Assembly: GCA_001692895.1 (NCBI GenBank)
Contig: KV748188.1
Span: 1,302,001-1,366,000, forward strand
DNA: 64,000 bases
Direction: 5' to 3'
Origin: Cenococcum geophilum 1.58
Lineage: Eukaryota; Ascomycota; Dothideomycetes; Gloniales; Gloniaceae
The position numbers and the translations under genes are program-made. The notes beneath the pieces were generated by a model. That model was not told the DNA's origin and made no database searches. It worked only from the letters and a program-made list of their open reading frames with translations. Below are positions 1 to 64,000 of the stretch, in pieces. How positions within the stretch are numbered: position 1 is the first letter of the stretch; every line of letters begins with the position of its first letter.

Positions 1-2870
1 TGCGTAAGTAGGGTTACCCTTAGTAGCTCCTTTATTAACTAGAAAAGAGTATTGCTTAAAGCCACCTAACTAAGTTAGAGTTACGTTAACTACACCATTA
101 ATTTAGCCACCTATCTATTTATTAATTACTTAGGGTTCTTTAGCAAGTAGGCTATAAAGTTAAGGTTAAGGCAATTAAGCATTTTATAAAGTACTACTAT
201 TACTACTAAATAAACCAGAAGTCCCCTAGCCGATTTAAGTTTACCCTTAAAAATAACTATAACTTCAACTTCTATATTATCGTTAACGTTATATATCTTA
301 GCGGCAAGCCAGTATTCTAAGTTATTAACTTCTTAACCTCCTTCTAAGCCGCACGTTTCTTAAAGGATATATCAGCTAGAAACGCATAGGATACCCTTTA
401 ATTATACTAGATTAATATCTACCTAGGACCCCCTAATTAAATCGTCCATAATATAGGAAAGAACTTCTTATTTATAGAGTTTTAATAATAGATAAAGGCA
501 ATAGTAATCGAGGTTAAGGAAGTCCCTATTAAGGTATATAATAGTATTAAAAAAGTAAAGCGGTATTACACGCCATTACGCCGCGTATATAAGATTATCT
601 CTTTAAAACTAGAGGACGCTAGTAAAGAACTTACCTTATAAATAGCTATTAAAGCTATTAACAATTCTGCTGGCCTAAATAAACTCATACCCACGTTACT
701 AGTCTTTAGCGCCTACCCTTAAATAACTAACAATTCTCTACTATCTCCCTCCGTTATATAATGAGCTAAGGCTATTTATAAGGCAACAAAGGAGGTGCAA
801 CGTCTCTACGCTACACACTAGGTTAATAACGCACTAGGAATAAGAAATGGCTTAAACACCTTAACTATGCTTAATCTACCACTCCAGTCTAAGATACGCG
901 TATAGCGTAAAAAGGGAGGATAGTTAGGCCTATATTAACTTATTGTAATTAATGGTTAAACTTATACTATTTAAATGCCTTACAGACCCACTTAATTCCA
1001 TTTAACTGTTATTAAGCCTTACTATAAAGATAACATTTTTAAGCCTTTACAGGACGCCCTAAAAGATACCCTAAAGGAGAACCACAATTAACGTGCTCTA
1101 GAAGGCGACTACAATTCTAATATAATTATAGTAGATATGCCGCAACCACGACGCGGTAGAGGTCGCCTAAAGGGATTACGAAATCACTAACATCTTATTA
1201 ATTTTAAAGAGCAATTTATTACCGCCATTAAGAATAGAGTTAAGTTATTAATAGCCTTTATAACAGCTAAAGAGAAGGCTAACTTTAAGCTTGCAAAACA
1301 GCTCTAAAAGGAAGGTCGTATTATAACTCCAGAAGCTCCTTTCTAAGCATCTAACAAACAGGAGATTGATAGTCTTATTATAAAAGGAGTCTTTAAATTT
1401 AAGAAGTATAACCCTACCAAATTTAATAGAGTTCGCATCTTTAAATTAAGAATAGTTAATAAGATTAAGGGCAAAGCTACTAACGCCCCATTTAAGAAAT
1501 TAAGGCTTATTATTTAAGGCTATAATAACAATAGCAAGGAGGTAATTCTTATATAATCTCCTATAATTTAACGAGCTAGTTAGCGAGTTATTATTGCGCT
1601 AGCTCCCTCCTTAATAAAGAATAAAATAGCGGTTTATTTATAAAATATTATTTAGGCCTATACCCAATTAAAGACGCACCTTCAGCGCTTAATACTAGCA
1701 TACCTTCCAGAGCAAATTCGCTACTAATATCCTAAAGATACAATCATAGTTATGCTTAAGCTATTATATAGAATCGCAGAGGCAGGAACTTATTAGTAGG
1801 CTACCTATAGCAAGCACTATAAAGAGAGGCTCTTAATAACTACTTTTATATTTAATCTATACTTCCTTATCACAACTACGGGAACCCTATTTAGAATTAT
1901 CGGCATATAAACTAATAATATAATTATCTTAGGAGACGACTAATTCTTAGCTTTTAAAGAAGATAAGCTAGTAAAGGCAAATCTCATAGCAAAGCTAAAG
2001 GAAAAGCTTAATTTAACAACACTATTACTTTTTAATGGATACATCCTCTCCCTAAACAAGGATTCTATTACTTTACGCCAAAAGGGTTAGGGCAAAAAAA
2101 TTAACGTTATTAACGTTAATTCTCTAAAGTAAGGATATATGGAGTAACGCGCTTATAGAGCTTATATTACTTCTATCTATTAACCTAAGGCTTTATTCGA
2201 TCTCTCTATTGCCGCTTAACACCAGGAACTAACTAAGGATAACATTCTTACCCTAAATAAGCGTCTTTTCTAGCAAATAAACTATCTCAATTGGGAACTA
2301 CTCTACGTGCCTATTAATCTTCCCACCGCTAAGCTCTTCGTATTTATTAATAGATCGTTCGCAAATAATAAAGATTTTAGCTCCCAGCTAGGATATAAGA
2401 TTATTATTATAAACAAATCTACTAGAGAGAATAACTTCACGATCTACGGCAATCTTATCCATTAAAGCTTAACCAAGAGTAAGCACGTTACTTAAAGCGT
2501 TCTAGCGTCAGAGATATATAGAATAGTTAGCGGAGTTAATATAGCAATTGCAATTGGAACTACCCTAAAGATAATTACAGATTAACTCAAACTCCCTATT
2601 ATCCCTACAATCGTATGCACCAACTTATATTCCCTCTATAAATGTTTAATTAAGCTTAGTACCACAAAAGAGAAGCGCCTTATAATTAATATTATAGCAC
2701 TTTAACAGTCCTATAAGCATTAAGAACTCTTTAAGATTTAATAAATTAATGGCTAAGATAACCCAGTAGATGTAATAACAAAGGCAAACCCAAATAAGGC
2801 ACTAGAGACATTTATTAACACAAATACTCTACGTGTGCGAGTTAAAGGTTAGATTAAGAGGGAGTAGGAA
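1..2870 (+). pseudogene. Copia (Ty1) polyprotein, 3' part: reverse transcriptase and RNase H, RIP-degraded
   Basis: The frame reads through a Copia-type reverse transcriptase and RNase H. About 1640-2130 holds the RT with remnants such as LYRIAEAG and TIILGDDQFL. About 2140-2570 carries RAYRAYITSIYQP, and 2440-2830 carries the RNase H part with SVLASEIYR and the C-terminal NPVDVITKANPNKAL. I recognise this as the common fungal Copia polyprotein. Stops are nearly all TAA/TAG at expected Gln or Trp codons, which is the RIP signature. The 5' end (LTR, gag, most of integrase) lies outside the window. The first 1.5 kb is too eroded to divide into domains. It cannot make a protein. It sits inside the integrase of gypsy-A, which resumes at 3422. 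Confidence 0.85.
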
Positions 2871-2871
2871 A

Positions 2872-3130
2872 TATAGCTAGCAGAATATAGCTAGCAGAAT
2901 TTAGCAGAATATTATAGCTTAGCAGAATTTGGCAGAATGTTATAGCTTAGCAGAATTTGGTAGAAGTCTATAGCTTAGCAGAATTTGGTAGAAGTCTATA
3001 GCTTAGCAGAATTTGGCAGAAGTCTATAGCTTAGCAGAATTTAGCAGAAGTTTATAACTTAGCAGAATTTGGCAGAATTCTATAGCGTGGCAGAATATAG
3101 TAGATTGCGGCAGGTTGCGGCAGATTGCGG
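2872..3130. repeat. 28-bp minisatellite at the Copia 3' end
   Basis: About seven head-to-tail copies of a 28-bp unit built on TATAGCTTAGCAGAATTTGG, with small variations and a degenerate right end ending in GCGGCA triplets. It follows directly on the end of the Copia RNase H. A relative of the same GCAGAATTTGGCAGAA motif occurs at 7617-7800 in the Ngaro-like element. Confidence 0.9.
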
Positions 3131-3421
3131 CAAAGTACGGTCTCATAACTGGGCCTAATTGGTAGGCGTGCGCAAGGTATTACGGGGTAGTTCCATAATA
3201 CTACGTAAGTCAAGCGGTATCTATATATATAGATAGCAACCATAAAAGAAGAGTTGCTAGTGTCGGGAATAAGGCAAGCGGTCGTCACGTGTCGCCGCGG
3301 CACTAGCGTAGTGAGGAGTCTTAGGCTCCTCGTCCTTCCTTATTCCTATAAGTATATTAACCAACATTACTATAACCTACTCAAGTAGTTGTTATTGGTG
3401 AGTCACCCTATGTGACCAACA
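3131..3421 (+). repeat. Copia 3' non-coding region, probably including the 3' LTR end
   Basis: No coding frame is visible. The segment ends with GTGACCAACA at 3421, a CA end typical of LTRs, and gypsy-A integrase sequence starts at the next base. The right edge is supported because the paralogous gypsy-A' copy runs uninterrupted through the corresponding site. The LTR start cannot be fixed because the 5' LTR is outside the window. This stretch retains more CA/TG than its surroundings. Confidence 0.5.
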
Positions 3422-3537
3422 ATAGTATATATAGAAGAAATATTAGTAAAAGACGTCGCTAGAATTTATATTAAAGAAGTATTTATAAGGTATAGGGCAC
3501 TAAGCAAAATTATATTAAATAGAGATTTAAGATTTAT
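3422..3537 (+). pseudogene. Gypsy-A integrase core, short left fragment
   Basis: Translation gives an integrase stretch with ...EVFIRYRALSKIIL, then NRDLRF where SDRDPRF is usual (Asp to Asn, a RIP change). It is bounded on the left by the Copia element and on the right by the Ngaro-like element, and continues at 8405. The - strand gypsy-A' copy around 49540-49680 contains the same sequence without either interruption. Chromovirus integrase belongs to the Pol polyprotein and joins cDNA to the host chromosome; this fragment is dead. Confidence 0.8.
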
Positions 3538-3650
3538 ATACTAGCGTCTATATATTGCTTGGCAGCATCTACCTCAGCAACGCACAATGCTGAGACCTCC
3601 TGCAATATTCGCGAATATCAAACGCAGTCACTACGTGGCTAATTCGCTTT
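3538..3650 (+). repeat. Ngaro-like split direct repeat A1
   Basis: It starts ATACTAGCGTCTATATATTG and matches 7982-8094 base for base apart from a few C/T and G/A differences. It defines the left end of the element. Confidence 0.9.
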
Positions 3651-3849
3651 TAATATCGCTAAACTTATTAATATTTATTATACATTTATTATCTATTCGT
3701 TTAAGAATTATTTTATAACGCTATTACCGCTTATAACTAATTAGGAGACTTGTACGCGTATATAATCCTAATAAGCAAACCCACCTAAACAACCTACCTT
3801 AACTACACCATCGTCTATAACCGCTACACCCTCCTCCACTAGTTCTATA

Positions 3850-4734
3850 ATGCCGTCTAAGGCTAATATACACGCCACTGCCGTAGAAGAGCGCGAAATT
3901 ACTAAAGAGCAAAGGGAACAAGCCTAAGATAAAAGGGAGATTTAAAAGTATAAGGAAGAGCGCAAAGCCCGCCTAGTAGAGGAGGCTCGCTAGTATAAAT
4001 ACCACCTAGCTCAAATGGCTTAATTATAGTTAGGCTTAGCCGCTTCGGCCTTATAGGCCACTATAACAGCTACTACAGCTAATATCCTTAGTAAGCCTCT
4101 CCCTCCTAGCGTAAAGTTGCTTAAACTCCGCCTTCCTGGCGTTATAAAAAGGGATTACCTAGACATTTTTAAGGGTACCTTCAATCTAGTAAACCTCGCC
4201 CATTTTTAAGTCTATACTGCTTAAATTAAGATCGCCGATAAGATATAGATTAAGAATAGTACTTTAGTTATAAGAAAGGCAAAGGTAGACAGGAAGCTAT
4301 TTATAGATAAAGGTATCTAGTTTAAAGGTTTTACTAACTACGTAGTTATCACTAGCACCCTCTATACATGCCCGCTAGACCTTATTACTAGCATACTTCT
4401 CTAAATAAACACAATTTATACCTTATTAACCCAGTATATCTAGGTAAGTTATATACTTAACTTAGCACTTAACTATTATACCTTTATAATAACCAATAGC
4501 CAACTAAAGCCCGCTAATTAGCAAATGCCAGCCCAGTATACAGCGCCATACCTTATAATGTCTAGTGCTATTGGCTTCGCTGCCTTAAAGAGACCTAGGT
4601 TGGATACCTCCTATACCTCTAATACCTACCGCAGGTTTAATAGTAGAGGCTGCGATAATATAGCTTGCAAATACCCGCATAAGTGCTTAAAGTGTAGTAA
4701 AGATTATACTGCATTATCCAAAGCTTGCGCTTAG
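3850..4734 (+). pseudogene. Gag-like ORF of the Ngaro-like element with a Cys/His finger
   Basis: It starts at an ATG (MPSKANIH...) followed by a charged, probably coiled-coil stretch rich in Glu/Arg/Lys (residues about 14-50). A central domain contains LPGVIKRDYLDIFKG. Near residues 257-285 is a compact Cys/His motif, GCDNIACKYPHKCLKCSKD, typical of the nucleic-acid-binding end of Gag proteins in this order. The last 70 codons (4525-4734) are the only stretch free of stops. The frame is the same as the downstream RT, so gag and pol may once have been one reading frame or joined by readthrough. Internal stops are RIP-type. Function, inferred from the family: packaging of element RNA. Confidence 0.7.
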
Positions 4735-6460
4735 GAATAGTAAGGTAAACCTTATAAAGTAGGGTCTAGCCTAACAACAATACCAACTTTAATTACACGC
4801 CTAGGACCTAGGCCTAATACGTTACTATTATTCTCTACCTTTATAGAGGCGAAGGCTCTTTACCACTCTCTATTACCCCTAAGGATCTTAGCGTAGCACT
4901 CCCTTCTATCTAACTACCCGGGCAATCTACTAGCCACCTTAGTAGGCATCCTAACCTATAGCTACAAGATAGGAGCTAAGTTTATCCCTACCCTAAGATC
5001 TTATAGGAACCATAACTCCTCTTAGGATAACGCCAACCTTATCTCTAAGAAGATAATATTAGACCTTAAAAAAGGATATATTAGAATCGCGATAGGGCCT
5101 ATTATAATCTTACCTCTTAGCCTAGTGCTAAAATCGGATAGAGGATACCGCTAAATTCACGATCTCTCCTTTCTACTAGTATCTTTAGTTAATAACGCAA
5201 TCCTAGAAGAATATAGAGCACTAGTATATACTACAGTTACCACTATTTAAGCCCACGTTATTTCTACAGGTTATAGATATCTACTACTTAAAAGAGATAT
5301 TAAAGACGCGTTCTATATAGTCCCCCTATCTTATAGGGTAAGAACATTAATAGGCTTCTTTTAGGAAGGTGTTACCTACCAGAAATGCTGCCTATCCTTT
5401 AGTCTTCGAACTGCGCCGCTTATATTTAACCTCTTCGCGAAAGGCCTATACTAGATACTCTATTTATAACTACCTTACAAGGTGGAACACTACCTAAATA
5501 ACTTTATCTTTATCCTTGCCAACCTAAACGACTTAGCGGCTATTACCCAGACTTATATCTCTATTATTAACTCCCTAAGTATCCCTTAAAATAGCTCCAA
5601 AGATATAACAGGAACTATTATTAAAGTTCTAGAATATACTATTAACACTATACAAATATAAACGCGATTATCACCACAGAAACAATTACGTGCTATTAAG
5701 AAAGTCACTACCGCACTCTAATACGGCTTATTATTGTTCCTTTAAGCCTAGCAGCTTATAGGCTACCTTATATAGTGCGCCTATATAATTAAACTTAGTT
5801 AATCTTACTCTAAATCCCTTTAGATCTTTATTACTACTTAGCTAGAGACTCTAGTAAACAAGCATAAACCTAGGCAATTTAGCACTAAGTTATAAAGTGA
5901 CTTATATATCTAGCTTAACCTACTTACTATAAGTAATAGGGTATTATTCTTTAATGACGTTAAGCATACCTGCATTTATCTCTTTACTAACACCTCTACC
6001 CAGTTTAGGTTTAGCAGCTTTTACTTTTTTAAGGAACTTAAACACGAGGATAACTAGTAGTAGTATACAGCCAACCTCCCTTAATCTTAGGCGTTTAGTA
6101 TATTGCCTAAGCCTAGTTAATAAGTAAACCATATTAATCCAAAAAAGATGTATACTATTACTTACACATTTAATCTATAGTCTACTAACTAGCAGCATAG
6201 CGCGCTATCTATTTATACTAATAGCATAGTGGTTCACCAGGGCATTAAGAAAACCGTTATCTATAGCGTAGTAAATAAATCGCTCCGCAAGATTATGCTA
6301 GCTGCTATAGCTTACGATATTATAATATCCGCAAAGTAGATCCTAGGTGATTTAAATAGCTTAGCTAATATACTATCTTAATTCCAGGCCGTGGCTATCT
6401 ATTAGTTCTACCCACATTAGGCCCTTAATTTATTACTACTAAAGCTAATAAGTTTTTAAT
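4735..6460 (+). pseudogene. Reverse transcriptase and RNase H of the Ngaro-like element
   Basis: RT lies at about 5090-5700. It shows IHDLSFLLVSLVNNAI, then LLLKRDIKDAF with the first catalytic Asp (5281 onward), and HYLNNFIFILA where YLDD is expected: both catalytic Asp are now Asn, a RIP change. RNase H is at about 6140-6400 with VIYSVVNKSLRKIML and DLNSLANILSQ. The RT type is that of DIRS/Ngaro elements rather than of LTR elements. The first 350 bp are poorly conserved. The frame matches that of the Gag-like ORF. In life this protein would copy the element RNA into a circular DNA intermediate (family knowledge). Confidence 0.8.
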
Positions 6461-6464
6461 AGGT

Positions 6465-7499
6465 GCCGTAAACCCAACGGACTACTTATAACCGCCTATA
6501 AACTTTAAAGATAATATTAACGCGCTATATAACCTCTACGCGCTCCTTCTCTAGAACGGCCTTGCGCTAGTAACCCATAGGAACTATTCCTTAGCAGTTA
6601 ATAGCTAGGAGTTATACTGCGCACTTAAAGGAGTCTCCCCCTACCTAGCTAAGCCGCGTAAACTAGGCAAATAGATTACCCATTACGCGTTTGGTACCTC
6701 CTAGCTATAAATAGGTAGGCTTAAAGCCGAAACCTTACAAGCCTATATCTCCGTAATTCGCTTACACTACGTAAATTACGGCATCTTAATTATAGCATTT
6801 AAGGATCCTATAGTACACCAATTACTCGCTAAAGTAGCCGCTATCTCTCCCTTAGTAAAAAAGGATAAGTAACCTATTACTAGGGATATTTTAGCCCAGG
6901 TAGTAATATACGGCCTATCGCTACTAGATATTAACACTAATACTATATTCACCCTCGCATTTACTAAATTTCTACAGATAGGCAAGATTATGTATATTAC
7001 GGCGGAGCTTAAGAACCGAACGACCTTCTTAGCAAAAAAGGCCACTCGATATAATATTACCTTTACGCCTAGTAGAATAACATTCCGCCTTAAATAGAGT
7101 AAAGCTAATAAGCAACACTAGGGCATTAACATCGCCATCGCGGCGGTAGGCGGCCTATTATGCCTAGTCGCTGTTATAACGAAGCTATTTAATAGGGACC
7201 CTTAACCCCTTAACTCTCCCTTATTTAGTCTTAATAGTAAACCCTTTGCCTCTCTAGGGGTTCGTAAGATCCTTTCCTCCTATCTAGTAGCTGCTAGGAT
7301 TAACCTAAGTAGTTACTTAAACTACTCCTTCCGCTAGGGCGCTGCCCAGTTCGCTAAAGATTTAGGGTATTTATATTAGCAAATTTAGCAGCTAGGTCAG
7401 TAGTTATTAGAAGCCTTTCGCCTATACATTAAGACTAAAACCACTAACCTCCATCGCCTCAACTCTTACTTTTAGCGTGGTATACCGCTCTTAGCGTAA
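6465..7499 (+). pseudogene. Tyrosine recombinase of the Ngaro-like element
   Basis: It lies in a different frame from RT/RNase H, ending at a TAA at 7497-7499. The N-terminal arm-binding part includes LKAETLQAYISVIRLHYVNYG. The catalytic part has FTLAFTKFLQIGKI, where the box A Arg is Gln. It then shows LNSPLFSLNSKPFASLGVRK, and NYSFR followed by GAAQF, where His of HxxR is Tyr and Arg survives. The nucleophile context EAFRLYIKT keeps its Tyr. Two of the catalytic residues are lost, so it is inactive. This enzyme class integrates the circular cDNA without target duplication, matching the clean insertion site. It is not related in position or sequence to the DUF3435 gene at 46275-48797. Confidence 0.85.
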
Positions 7500-7616
7500 G
7501 GATTACTACGTAGTAGGTTAAGATGTTAAGAGGGCCGTTAAGGCGCTAGTGGTAAGTAAGCTAATAGCGATTTTCCATACCGGGCATAGAAAATCCTAAT
7601 TAGTTGGCTTATAACT

Positions 7617-7800
7617 TAGGGTTGGTAGAATATAGCAGAATACAATAATATAGCAGAACTTAGCAGAATGCGACAATATAGTAGAATTTGGCAGAATGCA
7701 ATAATATGGCAGAATTTGGCAGAATGCGACAATATAGCAGAATTTGGCAGAATGCGATAAGGTGGCAGAATTTAGCAGAATATAGCAGAATGCGGTAATG
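7617..7800. repeat. Minisatellite in the 3' non-coding part of the Ngaro-like element
   Basis: Repeats of about 31 bp built on GCAGAATTTGGCAGAATGCG, roughly six copies. They resemble the minisatellite at 2872-3130, which lies at the same relative place (just after pol) in the unrelated Copia element. Confidence 0.85.
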
Positions 7801-7832
7801 TCTTATTAGGCGCAGAAGCTTCGCTTAGAAAC

Positions 7833-7981
7833 ATCTAGCCGCTTTAGGGTAAATCCTTAGCAGATTTAAGTGCTAGGAACTAGTAAAACTGCTAAGAACT
7901 AGCCCTAGAGCAACCTTATAGCCCTATGCCTCCCAATTATACAAAAATTAAAATATCCCCTTACGTAACTGCGATAGATAG
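7833..7981 (+). repeat. Ngaro-like split direct repeat B1
   Basis: 149 bp, starting ATCTAGCCGCTTTAGGG and ending GCGATAGATAG. Its second copy is 8256-8404. It is directly adjacent to A2. A partial third copy of its central part is at about 8158-8202. Confidence 0.9.
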
Positions 7982-8094
7982 ATACTAGCGTCTATATATT
8001 GCTTAGCAGCATCTACCTCAGCAACGCACAATGCTAAGACCTCCCGCAATATTCGCGAATATCAAACGCAGTTACTACGTGGCTAATTCACTTT
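7982..8094 (+). repeat. Ngaro-like split direct repeat A2
   Basis: 113-bp copy of A1 (3538-3650), starting immediately after B1, as in the A1/B1-A2/B2 arrangement of Ngaro and PAT elements. Confidence 0.9.
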
Positions 8095-8255
8095 CCCCAC
8101 CCGCTATCTCTTATACTCAGTATACATTATATATAGATAGCGCTTTAAGGCAATTCTTTAGTAGGTGCTAGGAACTAGCAAAACTACTAAGAGCCAGCCT
8201 TAATGCGANCACTATAGTTAGATAGTCTTGCAGCTATAGGCTTGCNGTNNGGGAT

Positions 8256-8404
8256 ATCTGGCCGCTTTAGGGCAAATCCTTAGCAGATTTAAGTGCTAGG
8301 AACTAGCAAAACTGCTAAGAACTAGCCCTAGAGCGACCTTATAGCCCTGCGCCTCCCAATTATACAAAAATTAAAATATCCCCTTACGTGACTGCGATAG
8401 ATAG
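8256..8404 (+). repeat. Ngaro-like split direct repeat B2, right end of the element
   Basis: 149-bp copy of B1 (7833-7981). Gypsy-A integrase resumes at the next base. Several Ns just before it (8208-8250) mark uncertain sequence. Confidence 0.9.
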
Positions 8405-9943
8405 AATAGTATTCTAGGAGGTATTCTTAGCGGAGTAAGGAGTTAAAGTAGTAACTTTTACCGTATATTATTTATAGATAGACGGTTAAATAGAGAGATT
8501 AAACTAGATATTAGAGCAGTATCTAAGGCACTATATTAATTACGTATAGAATAATTAGGTATTACTATTACTAATTATATAGTTTGTATATAATATAACA
8601 CCTTAAGAAGGAATGGGTACTTTACTATTTAAGGCGAACTATAGATATAAGCTAAGAATATTATTATTGTCACGTTAAGTAAAAAAGATAAGTAGTATAG
8701 CTAAGTAAAGAATAGAGACTTTAATAAATCTTTATATAAACCTTATAAAAACAGCTAAGGTAGTATAATAAAAAATAAAAAGATACTATAACGCTAAGAG
8801 ATCTAAGGGACTAGATCTTAAGGAGGGAGATAAAGTATAGCTACTANANAAAAATTTTAAGAGTNNANNNCTAAGNAAGAAGTTAGACNANNTNAGNCTA
8901 GGACCTTTTAAAATTANNTANANAATTTCACCGGTTATATTTAAGTTAAACCTACTAGCCAAAATAAAGATCTACCCTATATAGTATATTGTAATGCTAA
9001 AACCAGTATACGGGAATATTAAGCTACTAGTTTACGAGGTAGACACGTATAGAGGATAGGAAGAAGATAAATAGTAAGTTTTAAAGATCGTTAGTTATAA
9101 GGATATAGACGGTAAAATATAGTATAAGATTAAGTGAATAGGCTATACTAAGACTGCCTAGAAGCTACTAAAAAATTTAAAGAACGCTATAGAAAAGGTA
9201 TAGGAGTATTAAAAGAAAATAAGTTAGGTAATATTAATAAGGAAGGATTATAAAAAAATAAGTTACTTAAGGGGGACCTAGGAAGAGCGACTGCTAAACT
9301 ACTTAGAGTTATTCCCTTTATAGGAAGAGAATTAGTTCTTTTATTACTAAGTTCCTATAGACCTTATTTTATAAGTTTTTACTTTTTAAAATAGACCTTT
9401 TTATACACTTTTTTAAGATAAAGTAGCTAAGTAGATGCCGTAATATAAGTATTTAGGGCCTTCTATTCCGTATCTTAAGAGCGCTTAAGCTTAGTAAGGG
9501 CCTACGTTAGATTACTATTAAGCTTTATAGCAGTAGATTAAATATAAGACCCTATAATAAATTATTTAGGGAACTTAGAGACTACTAAGAGTTATAGAGC
9601 GCGTATACTTAGCGTTAGAAGTAGAACGGACGTTATAAGAAGAACAAATATTTGCTTTAGTATACTCTAAGTAAGAGGACGGTTGCTAAGATAAAGGACT
9701 TACTAGCATAACGTAAACTAACCCCTCTTTTATATAATAAGAATATAGAGATAATATAATTTTACTAAGTAATAATATAGCAGTAATAGTGTAGGCATAA
9801 CGTTGCGCGTATAAAGAAGAAGAAGCTTTAGGTATAATAAGTAATAATATTAACTAAATTAATTAGATAGATATTACACCTTTAGTAAACGACTTAGAGA
9901 TATTTAGAATCTTTAAGGATAAAGATAGAGAGGAGGGAAATAG
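8405..9943 (+). pseudogene. Gypsy-A integrase C-terminus, chromodomain and tail
   Basis: It continues the integrase from 3537 with FQEVFLAEQG, a remnant of the TDGQTERLN motif, LEQYLRHYINY, and the C-terminal GPFKI...SPVTFKLDL at about 8900-8960. A chromodomain-like end lies near 9090-9180. The part after 9300 is a divergent tail with no clear domain. The presence of a chromodomain makes this a chromovirus (Metaviridae). Internal stops are RIP-type, and Ns occur at 8846-8920. The whole stretch has an inverted partner at 10628-12026. Confidence 0.8.
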
Positions 9944-10353
9944 TATTATAGACGCTTTAAGTATAATATTATAACTACTTAGAGAGGAGTTAGAAGAAGC
10001 TAGTTAGTTAATATAAGTATAGTCTAGGATAGAGCCGGTAGAACTATATAATAAAGAATAGTAAGTAAATGATATAATATGCTACGTATTAAATAAGAGG
10101 AACGAGAGGACCTTATATATAATACGTATATTATATATAAGAAGGATTTTATAGGAGTATAGTTGTGTATTTAAGGACCTTTAATCCCTACCTAGATAGT
10201 TCCTTCCTTGTAGTAATTCTTAGAATATAATTAGAGTTAATCTATTAGGCAACTACTCCACTAGTTATTATTACGTTATTAACTACTTGCAATACCTATA
10301 TACTTAGCCTATTAATAGGACCTATCGTAGTACCTGCTATAAGGTTCCGTTAT
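9944..10353 (+). repeat. Gypsy-A 3' LTR (410 bp)
   Basis: It matches, in inverse orientation, the 5' LTR of gypsy-A' at 56340-56763 and a truncated LTR at 10354-10627. It starts TATTATAGACGCTTTAAG (RIPed form of a TGTTA... start) and ends GGTTCCGTTATA. Its intact end abuts the interior of the gypsy-A' LTR, so gypsy-A probably integrated into that LTR. Confidence 0.8.
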
Positions 10354-10627
10354 ACTAAGAATTACTATAAAAAAGGAACTATCTAGGTAGGGATTAAGGG
10401 TCCTTAAATATATAACCGTACTCCTATAAAATCCTTCTTATATATAATATACGTATACTCTATTTACTTTATTATAAATTATATAGATTACGTTATATAA
10501 CCTTAGTTACTATTCCTTATTATATAGCCCTATTAGCTCTATTCTAAACCATACCTAAATTAATTAACTAGCTTCTTCTAACTCTTCTTTAAGTAGTTAT
10601 AATATTATACTTAAAGCGTCTATAACA
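10354..10627 (-). repeat. Gypsy-A' 3' LTR, interrupted
   Basis: This is the reverse complement of the first two thirds of the LTR at 9944-10353; about 150 bp of the LTR 3' end is missing at the junction with gypsy-A. With the gypsy-A LTR it forms a large imperfect palindrome. The missing piece should lie beyond the left end of the window if gypsy-A inserted here. Confidence 0.75.
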
Positions 10628-12026
10628 CTACCTTTCTTCTCTCTATCTTTGTCTTTAAAGATTTCTAATATCTCTAAGTCGTTTACTAAAGGTATAATAT
10701 CCGTCTAATTAATTTAGTTAATATCGTTACTTATTATACCTAAAGCAATTTCTTCTTTAACTGCTTATCGTGTTCGTACTATTGCTGCAATATTATCTCT
10801 TAGTGAGATTATACTATTTTTATATTCTTATTATTCGAAAAAGGGGTTAGTTTATATTACGTTAGTGAACCCATTTTCGCGATAACCGTTCTTTTACGTA
10901 GAGTGCACTAAAGTAAATATTTATTTATTTTATAATGTTCGCTTTATCTCTAATGCTAAATATATATAACCTATTACTTTTAATAGTTGTCTAGTTTCCT
11001 AATTAATTTGTCTTAGGGTTTTATATTTAATTTATTACTATATAGCTAGATAATAAACTATCTATTACTCTAGTAGAGTTATATTACTTTTATAACGTAG
11101 AATGGGAGGCTGCCAATACTTAGTAACGGGCTCTTAAGTCTTGTCTCGCAGCGTCTACTTAGTTAATCCGTCTTAAAAAGGGTTATAAAAAGGTTCATTT
11201 TAAGGAGTAGAAACTTATAAAATAGGGTTTATAGGAACTTAGTAATAAAAAAACGGACTCTTTTTTAGCCGTAAAGGAAACAGATCTAAGTAGCTTAGCA
11301 ACTGCTCTTCTTAGGTCCCCCCTTAGGTAACTTATTTTTTAGTAATCCTTTTTTATTAATATTGCCTAACCTAATCTCCTTTAATACTTCTATACCTTTC
11401 CTATAATATTCTTTAGGTTCTTTAATAGTTTTTAGGTAGTCTTATTATAGCCTATCTACTTTACCTTATACTATATTTTATTATTAATATCCTTATAACT
11501 AATAATCCTTAAAACTTACTATTTATCCTCTTCTTATCCTCTATATATATCTGCTTTATAAACTAGTGGCTTAATATTCCTATATACTAGCTCTAGTATC
11601 GCGATATACTATATAGGGTAGATCTTTATTTTAGCTAGTAGGTTTAATTTAAACGTAACCGGTAAAATCCTTTACTTAATTTTAAAAGGTCCTAGTCTAA
11701 TATAGTCTAACTTCTTACTTAGTTATCGACTTTTAAAATTTTTATATAGTAGCTATACTTTATCTCCCTCCTTAAGATCTAGTCCCTTAGATCTCTTAGC
11801 GTTATAGTACTTTTTTATTCTTTTCTATACCTTCTTTACTAATTCTATAAGGTCTATATAAAGATTTATTAGTGTCTTTATTCTTTTTTTTAGCTATACT
11901 ACTTATTTTCTTTACTTACTATAGTAATAATAATGTTCTTAGCTTATATCTATAATTTGCCTTAAATAGTAATATACCTATCCCTTTTTATAGTATTGCG
12001 TTATATATAAACTATATAACTAGTTA
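10628..12026 (-). pseudogene. Gypsy-A' integrase C-terminus, chromodomain and tail
   Basis: This is the inverted counterpart of about 8570-9943, readable as the reverse complement over its whole length (for example the segment 10590-10750 mirrors 9840-9990). It breaks off at about 12026, and the same polyprotein resumes 37 kb away at 49377, so this is the 3' end of one - strand Gypsy copy split by the Starship-like block. All frames carry RIP-type stops. Confidence 0.8.
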
Positions 12027-12035
12027 TATTATTAC

Positions 12036-14009
12036 ATAGGAAACTACATTAGGAAATAGAGGCTTCCTTTACGGGCAAGGCGCCCTCGCTTATTAACCCC
12101 GGCCAAGCCAAGACTGCCCCTTAACCTCAACTATAAAAGGCCATTTCTCTCGCTACTTTTCCTCTTATCCTCTATCTTTCCTTTCTCCTAACGCTGCGCC
12201 TCCTCCTCTTCTTACTAATAGTCCCTGGCATAGTCACATTAAGGCATTTCTGCCGTCCCTTTAGCGCTAATACGTATACAAGTCTAGCCCGCTTATTACT
12301 TTATTCCCCTATATTTTAGATTAACAATTAATATAGTTAACTACGGCCTTTCTAATGGGCGAGTCTCTATTCTACGGTAATATATAGATAGTCTTAGCCT
12401 CCTCTCCTAATTCCCGCCTCTAGAGCTAATAGCTTTAATTTTTATTAAGCTCTTTTAGCGCCGCCTCTATCCGCTAAGCGCGTCCATATCCTTATAATTC
12501 TATCCTCTCTCTTATACACACCCTCTCTTCTTTCGCCTTCTAGATAGCGCTAGTCCGCAACTGTCCTATAAAAAGGGGGTTAGGGGAATTCCGCAGTTAC
12601 CAGCCGCGTCAGCACTATTATCTTATTTAACTCTACCGCATATCTCCTTCTAAGATAGGAAGGGATAGGCGTGCCGCATCCGCCCCCTTAAGGGCTTAAG
12701 CGAGCTTACGTCGCACTTATTTTAGCTAACCCACGCGCTGTTTTCTTACCTGGGATATACTGTTAGTTAAACAACCCGCTTTAGCATTTACCAATAGCTA
12801 AAGCCACCTATATTACGGTTGGTATGCCTACTAGGCTACCCAGCAGAAAAGTAGCTAGACGTTGCCGATTTAAGTAACTACCCCATATAGGGCTGTGTTA
12901 GGCATTATTCGAACGGATATTATATAAAGTATTACCTAGGTGGCCATATATACCTGCCTAACGGTATAGTTATATTACCACGGATATTTTAGAGACACCG
13001 TTTAATCTACTAGTTTAGGGCTAAGGGGTTATCAGCTCTGCCTAACTGCTTAGCAGCAGAGCGGTAAAAGATTAATAATCCGGCCTTCCAAGCTATAGGG
13101 CTATAGTAGGAACCACCCGGATTAAAATTAGAAGGTTATAGCTTTTAGGCGCATAATAGATCTACGGCACTATGGTACAATTGTAAAGGAATCTTTAACA
13201 CTAGCTAGCTATATTAGGAGGGCGAGCATTATATAGCACCTTATGTAGTACCCTATACAGTCCTTTACCTAGCGCATTTATATATCTGCATATAATTACC
13301 GTATAAGTAGTAGGCGTATCTATTACTAGGTGGTTAGCATTAAAGAACCCTGCCTTCTACCAATAATAATACTACCTCCTTCCGTTATAGATAGCTTATA
13401 ATACGCACGTATAAGTGGGGCTTTATACCCTATTAATACGAGCGGCGCAGAAGATTAGCTGGATTGGTATTATTAGGAAGTAAATAGATATATTAGCACT
13501 ACCCTTTACCAAAGAATAAGGGTAGAGAACTTAAGCCACTAACCTCCTAATAAGGGGCTAGATGCAATAGCTGTGTTAAAGCTAAATATGCTAGCTTAGA
13601 TAGGCGGATACGGTTTAATTGCAATTTACTAAGGGTATTAATTAGGTGCTAGGAATTTAAGCCCTTATAAACCTTTATACCCTATAAACGGTAATTAACC
13701 CTAGTCTATACCGGAGGCGTATATATTAAATACTTTAATTTAATAAAAAACCCGGGCGAGGGGTAAAGGGTAAGGGGTAATAGGCAAGTACTAGCGGCGA
13801 AGGGAGGACTAACGTGTATTTAAAAAGACCTTTAATTCCCCCTTAAAGCTTTTAAAAGCCATAAAATAATAGCAACTCTAATAATAACAACATTAGCACT
13901 ACCTTAGTCTTCATTTTATATTCCTTCTAAAATTTCGCTTAATAAGAACAATTTCTACACTAGTCCCCCTAGAAAATTAACAGCTTTATCTTAGTACTAT
14001 ATAATTACG
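12036..14009. other. 3' terminal region of the Starship-like block, unassigned
   Basis: No protein family recognised. A + strand frame from about 12130 to 13740 contains only TAA/TAG stops, but in RIPed DNA TGA is depleted in every frame, so this is weak evidence of a gene. It is relatively GC-rich near 12070-12130 and 12600-12760. A short GGGGTAA-type repeat lies at 13755-13790. Confidence 0.4.
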
Positions 14010-15920
14010 GCCCCTAAGAAAAGCGCGAGTAGTAAGCCTAAAAGGAGGAGCAGGGGAGTACCTCTTTTCCCCCTAAAAAGTTAAAAAGCATTATAAGCTT
14101 AGGCACTTAATAGCATATTATTCCACCTAGGGCCTTAATTTAGATATTCCGTCTAATAAAGCGCCTATAGACCCTATATATAATTACAAGAAAGCTAATA
14201 ATAAGTATTATAAGGATAATAAGGATAACGAGGACAATAAAGAAGATTTCTATAGGGATAGAAATAACAGTCAAGTCTCTAGAAGAAGTAATTAAGGTAA
14301 TTATCCTAGTAATTACCCCACTACTCTCCCTTTTTCCCCAGCAGTTCCAAATATGTAGTTTTAACAACTAGCAGTAAATTCAATAGTTATTAAAGACGAT
14401 ATAGCCGATCTAGACTTAAAAACTAAGGGCGATAAAGCTAGTAACGCTAATAATAAAGCTAACGAAGCTAATAATCGACTAATACCTCGTGGATTAGGTA
14501 TACGCTTCCCCTTTTAATTTATAATAGCTTATTTAACAATTAGTAGATAATAGGAATAATAGTAGTAGTAAGGGCGATAAAGATAATAAAGAGCTACCTT
14601 TATTAGAAGCGCTAGAAAAGGAGGTACGTATACCTACGCACAATTATACTACACCCTTAACGCTAGACGGCAATTAAACGGATAACCTAGCTAAGGGGCG
14701 TCGCATCGGAACTGCTCCGCAGTTTAGGCAGGAGTTTAGGATATTAGTAGCTACCGGTTAAAAGTCTTTAGGAGCTAAAAAGTTAAAAAAGCGAAGGTCT
14801 AATTAGCTTAATTAGCTAGGTAGCATTAATTATATCTCTAATACTTCCGTTAATAAGAGCAGCGAGAGTGTATAACCTAGGAAGTAATAAAGGTTACCTA
14901 CTTCCTAAAGGACCACGCCTTCCGGCTCTCCCACCCTTAGCCTTAATAACCGTGACGGTATTAAGGAGCGAGCGGTCTCTACTACGCGGCCTACTAGCCC
15001 CTCCCCCTAGCACTATATATCTCCTTATAATACTAAACCACCAAAATATAGAACTAATAATAGTTATAATTATATTCTGGACAATCTTATAAACGGCTTA
15101 ACTAAAGAAAGCAATAATAAGGACGGCGAGAATGTTATGGATAAAGGTAAGGCCGGGAACTACGGTAATAGAAGTAATAATAGTAATAATACAGATAATA
15201 ATAACTCTAGGGACGGTAATAGCAGCAATAGCAATAAGGATAACGAGGCCCGCGGGTATATAGGGCGATAAGGATTACTAACCCCTATTACTAGTTAATT
15301 AAAGGTAAAGCGTGCTACAAAGTATTATTTCCAGTAGTCTTACTATTCCCCTTTAATTTTATCCACGTATGCGTCTAACTAAAGCACTGCGCTTACTAGC
15401 AATTATTATAAGCGGGTTGCATCCCCTATATATAATCGCCTCCGTACCCAAAAACTGCTGCTAAGCGCTGCCTCTAGCTCTGACTCTAATAAAGTAATAC
15501 TAGGAGCCGCCTTAAATGCTAATTTGGAAGAAATTTTAATCTAAGCAGCTTTTAGGCGCTAGAAAGATAGGTTATATACACTAAATATCCTTCCTTAATA
15601 ATTCCCTTTACCTTTTAACCTGGTTAAGCAGCCCTAGAAGCTAAAGCCCTAAGGGCTAAAGTCTAGAATAAAATTTACTAAAGAGGAAGACGCGCTACTT
15701 ACTAACCTAAAAGGGAAATAAAATCTTCTATAAAACTAGATTAAAGATAGCTTTCTAATAAGAAGTCTTAGATCACTATAGGGGCATTACTATTTAAAAT
15801 TAAAGGCTTAGCCTGTTATATAGAAGAAATAGGGGTAGTTTACTAGGTGGAAGAATTAGCAGTAATAGTGCTGTTCTTTTTAGCCTAAAGTTTTATTTTT
15901 AGCTTTGGGTTCTACTTCTA
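14010..15920 (+). pseudogene. Myb/SANT-like DNA-binding protein remnant
   Basis: A basic N-terminus (KKSASSKPKRRSRG at about 14015-14060) is followed by a long low-complexity stretch rich in Asn, Asp, Lys and Ser (14190-15240). Near the C-terminus (15660-15830) is KFTKEEDALLTNLKGK, followed after about 25 residues by HYYLKLKA. That is the fungal Myb/SANT-like pattern of an acidic helix start, regularly spaced aromatic positions and a final HY..KLK helix. Several Trp/Gln/Arg positions are now stops through RIP. The likely original role is a DNA-binding regulator (inference). It lies about 2 kb from the 3' end of the block, opposite to the DUF3435 gene, and on the opposite strand. Exact start unknown. 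Confidence 0.6.
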
Positions 15921-16354
15921 GCTTATTCTATTTATAGCGCATTTCCTATAACGTCCTATAATTTCTAATTTAAGAAAGTTAAGCCCTTATAAACTATATA
16001 GAGCGCCGGCAGGCAGAGGGATTTAGGTATATGTGCTAATAAAGTATTATAAGTGTTTATAAGTAATTTAACCAGATATCTACTGGCTATACTATATATA
16101 ATTATAATGTCGCCTAAAGCCATAAGCTTAATTCAAATAATATAAAAATTTAAAGAACAACCTGCTTTGCCTATAACTTTAATCCATTTATTTAGAATCT
16201 ACAAATTACAGAATTATGCTGTATTATCCGACTAAGTATATTCGGTATAACCTTTAGTACTATTAATAGGTTAAGAGATTAAGTATAGATATTAGGTCTA
16301 TAAATAAGAATAGGCTACAGTTTATATAATCCTTTAAAGTATTATGCAATAAAA

Positions 16355-17225
16355 AGGGTAAGGTATCCGCGTTAACTCGCATTAGCTATATATTAGCGTA
16401 TTTATCCATATAGCTTCCTTTATTAGCTATATAATTTTCGCGGTTAGGTAATAGACCCTTACGTTATATATACGTAATAATACCAACTAAAGCTTAAGGC
16501 TAAGCCCTATTATAGAGTTGGGCATTAACGCCTAAGACTAGCCTTAGCTATCTTAAATTTATATTCTCTTTTCGTGCGCTAGGCGCATCACCATTTCGCG
16601 CACTGCGTAGGGCATAGCCTATTAAGGATGCAACGTTTCTCCTAACTTTAACCTTTAATCTTAACGCTATCCGCTTTACAGCCTACCTTACTATACTTGC
16701 CATAAATCCAAAGTATTTAACTATTAAGGTAAGACAACCCTATTTTATTTATATATATTATATAGCTAGTAATAATATACGCCATAGTTCTTTAGCGCGT
16801 TTCTTAAATAATATATTTATATTTTTTATTATTCTAATCCTAATATAATCCTTATCTCTCCAAAGTCAATAGCTCTCTCCATTAGCCCTTACTTTTATCT
16901 TTAACCTATAACTATTTGGTTACTATTATTACCTAGGCTTAGATAGCATATATTAAGAGCTCTTTAGAATAATAAACGGCGGGGTTCCTATTAATAACAT
17001 CGCAGATAATAATTAGAAACTTAAAAAAAGAGCTTTAAAGCTAGTAGGCAAAATTTAAAATAGTATAAGATATATTTCGCTAAATACTATCTAGTATAAA
17101 GAGCCTATTAAAATAGGTCCGGAAACAACTGGTATATCTCTAAAGTTAGTAGACCTATTAGTTTAAGCAATCTTAGTAAAAATACATAGTAGGGGGGGGA
17201 GGCTATTAGGGTCTTTAGTAATATA
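16355..17225 (+). pseudogene. Unidentified coding remnant
   Basis: One continuous + frame of about 290 codons has stops only of the RIP type and a protein-like composition, for example YLKFIFSFRALGASPFRAL and NGGVPINNIADNN. I do not recognise the family. The frame stays in phase for the whole length, which suggests real former coding sequence rather than chance. It follows the Myb/SANT remnant by about 430 bp, in which I see nothing. It could be the C-terminal part of a larger gene or a separate cargo gene. Confidence 0.4.
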
Positions 17226-18200
17226 ATAAGAAATATAGTTATAGGCTCTAAGGAACCTACTAGCTTTGTTATCCTTATTATAAGGCCTAGTAAGAGCTAT
17301 AGGCTATTTAATAGTCCTACAATGCGCTATTTTTGCCTATAGAAGGTAAGATTAAATTAAATTAACGCTTTACATAATTGAAGAAAGAGTTTGATTTTCG
17401 CGCTTAACCTAAGAGTCGGCTCTAATATAATGTTGATAGATAGTAATAGAACTTTACCCTAAAGGCATACTAGTTTTAAATAGCTGTCCTAATACTACTA
17501 TAGGAAAGCAAGAAGCACTATAAACTTAAGGTTTATAATCTCCCTATAATTCGCTAAGCGAGTTTAAATTGCGGCTATAGATAAAGAGCCTAGTAATATG
17601 TTTTATTTTGGATTAATATTCAGCCTTATTAATATAGGGAGGGAAAATCTATACTACTTCCTTCTTTCTACACTAGATTAATTATAGCCTCGGCTTACAG
17701 AGTCTAACTAGCTAGAGGATTCTATAAATCCTAAACTATATCTTAGCGTAGCTAATTAGTGTTTAGAGAATAAACGTCCAATTAATAAGTATAATTGCTC
17801 TAAGCTAACTCTTGTTTTAAACCCATGTCTTCTAAAAATAGGCGTTTCTAAAAGGGCGCGACTAAAGGATCTAATTTATAGACCTCTTTTACGGGATAAG
17901 CGAGATATTTATATTAAAGATTGTGCAACTTACCATTCCTATAAGGTATATAATGTTCCACCGCTAGTAAGTCTAAGATAGGGCATTTAAAGGTAGCTTA
18001 GTTACTTTTAAGATACTATATAAGCCTAATCCAATCTTAAAAATTTAGAGAGGTTACTCTCTACTTGCTAAGGCTTATAGCGTATAGCAAGACTAACCCC
18101 TAACCGTAGTAATAAAGGATATCGCTAAGGAACGTTTAATAGATATTTAACTTATAAGTTATCTATTTCATCTTTAGAATCCCAGCAGCCGTAATAGCAA
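17226..18200. other. No recognisable feature
   Basis: AT-rich RIPed sequence without a convincing frame or repeat. Confidence 0.4.
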
Positions 18201-18211
18201 GTTTAGCCGCT

Positions 18212-18590
18212 CTACTATCCAGCCGTCCTAAGATCCTAAGATTCGCGATACTCTTTTAGAGTTTCTTACTGCACTTAATAACGCTAAACAATTAGGGCTT
18301 CGCCACGATCTGGCGCTTATCTAGCTTAGCTTTAAGCGAAATAACTATTTCTTAGCTCTGCTTAAGAAGAGTCTTAAGCTCTAAGTTAGTCACTCTATTA
18401 TAGCCATCTTAGTAGGAAAAGGAATTCTTTTCTTTCGCCTATAGTATGATATAAGGCAACTCTATATCTTAAGATTGGCGAAGAGGCAAGGTTAGCGCGC
18501 TAAAATAGATAGATTAAGAGGCGGCTAGATATTACAGCAGTTAAATAATAAGTTAATAGAAAGTTTATAATAGTTATAGGGCAGTTAGTG
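18212..18590 (+). pseudogene. Unidentified coding remnant, C-terminal-like fragment
   Basis: A continuous + frame of about 126 codons reads ...DTLLEFLTALNNAKQLGL, then FLALLKKSLKL and QLYILRLAKRQG. It is helical and charged, ending in a Gln/Leu-rich stretch. Stops are RIP-type only. Family not recognised. Confidence 0.35.
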
Positions 18591-18594
18591 GGTA

Positions 18595-19287
18595 TTTAAA
18601 GAGTAGTTAATAGTAGTTAGGGGGAAGTTAGGGGGAAGTTAGAAGGCAACTAGGGGGTAACTAAGGGTGAGATTACTAAACTTAGTTAGCTAATTACCTT
18701 GAGTTTATTTTATGGGTTATAATATCTTAACCCACTAATACACCGCACTCTGCACATTATTAAACTTATTATATCTTTCTTCTTTCCGTCCCCTAATTGG
18801 GACTTATTCTAACGTAAGCTATATTAATATTTATGCAGTTAATATAAGATTAATTCTTTATTAGTTTAAAGCCTCCGCTAAATAGATGTCGCCCCTTAAA
18901 GAAATAGCAGGCATACTATTACGGATCTATAACGTCCACCTAGCTTATAGGGATTATTTACGCAATCCTTCGCGATACCCCCTATAGCTATATAAATTAT
19001 AGGCTTATCCTATAACAAGAGCCAGTATATACCCTATAGCTTAACTTAGTTAAACTCTCCAACACGTTAGAACGCTATTAAAGATATATAGTCTAGCGCT
19101 ATCTAAGGTTAATTAGGGCAAGTAAGCGGTGCAGTAAATATTTGCGGTATAGTAGTAACTTAGGTCCTATTAATAGGTATAAAAGAAGGCGGATCCTCCA
19201 AAGAAACAATACTATCTATATTTAGCTCCTTACTCTAACCTTACACTTTAGATTAGTATTATATTATTAAAGCTTTATAGAGCAATA
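18595..19287. other. Intergenic stretch with a short repeat
   Basis: At 18605-18675 a GTTAGGGGGAA-like motif is repeated about five times with decay. The rest, leading up to the AAA+ ATPase start, shows no feature. Confidence 0.4.
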
Positions 19288-21790
19288 ATGCCAGTTATAT
19301 CTAAGCCCGTTACGCCAGCGCCTTTACTGCCTTATAATAGTATAAACACCCCCCCCCGGTAGCCTAAGCTAAACGCATCTATATTATAGGCAGTTAGCAT
19401 AGTATCTTATAGTTAAAATGCTTATAGCCGTGTTAAAGATAGTCTAAGCGGCCCAACCTCCTCTACCTCCTCCACCTTCTCTACCTCCCCCTACGAGTTT
19501 AGGGGTTAAAGAGATACCCAAAGTGAGAGGTTCCAAGGTTGAAATTAAGGTGTTAAATAAGATGTATGCTTGCGAAATCCCTAAAATATACTTAGAAATA
19601 CGCTAATATAGCGTTTACTACAGCTAGGATAAATAAAACTGCCAGTATAAGACTATAGAGACTTCGCCGGATACGTTAAGTGAGCGTAATATATATAATC
19701 AGTATATTTATATCCTTTGGAAGAAATTTAGTCTGTCTTTTAGGTGCCTTTAAATATATTAACTTAGATGCTAACTTTAAGCTAGAAAAGGATAAGAAAG
19801 ACTATAGTACGTACCTAGGCATAAATTTAGGAGAAGTAAGAGACGCCTTATAGGTGGTGCTAAGCGGCATATAAGCTATCTCCCTTTGGGAAGATAAGCC
19901 TATAGTAAGTGGACCTTTTTATAGATGTAGCTTATTCTAATTTAACTTCTAGATCCCTATAAACCTTATGTTTAATTTCCTACCCCGGTTAAAAACATAC
20001 TAGGAGAGTCTTTCTCCCGACTTAATTAGCGCTAGGCACCTTTAGGGGTTACTAAGATTCCTTAAAGACCATTTCGCGCCTATAACTAATAGTCTCCTAC
20101 CGCTTCTAGACCATAGCGAAATTAATTTTAATCTTCTTTAGGCCTTATTTAAACCAAATACGTACGTCCTTATAATTTGCGAAGGCTTAGATTAACCAAG
20201 ATGCCTTATATATAATTTAGGCAACTTTAAAACCTTACTTTTTGGCGAAAAGAGCTTCGAACTTAACTATTACTATTTTAGCTATAATAGGAAGGCGTTT
20301 AGCGAGGTAAAAACCACCCTCTCTATTCCGGAATTCCGTTCAACTATAAAAATTACGTCTCTTAAGGTATTTCCGCTAGAGTGTTATAAGAGACAAGCCG
20401 AGATAAAGCAGGATCTTATTAGCAATGGCTAGAAGTTTATATCTTTAAGAGGCATTAACTACTATAAATATAAAGGGATCGCGTTTTTCTAGACTAAAGA
20501 TAGCCTATTAAGATTTTCTACAAGCGGCCGCATTATAGTAGACGCGATAGCATTTTATTATTAGAATCCTAACTATAGTAAGCAGCTAATCGCTATAGAT
20601 GCGTACGGAATAAGCGTAATTAATTAAGGGACTAATTAGTAAGGCAACGTAAAGAATTAGGGTTTAGTTCCTAAGGAGATAGAAGACAATAAGTACCTAA
20701 TCTGTCCACTAATAGCCCTAGCCTTTAGTTTGGCAGATAAAAAATAGGGTTAAGCTTTTTATACTCTTTTTCTAGAGCTAGCGAATTATATATACTAATA
20801 CAAGCACTAATAGGTAAATTTGCCGTCGCTAATATTAAGGATATTAAATAGAATGCCTTAGCATTTAAGTCACTCGCAATTAAGGAGGATAAGAAAATGG
20901 TGCTTTAAGGACTTATAAAGAGCTACTAGTCTAGGTCCGGGAAATTAAAGTTTAATAATATAATTAAAGGGAAAGGGAAAGGCCTAGTTTTCTTACTACA
21001 GTAAGTTTTTTAGTAAGGCATTAGCTATTTTAAAGGCTAACCGTTTTAGTGGCCTACCTAAGGTAAGAAAGATATTAATAGCTAAAGCACTTACCGAATC
21101 TTAGAGGAGACCCCTCTATATAGTTTGTTCCCCTTTATAAGTATATTTATATACCAGTCTAACTATAAAAAGGCTTATATGGGAGACCTTAATATAGATC
21201 TAGCCTATTTAAAATAAAACCTAGCTCTAATAGTTAAAAACGTTTACCGCTAAAGCGCTGTCCTTCTTTTAGATAAGGCCGATGTCTTTCTTATAGAAAG
21301 AACTTTAAATAATATCCAACGTAATAGCCTAGTATCCATCTTCCTGCGATAAATGGAGTATTTCTAAGGTATTATATTTCTTACAATAAATAGGATTACT
21401 GTATTTAATGCAGCTATATAGAGCAGAATATATCTTATACTTAGATATAACAAGCTAAAGAGACTAGCAAGAAAGTAGGTATAGAAGACCTTCCTAAAGT
21501 AAGCTAATGCTGCTGCTAATATCTCTAAAAAGGATATAAAGCGGCTTTTAGACTATTAATTAAACAAAAGATAGGTAAGGTAATGTTTAAGAGAGAGTTT
21601 AGAGGCTAGTGCTAATATACTGTATTAGATTAAGAATACTATATAAATTAGTTACAGCTTGGCTAAAAGTAAGGGGGAGAAACTTATATATAAGTATTTA
21701 GGCAAGGCTCTTATGTTAAACTAAGATTTTAAAAGTAATTTTAAAGACGCTGGATTAGTTAAGAATTTAAACTTATATATATAGATTCGC
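19288..21790 (+). pseudogene. AAA+ ATPase of the fungal DUF7025-AAA type, with one recognisable intron
   Basis: Start chosen at ATG 19288 (MPVISKPVTPAP). The N-terminal half carries the conserved block before the ATPase: LRFLKDHFAP, then LFKPNTYVLIICEG (19980-20200), SLKVFPLECYK and SGRIIVDAIAFYYQNPNY (20370-20575). The ATPase follows. Walker A reads GLPKVRKI where GPPGVGKT is usual, and is split by an apparent 49-bp intron (21001-21049, GTAAGT...GCTAAC...TAG) that restores His-Gly across the junction. Walker B is LLDKADVFL (about 21265), then NSLVSIFLR. The ending resembles family C-termini. Its original chaperone- or remodelling-type role is unknown. The damage is C-to-T/G-to-A. It is a host-type gene, not a transposon gene, and reads opposite to the block's captain-like gene. 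Confidence 0.75.
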
Positions 21791-21949
21791 TTATATATAT
21801 AGAGCATTAAATACGTCTTATAGATCTTATAGCTGGTGGCATTATTGCTTATTACTTTCTTAAAATTACTTTCTTACTCTTGTGGCAATAAGACCTATGC
21901 GGTAGGTAGTGGCGTAGGTAAATTACTTATAGATCCAGGAATAGGAGAA

Positions 21950-22740
21950 TAGAAGCTATAGGGTATTAGTTTCTATAGGGGAGTAAAAGATATAAGCGTT
22001 AGTTCCTATAAGGAATTAAAAGCTATAAGGCAATAGAGAAAGCGGGTATTAACCCCTATAGAGAACCGTAAACTATAGGAGATTAGTTTCTATAGGGGAG
22101 TAGAAGAAATCGCTATTAGTTCTTATAGGGGAGTAAAAGCTATACGGGAGCAGGAGCTATAGGGTATAGTTTTTATAGGGCAGTAGAAGATACGGTTACT
22201 ATATACAGGAACGGAATTTATAGGGGATTTATTCCGTAGGGGAGTAGAAGATATAGCTAATAGTATCTATAGATCTAGGAATAGAGAACGGAAGCCGTAG
22301 GGTATTGGTTCCCGTACGGGAGAGGAAAACGTGGCTATTAGCCCCTGTAGGGGAGCAAAAGCCATACAGAAATATAAGCCGTAGGGGATTAGTTCCTATA
22401 GGGCGGTAAAACACATAGGCATTAGCACCCGTAGGGGATTTATTAGCGTAGGGGATTTATTGCTATAGGGGATTTATTGCCGCAGGGGAGTAAATCCTAT
22501 AGGGGAGTAGATCCCGTAGGGGATTTATTATCGTAGGGGAGTAGATCCTATAGGGGAGTAGATCCTATAGGGGATTTATTAGAGTAGGGGATCGGATCCT
22601 ATAGGGGATTATTAGGAGTAGGGGATTAGTTCCTATAGGGCAGTAAAATATATAGGCATTGGCTCCCGTAGGGGATTTATTTAAGTAGGGGACTTATTTA
22701 AGTAGGGGATTGGCTAGAGTAAGGGATTAATTCTCTAACG
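21950..22740. repeat. Minisatellite of 18-20 bp units (TATAGGGGAGTAGATCC / GTAGGGGATTTATT)
   Basis: About 40 degenerate copies of two interleaved variants, both centred on TAGGGGA, lie directly after the AAA+ remnant. Copies become more regular between 22390 and 22620. Short open frames here are repeat translations, not genes. Confidence 0.9.
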
Positions 22741-22874
22741 GCCTCTATTTAGACAGTATAAGGCGGCTTCTAATAGGCTAGAGAGTAGGTTACGTGTTTT
22801 GTGGAAATTTAAAGCCTATATAGAATAGTAGGGCGCGGGGGCCTAGTAGAAGATTGGGTTATCCGCTTTCCTAG

Positions 22875-23153
22875 GTTTATTTAGCCTAGGTAACTCGCCC
22901 TACACTATTTTATATGCGTTTTAACTAAGGCTACTGCCTAGCCTTAGCCGCCTAAATCCCCATAAAACTTTAACCTGTGCGGTAGAAGAATACAGGAAAA
23001 TAAAATATTATTCTTTTCCGGGTTTATTTAGCCTAGGTAACTCGCCCTATGCTGTTTTATATACATTTTAACTAAGGCTACTACCTAGCCTTAGCCGCCT
23101 AAATCTCCGCAAAACTTTACTTATACGGTGGAAGAGCAATAAAATATTATTCT
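22875..23153. repeat. Tandem duplication (two units of about 140 and 132 bp)
   Basis: 22875-23014 and 23022-23153 share GTTTATTTAGCCTAGGTAAC, the GCCTTAGCCGCCTAAATC segment and the end AAAATATTATTCT. The right copy abuts the stop of the FunK1-type gene, so the 3' flank of that gene was duplicated. Confidence 0.9.
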
Positions 23154-23155
23154 AT

Positions 23156-25540
23156 CTACTCTACTAGTACCTTTAGATCCTTCCTTACTTCCTAAAGCAC
23201 CTCCTTTATTTAAAAAGGAAGTTTTTTATTATTTCCCTTTCGCCTCCTACCGCCTAGAAATACTACCTTCCGCAATCTATTAACCTAAAGGATTAGTAGC
23301 TAATAGTACGGCGAAAAGTTATTACCTACACCCTTAAGAAAATCCCCTTTATTATCTACTTCTCCTTTCTTTATCTTAGCTAGCTCTTCCGTATCTATAG
23401 AATTCTACTTATTAAACCTATTAATAACGTTACCTTTTCTATTAGGTTTATTATAGTAAATGTATATCCAGAATAGCACCTAAAAGAACAACTTAAAATT
23501 ATGCTAAACTGAATATATCTCGCCTAGGAGCACTCTAATCGCTATAAATGCTCTTATACTAGTCTTGCCCCGCGCTTTTAAAGGCCCTTCTTACTGCTCC
23601 TTAATTGCAAGATTAAAGTTAATTAAGAATGCTAGCTAAGAAGGATTATTGTCTTCCTTGTTTATTATAAGGTTGCCTATTAAAATATTATATTAAATAA
23701 TGCCGGCCCACGTATATAAAGACTCGTATCCTTTAATGCTACCCTTTAGTGTAATAAGCATTACAGCCTAAGAGCTTACCTTATAAAGAGGCTTTCCGTA
23801 GTCCCTAGTAATAATATGTTAATGCACTTAATTTAGGGTTACAAGGCGCCTTCCGCCTTTAGGCGGAGAGCCTAAATACGTACGCTTGCTAAGTGGTAAT
23901 AGGGCGTTAGTGTAGCTAGACGACCTCTTTCTGCTAGAATTTTGGCCTTGCCTTACACTAATTTTCGCTCCAGCTAGTCTTAGAGGCATTATTAAGTCTT
24001 CTAGCTTATAGTTTGTCGCTCTTATAATATCTAGCCCCTTACGGACGTTATTATAAATATTATCTTCTTTACCGCCTATATAAACCGTCTCATAGTAATA
24101 GTACCTGGCTATATTAACTACTTCTTTCTCTATTACCTTACGCAGCAGTTTGCCTTCTTTCTTGCGCTACGGGTACTACTATAAGTCTTTAATAACGAGG
24201 GGTATCTTAGAGGTGTCCCCCTTACAGTATACTTTCTAGTAAGTAGTCGCTTAACTGGCGATATAGCGTGCCCGCTTTATGAGTTTATTAAGGATAAGAT
24301 GCTTAGTCTAATTATTACGCACGACCTTAATATATCGCTTGCCGTCTAATATTAGAATAGTAGGGTTAAACCCAAGCTGCTCCTTATTTATCTCTAAGGT
24401 AAATTGTAGTCCGTCTTTATTAATATTAAATAGTAATAATGCGATGCCTCCTACCCGGTTATACTCCTATAGCCGTATAATAGATCTATAGAGGGTAAAG
24501 CTTAGGATAAAGCGACGAGTGTCCTAAGCGGCGAAGACTTCTCTTATATATTTTCCCAAATTAAACTATACCTGCGAAGCTATATTGGTATTTAGATTAC
24601 TCTTTAGCTCTTTTAGTATAAGTATATGTAACCAATAGCATTAAGAGCTTTCGCTAGCTATTAGATTATCCATAAAACCGATATCTAGCTTTCGCTTTGC
24701 TGTAGACCCTTATAAGGGCTACTTAGTATATACGATAAGCGTTTATTATGTCTTTAGGGCGGACCTATACTCCTCTATAAAGCCTAAAAATGATTTAATT
24801 AGGTTATTAAACCACTCTAGGACATTAATCTACTCTGCGCTTTTAGGCCAGTCACGCTAGCCGCCCTCGGCGTATAGTGGATTGTCCCCTTCCTTATATT
24901 TCTTAAAAACGGCGGCGCTTACCTCTTTAAGACCTTCTACTTCCCTAAAGAATGCTTTATATAAGCTAGGAATCCCTACGTAAAGAGAGCCTAGCTCCTT
25001 CTTTAGAACATAATCTACGTATTTCCTATATTTAGACGAGTTAGTAAAGCTGCTTATATTACGCAGATATGGGGTTTATTAAATGTAGAGTGGTAGCAGT
25101 TAGGGGGGAGGCGTGGACTCTGTTATAGTGGTAATAGTATTACTCCAAACGTCCTTATCCAATTCGCGATTAATAACTATTTTTAAAAAAGGGGTGAACC
25201 GTTTAATATTAAAGTCGTTAGAATTAACTAAAGGGAGAAGTTAGAGAAGGTTACTATAAAAAGTGCCGTGGCTAGCGCTAGACGGGAGTAGTTAAGCAGC
25301 GAGAAGGTTCTATAATGCCAGGATAAGGTTAACTATAAGATTTTTAAGCCCTATATATATTAGAGAGAACCTATAACGGATAAATTAATAATTACCTTTA
25401 TAGCCTATTTGGCGCAACGAGTCTGGAGAGCTAGGGATGCCTAGATCCTAATAAGTTAAGTTAAATAAATCGTGAAAGCTATTTAGTCCTTCCCTAATAG
25501 GATTTGTTTTAATTATCTCTAATCTAAAGAGATTCGCCAT
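23156..25540 (-). pseudogene. FunK1-type fungal protein kinase, kinase-dead
   Basis: One unshifted frame runs from ATG at 25540 (MANLFRLEIIKTNPIREGL) to a TAG at 23156-23158, close to the usual length of the fungal FunK1 family. Recognisable blocks are QLGFNPTILILDGKRYIKVV, DTSKIPLVIKD (the ATP-site Lys region), EVVNIARYYYYETVYIGG, YGKPLYKVS, the catalytic loop GIIQYNILIGNL (HRD-type Asp now Asn) and LINFNLAIKEQ for the activation-segment Asp, also Asn. The C-terminus PLKARGKTSIRAFIAI and VLFWIYIYYN fits. Both catalytic Asp are lost through G-to-A changes. FunK1 kinases are multicopy in filamentous fungi and of unclear role. Here it is cargo of the giant element. Confidence 0.8.
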
Positions 25541-26205
25541 TGCGAGTGAATATGCTAAGAGCTACGTCGGGAGGGCTGGCGTGGTAGGTAGGTAGGTAGG
25601 TAAGGGGGGATTAAAGAGACTAGTATATAAGGATAGTATAATAGTAAAGAAGTAAATAAGTATAGGGAGGTTAAATATATATCGGGCGCGTCTTAAAATA
25701 AGGGAATAGCGAGAGAGGAAAGTATAAGGGAGAAAGTAAGGTGCAAGCGGAACGCGAGGAGGATTTAAAGGTTAGGCGCGGAAAAGTTAAGCTAATCTAA
25801 CGTAGCTTAGACTAAGGCTTCGCGGGGCTTAGTTAAATACTAAGCTATAATAACCTAAAGTGTAGGAATATTGTTTGCAGTCCTAGTTATATAGGTTAAA
25901 AATATAGTGCGTATATGGGGTTCTAGTATTATTGGAAAGTTATAAGTAGTATTTATTAGTAATCGTGGTTATTAGCTTTTAGTTTGTTCTGTAATGCATA
26001 AGGCTTAAATAAAGTAAGGCTTTAATATAGTAATACTAAAAGGCGCTAGGTAAGGTATAGCTAGCGACAGCGGGTTAATTATTAGGTTAGTTATATAAGC
26101 ACCTATAATTAATTACATGGCTAGTCCTAAAACGAGCTAAACCTAATATACTAAATATAGATATAGCCAACCCTATTTTATAGCGCTTAATTGACCTATT
26201 TCCCG
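25541..26205. other. Upstream of the kinase remnant; microsatellite only
   Basis: A (GTAG)n microsatellite of about 25 bp lies at 25578-25603, then a GC-richer patch at 25680-25830. No gene is visible. Confidence 0.5.
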
Positions 26206-26210
26206 TAACT

Positions 26211-26495
26211 AGGATCTAGTTCTTAAAACTAGATCCTTTTTTAGGATTACGCCCTTTTTATAGTAGTTAATTGATTTACTTTATAAACCCAAATTAGAAT
26301 CTTGGTTTTAGAATTAGATTCCGTTTCTAGAATTATAACTTAAGCTATAACTAAAAATAGCTCCTCTCTTCTAAGACCGTTAAACCGCTTGGCTTAACGC
26401 TATACCTTTTTAGCTATATTTAGTACGTTTAGCTTAGAATTGGGATAAAATAGAGTCTTTAGAATTAGATCTAGTTCTTAAAACAAGATTCTATT
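26211..26495. repeat. Related short palindromes
   Basis: 26211-26237 is a perfect inverted repeat with 11-bp arms (AGGATCTAGTT) around CTTAA. Degraded relatives containing TAGAATTAGATYYNGTT occur near 26296-26335 and 26458-26500, alternating with copies of a TAAGCTATAACT-like segment. The role is unknown. Confidence 0.6.
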
Positions 26496-26499
26496 TTTA

Positions 26500-27990
26500 G
26501 AGTTATAACTTAGGCCAATATTAAGAGAGATATCCTGTATTTATTCTTAATATTCCCACCTTATTAATATAAAATTTAGAGTTAACCTATACTTTAGTTA
26601 CCTATAAAAACGCCAAAGACTTTAATACCTTAACTTTAATTCTTTACGGAGGACTAGCGAGTTATAGGGCGGCTAACTTATCGCTGCTAAGCATATAAAG
26701 GTGGAGGACTTTACTATAAGCGAGTTCTTAACTTTAATTTAATGTATATATAAACGATAACGAGATACTCTTAATATAGAAGCAACTAGATAGAAAAATA
26801 ATACTAAGCTAAAGAAATCCTAATCGGCGCCTTAATTCTTAATGCTAGAAAACAAGAATGTGATTGCGAAAATCTTTTCTTATAAGAAATTTCTTATTTC
26901 TTTAGCTTCTTAGAGGCTCTATCTACGGTATAATCTACCTTTCTTTTGCGTATCCCTCTCCTTAATAGATTTAAATGATCTTCTAGTGCCTCTCCTAGTT
27001 AGTCTCTTTGCTTATATAGTTTACCCTTCTAAGCTATCTCTATTATAACATCTTTAAGCGGTTTATATATTATAGTATAACAATAAAGGTGACGCGGGTT
27101 TTTAGTATAGTATAATATAAGTTTCTTATACGGTATACCCGTGGGTAAAACCCAGGTAGAATACTAGTATACTACTATAATAGGACCATATATAGATATA
27201 ACTGATCTATATCTAGGGTTTCGGAGACGCTTTAAGTCCTCTATTATATAGCAAGTTGGCAACTATAATAAGAGATACTTTAGTTGTCCGTCTAAAATTG
27301 TAGCATTGGAAATTGTTAATACTTTAGTTAGGGGAGATATATCTCTAAGGAAGTTTATATAATTAGCTAAACTATTCTCTGCTTAACTATTAGTATTGCT
27401 AAAAAATATATAGGTGTTTTATAAATATACCTAAAGGTACTAGTAAACCTTTAATATAGCCCTCTTTTGGTTAAAGTAAGTCTGTTTTAGCCTCGCCACG
27501 GCCCTCTATTAGCTTAGGTAAGACTATTTTAGTTTCGCTGCGGCCTTTTAAGCTCTTAAGGTAATTAGTATATATTTCCGTATCCTCTTATATATTACCC
27601 TCCATATTATTATTAATTTTATAAGAGTTAACCTTATTAGGTGTTTAAGTAGGCGTATAAGGCATCTATTTCTATATAGGGTCTAAAAGCTGCAATTATT
27701 TCTTCTCCCTGCTGGTAGATGCTATGTCTTTATTATTAATGTAATTTTAGAATAATTTAAGGTTTCTAGCAAGTTAATAAATAGGTATATTAATAATAAT
27801 AATAATAATAATTCATTGCTTAACGTCCGATTTGGATCCCTACTAGGCCTATACGGACTACTCCTTATTTATATGTGGGGAGAAAACTCTATTTAAGAAA
27901 AATAAGAAAACCCCGTGATCTATCTCCCCGCCTTTTAGGACTTGCCTACTTAGCGCCTATAAGTCGCCTATGGTGCTCTACTACCTTACT
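26500..27990. other. Unassigned stretch with a possible - strand coding remnant
   Basis: A - strand frame near 27420-27060 reads LTISNATILDGQLKYLLL, then ISIYGPIIVVYQYSTWVLP. It is protein-like but not recognised. A (TAA)n microsatellite lies at 27790-27812, near the 3' end of the LINE and possibly its tail. Confidence 0.3.
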
Positions 27991-28066
27991 GTTTAACCTC
28001 CTTAGGAACCACTGCTGCCGTAATAAGCCTATGGACGCGCTAGTATTATAAACTTTTACTCTACTA

Positions 28067-31000
28067 CTATAGAGTTACTAGGGGGCACCTACTACTCGCC
28101 CCCTTGCCTTTTATTACTATTTCCCTTATAACCCAGAACTAATTTAGCATATTTTAACTAATAAGCCACTAGGTGACCGCCTTAAGGCCTTTTTATATTA
28201 AGAGTAGTATATTATAGTTCTCTGTGCTAGCTGCTAAGAGTATTATTTCTTAATTGGTGCGTAGGGGGCATAGCAGTATTACGTGTTTTGGTGTCTGTCT
28301 TAGCTAGCTACATTTATATCTTAGGCTACCTACTAGGACACCCACCTAGTAAAGCCAATCTTTTAGTCCTATTATTCCTGTTCTTAAAAGTGTTGCTATT
28401 ATATTTTCTGCCTTTATTAGGCCTTCTCGGAGCCCTTAGGTATTTACCCCCTATAGCGTTAACCATACTATAGCTTAGGTTTATCTTGCCTAAGTTAGCC
28501 TCTATACCTTTAACTCCCATTTACCTCTCCAGCGTTAGTCTAACCAGTATTGTATTATAGTAGATAGTTTCCTAGCGTTTTTACGTGTTCTACTTTAGCT
28601 CCTTTCTCTATCTTACTATTATCTTTACTAACCTCTTACGCGTCTTCCTTCCTCCTCTATATAGGCCTGGGCCCTAAAGCGGCACCATTTTTCTTCTACT
28701 TTCTTTACCTATTTCTCTAATATCTCTTTCCTACTTTAGGGTTATTAGTTTGTTCTCCTATAGGGCACCCTAAGGTCCCTCTATAGTTTACTTAGGCGTG
28801 TTTTAATATACTTTATAATATTAGAGTTGCGTTTATTTTATGTTCTTTATATTATAGCGGCTTTAATATATAACTATAGGGGGGGAATATTGGATTCCTT
28901 CTTAAGCAGTGCTATGGCCGTTTACTTATACCCGCCTATAATACTCTAAAAACAGGCTGTTTAGACCTTTTAAAGTAGTTTAAGGAGTGATTTTAGGGGG
29001 CCCTTTTTAGTTTCTTTAATGGCCTAGATACTAGATCTATATATTATGGTTAGCCAGACAACTGCTATATATAGTAGGCGTAACCTTTAGAAGCATAGAC
29101 CCTATATAGAATTAACAATCCTAAATAAAGCAATGAACTATACTTAGCCTTTATGGGCCGCTTACGCCACGTATACGCTCCACCGGAGCTTACTATCTAC
29201 CTATACTCCTAATACCCTTAGGCCCTAAACTAGTTAACCCCTAAAGCCTTAGATGCGAATTATATACTAAAGATCTATAGATTAGTTACGTTTTTTTATA
29301 AAATAGATTAGCTAGTATTTCTTTGGTAAGAATTGGACTCTATAATATTTTGCCCACTTTATATAAGTATTATAGGCTTTCTCTAATATTCTGCAGTTCT
29401 TTGCGGCTGTTAGCCCGTATATAATTAGGTTTATATTATTAACAAAGCCTATCCCCTAGGTCGCCCCTTTCTTAAAAGAGTTAAGCAAGTTGCTTATAAA
29501 GAAAAGGAAGAGTATAGGCAAGAGGGGTAATCCTTATGGTATTCCTATTACAACTATAATAGGGGGGCTCTAGTATCCGCTAAAGACTAGTAATGTTTCT
29601 TTCTGGCTTATAAACCCTTAGACAAATTATATAATCCATTTTAGAAAGCCCTTTACCCTAAGAATATATAGGAGACGCTTATAGGGTATATTATCGTAGG
29701 TACCACTAATATCTAGGCTAAGCATTAATACTATAAAGTCCTTTCGCATCGCCTATACAGATTTAATAGTGGTAGCGAGTAGCGTAAGTGCTAATAGTGT
29801 TAAGCGGTTCTTTCTTGCCCCTATTTAGCTTTATAGTAGTAGGGCGTATTCCTCTACTATATCTGCTATACGTTCCGCTATTACCCTTTTTAAGATCTTG
29901 CTAAGGGTGTTTTCTAAGGTAATAGGGCGGTAGCTTCCTAGGATTAAGTAATCTGCTTTACCTTCTTTTTATAAAACAACCGTTATTATAGATCTTCTAA
30001 GTCGTAGGTAGTAGCCTATAGCAAAGCATGCTTTAGCTATATCTATAAGCCAAGGTGCTATAAGTGGCCTATAGGTTTTTAGGGCCTTATTTAGAATCCT
30101 ATTTAGTCCTAGTACTATATTATTTAAAAGGCGGCTAATAGTTCTAGCCATTTCTTTTATTATTATGTCGCTATTGACCCGCAGGTAAGTCACCGGTATT
30201 TCGCCCGTAATATTACTAAGGTCTACTAGAGCCGGTTAAGAGAAAAACCTTTCTATAAGGATCTTTGCCTTCTTATCGTTGTCGTTTATAGCCTGTAATT
30301 CTCCTGCTCTTTATAGGGGTAGTAGGTATAAGTCTTCTACTAGGCGCCCTGCCTTTTTCTTTACCCATTTTGCTATATCCTAAAGGCCCTTATTATAGGG
30401 GAGGCTTAGGTTAGAAGTATATTCATTTATAAACCGTCTCTAGTTATTCCTTACTTCTTTTTTTAGGGTATTCTTTAGCTAGTTTCTTGTGTCTTTATAT
30501 CATCTCTTATCTTTAGGGTCGTGGCTACTTATATATTTTCTTCTTGCTCGTTATTAGCTAGTAACTAGAACTGCGCATTATATAGACCATACGTATCACG
30601 TATAGGGGCCCGGTTTTAAGATCGGGTAGTGCTCTTCTAGCCTATTTTTAATTACTGCCTAAATCCTTTCTAGTCTTCGGTCGATTTCCTTAGGGGTAGT
30701 TAATAAGCCTTGCTTATTTGGTATTAGGTGGATTTCTTCTAGGTCTTAAAGTTATTGTTTAACTATATTAAGGAAACTGTCTATCTTAAGCTTCCTTATT
30801 ACGTATCTTTTTCTATTTAGTTGCGCTTTAGTATCTAGGTCTAGCTATATCTAGATAGGGATATAGTCTAGGGTAAGTGCCTATTTTTCTTTAGGGTTAT
30901 ATCTTTTAAGTCTCTGGTATAGGCCTTCGTCTATAAATATAAGGTTAATTATACTTTTAGCGGTACCTTGTTGCCATATAATTACTCTTAGGGGGGTAGC

Positions 31001-31510
31001 TAGCTTAAGGCCCTAAATATCTATAGCTCTTAGTAGGCACTCTAACTGTTAGTTTATAGTAATATAGATATCCCCCCACTACGGGTAGTAGAGGTTTATA
31101 TCTCCTAATAGGATAAACTCTATACCTTTAGTTTCTAGTAAGCTTATTGCTAATATAATATTCTCTGTTTATAGGACCCCTTTAACCCTAGGGTTATATA
31201 CATTAATAATTTATACCAGTCCCCTATATATTTAGATTATTATAACTATAATATCTAGGTTAACTACTTACTATAACTATAAGGATAGGCTAATAGCCTT
31301 GCTAATTATAAAGCACATACGTATAGCTGCTTTTGGTTTATATAGGAGCTAGAATCCTTAGGGGCAGTATATCGATTGTGTGAAGGTATTATAATACGGC
31401 TCTTATATAGCAAGGATATAGTATTTCTCTAGGTTTAGACTATCTAGTAGGGGCCTTATAAGGCGGTGGTTTGTGTTGCCGTAGTTATATTATATAATGG
31501 ATAGGTGGCG
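28067..31510 (-). pseudogene. LINE ORF2: AP-endonuclease and reverse transcriptase
   Basis: Endonuclease at about 31490-31000: NLEKYYILAIQEPYYN near its start, FILLGDINLYYP in the middle. RT at about 30250-29300: ILGSYRPITLENTLSKIL, VLMLSLDISGTYDN, GIPQGLPLLPILFLFFIS and GFVNNINLIIYG, where the FxDD catalytic pair is now Asn-Asn. The C-terminus at 28690-28067 includes a Cys-bearing block before the stop (TPKHVILLCP). These are the landmarks of Tad1/I-like LINEs of fungi. An open stretch at 29969-30193 is a true piece of the RT N-terminus. Stops elsewhere are RIP-type. Whether there are frameshifts between endonuclease and RT was not resolved. Confidence 0.85.
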
Positions 31511-31519
31511 GACCCCCAG

Positions 31520-33150
31520 CGAGGGTCCTTTAACTCTTTTTTATTCCTCGCTTCTTCTATTTCTACTTTCTTTAAAATATTTAGAGCTTCTGTCTCTTAT
31601 ATCTATACCCTAGTTACTACTTATTTTATATAGAGCTTTCTATTCCCGTATCTTATATTCCTATTAACGCTTTTATATCTAAATCTATTATTATCACCAG
31701 TTCTTCCCTTATTCTTACTAGTCGGCTATATACCCTTTATAGGTCGGCTGCAAATGTTATATTTACCGCATTAAGTCTAATTCTTAATTATCCTGGTCTT
31801 AAGCCTACTGTCACTGTCCATAGGGGTCTTCCTATAGGGCGTCCTCTCCCTTATATCCCCTGTAACCCTTATATCCCTAATTAGTTTGGTAATATTGCGC
31901 AGCGTTACTTCTAGCCCGTTAAGGCTTGGGATGGCTAGCCTAGCCCTTTAGTATTAAAGGTAGGAAACGCTAGAAAGGCATCTGCGTCCCCCTAGCTTAT
32001 CGCCTATTATTTTTATTCGTATAACCTAGCGTACAGTTATTCCCATAGCTGTTAAGCCCTTGCCTTCTGTCTCCTGTATTTAATGCAGTCTTCTCTCTCC
32101 TACGCCTTATATATGCTTTAGTAGCAGTTTACACATTTTATTTAGTCTTAATTTAAGTAATATCTTATATTATAGGGGCCTGCACAGTAGCTATAGCATA
32201 CCTATACTGCGTATATAGATTAGGTGTGTCCCTATTATATATAGCGATAGCATTATTTTAGGCGTAGTCTATAGTTGTAGAGCCTTATATTGTATATAAG
32301 GCTATTTATAATTATTCCTTTTTAGATAAGGAGTTTTTGTATTCCTAGTATATATATGCTGACAATAAGGGAGCTATACGTTCGTTTGGTGTCTCCCTAG
32401 CGAGTCTCCGGTAACCCTTATATCCTCTTATTATTCTTATTATATACTTAGTTTATATTTTCCTATTAAAGCTATTAAATTTAGGTAATTTTAAGTCCTA
32501 GTATAAGGCGTTCCGTTTATCTTACTATCTCCTATATAATTACTATATTATCCGCCTAGCGTTCCTTTTCTACCCTAAGGCTTATAGGAACCGCTAGGAC
32601 TTTAACTAGGTAATCCTTATAGAGTACTTTTATGCCAATACGTTCTCCTAGCCTATCCCCTACCCTTATAGCTCGTTCCTTTACCTATTAGTCCTTTAGG
32701 GTAACTCTAATATCTTCACTCTTAAGGTATTAGACTACAACAGCATTATAAACCTCTTTACGTATCTTTATAAGGACTTCTATTTCTAATTATCCCCTAA
32801 GCCCCTCTACTTATTCTATATTTGGTTATATTATAATTATATACCCAGTTATTAACTTAAGGGGGGTAGGTTCCCTATACTATAAAAGCGTAGCTATGGC
32901 GGCCTAGGTGCGGTTCGCCAATAAAGGGGGGTTATACTTATTTTTAATTTTGCTTAGCCATTAGAGGATTTAATTAAGGATTTACTAGAGGGGCACCTAA
33001 GGTTTACTAGACTAGCGGAGCCATTCTGCTAGCTATATTAGTTTATTATAGCTAACGGTTACTCCCCCATAATTCCAGATACTAGACGCGTCTAATAGGC
33101 TTTATATTTTATCAGATGCCTTCTTAATAGAGATATTTCCGCTTTATAGT
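31520..33150 (-). pseudogene. LINE ORF1 (Gag-like) with zinc-knuckle remnants
   Basis: At about 32250-31980 the - strand shows Cys-rich remnants of CCHC knuckles (CYSYC..., then KCVNC) followed by a basic stretch ending in a WEQLYARLYE-like helix, the usual end of fungal LINE ORF1. The N-terminal part is too eroded to read. ORF1 proteins bind the element RNA. Start and end are approximate. Confidence 0.55.
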
Positions 33151-33350
33151 GTGGTATTCGCCCGTCTTTATTATGGAGGGCTATTGCTAGGCGTAGTTCT
33201 AGCAGTCGCGCGCGAGTGCGAGCCACTGTCGTTTAACGTGTGCCTCCCCTGCAATGTATACATTTTAGGGGGATTCTCTAGGTGTTTTTCAGGGTTCTTT
33301 TGGTTGGTTTTGGTCTTTTTGGGCCGGGTGCAGCAAGAGCTCCAGTCGTT

Positions 33351-35219
33351 TTTAAACCTAGAAATAGGTATATTATCTTTAGGGCAATAGCATATCGTAA
33401 TATTTTTATAAGTACTAATTGAGGACCTATAGGTTATATTAGCAACGTATCTAAGCTTAGTTAAGGTAATATATATAATGTCTAGTATTCTTATAGGGAT
33501 ATTAAGGAATATTAAGGGATATATAGTTAAGAGGTTAAATTTAAAGGTAAGTTAAATTAATAGTATATAAAAACTAGAAGTATAACGTTTATATTCTATT
33601 TCTCTCCTAGGGCGGAGTTAGGATAGAAGGTAGAAGGGAAAGGCGGAGTACACTAGCCGCCCTTTTCTACTTCATGTGGTGTCTATAGTACAATATTTAG
33701 TGACTATAATTACTCTTAGCTTACGTATTGTCTGCGCCCAAGACTATAGGTGCCTAGAGTAATCTATAAGTAAGGCATTATTAGGGGTAGCTATTAGCTA
33801 AGCTGCTGCTAAACTTAAATAGCTAACAATCCCCAACGGACGCCGTATACCTTAGTAGGGTTTAGAAGCGTTTATATAAAGTTATAAACTAGAATTAGAA
33901 GTTAACAATAACCCCTAATAACGCCTCTCTTAGTAGGAATAGCATTATATAATCTACTTCCGACGCCTATCCTTCTTGGGGTAAAACACTACCTAAGCAG
34001 TAAACTTATCCTAGCCAGTTAATCTTATATATTAACCCCCTATTTATAACAAAGGAGCTATTAGTGCCTCTAGGGTAGTTTAATTACTATTCTACCTAAG
34101 CCCTTTATAAGCGCTCCGCCTTATATAGGCGGTAATTAACTCCTGTTAATCTACCTTGCGTTAGGGGAGATTTTTTACTTAAGGTGCTAAGCAGCTAGTA
34201 CTTAGAGGTTTATAGATATATTCCATATCCTAATAACATTAACCACAATTTCTCCTTAAGTGGTATCTGTAACCCCAAGTACCTATAAGCGCAGCGTCCC
34301 TAAATTATTAGCTAGTAAGTAGGCGTTTATAGATAGAGAAACTGACTTTAGAGATAACGGCAACGTAAAGGCGTTAGCTAGTTGGGAAAGTAACTTTAGT
34401 AATAAGGATTAAGAATAGGACGCAGAGACATTATATAACGGAGAAAATAGTTTTAGTACTAAAGATTAAGAAATAGGGGTAGATAGTAATAAAGAGATAT
34501 TAAGTGATGAGGCCATATAGGCGACGGTTGGATATAATAGCCTTGGCTTTATATTCTTAAATCTATAAGTATAGGATATAAATATAAAGAAGATTTCTAA
34601 TAAAAGCTGGTAAAAGGGTTAAAACTTTAGCCACTTTTCGTTTAGCCTATCGCGAAATAAAATAATATTTTACTATTCCTACTAGAGTCTCTACCTGCTT
34701 GACTTATAGCGAGCTATAAAGTATTCGCGATAATCTATACTTTTACTTAGATGAATTTATTTACTACCTTAAAAGCGATAATAAAAGGAAAATCTATACT
34801 AACAACCTAGGATTTTTTAAATTTCTTATAGACCTGGGACGTATACCACCTTAGCAACTATTAGTCGTATTTAAGACTACGGTACTTATAGATTTATATC
34901 TTAAGGATATAAATATGTTTTTTATAGTGTTTTCTTTTTATTTAAATTATTTCTCTACTTATGGTATATAGCGGTTATTTATCTATTCCGGTGTAGTAGG
35001 GAGGGGTAGTTAGGTTACGTAAGAGGGCTTAGACTTATAGCTACGCTTATAGGGCTGTTTATATAGGAACTTCTCCAAGTATATATAAGGGGTCTTTATA
35101 TAGGAACTTCTTTAATATTTCTAGATCTGGGACTTATATATTTCTTTTTTTTATAGTTTTGGTATTTTCCTAACATTTACTTCCTATTTATATATTAGGC
35201 GTTAATAGAGGGCGCTAGG
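33351..35219. other. Unassigned stretch with possible + strand coding remnants
   Basis: A + frame at about 34300-34920 contains LYFYLDEFIYYLKSDNKRK and LGFFKFLIDLGRIPP, protein-like but of unknown family. 33600-34200 shows nothing recognisable. Confidence 0.3.
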
Positions 35220-35740
35220 TTAGATTACCCTACTTACACAATTACTCTACTTGCATGATCACTCTACTTATATAATTGCCTAGCTCGCACGATTACCTAG
35301 TTTATACAATCACCCAGCTTATACAATTACCTAGCTCGCATAATTACCTAGTTCGCATAATCGCCTAGCTCGTATAATTACCTAGCTTGTAGGATTGCCT
35401 AGCTCCTATAAGCACTATACTCGCATAGTTACCTAGCTCGCACGATTACCTAGCTTATGGAATTGGCCAGCTCCTATAAGCATCCAGCTCGCACAATTAC
35501 CTAGTTCGCACGATTGCCTAGCTCGCACGATTACCTAGCTCGTAGAATCGGCCAGCCCCTATAAGCATCTAGCTCGCACGATTAAAGCCGAAGTTATTAA
35601 ACCTATTAATACCCTATTTACACGCTAGGAATTAATTAGAGGGCGCTAGGTTAGACTACTCTACTTGCACGATTACCTAGCTTATAGGATCCCCTAGCTT
35701 TTACGAGCCCCTAGCTTCCATAACTTCCTAGCTTATAGGA
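35220..35740. repeat. 17-bp minisatellite (ATTACCTAGCTCGCACG)
   Basis: About 25 degenerate copies with variants CTATAAGCA and TTATACAATC, in two blocks interrupted at 35590-35660 by unrelated sequence that resembles the segment just before the array (GCGCTAGGTTAGA near 35212 and 35645). Confidence 0.9.
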
Positions 35741-35744
35741 CTAA

Positions 35745-38555
35745 AGCTATAGCCGCTAAATCCATTAAGATCCTAGCTATATATTTGGAGGACGCTACGC
35801 CTAACTACCTAGCTCGCTATTTTTATAGAATTCCTTAATTAATTAACGGTGCCTATTCTGAAAATATCCCTCGATAACTTCCTATAATAGAAATTTCTTA
35901 TTACGCAATTCCACAAGGAGATTTACTTCCTTAACTGTCTATGCTGGCTCTTTAGCGCGAAGGATATAGCTATAATGGCGCTAATATACACTCGGTGTTC
36001 TCCCTAATAGGGCTTTTATAATATCATTCTATAATAAAACTATAAGTGATACCTAGTAACCTAGCTCTATAAGGATTTAATCTTTATAGGGTATTTAATT
36101 TTAAGACTAGGGCTCCCATAAGGCTTTATTTGTATAACAATCTTTAAAATATTAGTAAAGCTATTAGAAGTTGCATCTAAGAAAAGAAACTAACCGGCAA
36201 TATACGCTAAAACTCTATATCTAGGTTATAGGGTTATAAAAGATCCTATGTATTACTTAACCTAGCAAATATAAGTAATATATAGCCTTAGTAGGATAAG
36301 GTATAAGATGTATAGGATTAGGTATATTTCTAAAATTTAAGCTAGCGAATGCGGCACCTATTTAGCAATATTTATAAATAGAAACCTGTCCTGCCTTAAA
36401 AAGTATATAATAGCTTTCTCTTTATTTGTCCATTTACTACTTGCTCCAGCATTAAGAAAAAGGCTATAATATTTCTGCTTATAACCTAGCGTTGGTTTAT
36501 TAAGCTTAGACGAAATACTACCCCAACTATTACCATCCTTAAAGGTCGTGTTAATTAACTTAAATTGTTTTTTAACTAACTAAGACTTATATACAGATGC
36601 TAAGGGCTTATTATTCGTGTAAGGGCTGGTCAAGTTATACTTTGTAAAGTATTAGTGGAGTCTTACTAGGGAAAGGCCAATAGTGTAAACTAACAGTTTG
36701 GGTGGTTTTTAGAGAGCTAAGTTAATTAATGTTAAGCGGGTAATCGGCGCTGGTAGCTCTAGATTAACTATTATTAGTAAAACCCTCGCTAGACGCTAGA
36801 CTAGTCGCTCTTAACTTATTAGGAATATCCGTAAAGTAAACTTCGTTATCTAGATTAATAGATTTTATTAATGCTAAAAATAATAGTAATGGATCGTATT
36901 ACTAGAGTAATTAATTAAAGTGTATCTTATATTAAAACTGTAAGAGGTATAGTAGGAGCGTTAGCAGTAATTAGGAGGACATTTGGCGGAATATATCTAT
37001 TTAATAACACTAGGCGGCTAATAAATGTAATAACGCCACTAATACGACTCCCCCTTAATGCATAAGCGCTGTAATTTTAAGAATTTCAGACGCATGCACG
37101 TAAATTTATATTATAGTGTAAGCGGATTTATTTAAAGACTAGAGGATTAATTTTAATTATATACCAAAATCTTAACTCTAAGCTAGATATAAAAAACTAC
37201 TATTAAAGGTCCGTAATATTAATAAGTAGACGTGGCTTCTATAAGAGAGCACTATCTATACCTTTCTTTTTAATATAGTCCTATAAGTCTTAGAGAATCG
37301 CCTAGATTATAGTTTATAATTTAATTAGAATAGATACTATATAGGAGATATTAAACATACTTAGACTTATAATGCGTTAGAGCGATTATATATTAACTTA
37401 GAGAAAGCAAATATATAGATAATATCCTATACTTTTCGCTCTCTAGTTCTTCTATAAAGAACACTAAGGAAATCTTATAGAGGCTTAGGGAACAAACAAA
37501 TTATTTTATAAGAGAGTATATCTATAGTCCTCTTATAAGTTGGAGTCTTATCTATTAAAGTCTTATCTAGGCAAGTGCTAAGAATTTCACTTAATATTAT
37601 ATTATTAAGTATTTGGGGTACTTATCGGTATTATATATATATAGAATCTACTGGACCCCTAAATGCCCTTTACTGGTTACTTAGGCCCATAGTAATTTAA
37701 TTAAATAATAGACCGGTACTAGGACGCTTGGAATTGTTTAACTTAAAAGGTATTATTTCCTTGCTTTACGAGCTCTCTATAGGCCAACTAATCCTAGTAA
37801 TAGAAGACGCCTTTTCTAAATCTACCTTAATAGATTATAGGGTATTCGCTCGTTAATAAAGCTTAGTAATTAATGCACTATATCTAGAATCTTAATCCTA
37901 ACCGTAAGCGGCTGTTAAAGTACTAATAATTAATATAAGAGGTAGCTAAATATAACGCTTTAAGAAACTAATGGTCGGTATAATTTAGTAAGTTACAGCT
38001 TTAATGAGTAACCTAATAGTTAAATAAGCATCCATATTAAAGAGTAAAGAGCGGCTATAAATAGTTAGCGGAAATAGGATAAGCTAGGAAATGGTTTAAA
38101 AGGAGTGGTAAAAATAGTAAAGTAGGGTAGTAATAAATAAAAGATATAGAAGACGCGTTAAGGCAACCGGCAGAGCGGGTGATAAAGGTAATTATATATC
38201 CCTAGTGTAACGGGGCGGAAATCAGCTCTATATATTAGGTATTTCCGTATCCTTTCTTTTAGATAGCATCCTTAGATCTATTAAGGCGTCTTACTTTTTA
38301 GCTCCTTAAGGAAGAAATTATTATAAATTATGCATCCTACGCGTTAGTTAGAAAAGGAATCCTCTAATAGTATTAAGGCTTATGGCCTTCTATAATAGAA
38401 TAAGCTATATTACTAAATATTTTATATCGCACGCCTAATTAAGTTTGCGACTTATATTGCCTCCTATCTTAGCTAAAAGAGAGGTTTAATTTTTGACTGC
38501 GCATTATAAGCAAAAGCGAGGTTAATAATTACTACTATATTAGCGCAGCTCTAAT
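35745..38555. other. 2.8 kb without an assignable gene
   Basis: RIPed AT-rich sequence. Short protein-like stretches exist on + near 36690-36930, but no family is recognised and no repeat is seen. Confidence 0.35.
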
Positions 38556-38558
38556 AAG

Positions 38559-38632
38559 GGCCTTGCGCTAATTATATCGCTTTAATTAAGTATATAATAC
38601 TTAATTAAAGCGATATAATTAGTATAAGGCTC
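38559..38632. repeat. Hairpin with about 34-bp arms
   Basis: CTAATTATATCGCTTTAATT and its reverse complement face each other across a 5-6 bp centre. About 30 of 34 arm positions pair; mismatches are at the outer ends. It could be a small foldback element or a remnant of inverted insertion. Confidence 0.75.
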
Positions 38633-38924
38633 TTTTAAGTTTCGGGGGCGCTAGCGACCTATTAGGGAATTAAGAGCGGAGGGGAACTATACTTGACTAC
38701 TCTTTTATCTTAACACAAATTATATAACTTATAACCCACTATTATAGACTTTAGCATTGCAGTAGCCTTAGATCTTATCCGTAATGCTTCTAATAAGTAG
38801 CTTTAACCTTATCTCCCTAATATTATATATACTATTTAAAGGCTCTAAAAGCTTCCTATTAACACCTTTTAATATTTACTACCTCTCTTAGAGAATGAAC
38901 GCGGCCACTATAATTCGCTCTACG

Positions 38925-39170
38925 CTCCTCTAAGGAGTAAGGATGTCTAGCCTTCTTTAGGGAATTAGGATGTTATTTAGCCTTTTTTAAGAAATAAGGA
39001 TAATGCCGTCTAGTCTTCTCTAAGGAGTGTTTAGCCTTCTCTAGGGAATAAGGATATTATTAAGCCTTCTCTAGAGAGTAAGGATGTTTAGCCTTTTCCA
39101 GGGAATAAGAATAATATTGTTTAGCCTTCTCTAGGGAGTGTCTAGCCTTCTTTAGGGAATAAGGTTGCTT
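38925..39170. repeat. Minisatellite TAGCCTTCTCTAGGGAATAA
   Basis: About ten copies of a TCTAGCCTTCTYTAGGGAR unit with alternative spacers (AAGGATGTT, AAGGATAATG, GTG), directly upstream of the 27-residue-repeat gene remnant. Confidence 0.9.
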
Positions 39171-39211
39171 TTCTACCTCCCCTTTTACCTAGATGTGCGA
39201 ACCTACTTAAC

Positions 39212-40591
39212 ATATTATCGGCAAACCTCTTTAAGATTAAGATATTCGTTAATATATCTATAGGGAAAGATCTAAAGGCTATTATTAGTGAACTAAAGTG
39301 GTTAAACGAATATCCCCTTATTAAGGATCTTATTACTACTAATAGCGATTTATTAAATAACGCTATTTTTTAAAAACTTCTTAGCTAATAGACGCTTGCG
39401 GATTCTTTTAAGAAATGGTAACTAAAGTCTATAGGTGCGTTAAGGATTAAAAGTTTAGTTAAAAGTCGAGCCGCTTCCATAAAGGGAGTTAGCTATATTA
39501 TATTATTTGCAAAAAGTATAGGATGTTATAATGTTACTAAAGCGGCTTTAGCTATTAAATATAGAATTAAGCTTTATATTATATAAAGGCTTAAAGGGGT
39601 AGGGCTATTAGTTCTCTTAGCCTTTACCTATAATACCTACCGGAGATTAAATTTACCTAACATTAACGATTTTCTTATGGCTTTACGGCACTGGTCTTAT
39701 TTTATAATATTTAAAATTGCGTAAAAATATTTAGTTTAGATAGGATAGTGTTAAGAGCTTTATTCTAGTTAGATGCTTTCTCTTAAACCAATATATCTTA
39801 GTACTACTAACCCGCCCTAGCCAAGCTCGAAAAAGCGAATTTCCTCCCCTTATAAACGTCTTTGTGTAGAAGTTGCTAAACCTAGAGATCTTATATTAGT
39901 GTATAATTACCAATACGCAGATCTAATAATATCGCACCCTCCTTAGCTACTAATAACGGCCTTAATAAATAGCATGCAGATATATAAGAGTAGTTATGCT
40001 TCTAAATAGCAGTATCTCTAATTTATTATAGGCCATAGAACATCTTCTCTACGATTTATTAAACAATATCCTTAAGCCTCTAAGCCGGCGGGCGAATTCC
40101 TTACACTACGCCTTAGTCAAGAACGCTTATTATAAGATTTCCCCACCCCTTTTAATACCCGCGGTAACCTTATATAAAGATATCTAAATATAAATAGCAT
40201 AGTATATTTAAATGGAAACCCTAGCGGCTCTAGTTCTATAGATGTTAGTAGTAATAGTAAATAAATAAGCTATAATAAGGCGCAATGGGTATACGGAGAC
40301 CAAATCGACAGTAATACGCCACTAGCAATTAGAAATAGCGAATAAATAAGCTATAATAAGGCGCAATAAATATACGGAGACCAAATTGACGGTAATACAC
40401 TACTAGGAATTAGTAATAGTAAATAGATAGGCTATAATAAGGCGCAATGGGTATATAGAGACTAAATTAGTAGTAATACGCTACTGGCGATTAGCGACAG
40501 CGAATAGATAAGCTATAGCTCCGCGCAATGGGTATATAATAAGTCCCTTAATAGTGCGGTTGCTATAAGTTCTACTTATAAATATTAGTAA
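39212..40591 (+). pseudogene. Unknown protein remnant with C-terminal 27-residue repeats
   Basis: A continuous + frame of about 460 codons, stops RIP-type, ending at a TAG at 40586-40588. The N-terminal half is helical and contains IISELKWLNEYPLIKDLI, SRAASIKGVSYIILFAKSIG and FTYNTYRRLNLPNINDFLMA. The C-terminal quarter is a tandem repeat of 81 bp (27 codons) whose unit reads about ISYNKAQWVYGDQIDSNT. The repeat period is an exact multiple of three and stays in frame, strong evidence that this was coding. I do not recognise the family. The start is not certain; no clear in-frame ATG was seen. It is a cargo gene of the giant element. Confidence 0.55.
40240..40545 (+). repeat. 81-bp coding tandem repeat (about 3.5 copies)
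   Basis: The segment AAGCTATAATAAGGCGCAAT recurs at 81-bp spacing (40267, 40348, about 40429), with a degraded last copy near 40510. It lies within the gene remnant 39212-40591. Confidence 0.9.
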
Positions 40592-40649
40592 ATTTCTTCT
40601 AAAACTCTTATATTATTATATACCCTAATTTTAGGTTTTTAATGTGGTA

Positions 40650-41290
40650 TAATAATGGTTTAACAATATCCCTTATTAAGTAGAACCAGTAGTTTAAGCT
40701 TAGCTAATAATTGGCACCATAATTATTACACTAACGCTACCTTTACTCCTATTCTATTCTACCCATTATAAACTAGCCTAGTAATAGCCCTACCTGCTCT
40801 CTAAATATGGGATAGTATAACTAAGCGGGACCTAGGAGTCCTAATAAGGGCTAAAAGCTAATATATACACTACTAAATCGTTTAGATATTGCATTAAAAT
40901 ACGTCGTCCTATAAAATAGACTGTTAGGCCTATATATAAAGAGTTTATATTAACTGCTCTAACTCCTAACTTTAGTAGTATTTCTAATATCTTTAACTTA
41001 AATTCCTTATTTGCGTTAGCCGCTAGAGTTACTATACCGAAGTAAACTATATTAAATATACTATTTTCGCAAGCTTATACGCTTTATTACTTTCTATAGT
41101 GTCCGTTAAGGCAATAGTAGGTGCAGTTTTAGTTAGCGTAGTCTTCTAAATCTTCTATATTACCTCCTCTAGGCTAGATTATACGAGGTCTGCGTACGAC
41201 TTATTAATTACGGATACTATATATATCCTATTCCGGTAATCCTTTATTAAAGTTTTATGCTTACTTATTTTTTGCGTTACTGTATCTAAT
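40650..41290 (-). pseudogene. Possible ankyrin-like coding remnant
   Basis: The - strand contains VTLAANANKEFKLKILEI and LLKLGVRAVNINSLYIGL, then ILMQYLNDLVVYILA, reminiscent of paired helices of ankyrin repeats (LLxLGxxxNxxxxxGxTxxx). Only one to two units are discernible. This could be chance similarity in AT-rich sequence. Confidence 0.25.
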
Positions 41291-41299
41291 TTTACGAGC

Positions 41300-44200
41300 T
41301 TGCTGCAAGTAAAATTATTTAAGTGGTAGGGCAGTTTAGAGGGGTAGGCTTATTGGCCTATTTATATTTCGCGCGCTAGGTATACTAATTCGCTAACGTG
41401 CATAGATATTAAAATGCTTAGCATTTTAAATAAGCCTTAAATATTTAACACCCTAACGCTTAGGCTTTACTATTTTTATTAGTAAGGATTTAGTGGTAAT
41501 ATTTTTAATGCCTTAAATATACCGCTGAAACAAGATTAATATATATAATGGCCGCTGTGCGGGCCGCTATATATATTAAACGCTCGGCATCTTATCCCGC
41601 GTAGATGTATTTACAGTGCCCTTTCTACCCTTTAATATATCTAGCGGCCTAGACTTCTTACCTAGCTGCAATAAGGCCTACGAATGGCATATAGCACGCA
41701 CTATAACCTCTTAACAATCTTTATTAATTACTGCCCCTACTCCTATCTACGATTATATAGCTATGCTTTTAGAACTAATAAGTACTATATTTAACGCTTT
41801 TTTCTTTCTAAGTTAGATTGTTTAAGCCCTTAAAAGCAAGGATAAAGTATACCTTAATCTACTACCCACTAAAATGTTTACTAACTAACCCAGACCTTTT
41901 ATATTATACTACTACCGAGAAAATACCTATCCTTATTAAATATGCCTAGAATAAAAGAGTATTATATGCTCTTTAAAACGTCTGAAACTAGCTATAATAA
42001 AATAGCCGGAGTCTTTCCTAACGCTTAGGGAAAAGAACAGTTTAAATTTATTAAAGTAGGTTATAAATCTAGGTAATTTCTAATAAATCTTAAGCTTTAT
42101 AGGTTTTAAAATAGATTGGTTTCCGCTATAATCTACCCACTAAACCTAAGTACGCTCAAGTCCTGATACATTTTCGCATTAGTAGGATTGAAAAGCAGTT
42201 ATATGCTTTGTTAGAAGCAGTAGGGCTAATATAAGGCGGGGAGTAAATTGTGGAAGATATAAACGCGGTAAAATTAAAGGTTAAATAGTTAAAGTTGCTA
42301 GAGGGGTCTTCTAGCGACTTAGAAAAGAGCAACGTAGAGGAGGGTTTGCGTGCTCTAGGCTTTAAGATATAGTTTAACCGTATAGAATATCCGTAGTATA
42401 TATTACATATCTGGGAAAACCTACTATTCGGCTACTAGATTATTAATTCTTATTTTAAATAGTATTAATTTCTCCTATTTTACTTTCTTCTTACTCCCTA
42501 TATTTTTAGAATTAAAGTCTACTATACCCCCGCCTTGTTAGTGCTGCTAGCTATCTGCTATACTTTAGCCCATTACTAATACCACGGTTAGAAAACCTTC
42601 TTTAGGGAATTTATTTACTAAGGGAATTATTATAAAGTTCTTATATTTTTGGGTGCAGTTAAGAAGATAAATAGTAAAAAAGAAATCCTATAATAGATAG
42701 AGCGTAAGATATAGGATGATAGAAATTATAATATAAGGTATAGTATAGAAGAGGACCGGGATAAAGATAGGGATGCGTATAAGGACGTATATAGGGAGGA
42801 CATAGTCGCCGGGATTAAGGCTTTAGGGATTAATTTAAAGAAGAATATGTCTCTTCGCTAGTAACTATTCCTTCTATAAATAGTATAGCGAAGGCTATTA
42901 TATGACGTGTTCGCATTTCTACGTATAATTATAGCGTACCAATTTACACCTCCCCCTATACTACGCAATTATACTTATAGCCGGCCGAGCTAGGCTTCTC
43001 TACTTATAATAGGTTAGCCTCCTATATTCTATAAGTATACTTAGTCTTACCCTTTACTAATCTTTTATTACCTATAGCAAGGCTAAAATAGGCGTCTTCT
43101 CGTGTTTATGCCGTCTAGTAAGTCGCATTTAGGCCTGCCTTTGTATATTCTATGCCGTTTACAGCCTAACTTAAATCTATATACTTCCTTATTACTCTAG
43201 TAAAAACTGCTACGTAATTTAACCTTACTAACACGTATGTACTGCCTCTGCTAGGGTTTTACTAATTAATATATAAATAGGCCTTTAAGACCTCTATAGA
43301 CCTCTAAAGGCCTCTAATAACCTCTAAAGACTAGTAATAACTTACCTACTAAGGCAAGTAGTATGTAACCCGCCCCTTTTATATCTTTAGTAATCTAATC
43401 GCTACTCTTAGGTACCTATTATCGTGATAGATACATCTAATAGAAGCTAAAAGTTAGCCTATTAGGTTCTAAAGTTAGGAGAAGAGATTTCTAAGGAGGA
43501 TAAAAAATGAAATATTACCTTTATAGGATGGGAAGAAGGCGATTTACGTAAAGCAAAAGTAAGTAATTACCTATATTATAAGTAGCAGGTCCCTAATATC
43601 TTAAAGATTTATAAGATTATCGGCATTCTATATACTTAACCCGATATTCGCTAGGCTGTAGGTCCGATATATAATATAATTATTTAAATAACTTTGGTTG
43701 TGCTATATTACCGTAGTAGCAGATTAGTTATAGCGGAAATTAATTATAATAGAACATTAATGAGGTCTAATTGCTTTTCCGGTAATGTATAGTTTATAGA
43801 AGGTAGAAAGGAAGCTTTAAAATAATTGGATAAAGAGGTAAAGGAACTTAATAATGCTAACTAGGCTACTGCGCCTCCCTTTTTGGTTAGATTGGCGCAC
43901 TTTACTGCCCTAATACTTGTGATAGCTTTGGTACTTCCGTATAGGGAATAGTTAAGTTTATATAGAGGAACTATGTTGCTTAAATTGCTTAATTTTGTTC
44001 GAAGAATATAAGATCTCGTGCGGCTTATATAATAGTCTAGTAATTTGCTATTATTCTATAACTAAGCCCAAAGCCCTTCGCGCCTTATACCTTTATATTT
44101 GCCCATGCTTATAACCCCTACTAAAATTAAACCCCCTCTTTACGCTCTCTTTTCCCGGCCTTGCTAAAATACCTAGTGTAAATGTACTTCTTTTGTAACA

Positions 44201-44745
44201 AAGATAGAAAGGCTATATAAAAGTGGTCTTTTAAAACCTAATGCTTAATTTTTGTAAACTATATAAGTATAGCTGATTTTGCGAGCTAGGTGATCGTACG
44301 GGTTATATTAGCATATAGTTAAGAAAAAAGTAGAATAGTATAATTAGTAGGCCGGTACGCAGGAATATAATACTATTTAACTTTGCTTAATGTGGCTTAG
44401 AGGAGTGTAAAGCCTTAACCTAAGCTATGGGAACACGTCCTCTAACTAAGCCTCTATTATATAACCACTAACTACTTTTAGGCGCTACGGCCGCCGCATA
44501 CCCCGCCACTTACCCTTCCTAGAACTTTAGAAGTTATACTAGTTCTTAGTTAAGCGACTGACGTTTAAAGCTCTAACTAACTAGCTAAATCTGTTGCAGA
44601 TTAGATAAAGCTAATAACGACTTCTTAATATATATATAGAGGCTCTAGAGCCACGTTTAATAAAGTAAAGTTCTTATTCTTAATCGTCCTGTTGAATACT
44701 AAATCACTCCCTTAAATATTGCTTAAGATATAGTTAAAACTAGAG
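41300..44745. other. 3.4 kb with unassigned coding-like remnants
   Basis: On +, about 41940-42130 reads FPNAQGKEQFKFIKVGYKSR; 42690-42850 is a charged Asp/Glu/Arg stretch (RYSIEEDRDKDRDAYKDVYR); 43790-43960 reads EALKQLDKEVKELNNAN. None is recognised, and I cannot join them into a gene. They may be one large or several cargo genes. Confidence 0.3.
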
Positions 44746-44749
44746 AAAC

Positions 44750-45751
44750 ATGCCATCTAAGAGTGTTCTGTTCGGCTTAGTATAGCTTATAGATAGCGAG
44801 AAATATAGCGACTTAAAACTTATATGCTAGGGGCTAGAGTTTAAAGTCTATAAAGCGATTATATGCACCTAATCTCCTATACTTGCAGCTGCCTATAATG
44901 GAGGCTTTTAGGTAAAAGCTAACTAAATATCTAGTAGAATTAACCCTAACTAACTAACTAATGGGTAGGAGGCGGCGACTAATATTATAAATATTAACAA
45001 GTTTAATTCCGGCACCGTTAAAAGGATGATCTAATTTATGTATAAGAGGGACTATAAGAATGGTAAGGAGGAGTAAGGATCTAATATTAATAACGCTGAT
45101 GCCTTATCGCCATCTAAACTAGACAATAGCGGTAGCGATAATAAAGATACAATAATACGGCCAATGACGGCCTATATTATACTTTATTACGTCTATATTA
45201 ATATAATTGCCGATTACTATAATATACTATAGCTAAAAGAGCTTGCGAATATAAAAATCTAATATATTCTAGGAACTAGCTAGTCCGCAGACGGGTTTCC
45301 TAATGTTATTAAGGATGTCTTTAGCCTAATAGGTAACTTAGCATTATATAATATAATTACCTTAATAGTGGCCAAGTATATTAAAGAGCTTATTAAACTT
45401 AGGGACTTTGTGGAGCTAGACGTTATAAGCGATTTTGCTATCGGCATTGTATAGACAGCGATTACCGCATCTAAGGATATGGAGGAAAATTTTATGCTAA
45501 AACTTTAAGCTGTCTAATCTTAGCTATAATAAATAGAATCACTACTTTAATCCGCTGAGGTAAGGTATGTCGCGGCTGAGCGTAAAAGCAAAAACATTAA
45601 TAACTGTCTTAATACCCTCTGCACGACTAGGACCTGTTATAATATTAGTTATAAAGCTAAGTTTACATATTATATTGAGGATAGTAGTTATCTATCTAAC
45701 CCTAATTACCCTTATATACTTTGTTGTAAAAGGTACGAGCGTTATATATAA
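44750..45751 (+). pseudogene. BTB/POZ domain protein remnant with one recognisable intron
   Basis: ATG at 44750 (MPSKSVLFGL). The BTB fold is clear: KYSDLKLIC, then FKVYKAIICT*SPILAAA, then VKRMI*FMYKRDYK (each * is a RIP stop). An apparent 57-bp intron (44912-44968, GTAAAAG...CTAACTAAC...TAG) separates ...NGGF from EAATNIINI. After BTB follow a helical region (HYVYINIIADYYN-type, then LKELANIKI) and a Cys-rich tail ending at TAA 45749-45751. Length about 310 residues, normal for small fungal BTB proteins. BTB proteins dimerise and often recruit Cul3 ligase, but which role this one had is unknown. Cargo gene, next to but divergent from the DUF3435 gene. Internal stops make it non-functional. 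Confidence 0.8.
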
Positions 45752-45899
45752 GTAAAGATATATAGCTTAGGAGATTGGCTTAGGTAGGAAGTTATTATAT
45801 CGTTTAGGTTAATCTAAGAAATTTAAATGTATATCTTGTCCATAGTCGATCCGTTAGATATTGTGTAGCAACTATATTATCTATTTTCCATCAGCCTCC

Positions 45900-46035
45900 C
45901 CTTACCTTACCCCTTACCCCTTACCCCTTACCCCTTACCCCTTACCCCTTACCCCTTACCCCTTACCCCTTACCCTACCCTTTATCTTATCCTTTACCTC
46001 ACCCTCACCTTTACCCTTACCTATTACCCCTTGCC
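45900..46035. repeat. (CCCCTTAC)n microsatellite
   Basis: About nine exact 8-bp units at 45904-45976, then a decayed Cys/Pro-type pyrimidine tract. It is not the canonical fungal telomere repeat (CCCTAA). It lies between the convergent BTB and DUF3435 genes. Confidence 0.9.
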
Positions 46036-46274
46036 CCCTAGACGAATTATAAAATCCTAGTTATTATATCTATTTTACTAAATACTAAAACAGGATTAGA
46101 TAATAATAGACTAAAATAAAATAAAAAGTGGCAAAGAATAATAAGATAAGCGAGAAATAATTAGGAAAAGGTCCCATGTATATAAAACGCATAGTTCTAA
46201 ATTTACTAGTTATATGCCTTTCTATTAGTACTAGAGGGTTAGTATAGGATTTTTATATAAGCAAGGCAACTTAC

Positions 46275-48797
46275 CTAGCGGTGCCTCTTAATTAGATGCT
46301 ATACGCTATACATAAGGGCTACGTGATTTTTAAAATGCTTAAGTCCTTTAATCCACTCTAAACAATAAGGATGCTTATAGCGGAACCTCTGCCTAAACAC
46401 TCCTTCTGTAACGTGATTATTGAGATACTTTTATAGTATATCCTTCTTCGCAAATAGGCGGGTCTGCCTTAGTGTTAAGAGTTAGTTATTACTAATATAG
46501 ATAAGGTAAATAAGATTAGTAAACGTTATAGGATATAGTAGCTATATTATCTTAATACCCTCTTCCTTAATTAGGACCGCGCTCCACGTCTTATCCGGGT
46601 TTTCTTAGAAAGGCGAGTCTAAGCTAATATATTCTTTTTACCGCTTTGCCTGTTAATAAGTGCTAGTATTAGTGTCACTTACACCTCTTTTTACGCCTAT
46701 TACACTTTGGTCTACTTTAGACCTAAGTTAAAGTTTAATAGCCTTGCTTGGGATCCTATTCTGCTAGCTCTCTTATTAATTATAATACTTAACGAGATTA
46801 CGGATAAACTTTATACGGAGTTTTATAGCGTGCCCTTCTTTAAGCTCGTTTAGCGGCTAAGACAGCAGTTTAGTAATAGTAGTACGTTTGCGAAATTTAT
46901 ACTATATAGCTAAACGGGTGGGAATGTCCGTCCTAACGCTACTACTAAGCTATCTTTTAATATTGTAATCGTTAATGGCGTTATAAAAATTAAGAATAAC
47001 CTAGTCCTCTTTTTATTTGCGTAGGACGTTTATAATACTATAAAGTTTATATCTAGCTTTGTTGTAACGGTTATATAGTTTCGTTCCCTTCGCGGCGTTA
47101 ATAGGGTAATATCCTCGGCTCCTAATCTTTTGCTTATATTGCTCTCGTTTCTTATAAAGCTATAAAATATTAGGGTATTAATTAAGTTTTAACTGGAATT
47201 TAAGCTTCTGCTCGTTAGTTAGACCTATAAAGGCCTACTTATCCCTTAAAATCCCCATCCGTGCGGTATATTAGATAAGGTTGTCCTATAATAAAGTCCT
47301 AAAGTAGATTAACTAGAAATCGCGCTTAATTAAATTAGGTAAATAAAACCGTTAGTAGGTATTACCGTAATAACCTATTATCTAATTTCGCTCTTCTAGA
47401 GTAAGGGTGGCTAAAAAGGTTAGTTAATAGATATACTTATATTAAATTAGATACTTACTATTTAATTTCCTTCCGGACGCTTATTGCAGCTAGTAAAGTT
47501 TAAGCGATTATTTAAACCCGGCCACTCGGCCTAACCATACGTAGTAATTACGGCATTTCTGGTAAGGGAATGCTTTAGTATTTAACACTCCCCTATAACC
47601 AGCCATTATCTCAATATCTTAAAAGATAGGTCGTTCCTCTATCTGCTTCTTAAACTTTACTTTAAAACTCTCTTTATTTACTAGGATTTTAAGTTTAAAA
47701 ATCTCTTCTGGTAAAGTGTAATGGCGTTAAAATGCATTATTTGCAATAGTAAGGCTTATAAGATGGGATAGAATATAAAAAGCTAGGATACTTTTAAGAC
47801 GGAAAATGAACCTCTTACTATAGGTCTATTAGCGCCATTCGCGCCGTCTTTAATCGGCGTCGCTATATACTATCTGCCTATGCCTCTAGAATTCTTAATA
47901 TATATAAGACTTATAAGGGCGACAGTTGTAGTTTAATTAAAGTTTTTTGCATTATAAACTTTTAGGATTGTAATATGTTTATATAAAAGCGCTTTATTAG
48001 AGCCTCTTACGCTTAAACTTTTAATAAGAGCTTGGGGTCTTATTACCGTGGTACTAGAGAGAAGGAGGATTACTCCCATTTACACTCGAAAACGACTATA
48101 GTAAGGCTTCGCGTCTATTGTCTAATAGGCATCAATAATTATATATAAGTCTTGCATATATATTATATGCTTTTCTTTCTCCGACGTATCTAGCTTATAT
48201 ATTAGCGTTAAGTAGGTTGGAATCCACTATAATAAATTAGCCAAGTTTTTTTTTTTAAAGGTTGAAGATTGCCCTATATCTTATATATTAAGTTCTGCGC
48301 TATTGTTTATACTGTGGCCTGCTATATCTATAAATTTGCATAGAATTTGTTTCTAGTACGCCTTAATCGCGCTTTCCTTCTTAATTCGAGAATTCTTTAC
48401 GCGCCATTTAAGGTATATTTTAAACGTGTCGGCTATATACTAACAAAGGGCCTTAGTTGGGTTAGACTTAACTTTTAGGTAAAACCTAAATATAAATCGT
48501 TAGTATTATAAGGTAAATCTTGGTCTAAATATAAACGAACTTTTTTTAATTCCAGAACTTATACTTAATAAGAGAAGTAGACTAGGGCTTCTGTTTTAAC
48601 TTCGCTCTTCCTTAACCCTTATAATACGTAATCCTCTACTATAAATATTCCCCCTTGGACTTGGCGTTTTCCCTAGCTCTAGAGTTAGAGCTTAAATCTA
48701 AGTCCGAAGCTAGCTTAGAATAAGACGGCTTGCCTAGTTTAAGGTTTAAGCTAAAGGCTAAATCTATATTTTGCCATTTCTTACTTTAAGAGGGCAT
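46275..48797 (-). pseudogene. DUF3435 tyrosine recombinase with C-terminal C2H2 finger (Starship captain-like)
   Basis: ATG at 48797 opens a frame with LAFSLNLKLGKPS; a frameshift or lost intron near 48490 leads into the core: TKAL, FKIYLKWRVKNSRIKKESAI (core-binding part), KLDTSEKEKHIIYMQDLYII, VILLLSSTTVIRPQALI (catalytic-domain start with the Arg context), then EERNQIIGYYG-like and NTY.RFYLPNLIKRDFQ (C-terminal Tyr context), MGILRDKQAFIGL. A second block, INAAKGTKLYNRYNK and IKRQLSSSVRTDIPTRL, precedes a C2H2-like end (HVTEGVFRQRF, then KHPYCLEWIKGLKHFKNHVA). This is the DUF3435/captain layout. Such enzymes cut and insert Starships. It lies 579 bp from the right edge and reads into the block. 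RIP stops make it dead. Confidence 0.8.
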
Positions 48798-49376
48798 GGT
48801 GGTTAAACGCGTGGTGTTTTAGTGCTTTAGTAGCTACCAGTTACCTACACGCAGAAGCTAGCTTAAGAGTGACTGCTATTAATAGGAATGCTGAAAAAGG
48901 CTTTACGGGAGACAGGCGTTTTTAAGAGCGGGATAGGGCTAAAAAACCCCGTGAGTAGAAACCTAGAAATTGAGTATTAGAAGTGAACGATATAATAGCA
49001 GGGGAAAATATATATATAGCTACTGTGGGAAAAGGGTTAAAGGAGCGTAGTATAGAAGGGAGGTTTCGTTAGGTAAGGGTAGTGCTTTTAGCAGAGGATA
49101 AGGATAAAGGTAGAAACTGGATTAGGTAGGCGGCGGACGTCTATGGCTTCTTAAATAGCTATTAAGGGACGTTTAGGGAGCTTTGAGAGGTGTGTTGTAG
49201 AGCTACACGCGCGCTTCTAGGTTTAGTGGGTAAGGGAGACCCTACCGCCCTTAGCACGCTTAGTACGTTGCAAAAGCGGCGATAGATATGGGTCTAAGCG
49301 AGGAGAAACAGCCTCCTAAAACGGGGGGTAGGAACCTCCAAATCCGGCTGCGTCTTCCCCAATAACAAGATTCTAG
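48798..49376 (-). promoter_or_regulatory. 5' terminal leader of the Starship-like block
   Basis: 579 bp between element edge and captain ATG. On the - strand it begins CTAGAATCTTGTTATTGGGG and has a GC-rich CpG-containing first 200 bp (GAAGACGCAGCCGG, GCGCGCG) unlike the AT-rich interior. It should hold the captain promoter and recombinase binding sites (inference); no TATA box or site was identified. Confidence 0.45.
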
Positions 49377-49768
49377 TAGTAATAATAATACCTAATTATT
49401 CTATATGTAATTAATATAGTATCTTAGATACTATTCTAATGTCTAATTTAGCCTTTTTATTTAACTGTCTATCTGCGGATAATATATAGTGGAAGTTACT
49501 GCTCTAACTCTTTGTTCCGCTAAGAATACCTCCTAAAATACTACTATAAATCTTAAATCTCTATCTAATATAATTTTGCTTAGTGCTCTATATTTTATAA
49601 ATACTTCTTTAATATAGATTTTAGCGATATCTTCTACTAATATCTCTTCTGTATATACTATAAAGTATCCCCACTTTATAAGCTTATCTACTATTACTAA
49701 AATTATATTATAATCTTATCCGGTAATAAGGTCTCTTAACTTTAATAACTTAATAATAAAGTCCTATA
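49377..49768 (-). pseudogene. Gypsy-A' integrase, middle fragment
   Basis: This - strand piece resumes the integrase where 12026 stops. It contains KEVFIKYRALSKIILD, then RDLRFI and the uninterrupted DNA corresponding to both insertion sites of gypsy-A (Copia and Ngaro-like). It ends at the 16-bp target duplication of the 1.36-kb insertion, within DFIIKLLKLRDLITG near the first catalytic Asp. Confidence 0.8.
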
Positions 49769-51124
49769 TATATATATATATATATATATCCATTGTATTA
49801 TACTACGTACAATACTGCGCATGTAGCCTCTAGGCTATGGCGCTATAGTTCTATATACATAAATCCTTTCTAGGCAGCTTAACATGTACTAGTAGCTAAG
49901 TGGACACTCTGGCCCGTTTTTAAATACTAGGGGAGTCCTAGCCTATTGGTGTTTTATCCTGATATTTTGCTTACTATGGTCCAGTTTACACCAAGAAATC
50001 GCACTAAGGAAATCCTGGCTCTTTTATCTATTTCTGCCGTATTCTGCCGTTCTTAGAGTAGAAAAAGCGCTCTAAAAGATAGATTTTGACATGGTTTTGC
50101 ACATAAGAATAAGAGGAACAATATAGCTTACTAGCTTNGAAGTAGCTACCAATTACCCCTAAGCGACTGTTTGTAGTAATGTACCCTATATCTCCTCCTT
50201 GCTAAAGAAAAGGGTAGAGAATTAGTAATTAGTAGGTACTCTCCCCAAAAGNAACCTACTAATCCTAGATTTACGTTNTAGAAAACGGGTATTTTATAAG
50301 GGCGAACCTNGTTACGTAAACCCACTCCCATAGGAAAATTTTTACAAGGTTGTCTGTATAGGGTATAAACACCAATTCGCCTATACACCTTATATTTAAC
50401 GTGCTAATNGTAACACNGGCCGGCCCCCTTCCCCTATCCCCTACTATAGCTACCCTAGCAGTGCATCGTCTGCGGTACGCCTGCGGTNCGCCTATGGTAC
50501 GCCTACGGTCCTCTGCCTGTAGCGCGACAGCCGTAAACCGGTTGTAGTAGAGGTCGTCTACTCTGCAGCAGACTAGTTGTAGAGGAGGTCATCTACCCTG
50601 CGGCAGACTGGTTGTAGAGGAGGTCGTCTACCCTGCGGCAGACTAGTTGTAGAGGAGGTTATCTGCCCTGCGGCAGACTGGTTGTAGAGGAGGAGGTTGT
50701 CTGCCCTGCGGCAGACTGGTTGAGGAGGAGGTCGTCTGCCCTACGGTAGACTGGTTAAGGAGGAGGTCGTCTGCCCTACGGTAGACTGGTTAAGGAGGAG
50801 GTCGTCTGCTTTGCGGCAGACTGGTTGAGGAGGAGGTCGTCTGCCTTGCGGCAGACTAGTTGTAGAGGAGGTCGTCTGCCCTACGGCAGACTGGTTGTAG
50901 TGGAGGAGGTCGTCTACTCTGTGGCAGACTGGTTGTAGTGGAGGAGGTCGTCTACTCTGTGGCAGACTGGTTGTAGTGGAGGAGGTCGTCTACTCTGTGG
51001 CAGACTGGTTGTGGTGGAATCGTTGGTTGAGGTGGCTAGCGTCGTGGTGACGTGTCTTTAGGGGGTATACAAACGGCGGCGCCCTTGCGACGACGGACGG
51101 AGGAGCAAAGGGGAGGCGACGGAC
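49769..51124. mobile_element. 1,356-bp un-RIPed insertion with 16-bp target-site duplication
   Basis: ATAATAAAGTCCTATA occurs identically at 49753-49768 and 51125-51140, flanking the insert; gypsy-A' integrase is continuous across it. The insert begins with a (TA)n run of about 22 bp, then unique sequence rich in CA/TG, then a GC-rich minisatellite, ending GGGGAGGCGACGGAC. A 16-bp duplication with a simple-repeat end fits target-primed insertion of a LINE- or SINE-type element read on the - strand (inference). No transposase or RT is visible. Isolated Ns occur at 50138-50488. Confidence 0.7.
50530..51020. repeat. GC-rich minisatellite, unit about 36 bp
   Basis: About 13 copies of GAGGAGGTCGTCTGCCCTGC followed by GGCAGACTGGTTGTAG. 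Each unit holds a short hairpin, GTCTGCCCTGCGGCAGAC. A smaller CGCCTGCGGTA repeat precedes it at 50470-50510. It is far richer in GC than anything else in the window. Confidence 0.9.
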
Positions 51125-54100
51125 ATAATAAAGTCCTATAATATTTTAATAGGTTATAGCCCTCTATACGGCTTATACCTCATTAGTTTATTTCTCTAAT
51201 AGTTTAGATATTCCTTTATAACTTTTCGCGCTAAGCTTTAAATTCCATTAATAATATACTTCTTCTAGAGTCTTAATACTAGGCCTATAGCTCTATTATA
51301 TCCTTAAGTTAATCCCTTATAGAAATCTTTTATAAATTGCTCTACTATGCTTCTTAGGATATACTTTATTTCTTGATTTTCGTATATATCTATCTATAGA
51401 TCTTCTAGCTATGCTTTTAGAATTCTTTATACCTAAAGGCTCTCTAGTGACTTATAAACTCTATCTAGTTTTTTTTAAGTTATTATAATTTTTAGATAAT
51501 TATACCTAATTAATCTATCTATGTTTTTTTGTAGTAAAGCTCCTAATAGCTTCTTATTATTCTATAGTTTAGCCTTTTAACTTAGAGTATCTGCTTATAT
51601 ATTGTCTATACCCTTAATATACTAAATCTTAAAATAGTATTCTATAAGTATCTCTGCCTATTTAACCTATCTTTAGTTAAGTTTATTTATTATTAGAAAT
51701 CCTATTAGGTTTTTATAATTTATCTTAACTATAAATAGGTTTTCTATACCTTATAAGAATGCTTTTTATTTTTTTAGTACTGTAACTATACCTAATAACT
51801 CCTTATTATAGATATTATAGTTTAACTTTAGTAGTGTTATCTTTTAACTATAATATGCTACTTAGTGCTATCTATCTTAATATTTCTATATAAAGTACGT
51901 CCCTAGTATATAATCTAATACATTAATTTTTATAACTATTTCTAGTTTTAGTTAATAGATCTTAAGAACTAGCTCCTAGGTAAATAACTCTTTAACTTTT
52001 TTTTAAATAATTGTTACTATTCCTCTCCCTATACCTATAGTTCTTCTTTCTTTATTAGTTGCGTAAATAGTTTAATATCCTTTAACTATTGCGCTATAAA
52101 CCTTTTATAGTAATTATAAAACCCTAGAAATAATTTTAATTATATAACGTTCTCTAGTTCTTACTAATTTACTATAGCCTTAATCTTCTTTAGATCTATA
52201 CTAAGTTAGCCTAGTTTAATAATAAATCTAATAAAATTAGTCTTCCTAGTAAAGAACTTGCATTTCTTAATTGCTATTAGTATCTATTCCTCTTATAGTC
52301 TTTTTAAGACCTATTTAACGTGTTCTCTATATTCTTCCTTAGTTATTAAGTAGATAATAATAATATTAAGATATATTATAACAAATTCATCTAAGTGTTC
52401 TCCTAATATATTATTAATACGCTTCTAAAATATTACTAGTGCGTTTATAAGCCCGAATTATATAACTAATAGTTTATATAGTCCTTCCTTTAACCTAAAG
52501 GCTGCCTTCTATTTATTTCCTTCCTTAATTCTAATCTAATAGTACGCCTATTTTAGATCTATCTTCGTAAAGATTTATATATTATCTATCCTATCTTAAA
52601 TTTCGCTAATTAAGGGTAAAGGATATCTATCCTTCCTAGTAATGCTATTTAACTATCTATAGTCGATATATAGCCTTAGTTTGCCGTTTTTCTTTAGTAT
52701 AAATAGTACTGGATAACCCGCTAATGACTATAATAGTCTAATATATCCTTTTTATAGGTTTTCCTAAATAAACTCTTTTAATACTCTCCTTCTTCTTTAG
52801 TAAGCTTATAAATTAGAAAGAACCTTAAACTTATTCCTAGTTTTAATTCTATTTTATAGTTCTATATTATATACTTTAATAGCTTCTTACTTTCTAGTAA
52901 CTATAGTTTCTTACTATACTTATAGTATTTCTTTAGTATATAGCTTAACCCTTTTTCTATTTCTTTATAGGTTGCTCCTACTTAGTACTATACTATCTTG
53001 GCCTATTATCGCATTTTATAGCGTTAAGTATCCCTAATATTAACCTAACCTATAATCTAATTGATTTTTAGATTATATTTCTATAACTAAGGCATTCCTA
53101 ATACTGCCTTATTATTTCCCAATAGTAATATATTAAAAGACATCTTAATTTATCTCTCTTTAATAGTTAACTAAATAGGTCCTATTTTAAGATTAATAAT
53201 GCCTCCTCTATAGGCTATTAGATCTCCTAAAATCGTTACTAATAGGTAAGGGTACTCTTTTTTCCTATATGGTAATCCCATTCTTTTAACTACTATTAAT
53301 AAAATATGGTTCCTTATTACTCTACTATCTATTAATACTTTAAACTATTAATCTTGCTACTTAATTTATAAATTTAGGTATTATCCTTAAATTCTTTTAA
53401 GGGTCTAAGGCTCTATTACTAGTTCCCCCTAGTCCTATAGGCCTCTACTTTCCTAACTATTAGCTGCTTAATCCTATTTATATTTAGTCCACTTTTAGCT
53501 AATACTTAGTTCGCTTTTTATCTTTAATATACTATAAATACGTATTTCCTAGGCATTCCTACTACTATTATCTATCTAGGCATTCTTCTATAAGAAATCT
53601 TCCTAGCTAAAATATTAAGTCCCCTTAGGTTTATACTTCTACTAGGTGCCAACTATATATATACTTAACGTTTCTATACTTTGCCTTATCTAGTACCTAA
53701 TATATTTTTACTAGCTACTTTCGGTTCTTATCTTTTAGTACTTTATATATATTGCACGTATTATCTACGTATATGATCTATACCAATATATAATATGCTT
53801 AGTATCTTAGGTTAACTCTTAACTTATCTTTATTCTTAAGTTTAAACCTCTTTTACGTTAATCTAAGCGTTATAACTTTATTTGCAAGTACTAAGATTTA
53901 CCTTTCGCTTCTCTAGTCCTCTAATTGCTCCTTTAGATCTTTTAACGTTATAATTAAGGCTCCTTTAATGTAACTTATAGCCTTTTCCGTAATTAGGTAG
54001 TCTTAAATAACCTTTTTATTTAGCTATATATAGAAATCTTCCTACTCGTCGTTATGCCTTTACCTATACTACTTTTAGTATAGCTGCTAGAGTGTATACA

Positions 54101-55100
54101 GCTTGTCCGTAAGGAAGTATCTTCTTATTACTATATTATAATAGCCCTTTATATATTGTTCCTTAAACCTAGTTAGAATTTCTAAATCCTCTTCTTATTT
54201 TAGTTTAGTAAGCTACTTAGCTCTTAGTGTGCCTATTTTAGGCCTATTAGTAATTCTTTATATAGGTGCTCTGTCCCTTATATAACCTAGTATACTAGAC
54301 CTTTTATCTAGTTTCTGTTCTTGCTATAAGGTAATTCTTACTCTAAATTCCTCTATAGTTTTTTTCTTTCTACGTCTTATAAGTAGATCCTTAAAGTCTT
54401 CTTACTTCTTAATCTTATTAATAGTCCTTATTTATATCTTAAAGTCTTAGTTCTATAGGATTCTTAATTTTAAGCTTACTTTTATCTTAAGCTTCGCTCC
54501 TACCTTAGTCTAACTAGGCTTAGGTGTTTTTATCTTATCTTAAAAGTCTTAAATCTTACTTATCTCGTCTTAAGAATCTTATACCTATAGGAAACTTTAC
54601 CCTAAGCTTATTTATATATCTTTAAACTAAGCTACTACTCTGCTCTATCGGTTTCTATCTGTTATAGGTTTTTAAGCATACCTTATTTTATTTTAAGAAT
54701 CTTGGTTATCTCTTATCTCGTCTTAAAAATTTTAAGCCTTTGGCTTCTTGCCTTTATTAAGCAATAAATTAGCACTAGTAGTTGTCTGCTTACTTAGTTT
54801 CTGTAAAACACTCTTTCTTTTATTTTATAAAGCAATAGATGCCGTATCTAATGGTATTATAATACCCGTTACTAAACCTTGCTTTATAGCGGTCTTAGTC
54901 TCTACTTTTAATATAACTTCTTTAGGGCTTATATATTTCTAGTAAACTGCCTTTATTACCTTATTGTCTGCAAATATTTCGCCTATATTAAACTTATCGT
55001 CTTTAATATCTAATCTGCGTAATAGTTCGTTAGTTCCCCTATACTCTAAATTTTTTAGCTCTTATAGCTAATAGCTTACGCTATACTTAGCGTCTTTATA
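51125..55100 (-). pseudogene. Gypsy-A' Pol: protease, RT, RNase H, start of integrase
   Basis: Read right to left. RT lies at about 52760-52020: DRYPLPLISEIQDRI, IFTKIDLK, AYYQIRIKEGNK, VIIYLNIIIIYL (YLDD now YLNI), then FFTRKTNFIRFIIKLGQL and LFLGFYNYYKRFI. RNase H and the integrase N-terminus follow to 51125 but are badly eroded. The protease motif was not found with confidence between 53000 and 55100. RIP-type stops throughout. Same family as gypsy-A on the + strand at 8405. The polyprotein continues, across the 1.36-kb insertion and the Starship-like block, at 49768 and 12026. Confidence 0.8.
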
Positions 55101-56294
55101 AATTTAGTATACGTTATTATAATAAAACGCGAAACTTTTAATTAAATATTTTTTTATTCCTTGTAGTATACTATTATCCCTTTATACGTATATGTCTTCT
55201 ACTATTAGTCTTATTCCTTTTATTATATAGTAATTCTAACTATCTTTATAATCCCTTATAAAATAACCTTATTTCCCGCAATTTATATAAGCTCTGTTTT
55301 TAAACTACTAATTTTACTATAGAGTCCGCCTAAACGTCTTCTGCTACTAAGATCCCTAGTTTAGCCTTTACTCCTTAGTCCTATAATTACTAAATCCTTA
55401 ACCTCTAGGTTTCTATAGTTTCTTACTCTATCTTTTATAGGCTTCTTTAGTACTACTTAGGTCTATTAGCTCTGCGCTATACTATAGTTTCTAACTTAGC
55501 TTAGGTTATTATATACTCTGCGCCTTATATAACTATAAAACTCTATCCTAACCTCTTTTAGCCTATTCCCTTTAGTAGATCTAATTATTAATCTTAATCG
55601 CTTAATCTATTAATTCCCATAGGGTGTCTGCATCTTCTATTAGAATAATTACGTTTTAGACTTTAGCCTTAAGTCCCTACTTATACTATGCCATAAGCGC
55701 CTTATTATTTTACTTAACTTATATAGCTAGCGTCTGGAACTACGTTATATACTTAATCGCTAAGGTTTATTACGTAATGTCTTAAAGTTTTTTTTCCGCT
55801 ATAGTTACTACCTCTAGGTCTCTAAATATTTATATAAGTCGCTCTATAAACCCCTCCTAGTTTAAGAATATAAATTATACCTCCTAATTAGTGGTCGTTA
55901 TTCCATTTGCCTATATTTCCGTAAGGTAAGGCTTAAACTACTTAAGTGCTCTTCCTAATAGGAATAGTCCCGCATAGGCTATTCGATCTATTAGTGTTAG
56001 TAGCTTTACCCCTTCTTATATAACCTTAAAGTGCATCTATATAAGGAATCCTTTAAGCTTTAACCTCTCTCCTAAGAATCTCTTAATTAATAGTAACTTA
56101 ATCCTTACTATACTAACCCTATTAATCCTTTCTTCTAACACTATATTATTTATTATTAACTAGTTAACTATCTTTTATAGTTATCTAACCGTTACAGGTT
56201 ACTATAAGTAAGTATTTATTATACTAGTATTACCTACTAACCTTAAAGTAGTTACAGCCGTTAATGGCGTTATAGTGGCTGCTTTTAGTGGCAT
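55101..56294 (-). pseudogene. Gypsy-A' Gag with zinc-knuckle remnant
   Basis: Starts at ATG 56294 (MPLKAATITPLTAVTTLR), 46 bp inside the 5' LTR end. Near 55300-55245 a CCHC knuckle remnant reads NCGK*GYFIRDYKD (* a RIP stop): first and last Cys and the His have become Tyr, typical of C-to-T/G-to-A decay. The stretch between is helical and eroded. Gag would form the particle and bind RNA. The Gag/Pol border is approximate. Confidence 0.65.
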
Positions 56295-56339
56295 ATTGTT
56301 TAACTTTTTATATTTAACACTATAACTAGGTAGTAATTA

Positions 56340-56763
56340 TATAACGGAACCTTATAGCAGGTACTATAATAGGCTTATTATTAGGCTAGGTGTATAGGTA
56401 ATACAAATTAAAGTTAACAACGTAATAATAACTAGTGGAGTAGTTGCCTAATAGATTAACTCTAATTATATTCTGAGAATTACTATAAGGAAGGAACTAT
56501 CTAGGTAGGGACTAAGGGTCCTTAAATACACAACTATACTCCTATAAAATCCTTCTTATATATAATATACATCTACTCTATCTACTCTATTATAGATTAT
56601 ATAGATTACACAGATTATATAGATTACGTTATATAACCTTAGTTACTATTCCTCGTTATATAGCTCTATTGGCTCTATCCTAGACTATACCTAGATTAAC
56701 TAACTAGCTTCTTCCAACTCTTCTCTAAGTAGTTATAATATTGTACTTAAAGCATCCGTAACA
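56340..56763 (-). repeat. Gypsy-A' 5' LTR (424 bp)
   Basis: On the - strand it starts TGTTACGGATGCTTTAAG and ends GGTTCCGTTATA. It is the best-preserved LTR of the family and matches 9944-10353 and 10354-10627. The gag ATG lies 46 bp downstream of its end. Confidence 0.8.
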
Positions 56764-57145
56764 ATGCTCTTTAGTTTATCTACTTATTAGGCCGTAAAGA
56801 CGTTCTTACCATAACTAGCTTAGCGCAGGCGAGGTATAGGTAAGGCGCCTATAAAATATAGTCGCCCCGCATTAGAGAATAGTAGAATTTAGTTTTATAG
56901 TTCTATATTATTAAGAACTAAATACTTATTACATTCCGCTACTATTATTATATTACTATATACCCTTAAGACCTTAACGTCCTAATAGTTCTAAATTCTT
57001 ATCCCTTTTTAGGGGTAGCGGCCTAACAATATAGCGGTCTACTAAGGCTACGACTATATAGCAACAGCCCTCTATTAAAAAGACGACCTATATTTATTAA
57101 CTATATTGCATTTTATTAACCTAATAGCGAGATATAGGCGTAACG
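56764..57145 (+). other. 5' leader of gypsy-B, LTR not resolved
   Basis: Lies between the gypsy-A' LTR and gypsy-B gag. GGGGTAGCGGCC near 57013 could be a decayed primer-binding site. I found no matching second copy downstream, so no LTR pair can be given. Confidence 0.35.
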
Positions 57146-58300
57146 TTAGCGTAGTATATAGTACTAAGTCTGGGGATTAGCCCTAGAACAATATAGGTAA
57201 ACCTACATCCTAGATAAAACTAGAAGCTATAGGCGAGGATACTATATAAAAAGAAATACGATGGCTAGAGAATAAGAAGCTATAACTTCTAAAGTAAGGA
57301 AAACTACAGTTGCTTAAGGAGGAGATGGAAATACTAAGACGGCGTTAACGCGGTAAAGTAACGTTAACTCCCGTTCCTAACCTAGATCTAATACCTTAAA
57401 GTATCCTATTAGAGTACTTAGATAGTAGCTTAATATATCTAAACCTTAAGAAGAAGGCTACTAATATAATAGGTACTCTAGTAAAACGGGCTATTAAAAT
57501 AAAAAAGATTGCTCTATATTACGGTAAGACTATATAAAAGCACTAAGACTTCTATAATAGCTTAAAGCTAGCGTTTTTCCTAAAGGCCAATGCCTTCGCG
57601 AATAAGGATACTAAAGTTATATTTACTATATAATATATAAAGGGGACTAATAAAACCCTTTAGCTATAATATAAAAAGAACTATTTAGATATATAGTTTA
57701 CCTAAAAGGAGCTAATAGAATTCCTACTTAACTAGATTAAAAATCCTATTAATTAAGAACTTTATATAGCCCTAACTTATATAAGGGCAATATAGCGAAC
57801 CAATTAACCTATAAATAAGTTTGCTGCTTACCTAACCTCCTTAAAGGCATAAATTAACCCTCCTTATAATGTAAAGCATTTAATAATATATCTATTCGCG
57901 AAGCTATAGCTAAAGCTAAGGCTTACTATTACTAATTATTGGGAATTTCTATAAACTTAAAATTAGCTAGTTTCCCTAGCTGCCCTATTAAAGGAAAACT
58001 AGAAAAGCGCAAGCGCCCTATAAGCTAGAAGTAATAGGCGCGCTATAAACTTAAATATAAAAACAACCCTATTAGGTAACTTAGGAAAACTAAACTTTAA
58101 AAACACCGCTAGCAATATAACGTTAGGGTAAAGTAATACCGCTAGGGGTTTAACCTAACCTAAGGGGAACTATAAAACTTATAGTAAGCTAGAATATTAG
58201 TGGCAATAGTGCCTAGAGCAGTAATAGTAACAGTAGCCGCCTCCTAATAGCGTAAACGCTATCTTTACGCTAGGAAAAGGTAGGTGCTTTTAAAGCCCCT
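57146..58300 (+). pseudogene. Gypsy-B Gag
   Basis: The + frame reads KLQLLKEEMEILRRR (coiled coil), then LYYGKTI, FYNSLKLAFFLKANAFANKD and FTIQYIKGTNKTLQLQYKK, then FTQKELIEFLLN, the capsid block of chromovirus Gag. A Gln-rich stretch near 58200-58240 follows. No zinc knuckle is legible. The frame is broken only by RIP-type stops. Confidence 0.7.
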
Positions 58301-59226
58301 TATACCTATAAGGTATAAGCTACTACTAAATTATAAGGAAGCTATTACTATTTTAAGAGAAGTCCTATCTAAGTAGACCTAAAAGGAGACCTTAGTAATA
58401 CTTAATCTCGGCGCCGAAGTAAATATAATTAATTAGCAATTCATAATAGAGTATAACTTTAAAATACTAAACGCAAAATTGCCTACCTACTCCTAGTTAA
58501 ATAAAACTTAGGCCTATTACTATAAAGCCTATAAGGTACTATTAAGAATAAAGAACAGCTGGGGTAGAATTAGGGAAGTAACCCTTATCTACTATAAAAT
58601 GGCTAATATATCCCCTACTATCACCCTAGGTATACTAGGGTTAAAGAAGGCCTAACTTCTTATTAACTATAAGGTAAAGGTATAGCAATAAAAGCTAGAC
58701 GGCTTATCCCTATTACTATAAACCCCTAAGGGTTTCGTAAAGTCTCTTTAGAGGGAATCTAGGGTCTTCGCCTTAGTAATTACTAGATTAATACCTAGTA
58801 AGTAAAACAACAGCAGCTTACTAGTCTTTCCCCTACAGTTAAAAAAGTTAGTAATATTTTCTTATCTAAGGAAGTAGGGAAGCTACCCTAATACTACTAG
58901 GCGACTATACTATTAACCTAAAAGAGGGATAGGAGGTTATATATAGGCTACTTTATAACCTCTTAGTTAAGGAGCTAAAGGTACTAAGGGAGTACTTAGA
59001 TAACGCCTTAGCTAAAGGCTAGATTTAACTAAGTACTAGTCCTATAGGGGCACCTATCCTATTTATACCTAAAAAGGATAAAAAGCTATAGCTTTATATA
59101 AACTATAGAGGCCTTAATAAGGTAATAATTAAGAATTGTCTTATATTACTATTAATTAATAAAACCTTAAACCGCTTAGTAGGATCTAAGATATTTACTA
59201 AATTAGACCTAATAAATACGTACTAC

Positions 59227-59438
59227 GGAGGTGCGTTTTAAAAGTCTTTGCCGGCCCTGCCTAGGTTAAGCCTAAAGAGCCCACATATAGCCGAAAATTG
59301 GGCGCATTCTAAGCCGGTTCTAGGGAATCTTAGGCGCCATTGGGCGGCTTCTAGCCCGTTACCCTACCAACCTTAAGGCAGCTACCGCCAATAAGACCTC
59401 CTAATAGGGGGCGGCGAAGACTTTTAAAACGCACCTTC
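59227..59438. mobile_element. 212-bp MITE with 27-bp terminal inverted repeats in gypsy-B RT
   Basis: Terminal repeats start GGAGGTGCGTTTTAAAAGTC at the left and, in reverse complement, GAAGGTGCGTTTTAAAAGTC at the right, pairing for about 27 bp. The 7-bp target duplication GTACTAC is at 59220-59226 and 59439-59445. Removing one duplication plus the element restores the RT frame. No coding. It keeps CA/TG, so it either inserted after RIP or was too short to be recognised. Confidence 0.9.
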
Positions 59439-61732
59439 GTACTACCTTTATATCCATTAGGGCAATAAGTAGAAAACGGCATTCCGTATACGTTACGATT
59501 ACTTTAAGTATTTAGTTTTACCTTTTAGGCTAACTAATAGACCAGCGACCTTTTAGGGCTATTTTAATCGAGCCTTATTAAAACTAGTAGACGTCTTCTA
59601 TATAGTCTACCTTAATAATATTCTAATTTTCTCTAAAAATCTAGAGGAACACTGGCGCTATATACTAAAAGTGCTATATAGGTTATAGCAATATTAACTA
59701 TATACAAACCTTAAGAAGTGCAGGTTTAGCGTATAAGAGGTTAAATTCCTAGAATATATTATTAGTTTTAAAGGTATAGTAATAGATCCTAGCTAGGTAG
59801 TAGCTATTACTAAATAGGAGAGCCCTTAATCCTATAGGGATATCTAGGTCTTCCTAGGTTTTACTAACTTCTATTACTGGTTTATCTATAAGTACTCTAC
59901 TATTATAAAGCCTATTACTAATCTCCTAAAGGGAGTAAAGAACGGCGGTAAAACTAGGCCTTTTAGTTAGCTAAAAGAGGCGGAGTAGGTAATACGCTAG
60001 CTCTGTAACGCCTTTATAATAGCGCCGCTTCTATAACACTATATACTAAGCTTACTAACCTAGTTAGAGACTAATACCTTAATATAAGGCCCAGTAGCTA
60101 TTTTATTATAGCTATTTAAAGACGGCCTTTAGCATCTAATAGCCTTTTAGTTTAGGAAGCTTTTACTAGTAGAGCGCAATTATAAAACCTATAATTAAGA
60201 GCTACTAGCTATTATAGAGGCTTTTAAGCATTAGAGACACTATATTAAGGGGCTATTAAACCACCTAGAAGTGCTTACAGATTATAATAATCTAAAGGGT
60301 TTTATAAAAGTAAAAGCCCTTAATAGACAGCAAGCTAGATAGGCTATAGTATTAGCTACCTATAACTTTATTATTAAGTATAGGGCGGGAAAAATAAACC
60401 CCGCAAACGCGCTGTTAAGGCAATCCCTAAGCGTAAGGGGTCCGCTAAAAGAAGACACTATACTACTACTACTCTAAAGGACTTTAGAAATATAGGGCCA
60501 CTAACCTAAAATAAAAGTCCTATTAGGTATATAGGAAAGCGAGCCTTTTATAGTGGTATTGTTTTTATAGCTATAAGCTAGTAACCTAACGGCGGTACAC
60601 TTAGGTAATATAGTATTACGGTTTAACTAGGCAACCTATATATATGCTATTAAGCAGCACGTAATAAGGACCTAAGTTAGGGAAGTAAGTACTTAAAAGA
60701 GTGCTTATAAGTCTAGTATAGAAAAAGTTATTAAGCTTATTAAAGGACTTTAGACCAAAGATAAGTTTATCCTATAAAAGCGCAGCGACAGTATAGATAC
60801 GGCGAGACGCCGTTAACGCGCCCGCTCGAAGCTAGTATAGCAGTTTAATTCCGCTAAACTACTTTATTACCGCGGGAGGTTATATATACCCCTAGGCCCA
60901 GTAGTTTATATAAAACTCCTATAGATTTACTACAACGATGCCCTAGCTAGGCACTTTAATAAGAAAAAAACCCTAGATCTACTTTCGCGTAAGTACTACT
61001 AGCGTAGTATAAATACGGACGTTATAAACTATATCTCTACCTATAATATATGCCAGCGTATATATATACCTTAATATCGCCCTTATAGTAAGCTCTGAGC
61101 GCTATCTTACCTAAAATAGCCGTGGTAGGAGATTATAATAGACTTTATTATAGGCCTACCGCCTAATAGACGAGATAATAGGGTGTATAACGCGATATAC
61201 GTAGTAGTTAACCGCTATACTAAGATAGCCTTATATCTACTAATAGTAAAAACTATTACTATAACTAAACTTTTAGATCTCTTCCTTAATAAAGTAGTAC
61301 GCCGTTTTAGAATTCCTAGGGAGATTATATCTAATTATAGCAGTATCTTTACTAGTAAGTTCTAGTTAGAGCTATACTTTACTATAAAAATAAAACGTAG
61401 ATTAAGCATAGCCTTTTACCTATAAATGGATGGGTAAATAGAACGCTAGAACTAAACCCTAGAGTATTACCTCCGTATGTTTTATAACGAAAAGCAAAGT
61501 AACTAGGTAGGCCTCTTATTACTAGCCAAATTCGCCTATAATAATACCAAATATAATATAATAGGCGTAAGCCCGTTCTATACCTACTATAGGTTTTACC
61601 TATATCTAAAATATAAGGTTAAGGCGGATAATAATAGTTCTGTCCTAACCACCTCTAAAAGGATTAAAAAAATATCCCTTAAATATAAAGCGCTAGTAAA
61701 ACACTAAAAAAGCGCTGCCAAGGCGTAGGCAA

Positions 61733-61762
61733 AATATTATTATTATTATTATTATTATTACT
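61733..61762 (+). repeat. (TTA)n microsatellite in gypsy-B integrase C-terminus
   Basis: About nine ATT triplets, in frame as a run of Tyr/Ile-type codons, within the integrase C-terminal region. Confidence 0.9.
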
Positions 61763-62337
61763 AACTATAAATATACAATATAGGGAATCTAGTCCTACTA
61801 TTAACTAAAAACCTTAAATAGAAAAGGCTAAATAAGAAGCTTATAGCACGCTTTATTAAACCTTTTAATATAGCTAAACTAATTAGAAAGTAAGTATACT
61901 AGCTATATCTACCTATATCTTACCATATCCACCCTATATTCTATATTAGCTTACTAAAGCTACATAAATAATATAAGGACACTACTAGAGACCTATTACT
62001 AGGGCCTATTAAGCTAGATAATTAAAAGGACTAAAAGAACTAATATAAGGTAGAAGAAATGTATAGAAGGAAAGGATATAATTAGACCCTATAATACCTA
62101 GTTAAGTAAAAAGGCTAGCTAGAAGAGTATAACTAATAGGTCTTAGTAGAGGACATTAATAAGGACGTAAAGGAGACGTATAATAGTTACTTTACCCTAA
62201 AAGGTAAATAGAAAAGAAAGTAGAGGGGAGAACTAGAATAATTAAATTATAACTAAGATTATACCTCACTAGTAGGGCAATGACGGAATAATAGTAGAGT
62301 AATAGTAGTACGCTAATAGAAATACAGATACTCTATA

Positions 62338-62460
62338 GCTCCATTAAATCCTCTCTTTCCTTCTCTCCTTCCTCTCCCTTTTCCTCCTCTCCCTTCTTAT
62401 CCTCCTCTCTCCTCTCCTTATCCTTCTTACCCTTATCCTCCTTCTTATCCCTTATAATAG
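62338..62460 (+). repeat. Polypyrimidine tract
   Basis: About 120 bp almost only C and T on the + strand (CTCCTTCCTCTCCC...), directly after the gypsy-B Pol end. Possibly from a Pro/Ser-rich linker codon run. Confidence 0.8.
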
Positions 62461-62479
62461 GAGGTATATTAGCCTATAA

Positions 62480-62900
62480 GTACTATTAGTATACACTATA
62501 ATAGCAAAACACCTACGCTATAACATGTACTAAAGCGCGTATTATATTAAGAATTCCTTTAAGGGTATAATAGATAGCCTATAATTCTTATACTTAAAAT
62601 AGGGGAAAGTCTTTACCCTTTAGGTGCTAGCGGAGACCGTACTTAGCGCCAGTGCGTAGTAAAGCCTTAATATCCTTTATAAAGGATCTCTAGGCGGCAG
62701 TAACGCAAGCATTAAGGTTAGCTATATCCCTACTAGCAACCTATTAGCGCTTAGCCCTATTAATAAGGGTAAGTAGCTTATTTAGGCGGCTATAAAAGGC
62801 CTTAGGGACCTAGTCTATTAGCTATTAGAACCTAAACTAACGCACTTAAACTTACTACTTAGCACGACTTATTTAGTTATTAGTAGTATCCGCAATTATA
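62480..62900 (-). pseudogene. Possible antisense ORF at the gypsy-B 3' end
   Basis: The - strand reads KAFYSRLNKLLTLINRAKR, then RDIANLNACVTAA and SFIKDIKALLRTGAKYGLR. It is helical, and I recall similar antisense frames near the 3' ends of fungal chromoviruses, but the assignment is tentative. It could be host sequence. Confidence 0.35.
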
Positions 62901-64000
62901 GTTTACCTACTTACCATAGGTAGCCCGCCTAGTAGTAACTATACGCTTAACGTAGCGGAGGTAAATATAAGGGCGCGGAAAGACTTCGGGAAGATTTAAA
63001 GGAATAATATAAATTCTATCTAAATCTAAGGGTATATAGCTCTCGCTAAGAATAAGACGTTATATAAAGAAGAGAAAGGAATAATAAGAGAATTATATAA
63101 TTAAATAGTTAGGGGCTTAGTGGTCAATGCGTGCATATATATACACGCGGACTTTAATAGACTTTAGTAATTCAATTAATCTAGTAGATTTTGGTTAAAG
63201 CGTTAGAATTTATCTATTAAGTGTTTTACTAAGATATTCCTACTATAACTAGGCTAGTCCCGTTATAGTACCCCCCCTTTTAGCCAAAGGTCTAAATAAT
63301 TCAATTTTAGTTAAGACTTATAACTTATCGCGTGTCGTGTTTTTGCATTAGGTAGTAGTATAGGGTTTTACTAATTCTATTATTAAATGGACTAATTAAG
63401 ATTTTCCATCCCTAGAATGGAAAATCGCTATTAACTTAGTTAAGGCAGTAAGCGGAACTAATATCTTTATAGTAAGTCTTAGCAAGGCAGATCTAACTAA
63501 TTAGATAACTTTAACCAGCGGTTAAAGTTCCTTAATATCTTATGTATTATATAATCGTATTATAAACGTTATAATATATTTTAAGTTCTTTTTAATTTTA
63601 AGCTTCCTGCTATTATATTTTGTATATTTGTGTTAGGTAGCAATTATTTACTTTTATATTATATCCATCTAGCCAGAGTAGGCCGCAAAGGATAGTCTTT
63701 ATAGAATTCTTTTACTAGGGAAAGCGCGTTAGTCTTAATCTAGTTATAGGTTTCCTAAGTTTATATTTTATATCTTTTCTATTTAACAAGAAGTTTAAAT
63801 TATTTAAATTTTATCTTCTATTATATATTATTAATTAAGTTAATAAAATAAGAACTGTTGCCGTTATTAATAATTATAGGAGGTAGTAGTGGTACTTTAC
63901 GAGTTATAGGTTTACCCTTTAAGGGTTATAGTAAGTTTACGTAAAACGTTAAATGTATTTTTATCTTAGTTAGTAGTTTAAGCTTATAAGCATATGGGCT
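62901..64000. other. 3' flank of gypsy-B, no gene seen
   Basis: Contains a hairpin GCGTGCATATATATACACGC near 63131-63151, a run of seven C at 63272-63279 and the palindrome at 63391-63428 (shared with 7566-7595). No frame or LTR identified. Confidence 0.4.
63378..63432 (-). repeat. Palindrome-containing repeat shared with the Ngaro-like element 3' end
   Basis: The reverse complement reads TTAATAGCGATTTTCCATTC then a short spacer and ATGGAAAATCTTAATTAG. It matches 7560-7600 (CTAATAGCGATTTTCCATAC...ATAGAAAATCCTAATTAG) over about 45 bp. Each holds an inverted repeat of GATTTTCCAT. Confidence 0.7.

Follow-up and report, generated by a model that had tools for sequence, protein, structure and literature searches.

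The 64,000-nucleotide window, by which we mean the whole stretch of DNA analysed, holds a large, complete and RIP-mutated element (E1) that interrupts a copy of a Gypsy-like repeat and carries a broken DUF3435 tyrosine recombinase gene, captain 1, together with remnants of other genes (Table 1). The captain 1 frame has 841 codons, and a search of the gene with the DUF3435 profile, as proposed in a sequence-only reading of this DNA, returns a match (Pfam; E = 1.1e-24). As that reading also held, the ATG at 48797 on the minus strand lies 579 bp from the edge at 49376, which makes captain 1 the first gene of the element, reading inward. The frame shares 53% amino acid identity over 512 aa with an intact protein of Zopfia rhizophila, and among 37 captain relatives the tyrosine is invariant and the arginine and histidine are nearly so. 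The structure model of captain 1 is poor (mean pLDDT 69.9, falling below 50 at residues 405-467, which include H426 and Y435), and its matches to Cre have low TM-scores.

Table 1. Features of E1 and its flanks (window coordinates).
Feature	Position	Strand	Evidence or remark
Left part of interrupted Gypsy copy	11612..12026	-	Tf2-1-like SH3 match (weak) at 11612-11767
Left direct-repeat core AGTTAT	12022..12027		same in 21/21 left edges read
Whole element (E1)	12029..49376	- (captain-based: captain end right, far end left)	edges common to copies; interrupted Gypsy copy
Cargo module replacing 10.3 kb of C89	15906..22267		full or nearly full in window and 9/33 other scored candidates
DUF7025 domain remnant	20097..20387	+	Pfam 1.5e-17
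Fungal protein kinase (FunK1) remnant	23465..24691	-	Pfam PF17667 Pkinase_fungal 1.5e-70
Later nested repeat with 14-bp duplication	27793..33361		absent from C89
Cargo module	35783..44300		not in C89/C38-type copies; complete or almost so in 13/19 scored candidates, window included
Body adjoining captain	44301..46065		common to captain-2 and captain-3 elements
BTB domain remnant	44792..45097	+	Pfam 2.7e-4
Exchange zone	46066..46201		homology to captain-3 copy stops at 46065, to captain-2 loci at 46201
Captain 1, broken DUF3435 tyrosine recombinase gene	46275..48797	-	Pfam match at 46938-47789
Right part of same Gypsy copy	49377..49774	-	site occupied in C5, C85 and C96 too
Right direct-repeat core AGTAAT	49378..49383		identical to Gypsy target

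Two repeat pairs in the window, 8556-8709 with 11885-12038 and 8402-8573 with 49377-49548, relate the flanks of E1 to an uninterrupted paralogue near 8540-8600. The paralogue reads ...AACTATATAATTAGTAATAGTAATACC..., whereas the window copy is split into ...AACTAGTTATA, the element, and TAGTAATAATAATACC.... The comparison therefore identifies a single insertion with a short direct repeat, as first suggested, and the edges originally placed at 12026/49377 prove correct to within a few bases, given the repeat pairs and the edges of other copies. The ends are the same in all 21 left and all 21 right edges read, with cores that are AGTTAT and AGTWAT-like, respectively. Because AGTTAT is constant in all 21 left edges, it is probably borne by the element. 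The retrotransposon context had been credited with supplying the boundaries, and it does fix the edges; however, it is not the sole boundary evidence, since the copies have both ends in common. There is indeed one interrupted copy with a paralogue, but its identity as Gypsy is less firm: the evidence in 8400-12026 consists of Tf2-1-like SH3 matches only, one per strand (1.2e-4 and 4.2e-5), both below the family cut-off.

The interior had been described as holding host-type genes. FunK1 and BTB remnants are present, but six-frame Pfam searches of 12029-27792 and 33362-46274 at E<=0.01 returned neither Myb/SANT nor AAA+ domains. DUF3723, FRE, PLP and NLR are examples of auxiliary genes that are common in Starships and not required; none gave a Pfam match at 0.01 in 12029-27792, 33362-46274 or the 10.3 kb specific to copy C89, and no Pfam family was matched in that 10.3 kb. 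Cargo modules are shuffled among copies. Since this cargo is mosaic and one segment of E1 is a later nested repeat (probed with 29000-31000; 1410 candidate places, 40 of them scored), we conclude that the element did not originally measure 37 kb.

E1 does not stand alone as a fossil: the same genome has at least 40 captain places, window included. One match to MCM2 of this genome reaches 99%, and the nearest one with a named source, from Lepidopterella palustris, 91%. The left edge occurs at a minimum of 39 places, again counting the window, and 29 of the 40 captains have a partner left edge that is oriented as expected. Among the left-edge matches outside the window, 39 of 40 start within the first 14 bases of a query beginning at 12027, the exception being the second fragment of a copy that is itself interrupted. 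Among 20 right edges fetched, 16 end at 49383-49395 and three continue to 49774 because they are located in the same Gypsy site; the last (C39) aligned to 49440, yet its own edge reads as in the other copies. Copies running past these edges would have spoken against the original delimitation, and we encountered none when 20 further edges on each side were examined. The same Gypsy position is found in 4 of 21 right flanks.

For most edges read, the outer flanks differ while the ends are constant, which argues against passive copying through segmental duplication of repeat-rich DNA without transposition. A few copies do have common flanks, as such duplication would predict (C97 and C41b, on both sides), but these two measure 45.7 and 28.3 kb, and an uninterrupted target copy is present beside the window element. 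We regard this explanation as very improbable. The shortest paired copies are 27.1 kb long, and a comparison of two 27-kb copies over 27,081 sites shows 2374 transitions versus 19 transversions, which points to a recent expansion first and RIP mutation afterwards.

We find that the body of E1 adjoins three kinds of captain. All three are of the DUF3435 type and occupy the same position, as would be expected if one captain had diverged in place beside an unchanged body. However, a tblastn comparison of captains 1 and 2 gave no match at 1e-3, and captain 3, which is 36-38% identical to captain 1 and matches another Zopfia protein at 52-64%, is attached to a body with 0 transversions from the window over 1256 sites. 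These comparisons in effect refute divergence in place. Up to 46065 (about 1250 sites), seven captain-1 bodies differ among themselves by 0-3 transversions; one captain-3 copy and three of the 11 captain-2 bodies compared differ from captain-1 bodies by 0-4 (against the seven, C11 and C9 by 0-3 and C81 by 2-4). The other eight captain-2 bodies are clearly more distant (7-23 transversions). One captain-1 copy (L007), with 134 bp aligned only, was left out of trees and transversion counts and kept in earlier averages.

The junctions fall in a narrow zone. Homology of the window body to 22 captain-2 loci ends at 46201 in 21 and at 46214 in one, and nine of the 22 have only about 100-280 bp in common with the window. 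Captain-typical differences start at 46153, with captain-type-specific transversions at 46153, 46155 and 46184. A nesting of captain-1 bodies within captain-2 diversity was rejected, as the sites separating captain types (46153-46184) lie beyond the body; because of this, and because the captain-1, captain-3, C11, C9 and C81 bodies cannot be told apart up to 46065, we dropped any polarity between captain types. For captain 3, the sequence of one copy shows the link to the body. The genome is repeat-rich and the junctions are read from the assembly, so that errors between similar repeats might be suspected; against this, the captain-2 junction recurs at all 22 loci and the captain-3 type of sequence after the body is found again in three places (C6, C47 and C7), and we consider assembly error highly unlikely. 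By these alignments, the captain with its terminus forms one module and the body another, and the two can be separated; the joining of a near-identical body to two other captain kinds suggests that such elements are able to change the enzyme that moves them.

We propose that E1 is, very probably, a Starship-type element that was moved by its captain, multiplied, mutated by RIP and modular, with near-identical bodies joined to three captain lineages. The earlier description of a fossil Starship-like element with the captain as terminal gene thus finds support in the DUF3435 match, the shared ends and the direct repeat. The captain would have transferred the segment in its entirety by site-specific recombination, a step suggested by its family and motifs. 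Its targets would be short and AT-rich with an AGTWAT-like core, the same position of other repeats being hit several times, in keeping with the edges, repeat and site reuse that we observe. Multiplication to at least 40 places would have been followed by RIP, and recombination near the captain 3' end (46066-46153) would have produced the observed associations of near-identical bodies with three captain lineages, possibly through crossing-over or gene conversion.

The same modularity can also be seen from the other side. Here captains never move: shells with different captains and ends stay fixed within one genome, and gene conversion or double crossing-over swaps or homogenises what lies inside them. 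At neither end does C11 agree with the window (73-75% at the left end), and the two are close in the interior from 19174 onward; cargo modules are shuffled as well, and cargo swapping between Starships is described in PMC11623301. Yet the captain side changes each time within the same short zone, and captain and body distances are uncorrelated even within the captain-2 family (10 elements, 45 pairs; rho 0.05, Mantel p 0.37). We find fixed shells plausible, at somewhat under an even chance. Gene conversion could homogenise bodies without moving any captain, a possibility that counts against captain movement. Tentatively, and with some doubt, we also consider that Starship bodies may survive by being re-captained where RIP destroys the repeated captains: a fixed zone immediately 3' of the captain would let captain and terminus be replaced as a cassette, drawing on at least three recombinase lineages whose targets would differ slightly (captain 1 AGTTATAA-like, captain 2 AGTWA-like).

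Like the Starships of Pezizomycotina with their DUF3435 (PF11917) captain, the Starship-type element proposed here starts at one end with an inward-reading captain, is bounded by short direct repeats and includes non-captain genes; it is a large cargo-bearing segment inserted into other repeats, with the same precise ends at different sites. Unlike them, it occupies at least 40 places, carries RIP throughout, is fairly short (27-kb core), retains only three recognisable cargo domains and combines one body with three captain lineages. Cryptons also have a tyrosine recombinase and short direct repeats, and are small and cargo-free. E1 resembles them in the first two respects; we rejected membership because it has a 27-kb core with other gene remnants, and its captain matches DUF3435.

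Starships are classified by captain. If captain and body often separate, captain phylogeny would fail to track the element, and captain swapping would now be testable within one genome with dozens of copies. Such swapping is posed as an open question in a 2025 paper (Hill et al. 2025, PMC12134995), which, citing Gluck-Thaler and Vogan 2024, describes Starship pairs with similar cargo and different captain families, one pair within one genome; these pairs are without predicted flanking repeats, so their boundaries are uncertain. Compared with those pairs, captain-1 elements here have ends established from many copies, and the exchange zone is placed to about 100 bp. For A. fumigatus, PMC12153272 gives single copies as the rule, with several copies in some other species, and suggests RIP as a possible limit on Starship copy number outside A. 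fumigatus; set beside that rule, E1 belongs to a high-copy expansion killed by RIP. In the ssf case, as set out in PMC11623301, elements whose captains are unrelated (about 16% aa) have the same cargo, and what moved between them was a gene cluster along with part of the remaining content, whereas here the body extends to the captain 3' end.

The sequence-only reading had proposed a single insertion of a Starship-like element into a Gypsy retrotransposon, and comparison of the interrupted Gypsy copy with an uninterrupted paralogue bears this out for the block at 12029-49376. The left Gypsy part stops at ...AACTAGTTATA and the right part resumes with TAGTAATAATAATACC; within the window, the paralogue at 8402-8709 (opposite strand) runs on continuously without the block. 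The label Gypsy is based on weak Tf2-1-like SH3 matches. RIP indices are extreme all along (TA/AT 1.45-2.21; (CA+TG)/(AC+GT) 0.23-0.76), and the 64-kb window holds no stop-to-stop frame of 200 codons. To the left of the element, 28-bp tandem repeats occur in two related copies (2835-3176 and 7594-7823), and past its right flank a 35-bp tandem repeat lies in a GC-rich island (50498-50984; 49% GC) with scattered N.

The DUF3435 profile matches the predicted captain frame, 46275-48797 (-), here captain 1. A search with captain 1 found one relative, a protein of Zopfia rhizophila that is intact and matches at 53% over 512 aa. Used as query in turn, this protein retrieved 50 proteins, itself included, which we take from their organism names to be mostly Dothideomycetes; Cladophialophora, Pseudogymnoascus, Verticillium and Geoglossum are also represented. 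Across 37 of these, Y435 never varies and R404, R405 and H426 rarely do; such conserved Arg, His and Tyr residues are expected in tyrosine recombinases. The predicted structure is of moderate quality (mean pLDDT 69.9, below 50 at 405-467, the stretch containing H426 and Y435), and its best PDB matches are to Cre (2.8e-6), with TM-scores of at most 0.4. Other DUF3435 genes are numerous in this genome (346 candidates, of which 100 were scored and gave 165 matches), and a few of the matches have zero or one stop in the matched stretch.

Captain 1 occurs in at least 40 places of its own 177-Mb genome (65 candidates) and the left edge in at least 39 (251 candidates; 40 rows, with contig C101 counted twice), the window included in both; identities elsewhere are 87-91% and 83-91%, respectively. 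Requiring the same contig, the expected orientation and a distance of at most 120 kb, we could pair 29 of the 40 captains with a left edge, at spans of 27.1 to 111.1 kb, the longest of which probably hold nested insertions. Two of the shortest copies (C89 and C38) can be aligned over their whole length at 90.5%. Because they differ by 2374 transitions and 19 transversions over 27,081 sites, the family expanded recently and underwent RIP afterwards.

We read 20 left and 20 right edges besides those of the window. AGTTAT precedes the element in all 21 left edges; the next base is T in 20 of them and A in the window. The right cores are AGTTAT (13), AGTAAT (6), AGGAAT (1) and AGGTAT (1). For 11 copies we have both edges, and the four of these with another right core all retain AGTTAT at the left edge; this suggests that the element carries the left core and that the right core belongs to the target, although four cases are few. 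The window, C5, C85 and C96 have the same Gypsy position as right flank (4 of 21 right edges). In three more pairs, the copies share flanks on both sides (C97/C41b), on the left (C22b/C7b) or on the right (C13b/C87). Such sharing is what a preference for certain sites would produce. The edges also contain inverted repeats, imperfect and some 40 bp long, with p 0.0002 in one and 0.0034 in the other of two selected edge pairs and p 0.099 in the window's own edges.

Certain places that bear the element's modules carry a different DUF3435 gene. In the first example, the element on contig C11 matches the window body up to 46201, 74 bp beyond the captain-1 stop, and continues as unrelated DNA with captain 2 (DUF3435, 4.9e-78), which has no tblastn match to captain 1 at 1e-3. 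The captain-2 family occupies at least 40 places (151 candidates). Homology to the window stops at 46201 in 21 of 22 captain-2 loci and at 46214 in the other. Within the fetched pieces it extends for 1.4-1.7 kb in 11 loci, about 0.6 kb in one and merely about 100-280 bp in nine; the C29 piece covers 0.4 kb. Pieces from 20 of the 22 reach merely about 10-60 bp beyond the junction, and in the longer C11 and C29 pieces no window homology resumes past it. In a second example, on C6, the window body runs to 46065 and is followed by an insert of at least 1.2 kb and captain 3 (DUF3435, 3.6e-27), whose identity is 36-38% with captain 1 and 52-64% with another Zopfia protein. C47 and C7 have the same post-body sequence (91%). 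Among five loci typed, C6:1382950 carries captain 1 and C6:2588250, C47 and C7 are of the third type; the fifth, L106, shows no match to captain type 1, 2 or 3 and may be an insertion or represent a fourth type. L106 lies at the expected captain position of a place carrying the 35.8-44.3 kb module.

We compared bodies (up to 46065) by transversions alone, because RIP makes transitions. Seven of eight captain-1 copies were used, one being dropped, and these differ among themselves by 0-3 transversions in 1205-1290 sites. Equally close to them are the captain-3 body (0-2) and the captain-2 bodies of C11 and C9 (0-3) and C81 (2-4); the remaining eight captain-2 bodies differ by 7-23. In a tree built from these sites, the captain-1, captain-3, C11, C9 and C81 bodies do not separate. 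Across ten captain-2 elements, the distance between captains shows no relation to the distance between bodies (45 pairs; rho 0.05, Mantel p 0.37). For instance, C11 and C20 have captains 0.1% and bodies 1.3% apart, and C11 and C81 have captains 1.5% and bodies 0.2% apart. The captain with its terminus forms one module and the body another, separable from it, and the two recombine within a short stretch at the captain 3' end. The window differs from all five captain-2 copies listed at 46153, 46155 and 46184; because these are the separating sites, the last 50 bp travel with the captain, and the exchange with C11-like elements falls before 46153. Captains may have moved onto bodies, or bodies between shells; the C11 left end differs from that of the window (73-75% over 12047-12186 and 13445-15343), which fits body exchange.

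Captain-2 right flanks start with AGTWA in 12 of 13 cases and AGTAT in one, near but not identical to captain-1 sites. In two of the 13 (C52, C3b), the right end abuts a captain-2-type left end directly, forming tandem elements with a single direct repeat in common, and such tandems would offer recombination a route. Hill et al. 2025 (PMC12134995) report near-identical Starships with different captains and uncertain boundaries and raise captain swapping as a question, and Urquhart et al. 2024 (PMC11623301) describe cargo swapping. In search listings of open-licence papers on navis/haplotype, copy number and swapping, we saw no base-resolved case.

Loci with other captains or abutting ends, and window segments compared with the C89 copy
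Feature	Piece	Contig	Positions
Third type, window body module with other captain	L104, L109, L110	C6	2586300-2593300
Third type, window body module with other captain	L107	C47	
Third type, window body module with other captain	L108	C7	
Captain-2 end-to-end junction	L099	C52	608560-608760
Captain-2 end-to-end junction	L103	C3	4543462-4543662
Fifth locus typed	L106	C4	3454750-3455950
Common to window copy and C89		window	12022-15905, 22268-27792, 33362-35782, 44301-49395
First module, replaced in C89 by 10.3 kb peculiar to C89		window	15906-22267
Later nested repeat, absent from C89, 14-bp duplication at flanks		window	27793-33361
Second module, extra relative to C89 except 37178-38325		window	35783-44300
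68.5% match to a different part of C89		window	37178-38325

Cargo varies as well. Three domain remnants were identified, FunK1, DUF7025 and BTB. The first module is complete or nearly so in the window and nine others among 34 scored candidates, a further 20 of which start near its middle (query 3180-3298), and the second in 13 of 19, window included. The copies thus fall into cargo haplotypes. Within the element body lie tandem arrays, at 22334-22739 and 35207-35580, whose 17-bp units abound in TAGGGGATT-like motifs.
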